64,000 nt of DNA, taken from Phoenix dactylifera. Lineage: Eukaryota > Streptophyta > Magnoliopsida > Arecales > Arecaceae. The notes below the pieces were generated by a model that saw only the letters and a list, made by a program, of their open reading frames with translations, was not told where the DNA came from and did not search any database. The DNA lies in the NCBI RefSeq assembly GCF_009389715.1, contig NC_052402.1, forward strand, positions 20,158,956-20,222,955, given 5' to 3'. Made by a program: the position numbers and the translations under genes. The first letter of the stretch is position 1. Every line of letters starts with the position of its first letter. Shown here one piece after another: positions 1-64,000 of the stretch.

Positions 1-94
1 TGATATGTTGTGATTGTCTACCTCTGGCATCTAGAATTACCTTGCAATTATGAGCTCTTCTTATCAAACAATAGTTTTTTGGCCTGTCCCACCA

Positions 95-490
95 ACTAGG
101 GTCTATCAAACTCACTTTTGATGAATCTGTACATTTTGATTCTATAGAGCAAATTTTGTGATCCAAGATTGCCGGGTCAGGGCAGCGTATGCTGCAACGA
201 TTCCACAATCTTCGAGCTCTATTCCAAGGGTTGAGTTAACTGCTGCTGCATGACACGGCCTAAAGACTGCAACCGCCCTATTTCAAACCAGCAACATTAT
301 TTTGGAGGGTGAATCCTTGATGGTGGTGTCTTGGGTTCATGGGCACGATAGTTCCCAACGCCCCATCTTAAGAAGCGTCAGAATACCGTCTAGAGACTCC
401 TATTATTTTCACCAACAGTATATCTACAGAGAAGACAATTAAGTTGCTGACTACTTGACTAACTTTGCCACTACACTCTCTGCTCCTCCT
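95..490 (+). pseudogene. LINE RNase H domain remnant
   Basis: Translating + in shifting frames gives a degraded RNase H domain of the kind that ends plant L1-type LINE ORF2. It has a start resembling 'LTFDESV', then 'FVIQDC', then 'IPRVELTAAA' (the conserved Glu helix), 'IILEGESLMVVSWV' (the D/E strand) and finally 'YREDN-VADYL', which matches the usual RE-N-AD-LA box. Frameshifts and at least two stop codons break it. The reverse transcriptase part would lie left of the window. Its orientation is opposite to the second LINE at about 39.6-57.2 kb. The identity rests on motif order only. Confidence 0.6.
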
Positions 491-559
491 ATTGGCCCAT
501 ATATTGGAAGCCAATGTGAGAGGTGTCTCCTTTCTAAGGATCTAAAGGGCCCAAGGCTG

Positions 560-978
560 CCAAAATATAATACAACTTATCAACCCGATCCATATTCGAT
601 CTGCCATAAGCAGGTTTGGGTTCGGGCTAAATATGTTCGGATCGAAAATAGATCGACCCATTTAACCTGTTTAATATTTAGGTCAGCTTTGAATTTCAGA
701 AATCATGCAACTTATTTAACTTATTTAAGACCAGTTTAACATGCTTAACCTGTTTTTGTCATATTTAACCCGACCCACTGAAGCTGTTTAAATCTATTTA
801 ATTCGTTAAAAAATATTTAATCTAACTTTATCTGTTTAATAAATGAGTTATGCGTATCAGATCAGTTACCAGTATAATAAATAGGTTGAGTTCAAATATA
901 AATTTTTAATCCGATCCACATTCAACCCAATCTATATCCAATCCGACTCGTTTTGGCCTGATTGCTACCTCTAAAAAG
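560..978. repeat. Degenerate (G)ACCCGACCCA-type repeat, probable right end of a hAT-like element
   Basis: This AT-rich stretch is seeded with variants of aacccgatccat, gacccactg, aatccgatccac and aacccaatc. It ends in gattgctacctcta. The same motif density and a similar end (…acctcta or …catcccta) mark the hAT-type elements at 35803 and 56112. I could not find the left terminus, so this is a truncated or decayed copy. No gene is visible between here and the leader exon near 1.4 kb. Confidence 0.3.
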
Positions 979-1384
979 GCTTTTTGTTGTTAACAAGAAA
1001 ATTTTTTAAAAAAATACCAAACATCAAAAATTCAAACTCACACTCCATATAATATATAAACTCTTCTCTCTTGTATTTTAAAATAATTATATAAAAAATA
1101 AATTCACCCTCCAAAGGTTCTTTTCTTTTTTAGTTAAAAAAAATTGATCTAGAGATGAAGAATACTCTCTATATATTTTTCTCCATCTCTCGCATGTCAC
1201 AACTATTCAGCCAAACAACTTGGCAGCGAGGGTTCACCAAAATCATGGTTCTCTCTGTTTCTATCCTATGCACCGTTCTGATTAAAAGAGATCAATCAAT
1301 ATGATGAACGTTACACGTAATAATAAATCTTCCATACACCGAATCCGGATCTCGTCACCATTCACAACAGCGTAAGCGCCTCTT

Positions 1385-1640
1385 GTTTCTACGTGGCCGG
1401 CAGCGGAAGTGGCATATCCGCGTTGGCCTGGAGATTGGGCGGTGACGGGATCCACTCATCTAAATTTTGTGCCATTAGCTTCCCTTTTCCTCCATTTCCA
1501 AAAAGAGGAGAGCTTCTCGAAACACCACTGAGAATTTTAGGGCGCCCCCAAAAAGTCATTTCCCTCAATATTTCTTGCCTTAATCTCACTCATAGAGATC
1601 GAAAGGGAGGTACTATTTTCTCCATATGAGATCGAATCTC
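1385..1640 (+). promoter_or_regulatory. Probable 5' leader exon of the SR/RRM gene
   Basis: GC content rises sharply here relative to the flanks. The pyrimidine- and purine-patterned sequence (cttcccttttcctcc, gagagcttctcg, aatctcactcatagag) is typical of a plant 5' untranslated exon. The open frames here are short and overlap on both strands. The coding exon at 3301 begins at a clean splice acceptor 3 bases before the ATG, so an upstream non-coding exon must exist, and this is the best candidate. The 1641-3300 stretch is T-rich and reads as its intron. Exact ends are unknown. Confidence 0.4.
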
Positions 1641-3303
1641 GTCTCTGTTTCCTACTCCATGATGCATTTTTTATGTTTTTAGGCTTATTTTCACTATATT
1701 TCTCCGATTCGTTTTCGGTTTTGGAAATCTCGAGTTGCAGAGCCGCAGAGGTGTGGATTTATAATCTCTTTAAAAAAATATTTCTGTTGTTATATATCCA
1801 TGAAAGAATCTGAATGGGATGAAATATGGTTATTCTTTTTTATTTTTTTTCGAATGAGGATTAAGGTTTTGATATGGGTTCGTTGATGGTTTCGTTTCTT
1901 GTTATTCGAAATTGGGCGCCGATAGAAACTTGATTCTGATTTTTTTTTTGGTTGTTTTTTTGAGTGATTTCGTCGATCTGGGATGTGAGTTTCTCCCCGA
2001 TTTGAACTCTCATTTGACATGCATTCATGGTGTGTTGATTGGAGATAAGGGAATTCGTATTCAGATGGATGTTTGGTTTTGATTTGCAGCTGTCATGGTT
2101 TTCTTCTACCGCGGTGGAATTGAAATATCAGTGCTTTCCCTGATTAGGGTTACATTGGAGTATTTAGTGTAAAAGGTTTAGTTTTCTAGGGTAAAGTTGT
2201 GATCAGGTATTCATAGGAAGATTGCCTTATTCTTTCTGTGATCCTGAAGAAAGTGGGTGAAAGTTTTCGGTTGAACTCAGCTATGGATATCAGAATTTAT
2301 AAATTGTAGAATTTTCGGGGCACGTTAGAAACTTTTGTGAGATTTATTGGTTTTTTAATTTTCCCAATTTATTACCTGTAACATTTGACGTATTAATTGA
2401 AGGGATTATTATTTTAAGGTGGTTTTCGTAGGCTACTAAGTTGCGAATGCCATTAAGATAGCATATTCTAGTTTTCCATTTTATTTTCATTTTTCTTTTG
2501 CTGATTTCAAAGAAAATCAGTGCTTGGAGTATTCCCAATTGGGACGGTGGTAAGGACTAGGGTGAATGTATTGCATACATAATGAGATTTTTGTTTTGGA
2601 TTTTTTTTTTTTTGCAAGGTGAGGTTGCTCTTAGATCATTCTTTGTATAGATAATAGATCTTTGAGTTGGTAAGTATTTAGTGTGATTTCATAAGTTACC
2701 AGCAGCTTGGTTTTGAAACATCATTCGCCATTGATGTGTTTAATTCATGGTGGCAAGTTGAGCGGTTACATTTAGACTCTAGGAGTTGTGCAAAAGCAAA
2801 ATGCATTGGCTGTTTAAGCTTATTTAAGGGTTTGGTGAAGAGTAAATGCTAGACCTTGGGGCAGGAAAAGCAGAGAACCTTTTTTTATAAAAAATGAGTT
2901 CTCTATTTTATAAGTGAAATAAATATTCTTTATGTAGATTCGGCTGTTTTTAGCAGTTCCACTAATGATTAATTAGAAAAAGGTTAGCTGGACTTTCTTT
3001 CTTAACTTCTTTTTCTTTTTTCATTCTTTTTTTTTTTTTTGGTCTAAATGTGCACTATTTTGCTATTTTATCTCCTTGAAGTTGACAAATTTTTAAATTT
3101 TGGGATGGGTGGGTAGGGTTTTGATGGTTGATTCCATATAATACAAGTCAAATGAGAAGTATGCATTAGTGTCATTTTCTCAAATGTAGACTGTAGAGAG
3201 TCAGAGACAGGTAGAATTTAGTTATATATTGTTATCATTTGATTACTTGACAAATAATTGCTTTATCTTGATTTTTCCGTCCTGTCCGGTATATTATGTA
3301 GGG

Positions 3304-6173
3304 ATGGATTTTGGTTCACCCGATAAGAGTTTAGAAGAGACCAGCAAAGAGGAAGGGCCTCCATATATTGGAGAGCTAGACCTTAACTTACTTGGCAACA
3401 AGGATGAAAAGGGTGGAAAGAGTTTTCAAGATGAAACTGAAGCATTGGATGATAACATGCAAGGTCATGCATATCAGGAGCAAGCTGGATCACCTCTTTT
3501 ACCTGGTAATTCAGCTGTTCTATCATCTTCCTCAAAGAAAGCTGAAGAATCTTGCTTGCCAATTGAGCCAGATATGCAAGATGACAACATGGAGAGGAAA
3601 ATTTCAGACTATACTGATGAGGGATTGATGTCCACAGTTGAGGATTATGAAAACCATGATAAAATGCAAGGGGCTGACCATGTCGATATTTCAGGTGAAC
3701 AGCTTGATACCAGTGTTAATAAACTATCAAATGAACCGGAACGTAGAGATTCTTATCCATGCTTTGATAAGCCTGTTTTATCAGCTGATCAAAATGATAA
3801 TTCTTATGAAGAAGTAGATAATGGAACCTATGACTATCAAAGTGCAAAGTCACCATCTTTGATTGCCACAGAGAATGGAGATGTTGGAAACATATCGGGG
3901 GATTCTCAATCTGGAAAGTTTGAGCTTAGCAATGAGGAGATGGATCATGAGAACTTTAGTCATGATACTAAAATGAAGGAAGGCGACTACCCTGAGGAGA
4001 TGGTAGCTTCCGATAATAGCGGGATGGTAAGAGAGTGCTCTGGTCTGCATTCTCCAAAAATGCGAAATGGTACATCATCACCAGAGAGAAATCTGTCTGA
4101 TTCTATGGAAAGGTCTCCCTACAGCAAGCCATCAGCAAGGCAAGAGCCTCTCCCTCCTAAAAATAACGACAAGAAATCAACTCCTTCTCCAAGTCCATCT
4201 AAAAGGAAACATTCACCTTCTCCAGAAAAGCATGGTGTGGGTCCCAAGAGAGCTTCTTCACATGATTGTCTATCTCCACCTGTAAGACAGAGATCTCCTC
4301 CAGGAAGGCCAGCACGACGAGATTCTCATCACAGAGATGATTCTCCGAGAAAACGCTTGTCTGTGTCACCTCGAAGGCGAGATTCACAGCGAAGGAGGGA
4401 TAGGTCTGCATCTCGATCGCCTGTGAGGAGGAGGGATTCTTCTCGATCCAGAAGAGACCACCATGGTAAATCTCGATCAAGGTCTCCCTATGCAAGGGAT
4501 CGTTATCAAAGATCACCAAGGTGATATTCTTTTTATATTTTTAAAAAATATTTCTATTGCTCCAGTTTATGTGATCTACCTTCTTGAACATTTAAGGTTT
4601 TTGGCTTTTGAAAAGTCTCTCTCCCTCCCTTCCACCACCTCCCCTAGAAAAGGGACTGTGTGAGGAAACTAGTCTAAAACCAATAATAGTTAATTGATTA
4701 AACATTGTCTATCCTTTTTTTATAATTTGTTAAACCTCTTGGTTGCGGTGTGCTAGGAGAAGGCATTCTCCAAGGCGCAGATCTCCTCCACCAAGTTATT
4801 ATTCTCGTCGTCGCTCTCCAAAGAGGCCTTGGTCGCCACCTCCAAACCGCAACACTGGAATTGGCAGGCCTGGAAGGAATTTATTTGTTGCAGGTTTCAG
4901 CTATGTCACTACTGAGAGAGATTTGGAGAAGAAATTCTCAAGGTTTGGACGCGTAACAGATGTTCGGATAGTTCGGGATAAAAGGTAACTTTGTTTTCTT
5001 TAAATTAGTTCTAGCTGTTCATAGCCATCTCTGTAGCAAAAGGTTTGCACTGGCATCAATGTCATTGTGGTCCCAACTCTTTGAGATGTGATTTTTTTTA
5101 TACCACATCTACCCAAATTTGGCTATAAACTGTGGATATTGAAAGTAGGTTCTCATTTGTGATTCATCGTTGTTTCTATGTGCATAATTAGCACATGATT
5201 TAGTATGAAGGATAGAAGACATGGAGAGTGAGCAAAGAAAGGGCAGAAGAAAAGATTAAAGAGAAGACTAAGTGGCAGAAAGGCGAGATAATAATAACTT
5301 GAATTCCTGTTTAATATTTCAAATAAAAATGCATACACTGGAGCTCCACAAAACTTCTGTCACATAGACTGAAAACCACTCTAAATCATTCTCGTAATAA
5401 ACATAGGATGTTTCCAAGTAGTTGGGTCAAGGTTGATGCTTTTTGTTAGGAAATCTAGGACTTCCTCAGATCAACCTCTCACTAAAAAAATCATACAAAA
5501 ACCTATTACCTCCTTATTGAGTCAATAGCCAAAATAGGACTGCTTCTTTCTAAAAGAAAATTATTCCAATACAAAATTAAATATCAAAGGTTGCTGAAAC
5601 TCATCTATGGACCACTAAAACTATCCATCAAATTAAAATCTTAAACTTCAATTTAAAGACTCCGAATCTACCTTGAATCTTCAATATTTGTCATGATTTC
5701 TTTCTCCTCATAATTAAAAAAAATGAAAACTAAAAAATATATGTTCCTGCTATATTTTATTTTTTAAAAAAATATTCTGTGCATGCACAGCAAAGGCATA
5801 TATTATGTGCTGGAACTTGAAGTAGGTATTCTTAGCAGTTGCTATTTATATTCTTGGGAATCTAAACCTTCAAATCAAGCTTTTGAATTTTGCTTTCCTT
5901 TCATTGACGCTGAAACTTGTCTGACATGTTACATTTGTTTTTAGCATTTTGTTGAGCAATCTTCAATTTTGTCAGTATTCAGGCTTGTGCTGTTTTGTAC
6001 TTCTGTTGCTTAAATGTTTTCCTTCTGTATATAGATCAGGGGATTCTCGTGGCTTTGGATTTTTGTCCTTGGAAAGGGATGAGGATGCTGATGCTGCAAT
6101 ACGTGCTCTTGATCAGACAGAGTGGAATGGTAGAATTGTTCTGGTGGAGAAATCAAAGACATCTGCTCGTTAA
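3304..6173 (+). CDS. SR45a/Tra2-like serine/arginine-rich RNA-binding protein
   Basis: The coding exons are 3304-4520, 4757-4984 and 6035-6173. They join in phase with GT-AG introns to give 527 residues. I chose the ATG at 3304 because a pyrimidine-rich tract and an acceptor (attatgtag) end at 3300; the open frame to its left is intron. Residues 1 to about 285 are acidic and Ser/Asp/Glu-rich. Residues 286-435 are an RS/SP domain with many RSP, RRDS and SPRRR repeats. Residues about 447-522 form one RRM with RNP2 'LFVAGF' and RNP1 'SRGFGFLSL'. The protein stops about five residues after the RRM ('KTSAR'), so it lacks the C-terminal RS tail of classical SR45a. By family it should act in nuclear pre-mRNA splicing, binding RNA through the RRM and spliceosome proteins through the RS region. 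The RRM is split by a 1.05-kb intron between its two halves. Family call firm, exact orthologue uncertain. Confidence 0.88.
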
Positions 6174-9100
6174 ACCTTCCATCTTGGATTTTACCATACT
6201 TGGAGAGAGAGGGAGATAGCTGTTTGTCAGCTCTATGTCATACCAATATTCCTTTCAGCCATATGACATTGATTGTAAGGATACGGCAAGTATTACTTGA
6301 AACTAGACTCTTGATGCTGTATAAGGTCTATCTTTGCTTGATTAATATAGACTAATTTCGACAGATTTCAAATAATCTTGGTTGTTTTGCGTATCTGTTT
6401 ACAAAAGTGAATTATGTGTATAAATGAGGGCACTTGTTTCCTTCAGATGGTAGCTCATGTAAAATCTTCTTTCAGGGTTCAGCAGCAGTTAGAAATGAAA
6501 GTTATTGTACCTTTCTTGTTTGTCTGGGAACCTCTTCCTTAAACAGTACCATGCATTACAAACATTGTACATGATTTGAACTGCCAACTCGAAACAGATT
6601 ATCGTGGGGCATCCTGCTTCTATAATATAATATCCAGTGCTTCTGTCATCACTTGCGTGAATTGGCTTGAAGAGTGTATTGGTGAAGACATACATTTTTG
6701 CAGCATGAATTTCTAATCAATATTTATGTGACTCATCCTATGTTTTAGTAGATATTTCTTTTGTTCTTCAGGTTATGTTTAAATTAGTCAAGTCAAGCTT
6801 GGTGTCTTGTACCCTTCTTTGTTTTGGGCACACAAATGCACCCCAAATGTTTTATCTCAACCATGGTGTCTTCCCCCACCTGACCGTGGTCAAGTTTGTG
6901 TGCACTTTCGGTTCCCTAGCATGGTTTCTGAAGCTTGCCTGCATGAAACATCAGCTAACTCAGTTATCCGAGCTTATGGTGAAGATATGCTTTTCTGCAT
7001 CTTGATTCTTTAACATCTATTGGTTTTTGTAAGCACATCACATATTTTGGAGATTTTCTTTTGCTGCAGGGTTGTACTCGTACATAACAATACCATATTA
7101 TCAAGCCTGATGACCCGAACCTTACTTTTGTTCAAGCACCGTTATCATCTCGAAATATCAGTATTATGTAGTACCAGTCATGGTTTCAAAACCAAGCATT
7201 GTGGAGATAAGTTACCATTTTAATCTGGATAGCTAATCTTGTAAACTGGCATGAGAATGTGTCAGTTGGTTGAGCAGTGCTTGGTCCAAACATTTTTTAG
7301 GATCTTAAGCCCAACAAGTATATCTTCTGAGGGTTTCTTTAGAATGGAACGGTACCTTGTAGAGCTTGGCAGAGCTAAACTCATTTTAAGAGATAATTTC
7401 TGATATTCATGGTGACAGCTAGGCTGCTTTTGCTAGGTGATTGAAGATGCTGCCACTATTGTTCTCTCTCGGATGTTGCATGAATGCTTTTGTCTATACA
7501 AAGAATGCAAAATTAGCATGACTGGGTTTTGTATCTTTTAAATTGTTTAAAATGTGATGTGAATCGTTCTTTTACTATGAATGAATGGATCAGTGTTCCT
7601 CTTGGTAGCATGTTTTGCTACCATTGCTGTGCTTAAGGTCATCGCAACATTTCAATAAGCCTTATATTATTACATCGAGCTGTAAAATAAGTGCATGCAG
7701 AAAAAGGTTTGCTTTAAATTTGATGTTGGGATTTTTATTGTTAACCAGAGAGGTAGCTTATTTTGGATGCAGTTCTTTATTTTATTGATTTCATATGACC
7801 TTCCATGCAAAATTAGTTTGCCAAATAAGCCATCTTCCTGGCATTTGTCAAAATGATTTAAATAAATCATGGGGTTTGTGTCTGAGAATGCAATCTTATT
7901 TGTCATGAATCCTGGGCGGCGCTGAATTTCTGTCCGATATTTTGGGCTTTGGCTGTATCTAGTGGCTAAGTTAACAAAGAATTAAGGTTTTTCTTACAAT
8001 GATGCTTTGAGCTACAAGCAATATGCATTCTTGATGTGAAACAATATTATCATGAGATTTTAAAGAAGGATAGTGTGCTAATTTAGACTCCAAACTTATC
8101 TTAACTTGTAAGAAGAAACTATAGAAGATACTTTTTGTGGTTGGCCGGTGAAAGGCAAGAATCTCAAAAAGTTTGAGAAAAGTTGGAATTTGCCTTGTAG
8201 TTCTGCTCTCTTGACAACACGAAATGAAGATCTTTTATGGTTCCCTTGATGGTTCTATGTTCCATTTATAATTTTGTTTTTTTGAGAACTTTCAACTGCG
8301 GTATAGGCTTGAATATTTGATAAATTGTGGTTATCAAGGGAAGTATAGAATGATTAGATATCCATACAATGGCTATTTTGTGGTTTACAGGAATAATGAA
8401 CTATGTCATCTGCAGTCTCTTATTTAACATCATCTGTTATGTAGCTATATCATTAATGTTCATCAAATTTGAACGTCAAATATCCATGGATGGTTAACAG
8501 ATGACCCTGATGCTTTAGGCAGGCCATTCTGAGGAATTGTTGAAGATCTGTTTATACTGCAGGTAAATGCTCAAATCAGCTTTCAGGCTGACCTCCTGGG
8601 GTGCAGTTAATGCAGCCTCTGATCCTGGAGAGGAATCAAGTTTAATTCTCGTCACCTATCCGTAAATTCTTCTAACTAAACTAATTTCCCCTTGCTCCCT
8701 CTCTCCTTCTATGTACAACTTGTTTTGCTATCGAATCTTGTTCTGTCTTACTATTCCATCTCTCTGAAAACTCTTAATTCTTGTTTTGTGTTCTTTTTTC
8801 ACAAACTGTAGACCCTTCTTTTCTCCCGCTACTGTTCAACTTGTCTTGCTATAAATCTAGTTCTCTTACATTGCTGAAAACTCTTAATTGTTTGTTTTTC
8901 TTATTATTTCTTTTCTTAACAAACCTGATCATATTGTTGTAACTTTATTAAAGAAGGTGGTTGATTTCTTTACCAGACAAATTGAACTGTATCTTCTTCA
9001 TGGAGCTGCTCATCAATGTGCTTTGCTTTGGGTATATGTCGGGGTAATACTAGCAGCTCAGTGTCTTCATTGTAAAAATGTCGCACCACCAGGTGCACCT

Positions 9101-10050
9101 GCTCTCATTTTTGGGCTTATAATCTAATTTAGTTTGTATGAATTTTATGTTTCCTCCTAGCCACCGAAGTGCTTGAAAAGGTCATCAACAATTGCTTTTA
9201 GTTTATGCAACACCAAGCATGCATGCTAAAGCTTCTTTTCAGTTTCTTCTGCTTGACTGGTGTGAGTGCACTTCTTTATAGGAAAGCTTGCAGGGCTCTG
9301 CAGGCTACCATTAGCTTAATGTCAACCTTGTGAGCTTTTACCTTAAGATTGTGAGCTTTTACCCTCTCCTGTTGGTACAACTTTAAGGGCACTCCTTAAA
9401 TGCATGGGATGAATGGTCTTTTTATACATACAATTTGATGGTGAGGAATAGGTCCCAGAAGCTGTCAAATGCCAGACTTTGTGATGTTGCAGTGCTATTT
9501 TGTTCTGGGCAAATAGTTTTGTTTCTGTACAACTTTCTTTCATTTTCTTCAGTGATTTTAAAGATTTTATTTTTCAGATAATTTTCAAAATATTTTTTTA
9601 CAAATATCTAAAATCTATCTAATACATAGCCGATATGGAATCTGGATGGTTCATGAGAAAATATCATTTTTTATTATTTAAAGCACTAAAGTCAAAGATT
9701 ATTATTATCAAAAACAAGTCTAAGATCTAGAAATAAATTTGTCTTTCATAATTGTTTCTTGCGGTTTCTCCAGGACTCAAACACTTCATTAATAAATTTA
9801 TTTAAGAGAGAGAACCCCTTTTCCTAAAAATCCCTCTGAAACTACACTTACGCATAAAGGCCCCTCCAGAATTGCTCCAACGATCTGTGAACTTTCTTTG
9901 TTTGAAGGACTGCATTGATGTCCGTAGAAAACCTCTACGATTGGTTATATTGTTGAATCTGACCGTTGAAGGATGGAAGGCTACTAGAGTGAAGGAGCAA
10001 GGGAGGAGGTGATGCAGTCATAGGTCTAAGAGGCAGAGGATAGAAATGGA
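6174..10050. other. SR gene 3' UTR followed by non-coding spacer
   Basis: The first few hundred bases after the stop at 6171-6173 should hold the 3' untranslated region and polyadenylation site. AT-rich poly(A)-signal-like words occur near 6340-6420. The remaining 3.5 kb has only short open frames with no family motif on either strand. The T-rich, intron-like composition suggests spacer or an alternative 3' transcript. I see no transposon ends until 10051. Confidence 0.4.
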
Positions 10051-10058
10051 GGTTGGAC

Positions 10059-10600
10059 TAGACCTGACCACGGTTCTGGAACCGCCGGTTCCGGTTCCAC
10101 AAAAACCTAGAACCTCAATCGTAACCGAAAATAGTCGGTTCGATGCCGGTTCTAGAACCGCCGGTTCTGGTTTCGGTTCTAGACGGTTCCGGTTCCGATT
10201 TTAGACGGTTTCGGTTCCGGCTCTGATTTTTCAACATAAATTATAAAATTTTGAAAAAAAATAGATTGTGTAATTATTTTGGGGAAAAAATAGATTGTAT
10301 AATTAATTTGAAAAAAAATAGATTGAAAAAGAAATTTAGATTGGTCATCATGACCATTTGAATTTTAAGGGAGAAGGCGCCATGTCTTTCATTTCTTTTT
10401 TTTTCGGGTTCGAATCGGAACCGAACCGCTGGTTCCGGTTCCGGTTCGGTTCCATCAAACCTGGAACCTTAACCGAACCATATTGCTCAAGGTTCCGGTT
10501 CGGTTAAGAACCGTGAGACACGGTTCCGGTTCCGGTCCGGTTCTTGCCGGTTCGGTTCCGGTCCGGTTTCTCGGTTAGAACGGGACCGTGATCAGGTCTA
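10059..10600. mobile_element. Non-autonomous hAT-type element (542 bp) with CGGTTC subterminal repeats
   Basis: The ends are inverted repeats: tagacctgaccacgg on the left and ccgtgatcaggtcta on the right (one mismatch in 15). They are flanked by a perfect 8-bp target duplication ggttggac at 10051-10058 and 10601-10608. An 8-bp duplication with TA-G termini is the hAT signature. The arms carry dense cggttc/ccggttccgg and gaaccg repeats. The centre is AT-rich and has no coding capacity, so the element must be mobilised in trans. Confidence 0.85.
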
Positions 10601-11967
10601 GGTTGGACAGAGGTGTGGTGGGATTGGGGTCGAATGCCAAGGGCTAGTCCAATGGCTTGGAGCGATAATCATGGCTCGAGGGTCATCGGCATCATGGAAG
10701 GGGAGAGAAAGAAAGAATGGACCTATAATTAGGGTCACCATCAAGGTCTCCATTTTCGAGGTCACCACCATCTAGGTCATTACCCATCAAGGTCATCACT
10801 AGCTTCTCCTCTGAGGTTACGATTTCAAGTGTTGGAAATAGGCTATACTCTAAAAATCATTTGATTATTTTAACAAAAAGAATAGTTGAGAAATTCTACC
10901 TAAAGGAAATTGTATAACAAAGACACTACAATAATGGAGGATTGAGTTGTAGGACATATCTTGTGCAGTAACAAAAAGACCAACTGACTTCATCCTACTT
11001 ACGAAGATATTCGGTAATGCAATATGTGTTCAATATTCCCATGCTAGACCATATAGCTAATATGTGACTAAGAGGACCTAAAGAAGTAGTCTTTGGCAAG
11101 CGAAAACTTGAATTGACATATTCCAGCAAGATGCATCTAGTATGTTTTATTTATTTCCAAATTAATCGGAATAGAATTTCAATTGATTATTCTCTCACAA
11201 ACTGAACCAATAAAGAATCAGATTTCATTAAAGAAGAAGATTGGGTCAGAAAAATAGTCTGCATATAAAGATTGGAGTAGGTCAGATCAAGCGAGACCGA
11301 ACCTAAGCTACCCCAAGGTCCGCTTGGATGACCTTCAAATGGGTAGGGCCAACCAATTAGGAGACTAATGCCTTTGCCTTATATGCGCCTATGAGAAGGC
11401 ACACCCATCAAGGCACATGCTTCTAGAAAGGGGTGGCCCCTAGGATTGACGCCCCTTAGTCCTTTTAAAATGAAGTCCAATTAGGACTCCTAGTAGGTGC
11501 CATCGACGAACATGCCACCACCTCAGTTTTATCTTTCTCAATATAGAGTCCGACTAGGACTCTTGGTCACTATCCAAGGAAACCTTAGCATCTCCCCTCC
11601 ATAAATAGAGGAGGCGCCTTAGGGTTTCTTCACATAATTCACACATCACATAAAGAGAGAGAGAGAGAGAGGTGCAGAGCTAGGTTTTTCCATTTCTCGC
11701 AAAGAAGAGTGTGTGAGAAAGAGAGAAAGCTTATGAAATAAGCTTTTCTTACGAAGCATCCCCATGGCTTACTATTGCTGAAAACTCAAAGATACGCCAA
11801 GGTCAAGATAAGCATGTAGACTGAAGTGGCTGAGAATAGTAACTCAAAGGGTCTTGGGCTTTCATGGCTTTAGTATCTCCTAGTAGATATATTTCACTTC
11901 TATTATGGATGTATTCTATATATTCATGATGATTTATTAAAAAAAAGCAATCATGTTCAATGCTTAT

Positions 11968-12709
11968 TGATGGGAGGCAAAATGGATCGTTCTATTTCTC
12001 GGCATAAGTCACCTAATTTTGACCAAGCCCACCTTAGAAGGCCGAGCTCAGAAGACCAACTCCAGAAGGCCGACTCCAGGAGGCCGAGCTTAGGAGGCCG
12101 ACCCCAGGAGGTCGAGCTCACAAAGCCAACCCAGAAGTCCGAACTCCAGAAGACCGAGCTCAGAAGGCCAAACCTAGAAGGCCGAGCTCATAGGGTCGAC
12201 CCCAGAAGAAAGCCGACCTCAGAAGAAGGCCGACCTCAGAAGGCCGATCTCGTCATCCACATGCTGCAGCCATGCCCTGCAGCAGCCTCACCACACTATG
12301 TTTTGCTTGCCGGCCATGTCACGACATATCAACCAAGAACCATACCCTGCAATGACTGTCAACGCCTCACCATTTCCAAGAATGGACTGCACTGCGTGCC
12401 ACAAGTAAGCTCTGACTGCGCGCCATTTCCTCCCATGATGGGAACGGGCTATACTTCCGCCATCTGGATACCTCTACAGGGACTATAAATAGCCCCATAA
12501 GGTAACGTAAGAGGGACCTTTCTTGGCTGGACTAAATATATCCCACTCTAATTTGAGTGTCGGAGGGCCCTCACTGGAACCCCACCGATGAGGCTTTGTG
12601 CAGGTCCACCGCCATGCGGGAGGTGGCGCTCGTCCTCTTCTTCCACTCACCGGCAGCTCCCTCGACTCCTCCGGCATGGTCACCCTTGGGCCAAATTTGA
12701 ACCACAACA
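11968..12709 (+). repeat. 5' LTR of the Tat-like element
   Basis: It begins tgatgggaggcaaaatgg and ends accacaaca. Positions about 12027-12245 consist of degenerate cagaaggccgagctcagaaggcc units of about 27 bp. A TATA box (ctataaatagcc) lies at about 12484-12492, the likely LTR promoter. It is 148 bp shorter than the 3' LTR because it carries fewer repeat units. Confidence 0.85.
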
Positions 12710-12738
12710 TATTTGGCGCTAGAGGAAGGGCCTGAGTC

Positions 12739-14440
12739 GTGATCATGAAGTTGAGAGGTCAAGGAGCTTCAAATGCATTGAGGAACCAAGCACTAGCTCT
12801 CGACAACTCACTCCAAAGTCCACCCCTTGCAGAACCGGCGGACCAAATTTTTCAAGTCCAATCAGAGCAATTCAACCTACTTGTCCAACAAGTCCAAGCA
12901 CTCACTGTGGCTGTTCAAGGCCTACAACAAGTAGAAGACCAGCCTCTACTCCCTCTTCACGAGTATAAGTCCTCAGGACGCCACTCGAGACGTCATTTTT
13001 TATAGAGCGTTGCCACCACCGAAGCTCCCACCGAGCTCGACGTCATTTTTCTGTAGAGTGTCGCCATCACCGAAGTTCCCACCAAGCTCGACCCCCAAGC
13101 CGAGAGGCTTGTTGCGCATCCATTATCATGAGAGCTCGTATCGAAGCCTAACGCCTCGAGCACGGGAGCACCCATCTGTGGCAGGGTCTGCCCCATGCCG
13201 AGCTGCAACATGAGCCCGACCCGAGCTTGGCAGAAAAGTCAAGGACTTGGAGCGGCAGATACAGATATTTCGGGACCGAGCCTCGAAGCGAGATGCCGAC
13301 CTCGACTTTACAACAGAGTCTCCATTCCCTCAATGGATCATGGATGAGTCAATCCCCCAGAGGTTCAAGATGCCACAGATTGAGCAATATGATGGCTCAT
13401 CCGATCCTTTGGATCATTTGGAGAGCTACAAGGCCCTTATGACACTCCAAGGAGCCATAGACGCTCTACTCTGCAGAGCCTTCCCAACGACTCTCTGCAA
13501 GGCAGCTCATCTTTGATTCTCCAGAGTAAAGCCCAGCTTGATTCTCTCCTTCGAACAACTAGGCAGGCAGCTCGCCACCTATTTTGCCGCTAGCCGGCAT
13601 CAGCGCCGGACCTCAAACTCCCTCTTTGCCATCAAGTAGAAGGAGGGAGAATCCTTAAAAGACTACATCAATCGCTTTACCTCGGCCACATGGGAGGTTC
13701 GCGATCTCGACCAGTCAATCGCCATGTCAGCATTGAAGACTGGAGCTCGGTCCTACAAATTTCTCTTCTCCATCAAGAAAAGCTTCCCCGCCGACTTTGT
13801 TGAAATGTTGGCCTGAGCTCGCAAGTACGCCAAGACTGAGGAAGCCATGGCCTCTCGGCGGGAGGCAACCGAACGACCTACCAAGATGCAGAAGAAGCGC
13901 CATGAGGAGCGCTCCCAACTAAGCAGCAAATTTTTCTAGCATGAGAAAGAGCCTAGCTCGCCCGAGGTCTTCCCTCCAAAAGTTTCAGACATACACTCCC
14001 CTCACATCCACCCGAGCAGAGATCCTCATAGAGATTGAGGGTCAGGGCTATCTCCGACCTCCATTGAGGATGTGACCGATAGAGTTGCGGCAGTGCTCGA
14101 AAAAGTACTGCCACTTCCACCAAGATCGCGGCCATGATACAGAGGATTGCTACGAGCTCCATGATGAGATCGAGGCACTTATCCACCGAGGTCGGTTGAG
14201 TTGTTTTATCCGTGATCATGCCTACAGGAGAGAGCTCGAGGAACAAAATCCAATGCTGCGTGAGGAGCAAAATAACAACTGACCTCTCGCAAGCATCATC
14301 AATACCATCAGAGGGAGGGCGAGTAAATACACTTGAAGCATCGAGCTCGGAAGAAGGAGCTCCCTCAAAACATCCGTGCACTGCAGAAGTCATCTCCCTT
14401 TCCAATGAAGACCAAAAGGGCGTTGAGCCCTCTTTATGAT
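12739..14440 (+). pseudogene. Gag remnant of the Tat-like element
   Basis: Conserved gag text is spread over several frames with stops. 'PQIEQYDGSSDPLDHLESY' near 13375-13435 matches the start of the plant gypsy gag domain. 'GESLKDYINRF' follows near 13650. 'KYCHFHQDRGHDTEDC' at about 14105-14152 is the Tat-type zinc-binding box (C-x2-H … H-x4-C). The product would be the structural capsid protein packaging element RNA. At least five in-frame stops or frameshifts make it non-functional. Near 14630 'AYNTILGQP' looks like a scrap of the protease-RT linker. Confidence 0.7.
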
Positions 14441-14904
14441 GACGTTGTAGCTATTTTCTTTATCATTGCAAAGCTTTAAAAAGGATTTTAGTACATAATG
14501 GGAGCTCGGCTGACGCCTTATTTTATAATGCCTTCCGAAGGATAAGCGCTCCTCTGGCCAGATTCACAGGATATTCCATCCCAAGAAAGTACTATGAAGT
14601 TAAACCTTCTCGTGGCCCAGGTCAGTTCGGCTTACAACACTATTCTTGGCCAACCAAGGCAACAACAAGATCGGTCCAGCCTGGCAAAAGAAAATGCTCT
14701 TGGGTAGCCATGGATCCTGCATGATCATGGCTCCTCGACCTCGGGGGGCAGTGACGCGGCCCAAAGCTCAATGCCTGCCGCCTAACGGCCTCCAACGACT
14801 CCCAGCCGGTGCTGAGCTAAGTCCTGAGGGATCTCGAAGCTTGGGAGCTGTCAATATGTCTCCAAAAGGTATCTCCATCCCCAACGTTGCCCCCCTTATT
14901 TGTA

Positions 14905-15125
14905 TTCTCGAGCTCGTCTAAGTACTCGAGCTCTTCTACCCTCGAGCTCATTTAAGTGCTCGAGCTCTTATGCCTTCGAGCTCATCTAAGTGATCGAGCT
15001 CTTCGGTCCTTGAGCTCATTTAAGTGCTTGAGCTCTTCCGCCCTCGGGCTCATCTAAGTTCTTGAGCACTTCTGTCCTCGGGCTCATCTAAGTGCTCGAG
15101 CTCTTCTGTCCTTGAGCTCATCCAA
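14905..15125. repeat. 34-bp minisatellite inside the Tat-like element
   Basis: About 6.5 copies of a 34-bp unit run head to tail. Each has the core gagctcatctaagtgctcga followed by gctcttctgcc and a short linker, with GAGCTC and CTCGAG palindromes in most copies. The array abuts the next one at 15126. It lies between the gag remnant and the 3' LTR, where pol would normally be or beyond it. Confidence 0.8.
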
Positions 15126-15530
15126 GTGATCGACGCCATTTCAATGCTAATTCGACGCTAATTCGATGCCAATTCGACGCCAATTCGACGCCATTTGACG
15201 ACATTCAACGCCAATTCGACACCAATTCAACGACATTCGACGACATTCGAGGCCATTTCGACGCCAATACGACGACATTGGATGCCAATTCGATGCCAAC
15301 TCGACGACATTTGACGCCATTTTGACGCCAACTCGACGACATTTGACGCCATTTTGACGCCAACTCGACGACATTTGACGCCAATTCGACGCCAACTCGA
15401 CGACATTCGACGCCAATTCGATGCCATTTTGACGCCAATTCAATGACATTCAACTTCATTTCGACGCCATTTGATGCCAATTCGACGCCAATTCGACGAC
15501 ATTCGATGCCATTTTGACGCCTTCTGCGAC
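15126..15530. repeat. 11-bp-based minisatellite inside the Tat-like element
   Basis: Copies of a short unit aattcgacgcc and variants (aactcgacgac, atttgacgcc) repeat for about 400 bp. In the middle there is a higher-order 32-bp unit made of three variants (about 15299-15375). Long open frames on the reverse strand here are simply the repeat read as protein and are not genes. The 15531-15793 remainder is unique sequence up to the polypurine tract. Confidence 0.8.
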
Positions 15531-15793
15531 AACGCGCCCCGATCTGAGTGGGGGCACCCTGCTGAGTTTACGACAAGCCAAAGAAGGCCGTTGAAGTTGA
15601 CCTCGGAGCAGAGTCACTTAGCTCGGCTTGAACAACTCGACCTAAAGCCCTTAGCTCCAACTACACGAGAGGTACACCTACTCGGCACATACTTCTCTAA
15701 AGATACTTGGCTATATTACAGGACAATTAGTGATTGGACTACTTCCTTCGCCCAAGACAAAAGAAACCTTGGACTCGGAAGTCGGGGGGCAAA

Positions 15794-16683
15794 TGATAGG
15801 GGGCAAAATGGATCATCCTATTTTTCGGCATAAGTCACCCAATTTTGGCCAAGCCCACCTCAGAAGGTCGAGCTCAGAAGGCCAAATCCAGAAGGCCAAA
15901 CCCAGAAGGCCGAGCTCAGAAGGCCAAACCCAGAAGGCCGAGCTCAGAAGGCCAAACACAAAAGGCCAACTCCAGAAGGCTGAGCTCAGAAGGCCAAACC
16001 CAGAAGGCCGAGCTCAGGGGACCGACCCCAGAAGGCCGAGCTTAGAAGGCCAACTCTAGAAGGCCAAGCTCAGAAGGCTGAGCTTAGGAGGCTGACCCTA
16101 GGAGGCCGAGTTCAGAAGGCTAACCCAGAAGTACGAACTCCAGAAGGCTGAGCTCAGAAGGCCAAACCCAGAAGGCCGAGCTTAGGGGGCTGACCCCAGA
16201 AGGCTGAGCTCAGAAGGCCAACCTCGTCATCCACATGCTGCAACCATGCCCTGCAGCAGCCTCACCACACCATGCTTTGCTTGGCGGCCACGCCATGACA
16301 TATCAACCAGGAACCATACCCTGCAACGACTATCAACGCCTCACTATTTTCAAGAACGGACTGCACTACACGCCACAAGCAAGCTCTGACTGTGCGCTAT
16401 CTCCTCCTATGATGGGAACGGGCTATACCTCCGCCATCTGGATACTTCTACAGGGACTATAAATAGCCCCGTAAGGTAACGTAAGAGGGATTTTTCTTGG
16501 CTGGACCAAATATACCCCACTCTAACTTGAGTGTCGGAGGGCCCTCACCAGAACCCCACCGGTGAGGCTTTGTGCAGGTCCGTCGCTGTGCGGGAGGTGG
16601 CACTCGTCCTCTTCTTCCACTCACCGGCAGCTCCCTCGACTCCTCCGGCATGGTCACCCTCGGGCCAGATTTGAACCACAAAG
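15794..16683 (+). repeat. 3' LTR of the Tat-like element
   Basis: It begins tgatagggggcaaaatgg and ends accacaaag, where the 5' copy has accacaaca, so the terminal CA appears lost. It holds an expanded tract of cagaaggccgagctcagaaggccaaac units (about 15857-16215) and a TATA box ctataaatagcc at about 16457-16465. Length is 890 bp against 742 bp for the 5' LTR. Confidence 0.85.
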
Positions 16684-16739
16684 CTTATTATTTTATTACA
16701 CTGCACAAAACCATGCTAGACGGCTTACCACAACCTTCA

Positions 16740-18630
16740 TCGAGAGTGGAGAGGGAGCAAAGAAGAGAGGAGTTTTGAGAGAGTTAGGGCATCTAGTTTC
16801 CCTACGAGGCAGAGGAACAGGGAAAGTGGGGGCATATAAATGAAATTTATGCCCTCATTCAAAAGTTAATTCATAAGCTAAGTCTTGCGGCGCAAAAAAA
16901 TCTTTTCATGATGTCAAAAGCTACTCTCAATGCCATTTCAAGATAATGGCATCCAATGTATAGGGCGATGGCAAGGATAAATCTGCAAAATACATCAGCA
17001 CTGAACGTAAATATGCAAATTATAACTTCTTAAGGATAAACATAGAATTTTTTATAGTATGTGTGTGTGTGTGTGTGTGTGTTCCTTAATTGTTTCTATA
17101 TGGTGACCACAAAAATGGCTCAATCAGCTATTAAAAATTGAGAAAAGAGTCCCCACGTAAAAAAAATAAATAATATGTTTGGATCCATATTTTTTCTCTC
17201 TTTTCGAATAGATCCACTTCGTTTAAAATACATAGTGATTGTAGAATGGTTCCATGGCCGCTATACATGAAAACACGCGCATCTCCCTCATGTCAGTTCT
17301 TAACATGTTTAGATCCATGCTTTGCATCTTCATATAAGTAAGAAATGGAAAGGAGAAAAAAAAATTGGACCTTCTTCAATGGCATGAGAAACAAATGATA
17401 GATTTTTAACCTGTTCCTTAACCATGTTCAGATCTACTTTATGTACAAATGAACAATTTTCGCAAATTCCTTGATACATCTTGCTCCCAAACTATTTCTG
17501 AAGTAGGCAAAATGGTCCACAACATGTCCAATGATCCTCTTGAATCACATGATACTAATGAGAAGCTACGCTTGATTTTGAGGCTGGCTCATTAATCAAC
17601 TGCTGAAGTAATTAGTGATCCGAATCACTTAAAAGCTTTTTCTTTTTTAGAACCAGCGAAAACCCACCCAATTCACTGAGAAAAAAACTTTTAAGAATTA
17701 AATATATGTTTGAATGCATTAATGTTTTCAGATTTAATCAAAATATACCATCTTTACCCAAAGGACTGTCCAGCTATAGAGTTGGCTGACACACAGAAGC
17801 TGCCAAAACATTCACCCAGATACTGAGCACAGCAAATGAGATACTAGCTTGTAACCAACTCTGTTGCCACTCCTTCGTTATGCTGAACTGAACTGTATCA
17901 TAGTCGAAAACAGCTTTTGTTTATATTGATTACTTAGAGCCTTTTGGTATCGTCATTGCTTTGGTGTTTTTCTCTCTCTACGAAATAGTGAAATACCAAT
18001 AGATTGATATTGAAGTTAGGATTAGTACAAAACTTCTGCTGCGCTTTGCTTTTATTTTCTCTCCTTTTTGGAAGTAATAAATCTGTGCTTCCAAAAACTC
18101 GTAAAAAAAATAATTTAAAAAACCAGAAGGGTTTCATGGTGCAGATCATGCTGTCTAGTTCTTTTCCACTCTTGGCTTTTTAAAACAAAAACAGAGAACA
18201 AAGCAATACCAAGCAGGTCCTTAATTTTTATGATGTTGGCCAAGCATTAGATATCCCGTAGGACCAAATGAAGTTGTCAAAAATATCAGAAGCATTTCAA
18301 ACCCAAGAGAAACTTCATTAGTTTCTGATGAACAAAGCTTGATTTGACATCATCTGTTGAACAGGTCCACAAGTACAGATTATGCCTTGATACAATAGTA
18401 GAACTAAAAACTTACTTCCAACCAGAACATCATGAAATCTTGTTCGAGTCACAAGTTATACCTGGCTGAAGGAAGGGTAATTCAGTTGTATTCCAACAAA
18501 CACTTCTTGGAGCAGTGGATTTCTGTCTAATTCTGTCATCAGAACCTTTGCATGATGTGCATTTTTTTATACAAGTAAGTTTTCATATTCTAAGGAGATA
18601 CTTTCAGAAGCTGCTTGTCACAGCAAATCT
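16740..18630. other. Non-coding spacer with (TG)n microsatellite
   Basis: No gene or transposon end is recognised here. A (TG)n run of about 24 bp lies at 17058-17084. The last few hundred bases before 18633 should be the 3' untranslated region of the reverse-strand nucleoredoxin gene. Confidence 0.4.
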
Positions 18631-18632
18631 TC

Positions 18633-20648
18633 CTATAGTCCGCTGCTGCTAAAAGCACAGGAAGAATTATCAGTTTCTGCCTGTTTAGTTCCAGTACTTT
18701 CTCCTTCAGCCTCTCGGCCACATTTGAGATGTATCTCATAACCACATCCAAGGCACTGGTATGCCCAACCCAAGCCCTGCTCCTCACACTCACAGCATAT
18801 ATAAGGGCCACCCCCTCTGTTCTCTGAGACCAAATTAAGTATGTGACGGTGACCCACATGGTGAAAAGTGCTCGGGTAGCCCTTGGCTTCTTCATCCAAC
18901 TTCTCTTGAAGCAGCCTGATCTGAGCTTCAGTGAATGGAAATGCCATTTCCAAGTGCAAGTTTATCAGATTTCTTCCCTCCTTCGTAACGGTCTTTCCAT
19001 CAGGACCAATTATGATCAGAGCAGGAATTCCTTGGAGATCGAAGTAACGAGCTAGTGCTCTGGAGGACTCATCATTGTATGGCAATGCAAGCCAAGGCAT
19101 TTCACTGTAACATTGCAAGTACCCTGCTTCATCTTTGTCCATTGAAACAAACACTATTTCAAACTCCTCATTCTTTTCTTTCAGGTTGTCATATATCGAT
19201 GCCAACTTTGAAGTAAACTTTGTACACGGAAGGCACTCCTGAGCCGAGAAGTACAATCCTACTGTCTTCCCTACCAACTTTGAAATAGGTACCTGCAACT
19301 TTTATCTACAGTGAGCATCGATCCTACCAAAGGAAAGCACAACTCAATCCTAGGTTGCGATACTTTTACCTGCTGCTCATGACTAATCACGCAATCTCTA
19401 CCATGCAATGAAAGAAGCTTCTCTAAAGTTTGAGATGCATGCTTTGCTTTCTCGTCAGCCTCCAACTCCGCCATCCTCTCTGAAGTGAAAGGGAAAGCCC
19501 GGCATTCGTAGCGGTTGACAAGCTCCACGCCGTCAGTCCTTATCAGCTCCCCTTTTGAATTCAGAATTATTAGAGATGGAATACCCTCAATTTGGAATCT
19601 TTGTGTCAGACTTCTCCTAGATTTCAGGTCACTGAATGGTATTGCAGGCCATAGCATTAAGCTATGAAACCGCTCAAAGGAGGCATGATCTTCGTCAGAT
19701 GAAACATATACAACTTCAAATTCGGACCCCAGTTCTTTCAGCTGATGATACACACGGGCCAAGACTGGGGTGAAGGTCTCGCATTTCGAATACCAGTTCG
19801 CGGCGAAGTACAAACCTATAGTCTTTCCTTCTAATTCTTTAAGATCAACCTGTGGATTCTCATCATTGTCAAAGATCAGACCAATAAAAAAAAGAGATTT
19901 CAAAAGTAAATCCATGGATGATATGATTGCAATTTCTTTGTTTACAAAGCCCAAAAAAAAGGGACAAAAAGTTGGATCTGATCGATTTTTTTTTTTTTGA
20001 TTTAGGTCTGATGTTCATGGTTGCCTTAAATGGTTTACCACATGAATCCTTAGAGCACAGAACCATAAGGGAGCTAGAAGGCATGCAGCTAGATATTCCA
20101 AGAACCACAGAGTGCCAAAGAAATAAAGCAAAACCGATTTAATCATAAATTAGGAGAGAATTAACAAAGATTTCTATAAAGAATAGCAAACACTATTTAA
20201 GTATTCAATATCCTAAGAAGAGAGAACAAATTTATGATCTAAGAGCAACCCTTTCTTTCTAACTTGGCGTAAGTCCATGACCAAGGCTACATACACCAGT
20301 GTGGCTCGAGATATCAAAAAAAAAAAGCTTACAAAGATAAATCCTGTGGAGTTCAACTTTGAGTCCTGAGCATATCAACTTTTGACAAAAACCAGAGGGT
20401 GATTGCAACAAAAGACTATAGAAAGGAATCCATCACAAACTCTCTTATATATTTGGAAACCAGAACAATGAATCGGCAGTGAGAGACTCTAATTAGATAA
20501 GAAGAAGTGATACCACTAGAAAGAGCAAACAAGCAATCATACAGACCTTGTTTCCAGAGGGAGAGAGCAGGAAATCTGTGGACAAGACAGTGAAGAGGTC
20601 TATCCCATCTTCAGTAGCAGCGGCCAAACCAGTTTTTGGAGCGGCCAT
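18633..20648 (-). CDS. Nucleoredoxin (two thioredoxin-like domains plus DC1 tail)
   Basis: Reverse-strand exons are 20648-20547 (34 codons), 19849-19370 (160 codons) and 19292-18633, all joined in phase 0 at GT-AG sites. The product is 413 residues. Exon 1 begins with ATG at 20648 and ends just before the first thioredoxin-like domain. Domain 1 (residues about 35-190) has 'NWYSKC' at 52-57, so the first catalytic Cys is Tyr. Domain 2 (195-340) keeps a Cys pair in 'ECLPC' (213-217) but lacks the usual Trp. Residues 342-385 are a DC1-like zinc-binding segment ('HRH…CCEC…CLGCGYEIHLKC'). Family members are protein-disulfide reductases of the cytosol and nucleus linked to antioxidant defence. From memory, the WY-x-KC variant also occurs in grass nucleoredoxin 2-type proteins, so it may be a clade trait and not decay. 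Introns are 697 and 77 bp. Confidence 0.92.
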
Positions 20649-20759
20649 GTCCTCTGTCTCCCTCTGTACCTCTTCCCCACCTCTCGACCTCTCTCTTTCA
20701 CAACTGTACGTGCTTTATCGGCAAGGGGCAAGATATGGTCACCTGCGGTGAGGGCAGAG

Positions 20760-23700
20760 ATAAAATTTAGACACTAATTTCTATTTTTTATCTGAAAATA
20801 GAACATGGAGATCCCACCTTCTCTCAGGTTCTAGTTTTACTTCTTTTTCATTGGATAAACTTTTTTTTTATTTTCAATTTTTCTTGAAAAGTAATTTCTA
20901 GATTTTTCTAATTATGCTACTTTAAAAATAAAATGCAAAAATAGATCGTAAACAATAATGCTAACTCATTCATCACCGCTCACCATAGCAACCGCTATGC
21001 TTATTTGTTACTGTTCATCACCGACTACTACCACCTTCACCATTATTACTTATTACCGTAACCACTACTATAATCATTATAGTCGCTATCAACACATTAT
21101 AAAGAAATATCATTTTAAATTTTAAAATTTTAAAATAAAATAAAAATATAATTTGAAAACTAGATGTGATGCCAAATGCTATTTCATTAGCCCAAGATAT
21201 GGATATTGCTGCTTTCGAGGAGTATTGAGATAAAATTTAGATACTAACTTCTGACTTGTTAATATTAAAATTAGCATGAAGATTCAAAAATAATAAATAT
21301 ATAAAAAAGGGTAAATGAAAATAACAATAAGGAAGCTTGTAAGTGGCCAAAAGTAGTAAGAAAAAATTAAAGATACTGAGAAACAATAATATATCAGTAG
21401 AGATTGGGCTTGGATTTCTTGCAAATATAGAAGAATGCCAATAACGTGAGTTTGGATTAGCTAGTCAAATTATGTAAATAATTTATGATATTGCAGTAGC
21501 TTTACCAAGGATGTTGTTTTCGTTCTAATATTGAAATATAGTTTAAATTTATATAAATAAAATATTATTTGTTTATATGCAAAATATTCATACTAATTAA
21601 TAAATTTTGGCATACAATTTATCCATGTTTGCCACCTTAAAATTGAGAAAGCAATACATTCTTGGGCAAAAACTTTTCAAAATCTATATAATTTTATTAT
21701 TTATCAGTACTATGCATTTGATGTCCGCTGAGTTGCTAAATCGTCATTGGATTTTCATTTCTATGCCTTTACTATGGTACCATAAGTAGCATTAAGCCTT
21801 TGTTGGCTATGAAACACTGCCTTCTATTTTGGAGAAGCTATTTATATATTTCTTAATAATAATGATTTTTTTTTTTATTGTAGCTACACGAACAAAAGAA
21901 ATGTGTAGGCTACAATTGAGATAGGGATCGGAGCCATCAATCCTTCATCTCATTATCATAATTGGCCATACTTCTAGTCACATGCTTTATGCATGACCAT
22001 CCCTTTTGGGGATGAAGTTATGGTCTCCTCACCATTTCACGACATTCTATGCAATTATAAAACTCGTAATGCATATGAGTTTGAAATGTTTTCTTTTCAG
22101 GTCATTAAAAAGGTAGTTGTGACCTCAAATCTTGCATATGCATTAGTAGTCGTATCAATTAGCAATCTTTTGGTGAACATTTTGACATGAAACTTTTGTT
22201 GATATATTACATTCGAATCAAAAGAAAAACAAAAGAAGATTTTAAACTTAACAATCGATAATTGGTATCCTCACATAATGGGTTCGTTTTATGATAAAGT
22301 TCTTCTAGATTTTCTTATTTACATGGTCGTATCACAATATTTATATAGTGTTATTTAAGATCCAATACCACATACTCAAATGACATAATGATGCTGCCTT
22401 AGTTTTTTTTGATAAAAATCAGATTTATTATGCCAATCTACTGTAAATACATTTATAAAAATCAAAAGAAATATCTTGCATAGTGGCTCATAATATAATT
22501 TTTCTGTGATCAACTATATATATTATCTAGTCTATAGCACTATTAGCTTTCTGATAGACATATATCACCTCATAAGCCAATAAATTAGTCATCATTTTCA
22601 ATAATTTTGTCTCCAAAAATAAGTACTAAATTCTGATATGCAAAGCATTCAGAATATTTACCTTCAAATATTTCTATATAAATTCAATCATGGAACCGTA
22701 GCATTGGATAGACAAATATCTCCAGCTATAATTAGCACACTACTGGTGCTTCCAATGACAAAGCCTTTTCTACCCATCTTTTCCTCATTTTGAATAATAC
22801 CATTAAAATTAATTAAAAAACTAAAAAAGGTTGATGTTCAACAGAAATAAATTATATATGGGAACGTAGAATTTACGGCAAAGAAACTACAGATATTCTC
22901 AGCTATCAAAGATTCGTTTAATAGCTGAAACCTGTATAACTTTCTCTTTCTTAAAGTTAAAAGGGTCAAAATTGACAATTAATTAGACGTCGAAAACCGG
23001 GTGGCTTGGTGACCACGTGGCAACCACACATTTTTGACCTCGTTGGCTGCACGGCGATGGGTCAAGTCATCTTTATCTCTGGCCCGGCTCTTTTAGCTTT
23101 TTCTTTTTTTCTTGCTATGATTGCCTTAAAAAAAAAAGGAGCACATAGGCAATTAGAAAAATGGAACTTTTCCACCAATTCTACCCGTTACCCTGTTAAT
23201 TGTTATCTAGCGACATTTACCAGCAACCTTATTAAAAAACAATTATTCAAAAACTATAAGATATATTTAATGCATCATCAAAATTAAAATAGATGAAAAT
23301 AAAAATCGAAATGGATATATTCTCCGACACCTTTGGTTCATAACTGAAATCAGAATCGAAATTTGAATACCATTTTTCTCTCCAATTGAAGGGTTCAACC
23401 AAATAGTTGGAACAAAAAATTTTTTATGTTTATTTTTATTTTTTTAAAGCCCAACTTTCTTGGACCAAATATATTCTAAGTTTCTTAGAATCTATGTTAG
23501 AACTCGTTCACATCTGTTGATTTCTTCTTATCCTTTTTTTTTTTAGCATTCTGGTCCCCTTCCACTCCACTATGGATGGATCCATGAGCATCCCAAGAGG
23601 CCATTAGAGAGTGGTCCCTGTCCCGTGTCCCTGTGTTCGCCCGAACGCGCGACCACCACCCCTTGGAGGAGGAGAAACGACTTTTTTGTGCAACCGAGCA

Positions 23701-26700
23701 TTTCTTTTCCTCCAAGAACTTATGGTCTTGGAGGAAAAGAAATGGAGTCGAACAAATGTTCCAACAACAGAAGTCTATAAAGCACGCACTTGTGGTGTTT
23801 CAGACGTCTGAAAGAAAATGACTCGAGAAACGTTTTAGAGAAGCCATCAGAACATGGAAATACTTTTTAAAGGCACCTTGAGATGCAAATCTAATATCTT
23901 GGGCTCCTTTTTATAAACAGAGAGTTCTTTTTATCCGAATGAGCCTGAAAATGAGACTCCCGTTGAAATTGGCCCCCTACTATACCATGTACCAGTCTAT
24001 GATAGGTAGATCAATTTTAGGCCACATTAAGAGAATTTATTCATCATTTTCATATGAAGAAAATACAATGAGAGCATTTCAATGAGATAAAAAAAATAGT
24101 ATTTTATATATATAGAAAGAGAATGAGAGATAGAAATAAGGATTAAATATCTGCAGCAAAACCATAAACAAATCTAACTATGCATTTCCCATTAGATGCA
24201 TACCAAAAAAGTACTATTTCAATCTTGGTTACATCAACATTGGAAACATTGCTAAGTTGCAATACTAAAATTTTTAGAAATTTCATGAAAAAATCATCAA
24301 AATTTTATTTAAAAAACATTAAAAAATTATTAAAAGAAAATATTATTAAAAATAATTAACAAAACTCATCATTGATCCATTCCTAGCAATCAAGCCCTTA
24401 TCTTCTATCCAACTCCTTATAAAATCTATTAATAATAGAAATCCGGGGTGAGTTTGGTTCACGATCGGAGTTGGAATCAGAATGACCACATTCGTCGATA
24501 CGTTTAGTTCATGATTAAAATCAAAATTGGAATCAGAATTAACTCTTGCAATCTCAACAGGCAGCCATTTCATCTACACATGTTTAGTTTGCTTTCAACC
24601 CTTCCCTCTAGGCCCCTACCCTCCTCAATGCAAGCCATTTTGCCAATCAGCAGTCTACAGTCTACAGTCTACTTTGCCAGCACACCAAATCTCATATGTG
24701 TGGGACCCATTATAGACAACCAACTCAAATCACTAAAGAATGCCCAATAATGTCTTGCTGTAGATCTCATGCCACTACAGGACACAAGCCTTCAGTTTGT
24801 ACTCTGTAGACTGTAGCGTTGTGCTGGCTCCTTTATCTACTCTCAAAAAGAATAGCCTTGTACCTCTTTCTCCCCAAAACTCCAGTGAAATCCAAATTTG
24901 ATACGTCTGCTTTGCTTTCACCGGCGTCGTGCTGGCTCCTTATCTACTCTCAAAAAGAATTTCAATACTGCAAAAGAGTTGTAATTGAATTCTGAGGGCA
25001 TTTTCATTTTTTTCTGAAATTTAAAAGAAATAAAAGAGTTATTTATTATCTTTTTTTTCCTTTTTAGGGTTCAACTCTCTCTGCAAGCCCTGGACTATGG
25101 CCGAGGAGGGAAGTGAGAAGACTTTAAAATGGAGACATGCAGGACACGTGCACGCCTTCCACACAAAAGGAGATTCCAAACGCAACAGCCCTGGGGACAG
25201 GACAGCCTGGGAGCCCTCACAGCGCAGCACGTCGCGCGCCGGGCCACAGCACGAGACACGCGCGGCCGCTTTGATGTCGTCGAGCTGCTCCCCCCAAGAA
25301 AGGGAGGGAGCCAAAGAAAGCCAGCCTCAAGTCCTGGAGACACGTAATCTAGTGTTAGGTTTAGGTCTGCCTCAAGCAAGCATCAAAGGAATAGTTCTCA
25401 ATAGCAGAGGATGGGCACCAACCATTCAACCAAGTTGGTTTTATCCACAAACCATGGGTTAGGTGCCATGCACTGGCTCTTTTTGTGCCCGCCAAGGAAG
25501 CTTGTTGTGATATTCTTGTAACATTTGTTCCTAGGCATCCCTAACCATAACATGACATGGCTAGAATTTATTCTCCATTGATTTGAAAAAGGGCATCACC
25601 ACATCTTAATCATCATCCTTTTATCTCTAGAGAATGAGTTTTCGTCCATCAGTGAGCAACTGCTTGGTTGGTTTATCTTCAATCTTCGAAGGATTTGAGC
25701 GATCAAATCTAGTAAAGTTGCAGGAGTTGTATCTTTAGTTGTCTCGATCATTGCCCACTATTTTGGAATTTTGCTAACTTCTGCCTGTCTTATTCTAATA
25801 ATTGATGGAAGAACTAACAAATCTAAAGAGTTAAGTTTTTACCTCACCTCTTGATTTCTTTTTTTTGGATGATTTCGTCACAATTTGCCTCGCAAGTAAA
25901 ATATATATAAAAAAAGAATCTTGAACTACCACAACATATCTCATAAAATTAGATCCTAGAGAATCTTAAAGCTGAAACATCAGTTAGGAACTTGGCACGC
26001 GTGCACTTGAAGATCTTTAAAAGGACAATAATATCTTTGTCATGGATAACTTATAGGGTGTGATTTTTCATTCACAGCAATTGCATGGTTGATTGATTTT
26101 TTTCAATGTTGGAGAATTCGAATCAAACAATGATATGAGTCATAATTATCAAATCTCATACGGTGTAGGTGTTACCTCTTTAGATGTTATCTCAAACATC
26201 CACTGACACTTTATTCTGGTGTGACTGCCACCTGTCTTATTCCGGTAACCAATGAAAGAAACCATCTTATCTTGAGAATAGAATTTTCCCTAAGAAAATT
26301 CAACAAGCAACTTAAAAATATACCCTGATCAACTCTAGAGCCCTATCGTAAAAGAAGATCCTCGAACATCTTCAAGCTAAAACATAAGTTGAGAACCAAG
26401 CATCCAATCACTTGAAGGCACTTCTCTTTTCTTTATTTTCTTTTTGTTTTTGGGATGTCACTTGAAGGCACTTGAAAAAAAAAAAGTCAAGCTCATTAAA
26501 TAACAATAGTCATACTTTAAATACTATTGATCAAAGACAATAGCAATGGTAGTAGTTAACAATAATAATCAGAATATAAGCTTTGCTATAATCTAAAGTC
26601 ATTGGGTGTTAATATCAGTGATCTGGGTTCGAATCTCATCTTACCTAATTTCAACCAGGCTTTCAGCCATTCTAGTTCCTTTTTTTTTTTTTTTTTTGAA

Positions 26701-28210
26701 AAAAAAACTCTACTGTATTATAAATCAAACTTTTTTGGTAATTCAACAGCTATACACCTTTTTGAGAGTATTTTTGCGGCCGTAACTTTTATGTTGCATG
26801 CAACCATCTTCTCTTAGCTTTTCCTTCTCTCTTTGCATAAGAGACAAGCAAGAGAACTCCAAGTGGATCCCATTTATCATGTAAAATGGATCCTCAAAAG
26901 TTCTAATTTTGATATTATAATATCATGAAATTTGCTCTTCTTGTGTATCCTTTGTGACCCGTGCTAGTAACAAAGCAATGTCGACATGAATAATAGCAAC
27001 CACAACATAATGAGGTAAAACAATATATTTCCATCTATTAGTTTCTACTACCATTCAGATAAAACAATCTATTTCCTTCTGTTAATTTTCACTACATCTA
27101 ATGTTGATCAAGTCATGACTAATATCTCTTACTCTCCTTCATACACACAAAGATGCCTAATTTTCTTTTATTTAGGTCCGGGTTTCATAACCTCGGACCA
27201 GAATGGCTTGTGTCTTGGTTTGGCCTGAGCCTCAGCTTTTCTAGGCCAGGCTTCAGGTTGGATATATAGCCGACCTTTCACAATCCAAGTTAAGGACGAG
27301 ACAGTGTCACCAAACAGTAGACAGCAGGTGTAGCCAAAACATTGTGACACGCTACGTAAAGTTGGGTACGTGTCGAAGACCTCGGGCATCCATAATTGAA
27401 GGGGTGGGTGGGGACGGTGCCGAGCTTTTAGCCCATCTCCCCCATCTATCGCCAGAAACTATCAGGTACTGTAGCCAAAATAACCATATCTCGCTATCTG
27501 GAACACTGCAAAGACTCAACCAAAGAATCATGGAGGCAGGTCATTTCTCCACTGTTAATTACTCTAATTGTTCTAGTTTTCCATAGCTTCTTTGTGAATG
27601 TTTTTGCTGTCTTATGGCTGGTATGGTGATCCGTAAAATACACAACTTTCGACCAAGTACGATTTGATAAAATTTTGGCTCATGGCATGCACTTCTACTA
27701 TAACTTAGTTGGACAAATTGTAAGAAAAGAAAAAGAAAATCACTATGTTTGACCTCGGAGGGTGACAAAAACCGCTGTCAGCATCTGAGAATACTCCGTA
27801 TGGCGTACTCAACCGATCTCCATCGTGATTATGAAAGCTTCTTTGTTGGAGGATGGCACGTAATTTGCTTTTTTTCTGAAGTATCTCCGGACAGCTAACA
27901 ATATATTAAATTAGATGGCATCTCATGTAGTTAATTATACAGAAATTATTTTATGAAATTTTACGGCTGATCTACTATTTTGATTTTTGAATATCTTGTT
28001 TTCTGATTTCCATGGATATATTTACAGTAGAATGATGTAACTCTTTTTCTGATGTACCAAAAGAAATAAAAATGCTTTCTGATAGAAACTCTTGGTAGTC
28101 TCCATTCTCTTTAGTAACAAATTGAGACGAAGTATCTCGGTCATCTCAAGCTTATTATTATTTTTATTATTTCTGAGAAAGACCTATATAGTCTTTCTCA
28201 TTGCTGCTCT
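20760..28210. other. Long AT-rich intergenic region with decayed repeats
   Basis: I found no supported gene in this 7.4-kb stretch. Visible items are listed here. An A/C/T-rich cryptic 'accactatcacc' tract lies at about 20960-21080. Two related fragments reading ttggttcat…aaatcagaatcgaaat and ttggttcacgatcgg…ggaatcagaat lie near 23335 and 24450 and look like remnants of one MITE family. A 34-bp segment (gctggctcc…tctcaaaaagaat) is duplicated about 105 bp apart at about 24823 and 24930. A CpG-rich island lies at 25190-25330. An open frame at 25097-25462 has no family resemblance. Confidence 0.4.
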
Positions 28211-28283
28211 CTGGAGATTAGAGGTGGGCAACGGGCCGTGCCGGGCCGGCCCGGCCCAGGCCCCCCGGGCCCAAAGACTAAAC

Positions 28284-28508
28284 GGGCCGTGCCTGGCACG
28301 GCCCATCCAGCACGGAAGGCCAGCCCGGCCCGGCCCCAGGCCCCTCTATTGGTGGGCCGGGCCGGGCACGGCACGCCACGGGCCGTGCCAGGCACGGCCC
28401 GTAACGGGCGCAAACTGGCCGTGCCAGGCACGGCCCGCAACGTCTCCAAACGGGCCGTGCCTGGCACGGCCCGTAACGGCTCCAGACGGGCCGTGCCAGG
28501 CACGGCCC
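28284..28508. repeat. Array of 21-bp palindromes in the hAT left arm
   Basis: The half-site GGGCCGTGCC and its reverse complement flank a single A or T. Copies start at 28284, 28380, 28416 (one mismatch), 28452 and 28488; the last four are exactly 36 bp apart. One further copy sits in the right arm at 31462-31482. Subterminal repeats of hAT elements are usually transposase-binding sites, and each copy here can also fold as a perfect hairpin. Binding is inferred, not seen. Confidence 0.85.
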
Positions 28509-28915
28509 GTCTGGAGAGGGGGGAGGAAAATAGCCGTTTCCAACGGCTATTTTCGTGAAAATGACCCTTTTACCCCTCCCAACAGTCCAATAACGGCTGA
28601 ATTGAGGGGTATTTTGGGAAAAAAATTTTTTTTGGCTTCTATAAATAGCCCATTCCTCCCTCATTCTCACCACACCAAACCTCTCATTCTCTCCTTCTCT
28701 ACTGCTATTATTTCTCTCTTCTAAAGTGCTCTTCTAGCAATTTAATTTTTAGTTTGTTCAAGTGCTACACAAGAGGAGGTTCCTGTTGAGAAGAGAAGGT
28801 CGCTTCTGTTGAGAGCACAAGAGGAAGCTCGGAATCTCGACTCTGCCTCTGCCCTCCGACCCTCTACTCAATTCCTCCTTGCGGTTAGTTTTTATTTTTT
28901 GAATTAATCATAGAT

Positions 28916-30937
28916 ATGTCATCTTTTGAGGAAAGTCAGTTTGGCATTCCTGTTTCTGAGGGAGAAGAAACTAATCCCCAACCCCCTGTTCCTAGTTCCT
29001 CTAGAACTGGTGAACCGAGTGAAGGTCAAACCTCTTCTCGTAAGAGGACTAGTACTTATGGAATGAATTTGATAGAGTTATGGTTGAGGGAGTCTGGAAA
29101 GCTAAATGTAAAAAATGTGCCAAACTTTATAGTTGTAGTAGTAGTGGGGGAACAGGGCATTTAAAAAGACATCAAGAGAGTCATAGGATGCATGATTCTC
29201 ATGCTCAAACTCAAAGTACCCTTAATATACAAGGGGGATTACTAGTAGGTAATTTTGCATATAATCATGAAAATCAAAGAAAAGCACTTGTAAAATGGAT
29301 AGTTAAGGATGAATTACCTTTTAGTTTATGTGAATCTTTTAATTTTGAAGAATATGTTCAATTAAACCTACAACCTGCTTACAAAAGAACTAGTAGGCGT
29401 ACATTTAGAAGAGTAGCTATGACCAATTTTTTAGCAATGAAACAAAATTTAATTGAAACACTTTCTACTTTAAATGTAAAAATTTCATTAACTTCTGATA
29501 TTTGGTCAGCATCTGTAGGTAGTAATTGTTTTATTGCCATTACTGCTCATTATATTGATAATGATTGGCAATTAAATAAACGTATTCTTGCTTTTCGTGC
29601 TTTTGATTTTCCACATTCTGGGCAACAAATTTCAAATATAATTTATCAAACTGCATGTTCATATAATATTAATGATAAAATTATGTCTATTACTTTTGAT
29701 AATGCATCTAATAATAATTCTGCTGTTGTATTATTAAAAGACTCATTGCATCCCATATTAGATGGAAATTTACTGCATATTAGATGTGCATGTCATATCT
29801 TAAATCTTTCTGTTCAAGCTGGCATGGGCATGATTCAAGATGTGATTTCAAAAATTAGAAATGCAGTTTCTTTTATTCATGCTTCTAGATCAAGACTTCA
29901 AGAATTTAAGGAATTATGCATAAATCATGGTAAACGTTTTAAAAAATTTAAACTTGATGTAATTACTCGTTGGAACTCCACATATAGCATGATACATGAT
30001 GCATACCCATATAAAAATTTATTAAGTGCATATATTAATGATCGTGGATTAGGATTTACATTGACTGAAACTGATTGGAATAAAGGAAAAATTTTGGAAG
30101 ATTTTTTGCTTAGTTTTTATAATGCTACCAATGTTCTTTCTGGTATTTATTACCCTACTTCATGTTCATTTTTACAACAAGCATATATAATTAGTCAAAA
30201 ATTTGCAGAACATAGATATGATGATGTTTTAATGCCTATTATTGACCTAATGGAATCTAAATGGAATGAGTATTGGGACAGGATATGTCCTATGCATAAC
30301 TTAGCTGCTGTATTTGATCCTAGAGTTAAATTAAATGGCGTGCTAATTTTACTTGATGCATACTCTGAAAATATGAATCAAGATGCTGAATCTGCTAAAG
30401 ATGAGGTAAAAAAACTTCTTTATGATATTTATGCTATATATGATGAAAAAATTCGTGGATCTAGAACACATACAAACCTCTATTTCTCCTTCTAGTAGTT
30501 CTCGTTCGTCATCTATTTTTTCATTCATTGCACAGAGAAGACACACACATGCTTCAAGTTCCTCTTCATCTTCTTCATCTTTAAGTAGTGAACTAGAATT
30601 TTATTTACGAAATGATCTTCATTCTGCATATGATGAAAATCAAATAGAGAATCTAGATGTATTATCTTGGTGGAAGAGTGTTAGAAATCAATATCCTGTT
30701 ATGTCTGCAATTGCACGCGATATTTTAGCTGTGCCGATGTCCACGGTAGCATCGGAATCCGCTTTTAGTGCAGGTCGGCGTGTTCTTGACGAAAAGAGAA
30801 GTAGGATGATGGGCGAAACGGTGGAGATGCTTCTCTGCTTCAAGGATTGGCTGGATGCTGAGGCAAGACTTCAAGATAAAGGTGGACATAATACAACATC
30901 CTCTGATGATAATGATACAAACACTACTGAAGACTGA
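28916..30937 (+). pseudogene. hAT transposase (BED finger, RNase H-like fold, hAT dimerisation domain), two frameshifts
   Basis: The frame opens with ATG at 28916 ('MSSFEESQFG') and shifts by one base near 29053-29060. It then continues as 'VWKAKCKKCAK…GTGHLKRHQESH', a BED zinc finger (C-x2-C … H-x4-H). The long central part contains 'LTSDIWSA', 'ITAHYIDNDW', 'FDNASNN' and 'IRCACHILNLSVQAG', all hallmark hAT positions of the RNase H-like catalytic core. A second frameshift near 30460-30490 leads into a serine run and the C-terminal dimerisation domain, with 'LSWWKS' and 'PMSTVASESAFS', up to the stop near 30937. If both shifts are real the gene is dead. They are single-base and could be sequencing errors. 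Confidence 0.88.
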
Positions 30938-31840
30938 AGAGTGAATACTGATTCACTGAATCACTGATGATTAGTAGGATTTCTTATTTTTTTATAATTG
31001 TACATTTTTATTGTATTCTGGAGGTCAGACCAAGGTCCAAACCTCGGCCCTTTCTTAGTTTCTTATTGTATTCTAGAGGTCAGACCAAGGTCCAAACCTC
31101 CCTTCATGTACCATTTTGATTTAAATTAATAAACTGGTAGGGGTCTATGCCAAACCCCCCACCATTAAGGTGGCTTTATATTCATAAATCATAAATTCTT
31201 AGTGTTCAATATTTATTAATTTATTAAAAAAATTTATGAAGCATTAATTTTTATCGGGCCGAGCCGGGCCCAGGCCCGGACCGTGCCAGGCCCGCGTGCC
31301 AGCCCGGCCCAGGCCCTTATGGGCCGTGCCGTGCTGGCCCTTATGGGCCGTGCCGTGCTGGCCCGCGGGCCATGCCGTGCTTGGCCCGCGGGCCTAGACT
31401 GGGCTGTGCCGGCCCAGGCCCGCTGGCCAGGACCCTCTAGCCCAGCACGGCCCTCTCAAAGGGGCCGTGCCAGGCACGGCCCGGCACTGTAGCTGGCGGG
31501 CCGTGCCCGCTTCGTGCCGTGCCGTGCCGGGCCGTGGGCGGCCCGGCCCAGTGCCCATCTCTACTGGAGATATCGAAGATTTCTGCTATTATTAATTTAA
31601 CTTTGAATTCTTTTTGAAAGTTTTGAAAGCTTTCCTAAATCTTCTCTCAACGTTAATTTATCACCATGAGGCTACTAATTATGAGCCCAGGCTGGCTATT
31701 ATTAATGTGGAACGTATACTTAGTTCACTAGTGCTCTGCAAGTGTCCCATCATTTACTTCTGAACAGCTTTGGCACAAAAAGCCTCCATATTCTAACCTT
31801 TGATGTCTCTGTTTGGTGGCAACTCTGCATGATTCATCAG

Positions 31841-33496
31841 TATGCGACACTGGAAAAGGCAAGAGCAAATCATCTATTAGAAAGGTCACATATGGCTTCC
31901 ACTTGGTCGAGGGAAAGCAAGGTCATGCCATGGAAGACTACCATGCTGCTGAATTCAAGCAGGTGGATGGCTACGAAGTTGGCCTGTTTGCCATATTTGA
32001 TGGCCATTCAGGTCAAGATGTTGCAAGTTACCTCCGTAACCATTTGTTCGACAATATCCTTCACGAAGTAAATTTAGTTTCCTCCTTTTCGCTCTCTTGT
32101 TCCCAAGGTTTATTGAACTATTCAAAGGAAGAAAATAAAAGGACAATTGGATACTTCATACTTTGTAAGAGATCTATGTTGTTGATCTTTTTGTGAACAG
32201 CCAGACTTTTGGACTGACACAATGAGTGCAATAAGAAGGACATATCATCGAACCGATCGTAAGATTTTGAAGAGGAAAGCAAATGATGTAAGGAGAAGGG
32301 GAGGTTCTACTGCAGTCACAGTGATACTGATCAATGGTGAGAAGCTGGTGGTTGCAAATATCGGCGATTCTCGTGCGGTCATATGCGAGGAAGGCGTTGC
32401 CAGACAATTATCAGTGGACCATGAACCACTAAAGGAGCGGCATGTAATAGAAAGCAAAGGTGGATTTGTCACTAATGAGATAGGTACCATATTGTTGCTC
32501 AATATTACGTTCAGATTTATGCATAAATAATCTTGCCTTGAAATTTGCTCAATATTACGTTCAGATCAGATTCATATACTATTTTCAACAATTATGTTTT
32601 CTTTCTTTCTATCAATTACTACACTTCTTTCTCATCTTTGAGTACATTCTTTTTTACCAATTACCACACTTTTTTTTTGTTCTCATCTTTGAGTAGGAAA
32701 TGTGCCACGAGTCGACGGGCAACTGGCGATGTCAAGGTCATTTGGGGACAGGACCTTAAAGGAACATATCAGCTCGGATCCTGATGTTGTAATAGAGGAT
32801 ATAGATGAAGATGCCGAGTTCATTATTTTGGCTAGTGATGGTTTGTGGAAGGTAAGATGCAGCTATTGTTAATTGCCCAACAGTTCCATTTGGATAGCAA
32901 CCTTTGGGTTCCTCATATGGCCCAAGAAATCTTTTCGTGGCACTCCACCATTAGTTTTCCAACAGAATATGGATGATGGGGTCCCTTCAGACATTGTTCG
33001 ACACTATCAAATGGGCTTGTAGAGGGCAATAGGCGCCCTCCTGATGTTGTCCAATACTATTAAGTGGCTGTATAAAGGGCCACATGAAAACTAGTCATCC
33101 ACAACACAAGGTAGACAAGAACATATAATTGGAGATGCACCATCTAAAAATCGAACCTGAAGCCACATGTGGCTAAGTGAGGAAATGCAATGTGACTAGC
33201 TAAGAAGATGATGCCATGATATACCACATTGTTGATGGTTTATCTATATATTAAATGCCCAGGCATAGCATCTTTTGCAGGAAACATTCTTATGATGTGC
33301 CTAGAGTTTACAAGAACCAATCTCCAAGGTAGTGATCCTTGGTGTTCTCTCTGTTCAGGTGATGTCCAACCAAGAGGCAGTGGACACGATCAAGGACATC
33401 AAGGATGCTCAGAGGGCAGCAATGGAGCTAATTGAGGAGGCACTTCCAAGGAAAAGCAAGGACGACATCTCCTGTATTGTTGTGCGCCTACACTAG
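31841..33496 (+). CDS. Protein phosphatase 2C (PPM family), 5' end not found
   Basis: In-phase exons are 31841-32067, 32201-32483, 32697-32851 and 33359-33496 (stop TAG), all with GT-AG borders. They encode about 266 residues, against roughly 280-290 for the clade. PP2C motifs appear in order: 'MEDYH', 'FAIFDGHSG' (metal-binding D and G), '[10 protein letters not shown]', 'ANIGDSRAV', 'DHEPLKE', '[11 protein letters not shown]', 'LASDGLWKV' and '[10 protein letters not shown]'. Metal ligands look intact, so an active Mg/Mn-dependent Ser/Thr phosphatase is expected. The first exon, which should supply about 15-25 residues, is not visible. No in-frame ATG precedes residue 'CDTGKGK', and the acceptor at 31840 (attcatcag) implies an upstream exon. 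The hAT element at 28219-31563 probably lies in that missing first intron or just upstream. Substrate unknown. Confidence 0.87.
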
Positions 33497-34250
33497 GTAC
33501 TCTTTTAAGTGCTCCTGGATTTGTTCTCTGAGTAGCTAGAGACAGTACTACTAAAATTTACTAGAATTCTAGTATGCATGTTATTCTGTATGAAAGTAGG
33601 AGAGAACTTGTTTAATATGCTGTGCTTGCTTTGATAATGTCGTTGTCGGCCAAGTTCTAAACACAGAAATTAAGCAGCTGTGATGAATGATATAAAGGCT
33701 CAAATGGTTCAGAATCTTTCGTTGTTAAGGACTTGATTAGCATCAAGCATGGTGAAAAGAGCTGAAAGGAAAAAGATAAAGCCGGCCAGTCCAGGATAAC
33801 AATAACAAAGTAGGAAACTGAGGGCCAGTTTGTTGCTATTTTCAGACGACACTAATATATAATATGAGAACTTAACAGATCAGCTAGTCTATCTACGAAT
33901 GATTACAAAAGATAATGACCACCAAAACTAAAAGCAGTACATTTTTTTTTCTTATAGTTTTAATAGTTGGACGGCCGTGGAATCATTCCTGACGTACAGC
34001 ATCCGGTGATGGTACTCCAAAACTCCATCTGCTTTAATGTAAAGAAAAGGCCACGAAGACACCCCACTCGGATCTGTTGCGTATAAGAAAATAAGTAGGA
34101 GCTTCGTTTGCTTCATCACCCCTGCTTCATAATAATCCCCAACTCCTCACCAAAGAACAAACAACCCAATCAACCTATCCCCATCTCCAAAGACCCGAAG
34201 ACTCCGTGTCCTTCCACCAAATCTTGTTCTTATCACTCTCCCACCTTCTT
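33497..34250. other. Intergenic spacer between PP2C and the 34.3-kb gene
   Basis: It contains the PP2C 3' untranslated region, then AT-rich spacer and the C/T-rich promoter of the next gene. No other coding or transposon signal is seen. Confidence 0.5.
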
Positions 34251-34252
34251 CA

Positions 34253-34259
34253 TATATAG
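34253..34259 (+). promoter_or_regulatory. TATA box of the single-exon gene
   Basis: The sequence atatata/tatatag lies 82 bp before the ATG, inside a C/T-rich stretch (ctctcccaccttcttc) typical of a plant core promoter. It fits a short 5' leader of about 50 bp. Confidence 0.55.
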
Positions 34260-34340
34260 ACCCCACAAGAGACAACGTCCGTGTTCCCTTGATGTAGATG
34301 TATATAACCTCAAAACACCTAGTAATATTCTTGCACCACC

Positions 34341-34955
34341 ATGGAGAGAGCTCCCTTGGACATCTTTAGCGACGCCGAGGTATCGTTCTCATGCATGGCC
34401 AGTGGCCAGCTTCAAAACTCTCCCACCGAACCACGCCTTTCAACCGATCCCAACTTCGAATTCCGTAGCTCCGGTCCATCGTCCCCGTCCCCAGCCGACG
34501 TCTTATTCTCCGACGGCCACCTCATGCCGCACTCGTACCCTATGAACAAACCCACCAAAACTAGCAGGAGCTCACCAACATCAAATGCTACTAGTAGGAG
34601 CAGCAGCGCTAGTAGTAGTTCTGGCAGTAGTGGCGGCAGTGCGCGGAGGTGTTTGAGGAAGAGCGGCGAGAGGGTGCCGGCGGCGGAGCCAAAGCGAGTG
34701 TCGTTTCAGCTAAGTTCGGGGGTGGATGGCGGGTGGCAGTTGCCTGGGGCAAGCTTGGGCACGACAAGCTCTATTAGGAGTGGCTCGGGAAGGTATCGAG
34801 CGGTGGGTGGGCGAGGGGAGGCAAGAAACAGGAAGGAAGCAGGGAAGCAGCAAAGAGGTTTGTTTGGGTGCATCGTCTCGGCGTGCCGGGAGTGCCATGC
34901 GCTGGAGCCATCCAAGGTTGTGGATACTAATAACAATAAGATCATTCCAACCTAG
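34341..34955 (+). CDS. Plant-specific uncharacterised protein (MAKR/DUF1645-like motif)
   Basis: This intronless gene encodes 204 residues. Its ATG sits in a good context (caccaccATGG). Early in the protein 'DAEVSFSCM', 'DPNFEFR' and 'ADVLFSDGHLMPHSYP' follow the pattern FEFR…AD-LF-x-G-x-L-x-P seen in membrane-associated kinase regulator and DUF1645 proteins. The middle is a low-complexity Ser/Gly tract (about residues 70-100). A basic segment follows, and the C-terminus has 'LFGCIVSACRECHA'. No enzyme motif is present. In related families such proteins are intrinsically disordered signalling adaptors, but that role is only an analogy here. A working TATA and a long Ser-rich frame with no stops support a real gene. 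Confidence 0.7.
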   Translation: MERAPLDIFSDAEVSFSCMASGQLQNSPTEPRLSTDPNFEFRSSGPSSPSPADVLFSDGHLMPHSYPMNKPTKTSRSSPTSNATSRSSSASSSSGSSGGSARRCLRKSGERVPAAEPKRVSFQLSSGVDGGWQLPGASLGTTSSIRSGSGRYRAVGGRGEARNRKEAGKQQRGLFGCIVSACRECHALEPSKVVDTNNNKIIPT

Positions 34956-35794
34956 ATGAGGAATTTGTGTAAGCAAATCGTTATGGCTTCAACTCTCTCT
35001 TCTTGGAAGAATATTAGCATGAAGAGTTGTATCTTGAAACTTCATAGTTTGAGTCTCTATATCAGTGGTTTGTGTTGCCTAATTTTACCTTTAAGAGGTT
35101 AGCAAGGGATTGAATTGCATGGTCCCTAGTATATTTCAAGGACCTAAAGCTTTCTAATTGCCTGTCATCATCCTGAGGGGTATATATATCTACAAATTTA
35201 TAATTGGTGAATGTGTTGAATCAACCGAAATAATCATTAAAAGAAGTATGTGGTTGAGAGATTATGCCTTGACGAATTAGGAAAGGATTAGATGGCCACT
35301 TACATGCATGCCATTCTTAAGGTCCTGGAGCTTGCTACCTGTCTCTGTTCAACTTAAGGAGGGTCTCTGGAAACTTACAATAGATGAATATTTTGCAGCG
35401 TAAAGGGACCAAGATATATGTAGTCATTAAACGTACGTGATTGAGAGAGAGAGAGAGATGCGCTGCAGGAGTCTGTCAGTTTAGTGTATGCGTACCTTGA
35501 TAACCAGAACTGGACTTCTTGTTCCAAACACGCGCGCACGCGTGCACACAAAAAAGGACAGGATGTTTTCCAGCTTTGCCACGGACAGATGTGTATCTTT
35601 CGCGAGGAAGAAGGATTCACCTTCCCTTCCTCGAATCACTGTCGGGTTGGATTATGCAATATCCACTTCGAGATCCGCAAAGATGGATGCATAAAAAAGT
35701 TCGGAACACTTTGAGATATGTGGAGAGCATAATTGAATGATCAATGTCGTGGAAGAAGATCAATTATTCTTTCATGCGATATGACCTGAATCCG
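34956..35794. other. Spacer with short (GA)n tract
   Basis: The 3' flank of the 34.3-kb gene. A (GA)n run lies at 35442-35459. The overlapping short open frames at about 35480-35740 on + have no recognisable content. It ends at the target duplication of the nested hAT element. Confidence 0.4.
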
Positions 35795-37557
35795 ATTGTC
35801 ACTAGAGGTACAAATGGGTCGGGTTGATCCGTGACCCAACCCAACACGTCACGATTAAATCCGATCTAACCTATTTTAAAGGACCGATGGGGCTGGGTTA
35901 GATTGTAAAATTGAACCGGTTTTATTTTTGGGGTTGGATATGAGTTTTCTGAATTTTGGCTCAATCCAACCTAATCCACTTGAAATTTAAGTAATTTTGG
36001 GTTTCCAACTCTACGTCTCGACTCGACCCGAACCTGCTAAACCATTTGCGCCTGTGGGCCGCATGAGTGTAAGCCTTAGCGCCCAGCTAATGCTTAAGGC
36101 CCGACCCAAAGCTCTATGACTCTTAAGTCTTCTCTCTGATCTCTACTTTCTACCATTTCGTTTACCAATTTTGTGATTACTCAATTCCTCGTCATTTTGA
36201 TTTTCCACTAAGCTTCATCTCTTCCCCTCTTCTCTTCAGCCATCTCGAGTCCCAACCCGTCCGGCCATCCTAGATCAGCAAATTCCCATCAGCCATCGTT
36301 GTCTCTCCCAGACGACAGACCCTAGTCATAGTAGATTCGCCAATTCTTCTTTCCCATCGCATATCATAGTCGATCTCAATACCCTTTGGTCGTGCAAAAC
36401 CATAGATTCTGCATCTCTTTAGCGCCGAGTGACTTCGGCATCCTGTGACTTCGTCTTTCGATGACTTTGGCGTGCTTCATTCTGACTCTCAAGGTATCCG
36501 CCTCCTTCGAAACCCTAGAACTACATATTTAAGGAGAGTTGGGGGAGAAGCAGAGAGAGAGAGAAGCGATCGGCTCTATTTCCCTATCATATCTCGAGGT
36601 GACTTCGGTAAATCTCTCATCTTTCTTACTTTCTTCTTTGTTTTCTCGATTTCTATCAGTGCGTGAATCGTTGGATCGACGACGAATTAGGGTTCCAAGA
36701 ATTGAATGTACGTGCCCTCCCACTGCGTTTCGGCTTCCCCATTTTTTCATTTATAGAGGTTTTGAGGCTTTGAGCTGCTTTCTGGTTTTGTTTTGGAGTG
36801 GGGAGGCGGAGGGGGGGAATGGTGAGGGGAGAGTTTGATGGTGATGCTTGGTGATTTCTTTTGTTTGATTTGATTTGTGGAGTTTTGATCGGAGGAAGAT
36901 TCGGGTTGGGAGTCGGAATTTAGGTTATTTTTTGAATGTTTTGGTTGTTTTTTGGTGAACCACAGAATCAGGGTTGGCCGGTTGTTTTGCTTGAGGTATT
37001 TTGGTGGAATTTTTCATCGACATTTTATTTTAAATTTTTTTGTCTGGTTGTGTTTGGGGAATTTGGAGAAGTGGGTTAGGGTTAGAGGAGTTTGGCTTGA
37101 GTTTTCTTGGTGGTTTTTGGGAGCAAAGCTAAAATTTTTGGTAAGGTTATCCGTATTCTTTTGATTTTTTACTTCTTATATGGATTGTCTTACATGATGA
37201 ACTGTTTTGGTTTCTTATATGATCAGTAGTTTCTCCCATTTCTGAATTGGACCAAAAGCATATCCCTTTGCACTATCATGTGCCAATAGTCAACACAACA
37301 TGACATGCAAAACATATAGTGCTAGCAATTCACCAGCATAAGCACAACGCATGATAGTTTGCTACATCCCATAATGATGATTATACTTCAGTAACTTCTT
37401 GCAATACAAATATGAAACAAGCTCTCAATCATTTAGTTGCATTTCATGCTTATACATTTTTATTGAATTATGTGGAAAATAGGTTAATGTCCATAATGAG
37501 TTTTAATGAAAACACGGCTGAGTTTCAAGTATAGTTCGTTGTAGTAGTTCTCAAGCT

Positions 37558-39530
37558 ATGGAGACCTCTAATATAGATAGCTCCAAAGCAAGCGAAAAAA
37601 AGAGGTCGAAGATATGGAAGCATTATAGTGAGGTAAAAAACCAAAAGGACAAGGCTAAATATAATTACTGCCATTTTATTTTTTTCAGCCGATCCTAAAA
37701 ATGGAACAAGTCATTTTCACAAACATACAAAACATCGTAAGTCTAAAAAAATTTTTGATAGGAGTCAGAAATAGTTAATAGATATTGTGACTTCAAAAGA
37801 TGGTGTTGCATTGAATGAGTTGATTCCCTATTCTTTTGATCAAGAGCGAAGCTGCGAGGATCTTATAAGAATGGCAATTCTATATGAGTTTCCATATACA
37901 ACAGTTGAGCGCTTAGATTTTTAGAAATTTGTTAGAAATCTTAGACCTAAATTTTATGTTGTTTCAAGGACAATATTGGCATCTGATTGCTTTATAGCAT
38001 ATGAAAAAAAAAAAAGAAGACTTGATGATTTGTTTAAGGCAAACTGTGGAAGAATTAGCTTAACATCTGATATATGGATATCAAAATTAGATATTGGAAT
38101 GCATGTGTCTCACTGCATATTACATTGCTAATGATTAGAAACTTAAAAACCATCTTATCAATTTTAAGATGGTTCCTTCACCATATACAGGTTTAGTCGC
38201 TAGTAATTGTATAACTAGCTGCAGTTTATCTTGGAATATCGAGAAAAAATTGGGTTCAATCATCCTTGATAATTTGTCAGAAAATACAATTATGGCCATG
38301 GAACTTCAAAGACAATTTAGAAGAGATCTACTTTTGGATGGTAAGTTCTTTTATGTGCGTTGTTGTGCACATATTCTTAATTTGATTGTAAAGGATGGGT
38401 TGAAGATAGTGGAGGGTGCTATTCATAGGATTCACGAGGCTGTTAAATATGTAAAATAATCTCAAGCAAGATTAGAAATTTTATGGAAATTGTGAAACAA
38501 TTAAATATGAATGGTAAGAAAAGGATATGCATAGATGTACATACTCGTTGGAATTTTATGTATCTCATAATAGATGATGCTATACAATTCAAAGATATGT
38601 TTATGCAACTTGAGGCACGAGATCCTAATTTTGAAGATGCGCCAATTGAGGAAGATTGGTCTAAAAGCACTATTATTTGTAACTTCTTAAAGGTTTTTCA
38701 TCATATAACTGATTTTTTTCACAAACAAAATGTCCAACTACAAATTTGTATTTCTATAAAATTTGGAGAATTCAGATGCTATTAATTCAAGAATCTAGGA
38801 GTTCAAATATAGTTGTGACAATGATGGTCTTAAAGATGCAAGAAAAATTTGACAAATATTGGAAGGAATGCTCTCACATTCTTACCGTAGGGGTTGTTCT
38901 TAATCCAAGACATAAGATGAAGCTTATTAGGTATTGTTTCAGAAAATCTATGGTAATGTTGACTATGTTTCATGTGAGATCAAGAAAGTGTATGATGTTC
39001 TTGAAAATCTTTATGATCATTATACAATATTATACGGTGCAAATGTCTCTCATGTTCGAGTGGAGGAGATGGTGTCTACATCTCATGGTAGAGGAGATGA
39101 GATTCTTTTTTTTGCAAGACTATGAAGAATTTATCCAAGAAGAAGAAGTTGCCCAACCATCCAAGTCATAAAATAGAGATTTACTTGGAAGAGAAGATAT
39201 TTTATGATCTCTAATTTGGATGTTTGCATTAAAACATAAATCAATATTACTAATAAAAATGACTTGCAATGTTCTTTTTTTGAGCAGGTTCATTTATTAG
39301 GAAATCAAAATTTTGACATTTTAGACTATTGGAGATTCAATGAATCAAAATATTTAATATTATCTAAGATGGTACATGATATCTTGGCAATTTCTGTGTC
39401 TATCGTTGCATCTGAGTCTGTATTAATTCAGCATTGCTAGCAAGGTTTTGGATGATTTCTGTAGTAGTCTATCCCTGGATACGGTTAAAGCATTATATAA
39501 TATACACACAAGATTGGCTTTGAGACATCT
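37558..39530 (+). pseudogene. Decayed hAT transposase
   Basis: ATG at 37558 opens a BED-finger-like start ('SKIWKHYSEV…NYC', then 'GTSHFHKHTKH'). Many frameshifts and stops follow. Recognisable core text includes 'ISLTSDIW' (about 38057), 'FYVRCCAHILNLIVKDGL' (about 38349), 'VHTRWNFMYLI' (about 38540) and a C-terminal dimerisation remnant 'FDILDYWRF…DILAISVSIVASESV' (about 39311-39420). It differs clearly from the intact copy at 28.9 kb, so it belongs to another hAT lineage. The 36100-37550 stretch upstream looks like its leader: pyrimidine-rich, with the 'aaaccctag' word common in plant 5' regions. Confidence 0.8.
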
Positions 39531-39609
39531 TGCCTTATCTTGCAGGTTCAATTTTTTAAAAAATCCATAAACTTTATCATATACTAGTGGTTTAAAACTT
39601 TTCTTTTTT

Positions 39610-40565
39610 TTTTTTGGTACAACGGCTGCTCATACTGCTCTAGCATGAGTACAACTAGCACAGTAGAGAAAAAAGAGATGGCATAAGGGTGGAGGGGCGG
39701 CCACAAAATATGTCCAAAGAACCTCTCCTGAGTAGTGAGGAATGAAGGAGGCGACCAAATCTGCCACCTTGTTTGCCTTCCAATACATATAAGTAGCCTG
39801 AAATGAGCCACAATCTCTTACCATCTTGTGGATATCCCAGAGTAGTGGGTTGCCATCGCCCTACCGATCCTCATTCTGAAACCACTCAATCACCATAGCC
39901 GAGTCCCCTTACAAAAAGATGTTGTCAGCCCCTAGAATATGCCTCGCGTAGGTGATGCCCTCTCAAGCTATCCTGAGCTCCGCCCCTATAGCTATCATGT
40001 CATAGCTACGACGCCCTCCACCAGCAATCAGTCTGGAGTTATGATCCCTGATTATAAAACCCATACCTCCTCTGTCTCCACCAATGGACACACTGCCGTC
40101 GAAATTCACCTTAAGATGGCCAAGGGGCGGGGGCTCCCAAGAGACAAGAGTAAATCTAGGCGCAGCAGCAGCAAAGTGGGAGTTCTAAATGTCCCTAGCT
40201 ATCTCGGATGAAGTTGTCATGGTAGTATTAATGAACTCAATAGCATGAAGGAGAGCTCTATCCATCACAAACCTCGGGGATGTCTTCCTACCTTCAAAGA
40301 AGCGGGTGTTTTTGTCCAAACAGATGGGATAGGTCAAATAAGCACAAGTGATGCCCCGCTCAATAGAACTCGATCTCCACAAGAAATCCCTTAGATGGCG
40401 TAGAAGCTCCTCATCCAACCCCACAGACCACAGTATAAAAAATGAAGCCCTCCTCCAAACCTGCACTGCCCGAGGGCAACCGAGAAGAACATGGTTGATA
40501 AACTCCTCCATGTCAGGGCACTCCTCACACATCGGAGTAGTCCTCACGGCCCTCCTGGCCACCAC
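39610..40565 (-). pseudogene. LINE zf-RVT and RNase H domains (3' half)
   Basis: The reverse strand encodes 'CEECPDMEEFINHVLLGC', the C-x2-C…H-x4-C pattern of the zinc-binding domain after plant LINE reverse transcriptase, then 'AVQVWRRA'. Further downstream come 'HLKVNFDGSVSIGGDRGGMGF', 'AIGAELRIAWEGI' and 'YWKANKVADLVAS', the D-E-D positions of RNase H. Several stops are present. The zinc-binding box begins on the other side of the gypsy element, at 55534 upward. Confidence 0.8.
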
Positions 40566-40915
40566 TGATGCAGCACAACTGCGGGGAAAGAGGAGAAGAA
40601 GGAAGAACAAGAGAGGGAGAAGGAAGAAGAGGTTCTAAGGACGCAGGAAGAAGAGAAGGGGAGGAGGAGGAAGAAGAAGATAAGATGTGGGGGAAAAGAA
40701 AGTTCTTAATCATTCATTCATTAAAACCCTAATCATGAAAATAGTTCCCTATATATAGGGCCAAATAAACACAATTAACATAAAACCCCCTTACACAAAA
40801 ATAAATCCTAATAAGCCTACAAATAACATAAATAAGCCCTAAAATGCAAATAAACTCAGAAATAAAAATAAAACAAATGTGCAAATAAAATGGTCCCTAG
40901 CTGATGTCCCCATCA
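40566..40915 (-). repeat. 3' LTR of the reverse-strand gypsy element
   Basis: In element orientation it starts tgatggggacatcag and ends gtgctgcatca. A palindromic TATA-like ctatatatag lies at about 40748-40757. On the element strand an A/G-rich tract (ccaagaggagt) precedes it as the polypurine tract. Confidence 0.93.
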
Positions 40916-40929
40916 ACTCCTCTTGGATG

Positions 40930-41720
40930 GGAAAAACTGGACCCCGTCGAGTACAGGTTTGGCCGGCTATCGTACTGCTCCAGAAGATCGGGGTCAAGGC
41001 GCTGCAACTGTGCTCTGGAAATCTACGTCACATCAGACTTTGATCGACCTTTCTACCGAACAAGGTAATGTTGGTAACCACCATTCCTGGTTGAAATAAC
41101 CTGCTCATCCAATATATGTTCTATTTGTTCTCTGCGTGCATGAAATTTGGGAGGTGGTGGTTCAACAGCAGGTAATAGGTCAGGGTGTCCAACATGGGCA
41201 GGTATATCAATAAAGGGGTCAGAAGGCATGAATATTATCTTTTTGTATGGGACTAAATCTTCAATATTAAATATCGCACTAATTTCATAGTATTCAGGAA
41301 GATCCACAACATATGCATTCGAACTGATTTTCTTTAAGATTTTGAACGGTTCTGCACTCCAAGTTTGCAATTTCTTAAACGTATCTGAAGAAAATCGTTC
41401 AAGCCTAATTCTTATCATGACGTAATCTTTTTCACTTAGCTCTTTATAACGTCTGCGTAAATCAGCAAGAAATTTATATTTTAAGTTATTAAAGTGACTA
41501 CAATTGCTGATTTCTTGATGCAATAAATGTGGATGTGATGCAATTGATTGTGCAGACTCAAAGACTCTATACTGATGAGACATGAAAAACAGGTCTATGG
41601 GTTGCTTAGGTTTGTAATCATGCACCACTTTGAATGGACTCATACCTATGGACTTGTTAACCAAACTATTACATGCAAACTCAACTGTCGGTAACATTAA
41701 ATTTTAGGTCATAGCATATG
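40930..41720 (-). pseudogene. Integrase C-terminus and chromodomain-like tail of the gypsy element
   Basis: The reverse strand reads 'FACNSLVNKSIGMSPF' (end of the integrase core), 'YKPKQPIDL', 'LQTWSAEPFKILKKISSNAYVVDLP' (the GPF/Y-type region) and 'EHILDEQVISTRNGGYQHYLVR', the start of a chromodomain-like fold. Two in-frame stops follow (after 'YLVR' and after 'SDVT') before 'QLQRLDPDLLEQY'. Integrase catalytic residues are missing because the core was deleted. Confidence 0.85.
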
Positions 41721-41739
41721 CATTCGAACTACCAGAAAA

Positions 41740-42200
41740 CACGCATATAGTGACGGAGATTCCCGTCACTATACCGTGTTTCCAGTTACTAATACGGAAT
41801 TTGTGACCGGAGCTCTCGTCACTGAATTGGTTACAAAAACATGTGTCACTAAATTCTCAGTGACGACGGCGATTCTTGTCACTAACCTTTGTGACAGAAT
41901 CGCCGTCACTAAGCCGTTACAAATTCAAGAATTAAATATTTAAGAAATTACATATTTTCTGTCACTATCCAGTTGCGACGTTAGTGACGGAGGTAACTTG
42001 GTCACTGATTTTGTCACAGAATGCGGTCACAAGTTTGGTCACTGACCCTCAAGACAAGGTTACCGTCACTAATTTGTTACAAACGTTCTGAGCAAAATCA
42101 ATTTTTATTAACCAAAATTCTGTCACTAAGTTTATGACTGCTCGTTACAATACTTGGTAAACAATTTCGTAACCAAAATTTGGTCACTGATTACAATCTA
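41740..42200. repeat. CACTA left subterminal repeats
   Basis: Many short direct and inverted copies of gtgacgg, cgtcactaa, ggtcactga and gttacaaa. The partner array at the other end (about 52930-53160) has the same words in mirror orientation. Such arrays are protein-binding sites in En/Spm elements. Confidence 0.8.
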
Positions 42201-42432
42201 ATAACCTGGTATATTTGGTACATTGATTGGCTCATAATAATAATAATAATAATAATATCATTAACAGCAAAGGCATTCAATATTACGCAAAAGTCATTTA
42301 AAATATCATTCAAAATAGGCATCAACATGTCCTAAATCCATCAAAATCAAAGTCTAAAAATATGTCATAGAGATCAACAGAGATTTCATTCCTCCTAGGA
42401 ATGCAAAGACCTATCATCTAAGGCAAAAGCAA

Positions 42433-43406
42433 TCATAATGAAGCATGATCAGCAGAACCAGATTCACCATTACTCCCCTGATCTACATGCCTTGGTCCAA
42501 AGCCAATCTCTTCTCTCATCTTTTGAAGAACCTCCTCTTGCCATTTTTTCTTTTCCTGCTCAAGAATACGTAGAAGGTCTTCACGTGTGTACAGCTCTGG
42601 AGCTTGACTTGTAGAGGTGGAAGAGGATGATGATTGCCCAATAATTCTAGTGAGATCCTCTAGGGGACTAAAGCCATAGACATGGCCATGAGTTGGGACA
42701 CCAGTTGCCTCAAACCACAAGTCATAATCATGTGGAGGAGCATCTGAGGTAGAGGCATCACCATAATTTTTGGAGTATTCAGCTGAATACTTTGCCTTCC
42801 AGTTGATTTAAAAGAAGAGAAAAATATTATGGTGGATCAAACAAGAGATAAACATGAGCAAGCTCAATAATATTTATGAATCATAAAAAAATTATACTTA
42901 CCATGATAGCTTCACTTCTCTTATCTACATATCCTCCCATGCCTTGCTTTGTCTTATGCGTCCGATTAAAAGATTCAACTATTGTTGGCTCCCTACCTAA
43001 CATTAATTTCTACAAAAGAGAAAAGAAAAAATTCATTAACATATAATGGGCTGATTGGAGATGATTGAACAATAATATAAAAATTATTATAGAAATCTAA
43101 TTGAATAAAGATGTGTACCAGTCGTTCGTCATGATTGACAAATGCGATTGATCCTCCACAGTGTTTAGAGATGCTACCATTCTTCATGGTGTTTCTATTG
43201 TTTTTGTTGGCTTCTGATTTCTTCTTCCATTTTGGGGAGATCCAAATGTCAATTAGCTTATTCCAATTTTTTCTAGAGATCCAATTAGGGGGTTTATCAC
43301 GAGCTCTATTTAAATCTCCTTTTGCTTCCAGAAGCTTTTGGCTTCTGACCCTCCCTAATGAGGTTATCAACCGTCGCTGACAATGCTTGTTCCAAACTTG
43401 ATGCAC
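42433..43406 (-). CDS. CACTA TNPA-like protein (plant transposase, Transposase_24 family)
   Basis: Three reverse-strand exons are visible, with phase-matched GT-AG borders: about 43406-43119, 43009-42902 and 42795-42433. Key text is 'WNKLIDIWISPKWKKKSEANKNNR' with 'HCGGSIAF' (exon 1), 'EPTIVESFNRTHKTKQG' (exon 2) and 'KYSAEYSKNYG', 'HDYDLWFEATG' and a coiled-coil-like 'EQEKKKWQEEVLQKMREE' (exon 3). This domain is the DNA-binding partner protein of CACTA elements, which binds subterminal repeats and helps the TNPD transposase. No lesion is seen in these exons. The 5' exon is not located; a GC-rich open stretch at 44417-44797 on the same strand may be leader. Confidence 0.78.
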
Positions 43407-44407
43407 ATGAGGAATTAATCTTTACAAGTTATCTGTTCATTCATCTAATACCAGCAATATTCAAAAAGCATTTAATCTTTACAAAGACAAGGAATACAAG
43501 TCAAATCATCCAAATTTACATATGGAATACTATCTGCTTCACATAGAACAAATGTCAATATACATGATCGCCTCTGATGCTAGGAAAGCATGGTACTTCT
43601 TAGCAAGCTTTTTGACCAGCTTCTTGATTGCACACTGGAAATAAGTCACAATCATGATGCAACACCACTTTCCACCACTTTCCATTTTTCCTTGCAGATG
43701 AACAATGATTGTAGAAATGAATAACATGACGAAGAAATTAAAATTCATGAACTTTACAGAGTCCCAACCCATCAACCCTCAAAATTACAACAGCTTATTT
43801 TTCAACAAAGCTTATTTTAAGATTACAACAGAGCTGCAAATGGGTTTATTTTAGACATCAAAGGTCTAAAATCCATGAGCTTATTTTAAGATTACAACAG
43901 AACTGGCAGAAGAAACTATCAAAGGTCTAAAATCCATGAGCTTATTTTCATATGAAATTACAACAGAGCTGGCAAATGGGTTTAAGATTTTTTAAACAGA
44001 GCTTATTTTAGACAAGTCTCTCCACTCACTATAATAATCTACTGATTCAACATGTAAGGTTGCAAGCAAGTTGGGCTGCAAATGGGTTTAAGATTATTTT
44101 TTTTTTGTTAAATAATTCATTGGGTTTTCAACTCGAGTTGCATCAAGAATAATCCCAGCATATTAAATGAGAGGGGGGCGTCGACGGATCCACAGGCGAA
44201 GATGACACATATAGTCTTTCTTTGTACGCTATGCCAGATAATGACTAGATGAAGATGAACACAAAGAGATGCAAACACAGGATCATGTATATAATCGAAA
44301 AGCGCGGCGCCGGATCCACAGGCGGAGACCCTCGGTAGGTTCCTTCCCCCTTCCTCTTCCTCTTCTTCGTTTCTTTTATTTTGTTATCATGGGGTAAAAG
44401 GAAATGG

Positions 44408-44740
44408 GGTTAGGGTTTACCTCCAGGAAGAACCAGTCGTGGGTTCTGAAAACCCTAGCCGACGAGCAAGAAGGAGGGGGGCGTCGACGGGGTGATGTAG
44501 CCGTGATGATCTCGTCCCGGGTGAGAAGGAGATGAACACAGGTGCCGAGCAAAGAGATAATGAAACCCTTGGTAGGTTAGGGTTTACCTCCGGGAAGAAC
44601 CAATTGTGGGTTCTGAAAACCCTAGACGACGAGCACGAAGGAGGGGGGCGTCGACGAGGTGATGTAGCCGCGATCGGGAGGCGTGATGTAGCCGTGGTCG
44701 CCGTCGACGGGGAGGCAAAAATGGTCGGCAAGGGGGAGCC
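44408..44740. repeat. Tandem duplication of about 167 bp in the CACTA leader
   Basis: Two copies of a segment starting ttagggtttacctcc, followed by ggaagaacca and later aaaaccctag and ggaggggggcgtcgacg, start at about 44410 and 44577. They differ at several positions. A shorter related piece lies at about 44170. The GC content is far above the surroundings, which might reflect a captured host gene leader. Confidence 0.7.
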
Positions 44741-45072
44741 GGAGAGGAGAGGCCGGAGGTGGAGGAGAGGAGAGGAGATGGGAAGCTGCGATGCCAAATC
44801 CCTAACCCTCCAATCGGGACGACGCCAAACTTTTAATCGAGACCGGGGATAGGGAAGTACTTCGAGTCACAGCTCCAAATCGGGACTCGACTAAGTCGGT
44901 CCGCAAGCCAAATTTCATTTCAAACTATTTTTTATCTATAAGGCTGATTGGACGGAACTTGCAGGAAAAAATATTTTTGAACTATAAAGCATGGTAGAAA
45001 AATCCCAGACCTTCTTTCAAAATCCAACCCCATTGCAGGAAAGTAGCAATAGGGGTGCAAATGGGTCATAGC

Positions 45073-47876
45073 TGTAATAACCCCAAAATATTTTTTTTTA
45101 TATAAAAAGGGATAGAATAGTCCTTTTCAATTAATATAAGGGGTAAAATTGGAAGGAATCAAAAGATAATGGCATAGTTGTAGATCCGTTGAAGTGGTAA
45201 GGGCAAAATGGGAAATTTTAGAGTTTGATTTGACTTAAATGGGGGTTGTCTGGCGGTGGGTTGGCTGAGAAGAGGGAATTGAGACAGAGAGGGAGAGGAG
45301 GTCTCAGGCGTGGAAACACAGAGAGAGGGAAAAAGAGAAGAAGAAGAAGAAGAAAGAGGGAGGGGATTCGAGGTGCAAGGAAGCTCCGGTTGCGCTTCTA
45401 GCTGAAGGAAAAAGTATAGATCTCCTTCCCCTCTACGCAAGGACCTCGATTTTCAAAAAGAAAAAGGTAAATATCCGTCCCTATCTAGTCTTTTGGTGAC
45501 ATTAGGCTATACAAAGGGTGGATGTAGTCTAGAGGAGTCAGATAAGGGTTGTAGAGGTGGTTAAAAGAGAAAGAATCGGATTTCGACAAATTTTTCTGGC
45601 ACTACGGAAAAACTGTGTCGAAGTCCCAAATTCGGCGAATTATTTAGGGGGTCAAACGACCTCCGATAGCAATGCATGTTACCTCTTTAGAATTCCCTAT
45701 GAGTGTAGAATGTTAGGTAAAAATTTCATCAAATTTGGAGTTTGGAAAGTGGATCAAACCCGGGATGAAGTAACCGGCTGTCAGTCCGGGTTACTGTTCA
45801 TCCGGGTGGGAAAATAAGAAATTTTATGCCAAAATAGGGTATTAAGCCTAGATTAGGCTAAGGGAGACCTTGTACTCGTGCAAGGGAGTCCCTAATACAC
45901 ATAAATGATGAGTTAATTAATAGAAAAAGAAAAAGAGAAAGAAAAGAAAAGATTTAGGGAACGGGGAAGTTGAATCAATTAAAGTTCCCTATGTTATAAT
46001 TGGCACGTAGATTATAGCCCTTGATACAAGACTAAATGTATTGTAAATGCATGTCACAGTTGGGCAAGAAGCTAGGGAACAGGAGGAAGAAGTTTTCCAC
46101 TGCCTGCTGTAGAATTCTAGAGGCGTATCGAGGCCGTGCCGGATTGGCAGGTGAGTGGGAGTCATGTACTTTGCACCATGAGCATCCTTAATTCATTTTC
46201 ATGAATGTCGCCAAGTGCGAATTGATTCCACTTGAGCATATTGATTGATATTCTAGTAGATTCCTCTATAATCTTGATTCTCCATGCTTGATTATTCTGT
46301 ACATGCATTTGAGGGAACATTGAGAGGAATTACGAGGGGTTGATGAGTAATCAAATTGATTCCGAATTGTGAAATAACTTCTTTTGTAAATTGATTTCAT
46401 TTTCTCTATTTCAAAGACTTGTAGAGCCCTTCTCATGGTATATTGAGTTGCATTGTACTCCCGTGATTCCTCACTCCCAACCCTGATGTTAGTTATAATT
46501 GGGTCGTGGCCGAGTGAGTGGTAGTCTTGATTATGCTCCTTTTTAGTAGAGTATTGGGAGGGTGCATTATGGCATTTATGCATGGCTTGGCAGTATCTGC
46601 AGGACACCTATAGTCGATGGGGTTGAACATCGGCCTTTGTGCACATAGTAGCCTTCTGGGTGGGCGGAGCCCAGTCCCTTCCTAGGGGGGACACGGCCCT
46701 AGGCGTAGGATCGGCCGGTCCTACGACTTATATTCTGCTTGCCGCCGGGCATAGTAAGACCCCGCGAGGTGCAGTATGGCTTTCCGCGGATGTAGAATTC
46801 CCGCGAGGTGCCGTTTAGTATGTAGATGTGAGATGGATTTCTGTTCTGGATACTGGCCTGCATTTATATGATCAATGTGGTGTCTTATCCTGCATATGCA
46901 TGTGACAGTGGGGAGTTGTTGCTGGTTCGCCTGGGGCGTAAAACCCACCTCCCGACAGCTGTCTAGTGGTGATTTATATATTGGTGTGGTGTCATATTCG
47001 ATGTATGCATATGGCAGTAGGGAGTTGTTGCTGGTTCGCCTGGGGCGTAAAACCCACCTCCCGATAGCTGTCTTGTTGATGATTCAGCCTATTGACACCT
47101 GATTTATATGATTCAGTACTATGACCTGTTGAACATATTCATGAGTAGCATATATGTTGACTTGATTATTCCATATATGCTTCAGATGAGTTGATATTGA
47201 TTGTGGTGATATTGATGATTTACTCCATATTCTTTATGTTGAGTTCATGTTCATCTTGTTATTGATCTTGAGATTTTACCTCGAGCCATGATTATATCTT
47301 GTCTCATGTGCATAGTACTCTCTACTCCACTCACTGAGTATTTATATACTCACTCCCCAGTTTGATGTTTTTGATTGCAGGAAAGGTATTGTATAGAGAG
47401 GAGCAGGATTAGTGGTTGCCTGCTAGCTGTGCCGCTCCATAGTATAGTATAGTATAATGTAAATAGAGGTTTATACCTTTTGGTGTATTATAAACCTTCT
47501 ATTGTATATAGTGCATAGTTACAGTCATAGATCTTGTTGTGGATATGGGTTTGACCATGGATGGAATGGGAACCAGATTTTTATACAGATGAGTTATATG
47601 CCTGAGATAATGTATTAATATATATTGTCCAGGTTCATTATGTGACGGATTATGTGATTGCTGCTCTGACAGGTAGTGTGTTGTATGTATTGAGATAATC
47701 CTGACAGGTCACTATAGAAAAAGTGATCATTTTGTGCATGCATCATGCCAAATTTTTCAAGATTTATTGATGATTGATAGGTAGTAGGGTTCTACGCGGT
47801 GGCTGGTGGCCTTATGCCTACCCGCACCCTAGGACCGTCGCGGCGGCCCGCCGGGAACGGGGCGGGGGTCGTGACA
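45073..47876 (+). repeat. 5' LTR of the Tekay-like element
   Basis: It holds a purine-rich segment, then a roughly 105-bp tandem duplication at about 46870-47080 built around gttgttgctggttcgcctgg. The open frames inside (for example 45557-45817) recur identically in the 3' LTR and are not genes. Confidence 0.95.
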
Positions 47877-47881
47877 AAGCT

Positions 47882-47893
47882 TGGTATCAGAGC
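47882..47893 (+). other. Primer-binding site (initiator tRNA-Met)
   Basis: tggtatcagagc lies five bases after the 5' LTR. It matches the complement of the plant initiator tRNA-Met 3' end, as used by most plant gypsy and copia elements. Confidence 0.9.
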
Positions 47894-48116
47894 AAAGGTT
47901 AAGAAAAGTCCTGTCAGAGCAATAGGATGAGTCAGGATTAAGTATAGGATTATACTATGGAGCATAGAATTTTTCTGTATGTTATTTTATGAGTCATTTA
48001 CAACTCAGTAAAATATATCATGACTCAGTGTGTAACGACCATCCTCTCTTTTTGACTTTTTTAGAGAGATATAAAGAATACCTCCAAGGAGAGGACCTAC
48101 TCGTCCTGGAAAGAGG

Positions 48117-49715
48117 ATGGAGCCAGATATAGCATTGGATGTGGGTTCTGCACATGTCGAGCCCCAAAGAGAAAAATCTCCTCCTGCTGATAGACGGAGG
48201 GTTGATGATCAAGGAGAGGTAGGAAGTAGAGATGCATTGATGGAACAGTTACTGGCGGAGAATCAGGCTCTGAAGGAGCAGATTGCTCGGGGGAAATCTC
48301 CTGCCCCGTCAGTAGTATCCATCCCACCTCCTGTAGTTGTGCCAAGAAGTTTGGCCAGGCGGGCTCTAGATGATGAGGGGATTACTGTACAGGAATTTCT
48401 GAGGCTCAGAACCCCGGAGTTTAAGGGGGAAGAAGGTGAAGATCCTCAGAGATTTCTGGAGGAGACTGAAAAGATGATACGGAGACTGCCCTGTTCTGAT
48501 GCAAGAGTTATAGAACTTGTAGGGCTTACAATGAAGGAAGATGCCTGGGACTGGTACCAGAGACAAGTGGAGGACAGATTGTACAGTAGGAATCCTCCAA
48601 CCTGGGAAGAGTTCAGGCAAGCAGTGATGGATGAGTTTTTGTCTCCGGCTGAGAGGCAAAATCGGGCTCTTCAGTTTGAGAGGCTGAAGCAGATGCCCGG
48701 AATGAGCGTATCTGAGTACGCTCGTGAGTTCACTAGATTGGGGAAGTATGCTCCTTACATCATCCCCACTGAAGCTGCCAGGATAGAAAGATTCAGACGG
48801 GGTCTGATTTTTCCGCTTTATAATGCGGTGTTGGCTGTAGAGGTCCCCACCTTGTCGAGGCTGATAGATAAAGCAAAATAGTGGGAGACCAGAAACAAAG
48901 AGGAAAGAGCTGAAAGAGAACAGAGAAAAATGAGTGTGGGGAAGGAGCAAAGCAGAAGAGGTAGATCTGAGGGAGTAGATCTCTCGGAGGGCCCGACGGA
49001 GCAGTCTGTATGCTCAACTCCACCTGCCCCACGTAAGAGGAAATGGAGGGAAAGAGGTCAATCACAAGATACTTTTCTACCATCAGTACCTCGTCCTCCG
49101 GTCACTATGGCCAGAACTGAATCTAAGTTTCAATCATGGCCAGTGTGTGGCATATGTGGGAAGCAGCACCCTGACAGATGCAGAATGGGTCAGGGAGTGT
49201 GCTACAGATGTGGACAGCCGGGTCATTTTGTCAGAGAATGCCCGCAGGGTGCCACCCAGCAGTTTGTGCCTTTAACATCCTACCCTTCTGTGCAGATGGA
49301 CAGGCCTAGTAGTAGGGGGCCTGTAGGCAGAGGCAGAGGTCAGACACCAGCGTCACAGCAGAGTGCCGGACCATCTCAGCCATTAGCTCCAGCAGGCAGA
49401 GGGCAAGGAAGGGTGTTTACGGTAAATCCACAAGAGGCACAGGCATCGAATGCAGCTGTGACAGGTATGCTCCTCATTGATAAGATTAAAGCTAGAGTGT
49501 TGTTTGATTTTGGAGCTACCCATTCATTTGTGTCCCCTTATTTTGCTAAGAAGTTAGCTAAGGATAAGATATTAATGCATATTCCCTTAGCTATTAGTAC
49601 ATCTGTAGGGGATAGTATAAAAGCGAAGTATGTGTATATTACCTGTGTGGTAGAGATAGAAGGTAAAACACTTCTAATTGATTTGATTTCCAATACCACA
49701 TCGAGCAGAATATGA
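48117..49715 (+). pseudogene. Gag plus start of protease of the Tekay-like element, one nonsense codon
   Basis: The frame is continuous from ATG 48117 to TGA about 49713-49715, except for one in-frame TAG at 48879-48881. The N-terminal part has a coiled-coil-like 'LMEQLLAENQALKEQIA'. The capsid domain follows ('ITVQEFLRLRTPEFKGEE', 'DAWDWYQRQ', 'PTWEEFRQAV', 'MSVSEYAREFTRLGKYAP'). A CCHC zinc knuckle 'CYRCGQPGHFVREC' lies at about 49201-49242. The protease begins 'ARVLFDFGATHSFVSP': the active-site motif is DFG where family members have DSG. The protein ends soon after, where pol has been removed. A truncated gag and an altered protease mean the copy could move only with help. Confidence 0.9.
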
Positions 49716-49799
49716 AAAGCAGATACACTCACCCCTTTGAGTAATCAGGTAATTTACTCTTTTAAATTCGAGGACGAATTTTATATAAGGGGGGGAGGA

Positions 49800-52603
49800 T
49801 GTAATAACCCCAAAATATTTTTTTTATATAAAAAGGGATAGAATAGTCCTTTTCAATTAATATAAGGGGTAAAATTGGAAGGAATCAAAAGATAATGGCA
49901 TAGTTGTAGATCCGTTGAAGTGGTAAGGCCAAAATGGGAAATTTTAGAGTTTGATTTGACTTAAATGGGGGTTGTCTGGCGGTGGGTTGGCTGAGAAGAG
50001 GGAATTGAGACAGAGAGGGAGAGGAGGTCTCAGGCGTGGAAACACAGAGAGAGGGAAAAAGAGAAGAAGAAGAAGAAGAAAGAGGGAGGGGATTCGAGGT
50101 GCAAGGAAGCTCCGGTTGCGCTTCTAGCTGAAGGAAAAAGTATAGATCTCCTTCCCCTCTACGCAAGGACCTCGATTTCCAAAAAGAAAAAGGTAAATAT
50201 CCGTCCCTATCTAGTCTTTTGGTGACATTAGGCTATACAAAGGGTGGATGTAGTCTAGAGGAGTCAGATAAGGGTTGTAGAGGTGGTTAAAAGAGAAAGA
50301 ATCGGATTTCGACAAATTTTTCTGGCACTACGGAAAAACTGTGTCGAAGTCCCAAATTCGGCGAATTATTTAGGGGGTCAAACGACCTCCGATAGCAATG
50401 CATGTTACCTCTTTAGAATTCCCTATGAGTGTAGAATGTTAGGTAAAAATTTCATCAAATTTGGAGTTTGGAAAGTGGATCAAACCCGGGATGAAGTAAC
50501 CGGCTGTCAGTCCGGGTTACTGTTCATCCGGGTGGGAAAATAAGAAATTTTATGCCAAAATAGGGTATTAAGCCTAGATTAGGCTAAGGGAGACCTTGTA
50601 CTCGTGCAAGGGAGTCCCTAATACACATAAATGATGAGTTAATTAATAGAAAAAGAAAAAGAGAAAGAAAAGAAAAGATTTAGGGAACGGGGAAGTTGAA
50701 TCAATTAAAGTTCCCTATGTTATAATTGGCACGTAGATTATAGCCCTTGATACAAGACTAAATGTATTGTAAATGCATGTCACAGTTGGGCAAGAAGCTA
50801 GGGAACAGGAGGAAGAAGTTTTCCACTGCCTGCTGTAGAATTCTAGAGGCGTATCGAGGCCGTGCCGGATTGGCAGGTGAGTGGGAGTCATGTACTTTGC
50901 ACCATGAGCATCCTTAATTCATTTTCATGAATGTCGCCAAGTGCGAATTGATTCCACTTGAGCATATTGATTGATATTCTAGTAGATTCCTCTATAATCT
51001 TGATTCTCCATGCTTGATTATTCTGTACATGCATTTGAGGGAACATTGAGAGGAATTACGAGGGGTTGATGAGTAATCAAATTGATTCCGAATTGTGAAA
51101 TAACTTCTTTTGTAAATTGATTTCATTTTCTCTATTTCAAAGACTTGTAGAGCCCTTCTCATGGTATATTGAGTTGCATTGTACTCCCGTGATTCCTCAC
51201 TCCCAACCCTGATGTTAGTTATAATTGGGTCGTGGCCGAGTGAGTGGTAGTCTTGACTATGCTCCTTTTTAGTAGAGTATTGGGAGGGTGCATTATGGCA
51301 TTTATGCATGGCTTGGCAGTATCTGCAGGACACCTATAGTCGATGGGGTTGAACATCGGCCTTTGTGCACATAGTAGCCTTCTGGGTGGGCGGAGCCCAG
51401 TCCCTTCCTAGGGGGGGACACGGCCCTAGGCGTAGGATCGGCCGGTCCTACGACTTATATTCTGCTTGCCGCCGGGCATAGTAAGACCCCGCGAGGTGCA
51501 GTATGGCTTTCCGCGGATGTAGAATTCCCGCGAGGTGCCGTTTAGTATGTAGATGTGAGATGGATTTCTGTTCTGGATACTGGCCTGCATTTATATGATC
51601 AATGTGGTGTCTTATCCTGCATATGCATGTGACAGTGGGGAGTTGTTGCTGGTTCGCCTGGGGCGTAAAACCCACCTCCTGACAGCTGTCTAGTGGTGAT
51701 TTACATATTGGTGTGGTGTCATATTCGATGTATGCATATGGCAGTAGGGAGTTGTTGCTGGTTCGCCTGGGGCGTAAAACCCACCTCCCGATAGCTGTCT
51801 TGTTGATGATTCAGCCTATTGACACCTGATTTATATGATTCAGTACTATGACCTGTTGAACATATTCATGAGTAGCATATATGTTGACTTGATTATTCCA
51901 TATATGCTTCAGATGAGTTGATATTGATTGTGGTGATATTGATGATTTACTCCATATTCTTTATGTTGAGTTCATGTTCATCTTGTTATTGATCTTGAGA
52001 TTTTACCTCGAGCCATGATTATATCTTGTCTCATGTGCATAGTACTCTCTACTCCACTCACTGAGTATTTATATACTCACTCCCCAGTTTGATGTTTTTG
52101 ATTGCAGGAAAGGTATTGTATAGAGAGGAGCAGGATTAGTGGTTGCCTGCTAGCTGTGCCGCTCCATAGTATAGTATAGTATAATGTAAATAGAGGTTTA
52201 TACCTTTTGGTGTATTATAAACCTTCTATTGTATATAGTGCATAGTTACAGTCATAGATCCTGTTGTGGATATGGGTTTGACCATGGATGGAATGGGAAC
52301 CAGATTTTTATACAGATGAGTTATATGCCTGAGATAATGTATTAATATATATTGTCCAGGTTCATTATGTGACGGATTATGTGATTGCTGCTCTGACAGG
52401 TAGTGTGTTGTATGTATTGAGATAATCCTGACAGGTCACTATAGAAAAAGTGATCATTTTGTGCATGCATCATGCCAAATTTTTCAAGATTTATTGATAA
52501 TTGATAGGTAGTAGGGTTCTACGCGGTGGCTGGTGGCCTTATGCCTACCCGCACCCTAGGACCGTCGCGGCGGCCCGCCGGGAACGGGGCGGGGGTCGTG
52601 ACA
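49800..52603 (+). repeat. 3' LTR of the Tekay-like element
   Basis: Near-identical to the 5' LTR. Differences include one T in the T run near the start, G/C at about 49928, an extra G near 51414 and a C/T change near 51680. Confidence 0.95.
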
Positions 52604-52635
52604 ATAGCCGACACCATGAGATTTGAAAATGAGAA

Positions 52636-52740
52636 GAAGAAATTTGAGTTTTCTGGAGAGCGATTGGAATTTGGGTTATCGAAGGAATTTGAGTTTTCTG
52701 GAGAGCGATTGGAATTTGGGTTATCGAAGGAATTTGGGCG
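52636..52740. repeat. 45-bp tandem duplication in CACTA
   Basis: Two perfect head-to-tail copies of a 45-bp unit that starts gaatttgagttttctgg, plus a short third start. Read on + it gives a 15-residue repeat, but the frame has no other support. It lies directly downstream of the Tekay-like insertion. Confidence 0.85.
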
Positions 52741-53175
52741 GGACAGCGGGCACACTTAGTTTCATTTTGGATTTTCCTCCTTTTATCTTTTTTTTAATTT
52801 AGAATTACTCAAAAATAATATTTTTAATATTTTTGGAATTAAAAATTAAATTTGGTGATGGAAATTTTTGTCAATAACCTGTTACCGCCAAAAATAATCT
52901 TTTAAAAATTTATAAATACTTGGGTTACGATATTTGTGACGGCTGAATTTGTCACTATCTGTTTGCAATTTCGGTTATCATTTTGCTGACAGATACTCCG
53001 TCACTATGATGGTCACTAAGTTTTGGCGCCCATCCTACCCGCGCATTTTTTAACCGGTCTGTCACTAATCGGTCACTAAGTTTACACCACGGTCATCAAA
53101 TTTCTGTCGGTCACTAATCAGTCACAAATAGTGACTGATAACGGTGCGTCACTATACACGTGTTTTCTGGTAGTG

Positions 53176-53900
53176 TCGGTCTGAGCCTATGATGTGGAAG
53201 GTTGGGCAGAAATGCTCCGGAAACTAGATCAATTGCACGTTGGATATCACGCATTGGAGAAAGTGCATCCGAAAGATCATCAGGGACTACATAATGAAAC
53301 TCCTCTAGAAGGGAAACTACTATAGGGGAATATTCAAGATTGGACGCCACATGGGTATCTTTAGCTACAAGTGCCAATTCAGGTGACTGGCTCTCAATAT
53401 CTGTCACTACCTCTTCGATAGTAGTGATGTGAAGTAGCTTGGTTGTACTTAGATCAATAGTCTCCCTTTGGGAATCATTTTAGATAAAGTCTAATTCTGT
53501 AGGTTCGTCTTCAAAGTCTTCTTCATAGTCTTCTATATTTGGTTCATAGACTTCTTCGACATATTCGACCTCTTGGCTCCTAACTTCTGGTTCAGTAATC
53601 AGGTAGGTCCTAATGGAACATTGGGATGCTATGTGGTCGAATTTGTTGACACCTTGAGCATTAGGTTTGGTGCCCAAGAAAATGGGGAAGGATTACAGGT
53701 GGTGCAACCAAACCGATTTTAGGTTGGGCTGCAATAAGAGTTGGCGGTGTAGGGGTCCTAGAAATTTTGCATGAGCTCACGGATCTCTTGTGTGAATTCT
53801 TTGTATCCAGCCCGCATGGCAACGATCTGTTCTAGGAGAGACCTCAAAATGTCGGAATTCATGGTCGCTACAGGGGTTTTAGGTTGATTGAAATAGTACT
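53176..53900 (-). pseudogene. Gag end and protease-RT linker of the reverse-strand gypsy element
   Basis: Reading on the reverse strand: a gag start-like 'MNSDILRSLLEQIVAM' (about 53860), a zinc-knuckle scrap 'HIASQCSIRTYLI' (about 53620), an acidic stretch, and then 'VVSLLEEFHYVVPDDL…SPMRDIQRAIDLVSGA' and 'NLPHHRL' ending at about 53185. The last is the conserved linker into reverse transcriptase. The RT core should follow but is gone. The CACTA end begins within about 10 bp. The 53900-55167 stretch is the element's leader, partly GC-rich, without a gene. Confidence 0.8.
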
Positions 53901-55167
53901 CCATATCACTACAGGTTGGCTTGCAATGATGACACTAGGTGATGATGTAAAATGCAGTGTCACTAATGAAACCCTTATAAGTATGATGCAGGACCAGATT
54001 TGATGCAGGACAACCTACTAATGCAATCTATTATGATTTCAGAGATCAGCAAGTCTTCACAAGAATAACTTAAAGTTTAAATGTTGCTGATTTTTACTTC
54101 GATTATTCAAAATTAAGGATTAAGATTATTCAATTTAAGAAATTAGATTGCAATCAAGTAGTACAGTTGTTCTGATCCTAAAGTAATCTGATCGGATAAT
54201 ATTGAGAAACGTCCTGTTACTAAGGTGTGCTAATTTAATATCAAGATTTAATGGGTAATAGGGCAGGTTCGGAAGTGAAAGGTTCAATGTTCTGAATTGT
54301 GACAGCAATATAAGTTTTCAAAATGTGGCTATCATGCAAGAGAACTAGAACATAATTAAATGAACAAACCCAATAAAAGTGGAAACCTATCACCTGTTGT
54401 GAAGTAGACGACCAGAGTCGTTCGCTCGTGGGCGATGATCAGGAGTGCGGTTGTAGCTGATGGACCCTTCAAAGAGCTCCAATTGGATTTCTGCGCAGCA
54501 ACTCGTCGGGCTTGCTGTGAAAATGGGCCTGTCGAACCCAAAATAAAGAAGAACGGCTATGGTGGGGCCGGATGGGCTTGATGGGTCTTCGGCCCAACAA
54601 GAAAGAGGGAAGAGGGGGGGGGGGACCGGGGAATGAGCCAGTGGAGAGGGTTTCACCGTTGGAATCCTTGATGAAATAAAAGAGGGAGGGAGAGTTGATG
54701 GGCAAAGTGCCGTGAGGAGTGGTCGGGACAGATGAAGAAGGGGGGAAGAGAAGGCGGCGGCGGCGGGGTGGGGCGACGGGGCGATCGGACTCAGGCGGCA
54801 GCAGAGGAGACGGAAGTGGTGAGCGGCAATGGAGGAAGAGGAAGGGGCGGAGCGCGGCGGCGGAGAGACAAGGCGGCGCTGCAGTGGAGGCGGAGGCAGT
54901 TGGCGCAGACACGGCGACAGGCAGAAGGGGAAATCTTCCGGTGGAGCTCTTCCTTTGTTCTCTGTGACAACCGAGAGGGAGGGAGGAACCTTCTCTCTTA
55001 TTTTTTTTTGAAGTGTGTGTGAGTTCTTCTGGTGAGCATCGAGGGGAAGAGACAGAGATGAAGTCTCGGGTGAGATTTTGGTGGAGTGAATGACTAGGGC
55101 AGTGGACCATGGGAGGTTGAGGGAGAAAATGCTCGATCGTGGCTTTGGCAACGGAGGTAAAGCCGGT

Positions 55168-55179
55168 GCTCTGATACCA
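55168..55179 (-). other. Primer-binding site of the reverse-strand gypsy element
   Basis: The reverse strand reads tggtatcagagc just inside the 5' LTR (55183-55533), complementary to initiator tRNA-Met. Confidence 0.88.
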
Positions 55180-55182
55180 AGT

Positions 55183-55533
55183 TGATGCAGCACAACTGCG
55201 GGGAAAGAGGAGAAGAAGGAAGAACAAGAGAGGGAGAAGGAAGAAGAGGTTCTAGGGACGCAGGAAGAAGAGAAGGGGAGGAGGAGGAAGAAGAAGAATA
55301 AGATGTGGGGGAAAAGAAAGTTCTTAATCATTCATTCATTAAAACCCTAATCATGAAAATAGTTCCCTATATATAGGGCCAAATAAACACAATTAATATA
55401 AAACTCCCTTACACAAAAATAAATTTTAATAAGCCCACAAATAACACAAATAAGCCCTAAAATGCAAATAAACCTAGAAATAAAAATAAAACAAATGTGC
55501 AAATAAAATGGTCCCTAGCTGATGTCCCCATCA
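55183..55533 (-). repeat. 5' LTR of the reverse-strand gypsy element
   Basis: A 351-bp partner of 40566-40915, with nine transitions and a one-base indel between them. It is followed on + by the accac duplication and then by the rest of the LINE. Confidence 0.93.
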
Positions 55534-56103
55534 ACCACACTCTTGGTCAGTAATAGCCCCACGCCACCTTCCAGATGAATAAAGTCACATGATGATGGAT
55601 GCGCATCCTCAAAATCCACCCACTATTGATCTGTCTGGTGGTTTCCCCTCCCATCAGTACCTATAGATCCTTGGCACGTACCTTCATCCTCCCTGTCGAA
55701 GTCCAAACCAATCTGTCCGTCGTCTCCCTAGCAAGAATCGGAAGTGCCAGAACCCTCTCAGCTAGCTATTCCCGGAATGCGTCCCGGATCAACACCTCAT
55801 TCCATCTACCCACTCTTGGAGTGATCAGATCACTGATCACTGACTCTACAACCCGCCAGCCTCACCGAATCAACTATCGTCGGCACTCAACACAACGGCT
55901 GCTCGATCACCCAAATGCCCTCCAACGCATCATGGACTGCCCATTTCCGATGGTCCACCTGATCAGAGAGAGCATCGTCGAAGTACGGGCACAAATTTTC
56001 TTCCAAATGAAGGAGTAGTGACGCCCTACTCGAAAGTCAGCCGCCATAGTGTGTGCACCATACTTGCCTCTCATACGGGACACCACAAGCTGTTCAGTTC
56101 TAA
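55534..56103 (-). pseudogene. LINE reverse transcriptase/zf-RVT segment, upstream of the gypsy insertion
   Basis: The reverse strand carries 'SFIWKKIC', 'IRWTIGNGQSM', 'RVGRWNEVLIRDAF', 'RETTDRLVWTSTGRM' and 'VTLFIWKVA', the order seen in the linker between plant LINE RT and its zinc-binding box. One frameshift near 55560 and several stops are present. Removing the gypsy element and one accac joins it directly to the text at 40565. Confidence 0.8.
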
Positions 56104-56111
56104 GATGTACC

Positions 56112-57081
56112 TAGGGGTGCAAATGGGTCGGGTCGGGTCGGGTCCTAGGTGACCCCGATCCGACCCGATTTTTTGTTCGGGTCCCAATTTTGGACCCGGA
56201 CCCGACCCGGTTGAAGATCGGGTTGGGTCGGGTCGGGTCGGGTCCGAGTCGGGTTCGGATCGGATCCGAGTCTGAGTCGAGTCGGGTCCGGGTCCATCAG
56301 GTCCCTTTTTTTGTGCTTTTGGGAAAAAATTTGGGCAAATCTAATTTTAGTCATATCATAATTATGAGGTGCTGGGTGACCCATGACTTGAAATACTCGC
56401 AATTGAGCTCCAGCCAGAACAGATGACTCATGACTAACAAACTAAGTCGGTCTACAAGCCAAATTTCATATCCCACTATTTTTTATCTATATGACTGATT
56501 GGACGGAACTCGGTGTCTCCCAGCTCCCCTCTCACGAGGACAAAAAAAATCCCAAACCTTCTTCCAAAATCCAATTCCATTACAGAAAACTGGCACATGA
56601 CCCATATTCAGTTGCAGCGTTCCCTCACTTTCTCCCTTCAAAAGTTAAAAGAAACAAAAAACCAAAAAACAGAAGGAAAAAAAAAAAAGAGGCAGCTACC
56701 GAGACACCAGAGGTATCAACAGTGTAATAGATCGAGAGAGAATCCCGACAGGCCGACGTTCCTTTGGATTTTGTGAACCTATGCTTGTTGCTAACTTGCT
56801 ATCCTCCCACGCTGACCAACAGAACCACAACCCACGCCAAAAAAAAAGAAAAAAAAGAAAAAAAAAAGAAAAAGAAAAGACTCTCTCTTGCTTTTCCTCT
56901 CTCTCTCCGGATCCATTCGGGTCGGGTCGGGTCCGTTTGGTAAACCCAGACCCGACCCAGAAAATGATTCGGGTTCAATTTTAGGACCCGACCCGGACCT
57001 GCGGGTCCTAAAATTCGGATCGGGTCGGGTCTATGCGGGTCGGGTCGGGTCACGGGTCGACCCGACCCATTTGCAGCCTTA
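56112..57081. mobile_element. Non-autonomous hAT-type element (970 bp) inside the LINE
   Basis: Ends are taggggtgcaaatgggtcgg and, in reverse complement of the right end, taaggctgcaaatgggtcgg. Flanks gatgtacc (56104-56111) and gatgtatc (57082-57089) give an 8-bp target duplication with one mismatch. Both arms are packed with gggtcgggtc/gacccgaccc repeats. The centre has A-rich tracts and no coding capacity. Part of it (56442-56595) resembles 44893-45050. Confidence 0.8.
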
Positions 57082-57089
57082 GATGTATC

Positions 57090-57193
57090 TGGCCACATGT
57101 CTCGCCGCCAGAATCTCCCGCCTCACCGCTAATGAGTGTACACTTAATCTAGCAAACCTGACCGGCTGACAAATCACCTCCCATGCCACCAAG
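57090..57193 (-). pseudogene. LINE ORF2 fragment, 5'-truncated end
   Basis: The reverse strand reads 'LVAWEVICQPVRFARLSV' and 'ARHVARYI', a match to the 'W-x-x-VC-P' segment that precedes 'SFIWK' in plant LINEs. It marks the right boundary of the LINE, where the copy was truncated. Confidence 0.6.
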
Positions 57194-58051
57194 TGAATTT
57201 CGTATTTTTTTAATTTGTAGATGACCAACCTTCTCATACTAATTACATGGTGGAAGGTTACGAAACATCTATTGTTATTAGTATTGATGATTAGCTTATG
57301 CAGGTAACAATTATTTTTATTATTTTATTTATATTGTAAAGAATATTGTAATTTTTATGCATAGTTAACTATATATTTATTATCTAAGTGAAAAGGAGAT
57401 TTTTTTTTAGCTCTTTTCTGTCAAGTCCAGACAACGTCAGAGTGTGAATTTGCGAACTGAAAAGTAGGAAATTCTTATGTGATTACTTCTCTCTCTCTCA
57501 CTCTCCCTCCTCATGTGGTGAATGTTGATTTGTATGTCTCTCCATATGGGGGCTTTGACTATTGATATTAATCAAGATATATCTATAGACTGTAGTTAGA
57601 ACCCAGTGGTTTCAAATTCTGCAGCTAGACCATTAGGAGTTGCCATCTTGAATTATGACCATTAGGTTTCAAACCAACAATCTAGGCTCTCTGTGTAATA
57701 TTGCACCAACATTTTGAATGCTACCCATTGTTTTTTTTTATATTCTGGTACCTATTTCAAGTATCAGTTCACTTATTTCCACTTAAATCCTTGTGCTCCT
57801 TTTTTTTTTTTCCACTATATGACTGAAAATCAAAAATCTGGCTGGACGACCAAGGAAGCCCCCAGACTCTATTGGATGATTTAGATCTAACCCAGACCCG
57901 AATGACCTAGTAGGTCAAAAATTATAACTATGGATCCGATCCGATCATCTATTAGATTGAATATGAATCCAAAATTAGAACTCGAATAAAAAATCAGATT
58001 GGATCGAGAATCACTCATAACTCGGTCTGATCCGATCCATTTGCATCCCTA
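57194..58051. other. 3' remainder of the outermost hAT
   Basis: AT-rich, without coding text. The last 190 bp hold gacccgaatgacc, ggatccgatccgatc and similar repeats, ending in the terminal ccatttgcatcccta. Confidence 0.55.
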
Positions 58052-58059
58052 ATTGCCAC

Positions 58060-58320
58060 TCAAGAGACTTAAAATAAGAAATTATTATATCGGAGATGTC
58101 AATGGCCTTGCTAGCGCTATGAAGCAAGTAGTTGGTGAACTTGACCAAGGAAAACAAACAAAAAAATAGAAAAGGATGGCCCCTCAACACTTAAGGAACA
58201 TGAAATAGGAAAATATTGTATAGGTGCAGTCAACGGCTAAGCAAGTAGTCAGCGGACTTGACCAAGAAAAACAAATAAAAAAATAAGAAAAAAATATAGG
58301 GACGGCCCTCAACTTAGGGC
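58060..58320 (+). repeat. Duplicated 'AAGCAAGTAGT-TTGACCAAG' segment
   Basis: Two copies of a block that begins near agcaagtagt and contains gacttgaccaa, aaaacaaa and ggccctcaac, at about 58120-58180 and 58240-58310. Confidence 0.5.
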
Positions 58321-58439
58321 ATGTCCAAAGACACATCTTACCAATTTAAAAAATTCCAAATAGATCTTTCAAATTTTCAAACCACTTCAAATTGATTCTC
58401 CAACTCTTTGACTAAAATACCCTAACCCTTTTCATAGTG

Positions 58440-58960
58440 TAAATAAATGAAAAAGTTCGGAGTGTCTTGACATATGTGCAATAACTAATCGTAATTATGT
58501 ACTAAGACATATGGATGAATAAAAAAGTTTGGTAGGCTTTGAGATTTGCACGATGATGATCCTCAACTTAGCTCATATACAAAAAATGCTTTGAGATCTG
58601 TGCTGACGGATAAATTAAAAGATTCAGTGTATTTTGAGATCTCTACGATAGGAGATTTTTTACTATAGGCTATATACTAAATATGCTTTTGAGATCTGTG
58701 CAAATAGATAATTGAAGGTGTTCAAAGTGCTTTGAGATATGTGCGATTGATGATCTTTAGCTATGGACTATATACTTAAAATGATTTAATAACTGTGCAA
58801 GTAAATGAATGAAAAAGCTTGGTGAGTGATCCTTAACCATTAAGATCTATGCAGATAAATGAATGAAAATATTCGAAGTGCTTTAAAATCTATGAATGAT
58901 CCTCAGCAATGAATTATATACTAAGAATTTTTTGAGATATGTGCCAATACTTCACCATAC
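58440..58960 (+). repeat. Degenerate minisatellite of about 110-130 bp
   Basis: Four to five diverged copies contain gataaatgaaaaagttcgg, then gtgctttgagatctgtgc, then gatcctcaacta and atactaa. Spacing varies from about 110 to 130 bp. No coding content. The remainder to 59400 is spacer plus the 3' end of the RING-H2 gene. Confidence 0.55.
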
Positions 58961-59400
58961 AAGAACTAATGTAAAGGATATTTTAATCATAATACAATTT
59001 TATGCTAGGGTATGATGATCATATGATACTATTCTTTTTCCAGTGATGAACAGCAAGATCAGTTTGAAATAGCTTGGAAACTTGAATGATCTGCTTGAAA
59101 CTTTTTAAAGTTGGAGTAGTGTCCTTGGAATATATCCTAATTTGAGGGGATGCCCCTATAATTTTTCCAAAAAAATCTACCACATATCTTTTTGGCAAAT
59201 GAGAACCTTTTTTCTGAAATTATCAGTCTAAATCAATAAATTCAAGTTTACACAATGAGTTTGGCACCATTGACTGCAACAGGATGTTAGGATAACTAGA
59301 CCAGTGGTTGATCCTTCATGAATCTGAATTTTGATTGCTAGAGGTGGTTTGCCATCAAACTTGGAATACCTTTTTCAAATTGTAAGAATTAAATGAGACC

Positions 59401-61709
59401 CTACACATCCTGCCTGCAAATAGGGCAAGAGCCATGTCTCACTAGCCACCTATCTATGCAGAGCGCATGAAAGAAATGCCCACAAACAGGTAATCTTCTT
59501 GCACTCTCTCCATCCTTGAAATCCTGGAAGAATAAATCGTGAAAAAGTCACAATCTCATTGTAATGGCTAATTTTTAGTACATAGCTCATATTTTGCACA
59601 CAAGAATAAAAAATTTTGGTAGATATTGTTAAAATAAAAGCTGGACTATACATTTTATGTTAACTTTTTGAAAAAAAATACTAACAATTTTAAAATTAAA
59701 AAAAGATCTTTCAAATTCAAAATTCAAATCATCAAACATGATATGTACTATAAAAAATATTAAAACCAAAATTCATCTATTTAGAAGCTCTAACCTAAGC
59801 ATCAAGATAGTAAAAAAATGAAAAAAATTTTTTGCGCACATATCCTTCTAAATATTAAAATTTGCATGAATACTCTCCTAAAATTGATATTTGTATATAT
59901 ATCCTTATAAAATATTTATTTTGCATGTACACTTTTTATTTTTCTTTTATCTTGCATATATACCCATACCATCTAATATAGTCAAAAAAATTAGTGATTT
60001 AAAATTAAAAATGACTGAAATATTCTTAATGAGTAGATATGCAAAAAGAAATATTTATAAAGATATATATTCAAATAATACTTTGCGAAAATATTCATGC
60101 AATTTTACATATTTAGGAGATTTTACATGCAAAAAATTCTAACTTTATTTTTTTCTATCTCAACTTATTTTAACACTCGAATTTGTCTAGTACTGCTCCT
60201 CAATATTTTCTGTAAAAAAATTACTAAAAAAAATTGATTCAACAATTAAATAACAAAAGGAGTTTAAAAAAGTTCTTTCACTAATCATGAGATTATTCTA
60301 CTTTATTCTTCTTCATTTATAACAATCGCTATATCTTATTTCATTGAAATATGACTTGTAATATTTATTATTATAGATGTATATATAACAGTATATATTA
60401 GAATATAGAAAAATATTAGAAGGGTATTTATGCACAAAATTATTTTTTTTTTGTTTCTACCCTTTTAATTAAGATTTTTTGCGTACATACCTTCCTAAAT
60501 ATTGAAATTTGTATGAATACCCTCCTAAAATTGGTATTTGCATGTATACCCTTATAAAATACTTGTTTTGCGTGTATACCATTTATTTTCCTTTTTTCTT
60601 GTATATGTGCCCATACCATCTAAAGTCGTCAAAAAATTAGTAGTTTAAAATTTAAAATGACTGAAATATCCTTAATGGATAGATATGCAAAAGAAAACAT
60701 TTATAAGGCTTTATATGCAAATAATGCTTTGCGAGGGTATTCATGCAATTTTACATATTTAGAAAGGTTTATATAAAAAAAAATTCTAATTTTTTTTTTT
60801 ATTTCAACCTATTTTAACACTCGAATTTGTCTAATATTGCCCCTCAATATTTTCTATAAAAATTTTGCTAAAAAAAAATGATTCGACAATAACAAAAGGA
60901 GTTAAGAAAGTTCTTTCACTAATTATTGATTTATTCTACTTTATTCTTCTTCATTTATAACAACCCTATATCTTATTTTATTGAAACATGGCTTGTAATA
61001 TTTATTATTATAGATGCATATATAAGGGCATGTATTAGAATATAGAAAAATATTAGAAGGGTATTTATGCAAAAATTCAAAAAAATTTTTGCATGTCTAC
61101 CCTTTTAAATATATAAAATTGCATGAATACCCTCCAAAATTGCTCTTTGCATGTATATCCTTATAAACATTTTTTTTGTATGTTTATCCTTTAAGGATAT
61201 TTTTATCATTTAAATTTTAAATCGCTGACTTCTTAACAACTTTAGATGGCATCAGTAGATATGTAAAAAAAAAAAAAAAGAGTATACATGCACAACAAGT
61301 GTTTGATGAGGATATACATACAAATATCACTTTTAGAAGGGTAGGCATGCAAATTCCAATATTTAGGAGGGTATATACGCAAAAAATCCAAAAATGAATG
61401 ATATCAATTATACTAGTATTGTAAACTCTATATATATATATATATATATATCTCAAAACATGAATAGATTTAAATCCACTGGATTTTGATTATTAAATCA
61501 TATAAAAATATTATATTATGGTATTAAAACCGTTCACTTGATAATTAGATTCGAGACCATGAGAATATATGAAATTTTGACTTCTACGCATTTTTTGTAC
61601 CGCATATCATATTCAACTGTTTAGATTTTGAATTTAAATAGCCCATCGGTGATTTTGATTGTTAATTCTTAAAGTACATAGTCCAACCGATATATACATA
61701 TATATATAT

Positions 61710-61748
<39 letters not shown>

Positions 61749-61891
61749 TATATATTAATACATATATATACATATATATACACATATATACACATATATA
61801 TATACACATATATACACACATATATATATATATATACACATATATACACATATATATACATATAAATGTGTGTGTTGCGCGCGCGCGCGCG

Positions 61892-61922
<31 letters not shown>

Positions 61923-63834
61923 GTATGTATATATGTGTGTATATATATGTATGTCTATATGTGTGTATATATATGTATGTATATATGTGTGTATATATAT
62001 GTATGTATATATGTGTGTATATATATGTATGTATATATATGTGTATATATGTATGTATATATATGTGTATATATGTATGTATATATATATGTGTATATAC
62101 ACGCACACATATATGTACATATGTACATATATCAGGGAGACCTTAGTACTGAAAATGATCATGAAAATAAGTCACCTAGACCCAAAACACAACAGGTAAA
62201 AGACCGCATAAGTGGTGTAGATGCCTTAAATGATGCATGCATGTGCAATTAATTATAGTCAGAATCGTGGTTTTGCAGTGAATCACAAAATGAACCCTAA
62301 CAAATTGGATTATTAGGTATGTCAAGGCCACCGTACCTGCAGGCAAACAGCACAAGAGATCAACTCCCCGCATGAATTGATACTGTCATCACTTTTGATC
62401 TCAAACTCAGGAAGCCTCTTGATGATATCCGGCAACAAACCAATGCTTCTACTGATATCGAATAGGTCTGCGGTCTCTCCATTACTAGCTTCAATTGCAT
62501 TGATCTATAAGGTTCAATTCGCTCTCAGTCATTACTATGTCATTAAGATATGTTGGGATAGAGTGTCATGAAGTAGAGGCATGCAACTACTAGTTTCACC
62601 TACTACTTACTTGCCACTGGTATGCTTTGAGCATTGCCGGGCTCACCCACTCTCGAAATATCTTCCCATTTAGTAGGCTACCAAATATAGCCACCTGCAT
62701 TTATGTCATCAAAAAGAAAAATATCAATCCAAAACCTATTAGTGGAGTTTGGATAGAGACCATAGATCTTTCAACGGCTATTCCTATGCATAATTCTTAC
62801 AGCTTTGTGAACCATGGAAGTTATAGGAGACATGAGTCACATAACTGAATAAGAGAGGGCTATCTTTCTTTTAAGGGGAGGACAAAACAAGAGAGGGTAA
62901 TCCCCAATAGGCGAACTACTGGGTCTACAAACTGAACCCAATAGTGCCAATGAGTCCAGCAACTGGTCCAAAGACTGAAGTCTATCTGCAGGACCACAAG
63001 ACTTACATGAAAAGGCTGATATCCATTGTCATACTTCAAATGGTTGAATTACACACCGATCACATCACATAATTAGTATCAAAGGAGTACTTAGTTTGGA
63101 CCCATTAAAGGACGGTGACCCAACCATACTGTGATGATTTTTTTTTAATGGTGATGTGAACTGAGACAACTAAATAAGTAGCTAGGTTATATGGCAAAGT
63201 AGATGAAAAAATAGTAGTGATGATGATGTTAATGTTGTTCTAAAGCTCTAACCTTGGATGACAGCTCTCCTTGGAGGCAAGACTCCAGCACCTCGACGGA
63301 GAGCAGCGCGCCAGCGACCGCGCCAATGCCCGCGCCGCGGAACAGCCCCGTCTCCGTGGTCTGGCCTTTGAGCGCGCCTGAAATCGACCCTATCAAGGCT
63401 CCACCTGCTCTCCAAGAGTCGAGTTATTGCCCACCAAATTATACTTCAAGAAGAAAGAATCAAGATTGAAGATTGAATGGGAAACACTGAGATCTTTGGT
63501 TATTAGATAGATGAATCTCCTTTCTCCATTACAAACCTTTTGGAAAGACTCTCTTTGTAGTCTGGAATCCAATCCCCATGGATATTATGCCAAATTATGC
63601 AGTGAAGTTTGAAGTGTTGAATGAAAGTGGTATGTATAGCTTTTCTTTGAGGTGCAAGCTAGTACACAATGAGTAAAATAATTGGTTTTTACAGAATTCA
63701 AAGGTTAGATACACACAGAGAGAGTTCTTACACAGTGCAAAGGTGCAGGTAAGGCCTGCAAAGGCTACCTTCCTCAACGTATTCAAGCAAAATCCAGCTC
63801 CAAAACCAGAAAGCTTCCACCAACAGCCATCCAT
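59401..63834 (-). CDS. RING-H2 E3 ubiquitin ligase, NEP1-interacting-protein-like
   Basis: Five reverse-strand exons, 63834-63732, 63404-63253, 62694-62611, 62504-62337 and 59523-59401, join in phase at GT-AG sites to give 209 residues. Exon 1 starts '[10 protein letters not shown]'. Residues about 20-75 are Gly/Ala/Leu-rich membrane-like segments ('[16 protein letters not shown]', '[12 protein letters not shown]'), followed by '[16 protein letters not shown]'. Exon 3 has '[12 protein letters not shown]', a NIP-family landmark. The RING-H2 finger is split by the last intron: C-x2-C in 'CAVCLQ' (exon 4), then C-x-H-x2-H-x2-C in 'CGHFFHALC' and 'CPIC' (exon 5). The protein ends 'CRQDV', as family members do. 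The expected role is a membrane-bound ubiquitin ligase; Arabidopsis NIP1/NIP2 bind the plastid-encoded RNA polymerase or NEP in thylakoids, but this copy's target is unknown. All eight zinc ligands are present. The last intron is 2813 bp and repeat-filled. Confidence 0.9.
59826..61395. repeat. AT-rich foldback-type repeat with internal duplication, in the NIP intron
   Basis: The block starting ttttttgcgcacatatcc and containing ttaaaatttgcatgaatac, then ccttataaaatatt and cccataccatctaa, occurs at about 59826. It recurs at about 60475 (roughly 650 bp later) and as a diverged third start near 61085. The right end (61290-61395: gtatacatgc…ggagggtatatacgcaaaaaatcc) is the reverse complement of the left end over roughly 110 bp. 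This gives a foldback/TIR-like structure. No coding capacity. Confidence 0.65.
61427..61452. repeat. (TA)n microsatellite
   Basis: A short TA run next to the foldback repeat. Confidence 0.8.
61683..62122. repeat. Compound alternating purine-pyrimidine microsatellite (about 440 bp)
   Basis: Runs of (TA)n, tatacaca and tgtatata, a (GC)n core gcgcgcgcgcgcgc and (AC)n at about 61876-61906, then many gtatgtatata/tgtgtata units. The left half is rich in tacaca and the right half in tgtgta, so it is close to a giant inverted repeat around the GC core. Long open frames on both strands here are artefacts of the repeat. Confidence 0.95.
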
Positions 63835-64000
63835 TTTTTCAGATCTTGGAGAAGTAGAGAGCTGCCCTTCTACTCCTCCAAGAAAAAACTCCTCACTTAT
63901 ATAGAAACCAAGCGCAAGACAGTGAGACCCAACCAAAGAAAAGAAAAACCAGAGGAATGCAAGCAGAAGAAATCAACTGGGAAGCGTGGAAGTAGAAAGG
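63835..64000. promoter_or_regulatory. 5' flank of the RING-H2 gene
   Basis: About 165 bp upstream of the reverse-strand ATG at 63834, read from right to left. It contains the probable 5' leader and a weak tatataa-like word near 63898-63904 (cttatatag on +). The window ends here, so the promoter is incomplete. Confidence 0.35.

What the first reader, a model, noticed from the sequence alone, without database searches (positions are those of the whole stretch)
35795..58059. Five-level transposon nest with readable boundaries at nearly every level
The order is hAT, then LINE, then gypsy, then CACTA, then Tekay-like gypsy. Duplications seen are attgtcac/attgccac, accac, tcg and atagc. Each inner element interrupts recognisable text of its host: the gypsy splits the LINE zinc-binding box, and the CACTA splits gypsy pol. 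Four transposition mechanisms are stacked in one 22-kb locus, with a sixth element (hAT-type, 56112-57081) in the other half of the LINE. That makes an unusually complete stratigraphic record.
Basis: partly seen in the sequence, partly recalled or inferred. Interest (0 to 1): 0.9.

Follow-up and report, generated by a model that had tools for sequence, protein, structure and literature searches.

The report
Nest of transposons with repaired junction
In a plant chromosome five mobile elements sit one inside the other like Russian dolls, which is common in plants, and one of the seams looks like a patched break with about 2,000 bases lost rather than a clean insertion.

Summary
Flank duplications of 7/8, 5/5, 5/5 and 7/8 bases mark the hAT, the gypsy, the innermost element and the small hAT. 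LTR divergence (9/350 outer, 7/2803 inner; Fisher p = 1.3e-5) agrees with the order. Two points fail. The LINE has no detectable duplication. And the CACTA does not simply split gypsy pol: the two halves lie 663-665 residues apart in three relatives, so RT, RNase H and the integrase core (~2 kb) are gone exactly at the CACTA's left end. That junction holds a 16-mer also found 405 bp away in the same gypsy integrase, so the left 'tcg' most likely lies in templated filler. Best reading: CACTA insertion, then a break at its left end, resection, and microhomology-primed (polymerase-theta-like) repair. Each process is known; nesting is routine in plants. Empty alleles could not be tested: the search of the window's own genome did not complete.

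The parts
35795..35802 (.). left target-site copy of outer hAT, ATTGTCAC
35803..58051 (+). level 1: outer hAT element (transposase pieces about 37522-39567; the LINE lies in what reads by eye as its last intron; ends TAGAGGTACAAATGGG and, reversed, TAGGGATGCAAATGGA)
   Evidence: ends; hAT-like_RNase-H 4.3e-26, Dimer_Tnp_hAT 3.2e-13; stops and frameshifts
58052..58059 (.). right target-site copy of outer hAT, ATTGCCAC
39604..57204 (-). level 2: 5'-truncated LINE with zf-RVT and RNase H-like pieces; T run near 39604-39616 read as its poly(A); right boundary approximate; no target-site duplication found
   Evidence: zf-RVT 1.2e-4, RVT_3 0.02 and 0.084, all below curated cut-offs; duplication search negative
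40561..40565 (.). left target-site copy of gypsy, ACCAC
40566..55533 (-). level 3: Ty3/gypsy element, LTRs 40566-40915 and 55183-55533, primer-site text TGGTATCAGAGC beside 55182 (label tRNA-Met recalled); no capsid match, RT to integrase core missing
55534..55538 (.). right target-site copy of gypsy, ACCAC
41727..53175 (-). level 4: CACTA element, inverted ends matching over 16 bp from base 2, Transposase_24 pieces in 42884-43421
41715..41730 (.). left CACTA junction: 16-mer CATATGCATTCGAACT spanning the boundary, read as templated filler plus 3-nt microhomology
   Evidence: same 16-mer at 41310-41325; 0 of 1000 shuffles gave a junction-spanning match of 13 or longer
41310..41325 (.). copy of the 16-mer read as the template, in the integrase C-terminal NAY text that relative P0005 shares
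53176..53178 (.). right flank TCG of the CACTA, contiguous with gypsy RT-start text
41056..41703 (-). gypsy integrase C-terminal piece (216 aa)
   Evidence: SH3_Tf2-1 1e-13; Ty3 polyprotein residues 1295-1448, E 1.1e-8; residues 784-981 of P0005
53180..53479 (-). gypsy piece ending at the start of the reverse transcriptase (100 aa)
   Evidence: P0001 199-246, P0004 384-443, P0005 54-118
45073..52603 (+). level 5: long-LTR Ty3/gypsy-type element, LTRs 45073-47876 and 49800-52603 (2804 bp, 7 substitutions), internal part 1923 bp with gag and truncated protease only
45068..45072 (.). left target-site copy of level 5, ATAGC
52604..52608 (.). right target-site copy of level 5, ATAGC
56112..57081 (.). 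side insertion: 970-bp hAT-type element in the LINE, flanks GATGTACC (56104-56111) / GATGTATC (57082-57089)
   Evidence: LINE text continues in one frame when short flanks are joined

Best explanation
A degenerate plant hAT transposon received a 5'-truncated LINE in its last intron. The LINE received a Ty3/gypsy element (in its zinc-binding box) and, separately, a small hAT element. The gypsy element received a CACTA element near the start of its reverse transcriptase. The CACTA received a recent gag-protease-only Ty3/gypsy-type element. All this is ordinary cut-and-paste, target-primed and integrase-mediated insertion. One seam is not an insertion seam. After the CACTA had entered, a double-strand break at its left end was resected through about 2 kb of gypsy pol. 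The CACTA end, one base short, paired through AGT with the gypsy integrase about 400 bp away, copied 13 bases (TCGAATGCATATG, gypsy strand) and was joined to integrase text. Shown: the layers, the missing 2 kb and the repeated 16-mer at the junction. Inferred: the order break then repair, the enzyme (polymerase theta), and the cause of the break (aborted CACTA excision).
For: Ends and duplications at exact positions. Domains of the five layers. LINE frame open across the gypsy site (TKSV|VARRAVRTTPMCEEC) and LINE text in one frame across the small-hAT site. LTR pairs 9/350 against 7/2803 substitutions, p = 1.3e-5. 665, 663 and 665 residues separate the two pol pieces in P0001, P0004 and P0005, and there the gap holds RVT_1, RNase H, H2C2 and rve. 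16-mer at the left CACTA junction present only twice in the window; 0 of 1000 shuffles at 13 or more. The right junction shows no spanning repeat of 8 or more within 2 kb. The match includes the one aberrant end base (A where the other end implies C). In rice 86 of 94 excisions left deletions and/or fillers, fillers averaged 13 bp and one excision took 2,479 bp from one side (PMC4423477, passages). Theta-mediated joining in Arabidopsis uses on average 3 bp of microhomology and leaves templated insertions (PMC10923293, passages).
Against: TCG on both sides has only a 1-in-64 chance of being coincidence, which the repair reading must accept. The gypsy carries other internal losses unrelated to the CACTA: no capsid match in any of the 10 open stretches of 55 aa or more of its 5' part (5, 5), and about 130 residues absent near 53480 by comparison with P0002 (arithmetic; protease region by position only). 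So the pol loss could be older than the CACTA. A fourth relative, P0003, gives a smaller gap of about 450 residues. In the gypsy-site join, the LINE's upstream zinc-box text FIWKVAWG stands in another frame, so a frameshift lies just upstream. No empty allele, other copy or long read was available, so assembly error is untested. The unfiltered random-position control gave repeats of 16 or more at 28 of 1500 positions. The LINE has no detectable target duplication.
Confidence: 0.78

Rival explanations
1. One reading: the CACTA inserted cleanly into gypsy with a true TCG duplication; the pol deletion and its filler were already present in the gypsy element (a deletion derivative), and the terminal C of the CACTA later mutated to A.
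For: TCG on both sides; the gypsy has other internal losses.
Against: The CACTA must then have landed by chance within a 16-base junction out of 3516 remaining gypsy bases (0.5%, or 1.4% allowing three deletion junctions), and the 4 CACTA bases AACT, including the mutated one, must match the template by accident.
Confidence: 0.15
2. The CACTA insertion itself was imprecise, deleting 2 kb of target and copying filler at one end, with no later break.
For: Same footprint would result; the right junction is clean.
Against: Transposon insertions in rice were generally precise with simple duplications (PMC4423477, abstract passage).
Confidence: 0.15
3. Part of the nest is an assembly artefact.
For: Nested near-identical LTRs are hard to assemble (general knowledge); reads could not be examined.
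Against: Duplications flank four elements exactly or nearly so, and LINE text continues across two insertions; a misjoin would not be expected to produce these.
Confidence: 0.03

Closest known systems
Nested LTR retrotransposons of plants (PMC6911290, abstract and one section read; the maize adh1-region nests are recalled, from no call)
   Same: younger elements inside older ones, order confirmed by LTR divergence
   Different: here DNA transposons and a LINE alternate with LTR elements, five levels deep
Transposon excision scars with flanking deletion and filler in rice (PMC4423477, passages)
   Same: one-sided kilobase deletion starting at a transposon end; filler of about 13 bp
   Different: here the transposon is still in place; only its flank is lost
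Theta-mediated end joining with templated insertion in Arabidopsis (PMC10923293, passages)
   Same: 3-nt microhomology, short insertion copied from the flank, kilobase deletion possible
   Different: old natural junction; the enzyme is inferred from the footprint only
TR-GAG elements (name recalled and used as a search term; 10 papers hold it, listing only)
   Same: LTRs with gag but no reverse transcriptase or integrase
   Different: protease partly kept; one copy seen, so mobility in this form is not shown

Membership tests
hAT (level 1) | 8-bp target duplication and short inverted ends | tested here: met
   7 of 8 flank bases equal; ends TAGAGGTACAAATGGG and TAGGGATGCAAATGGA
hAT (level 1) | hAT transposase with C-terminal dimerisation domain | tested here: met
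   PF14372 4.3e-26, PF05699 3.2e-13; frame broken
LINE (level 2) | RT-type coding sequence with zf-RVT, poly(A) tail | tested here: inconclusive
   zf-RVT 1.2e-4 and two RVT_3 pieces in the expected order before the T run at 39604, but all below curated cut-offs
LINE (level 2) | target-site duplication | tested here: inconclusive
   none above displaced controls; decay or a deletion at the target could hide it
Ty3/gypsy (level 3) | LTR pair, primer site, 5-bp duplication, RT before integrase | tested here: met
   LTRs, TGGTATCAGAGC, ACCAC; RT-start and integrase pieces in gypsy order in relatives
CACTA (level 4) | inverted ends beginning CACTA | tested here: inconclusive
   right end reads CACTACCAGAAAACACG inward, left end AACTACCAGAAAACACG
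CACTA (level 4) | 3-bp target duplication (PMC8978399, passage) | tested here: inconclusive
   TCG both sides, but the left one lies in apparent filler
CACTA (level 4) | En/Spm-type protein domain | tested here: met
   Transposase_24 1.2e-6, 29.2 bits against cut-off 28.7; a second piece 1.6e-4, below cut-off
Tekay chromovirus (level 5) | Tekay-clade RT/integrase with chromodomain | not testable with these tools
   RT and integrase absent from the 1923-bp interior; gag and protease are Ty3-type; the 9 protease relatives carry no clade name
Non-autonomous gag-only LTR element (TR-GAG-like, level 5) | several copies sharing the same deletion | not tested
   own genome could not be searched

The most novel reading that the evidence does not exclude
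The left CACTA seam records a one-ended or aborted CACTA excision: the transposase cut one end, the element stayed, and host theta-type repair lost 2 kb of flank and rebuilt the end one base short with a 13-base patch. CACTA elements would then erode the elements that host them while staying in place.
Probability: 0.35. Interest if true: 0.4.

Novelty: new member of a known kind. Interest (0 to 1): 0.24.

Why it matters
The nest orders five insertions, and two LTR dates bracket the CACTA (between about 1.0 and 0.1 My at an assumed 1.3e-8 per site per year, twice that at 6.5e-9, both rates assumed). The useful lesson is practical: a 3-bp duplication read by eye can be repair filler, and a host split by an insertion should be checked against relatives for missing sequence before the site is called clean.

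Tried and rejected
Considered that the missing pol text had merely decayed: rejected, since integrase text resumes within a few bases of the junction and 663-665 residues are absent against three relatives. Looked for a LINE duplication: none. Looked for a right end belonging to the hAT terminus at 45050: with up to 3 mismatches the window holds 7 matches to that terminus, 2 of them on the minus strand, and those are the right ends of the small and the outer hAT. Alignment of 52604-53175 with the small hAT gave only weak scores. Rfam scan of the window: no family. Literature: nested, duplication, LTR, CACTA, hAT and LINE terms together, 2 papers; 'levels of nesting' with two other terms, 1; fillers at transposon excision with five terms, none. 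No claim is made that a nest of this kind is unpublished.

Two searches used an option the tool documents: a long reference with stops read as residues, scoring only an open stretch. The nucleoredoxin search (18636-19301 only; 120 of 200 hits listed) placed the host only as a flowering plant, probably a monocot: the five best hits with a source name are Colocasia, Anthurium, Alopecurus, Dioscorea and Puccinellia, dicots follow.

The LINE rows of the membership test were lowered to inconclusive. The P0003 gap, the frameshift beside the gypsy site and the scanned-stretch counts were set beside the evidence.
Full report
Observation. The ends, flanks and lengths were measured in scripts. Level 1, a hAT element, spans 35803-58051 (22,249 bp, about 4.6 kb of its own) with ATTGTCAC/ATTGCCAC on its flanks. 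Level 2, a LINE on the minus strand, spans about 39604-57204; about 1.65 kb of it remains. Level 3, a Ty3/gypsy element on the minus strand, spans 40566-55533 with 350/351-bp LTRs and ACCAC flanks. Level 4, a CACTA element, spans 41727-53175. Level 5 spans 45073-52603 with 2804-bp LTRs and ATAGC flanks. A 970-bp hAT-type element sits at 56112-57081 in the LINE with GATGTACC/GATGTATC flanks.

Identity of the layers. Pfam gave hAT-like_RNase-H and Dimer_Tnp_hAT for level 1; zf-RVT and two RVT_3 pieces, all below curated cut-offs, for the LINE; the Tf2-1-type SH3 domain for the gypsy integrase piece; Transposase_24 for the CACTA; Retrotrans_gag, Ty3_capsid, a zinc knuckle and RVP_2 for level 5. 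The gypsy integrase piece aligns to residues 1295-1448 of the Ty3 polyprotein of 7q5b. The LINE lies after the hAT dimerisation domain, in what reads by eye as its last intron.

Order and age. With one ACCAC copy removed and 90-base flanks joined, one LINE frame is open across the gypsy site (TKSV|VARR); the zinc-box text further upstream (FIWKVAWG) is in another frame, so the LINE has a frameshift just before the site. Across the small-hAT site LINE text continues in a single frame. The gypsy LTRs differ at 9 of 350 aligned bases, all transitions; those of level 5 at 7 of 2803, 6 of them transitions; one-sided Fisher p = 1.3e-5. At an assumed 1.3e-8 per site per year this is about 1.0 and 0.1 My, twice that at 6.5e-9. 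The ages agree with the nesting order.

The gypsy halves either side of the CACTA were searched apart. Six relatives of the RT-start piece were found. In P0001, P0004 and P0005 the RT-start piece ends at residue 246, 443 and 118 and the integrase piece begins at 912, 1107 and 784: gaps of 665, 663 and 665. The integrase match starts two residues later in P0001 and P0005, so by arithmetic all three gaps come to 663; in P0001 it covers 36 residues only. A fourth, P0003, matches both pieces (160 and 610; about 450 residues apart), but its Pfam list shows no integrase domain, so it was left out of the count. P0002 and P0006 match only the RT-start piece of the two. The gap holds RVT_1, RNase H, H2C2 and rve domains in all three, rve below its cut-off in two. 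About 2 kb of pol is therefore absent exactly at the CACTA's left end.

The left junction. CATATGCATTCGAACT occurs at 41715-41730, across the junction, and at 41310-41325, in the integrase NAY text that P0005 shares; nowhere else in the window on either strand. All 16-mers recurring within 2 kb were listed for 13,953 positions of the nest, LTRs and level 5 left out: 32 runs. This pair makes up two of them and is the only one in gypsy, LINE or outer hAT sequence; the rest lie in the CACTA (tandem and short repeats, one palindrome) and in the small hAT. In 1000 dinucleotide shuffles the longest junction-spanning match was 12, reached 3 times. A cruder control at 1500 random positions, not filtered for repeats, gave 16 or more at 28 (1.9%). 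The match covers 12 flank bases and 4 CACTA bases, among them the one base that departs from the other CACTA end (A for C). On the gypsy strand the junction reads GGTAGT-TCGAATGCATATG-CTATGACC: a CACTA end lacking its last base, three bases (AGT) shared with the template, 13 copied bases, then integrase text. The right junction has no such repeat.

Mechanism. This is the footprint of microhomology-primed, templated end joining. Passages of PMC10923293 describe an average of 3 bp of microhomology, templated insertions and some kilobase deletions for theta-mediated joining in Arabidopsis. Passages of PMC4423477 report for rice that 8 of 94 excisions were perfect, that fillers averaged 13 bp, and that one excision took 2,479 bp from one side. 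Here the element stayed, so an aborted or one-ended excision, an imprecise insertion, or an unrelated break at the CACTA end are all possible. The alternative, a clean insertion into an older deletion joint, needs the CACTA to hit a 16-base target in 3516 bases (0.5%, or 1.4% allowing three joints). Against that, the repair reading must take the left TCG as chance (1 in 64). The gypsy's other losses keep the alternative alive: no capsid match in any of the 10 open stretches of 55 aa or more of its 5' part, and about 130 residues absent near 53480 against P0002.

Level 5. Its interior is 1923 bp with gag (in-frame stop at 48879), a zinc knuckle and a protease cut at profile position 99 of 136. 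It either moved with another element's enzymes or lost pol after landing; one copy cannot tell. 'Tekay' could not be tested.

Verdict. A real and well-read nest of known kinds, one seam of which was probably misread. Nesting in plants is routine: PMC6911290 (abstract and one section read) counts 1491 nested pairs in 12 genomes; passages of PMC2672092 and PMC11020628 describe tools that resolve nests; PMC3903597 (passages) finds nested insertions in over a third of candidate coding MULEs of maize and rice.

Noticed in passing
45050-45072 and 44890-45048: Inside the CACTA lies a hAT left terminus (TAGGGGTGCAAATGGGTC) without a matching right end, and just left of it a ~160-nt stretch (90% identical over its first 70 nt) that also occurs inside the small hAT at 56441-56595. 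A truncated seventh element or a shared captured fragment.
   Followed up: partly
29053-30937: A second hAT transposase with long open frames (29053-30495 and 30410-30937; Dimer_Tnp_hAT 1.5e-26), 32% identical over 105 aa to the outer hAT; possibly a much less decayed element.
   Followed up: partly
35683-35720 and 58511-58548: A 38-nt stretch of the outer hAT's left flank recurs in its right flank (32 of 38 bases; score 46 against a maximum of 28 in 200 shuffles), where degenerate repeats lie (58590-58869): the hAT may have landed in a degenerate repeat array.
   Followed up: partly
59824-60963: Two copies of a unit spaced about 645 bp, 82-90% identical piecewise.
   Followed up: no
61690-62122: Long AT-rich microsatellite array.
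   Followed up: no
18633-20014: Nucleoredoxin-like gene on the minus strand; the five best named relatives are monocots (18636-19301 searched).
   Followed up: partly
14907-16223: Several tandem repeat arrays with periods of 11-98 bp.
   Followed up: no
43829-43844 and 44071-44086: Two further hAT-end-like stretches (2-3 mismatches) inside the CACTA, within its own short repeats.
   Followed up: no
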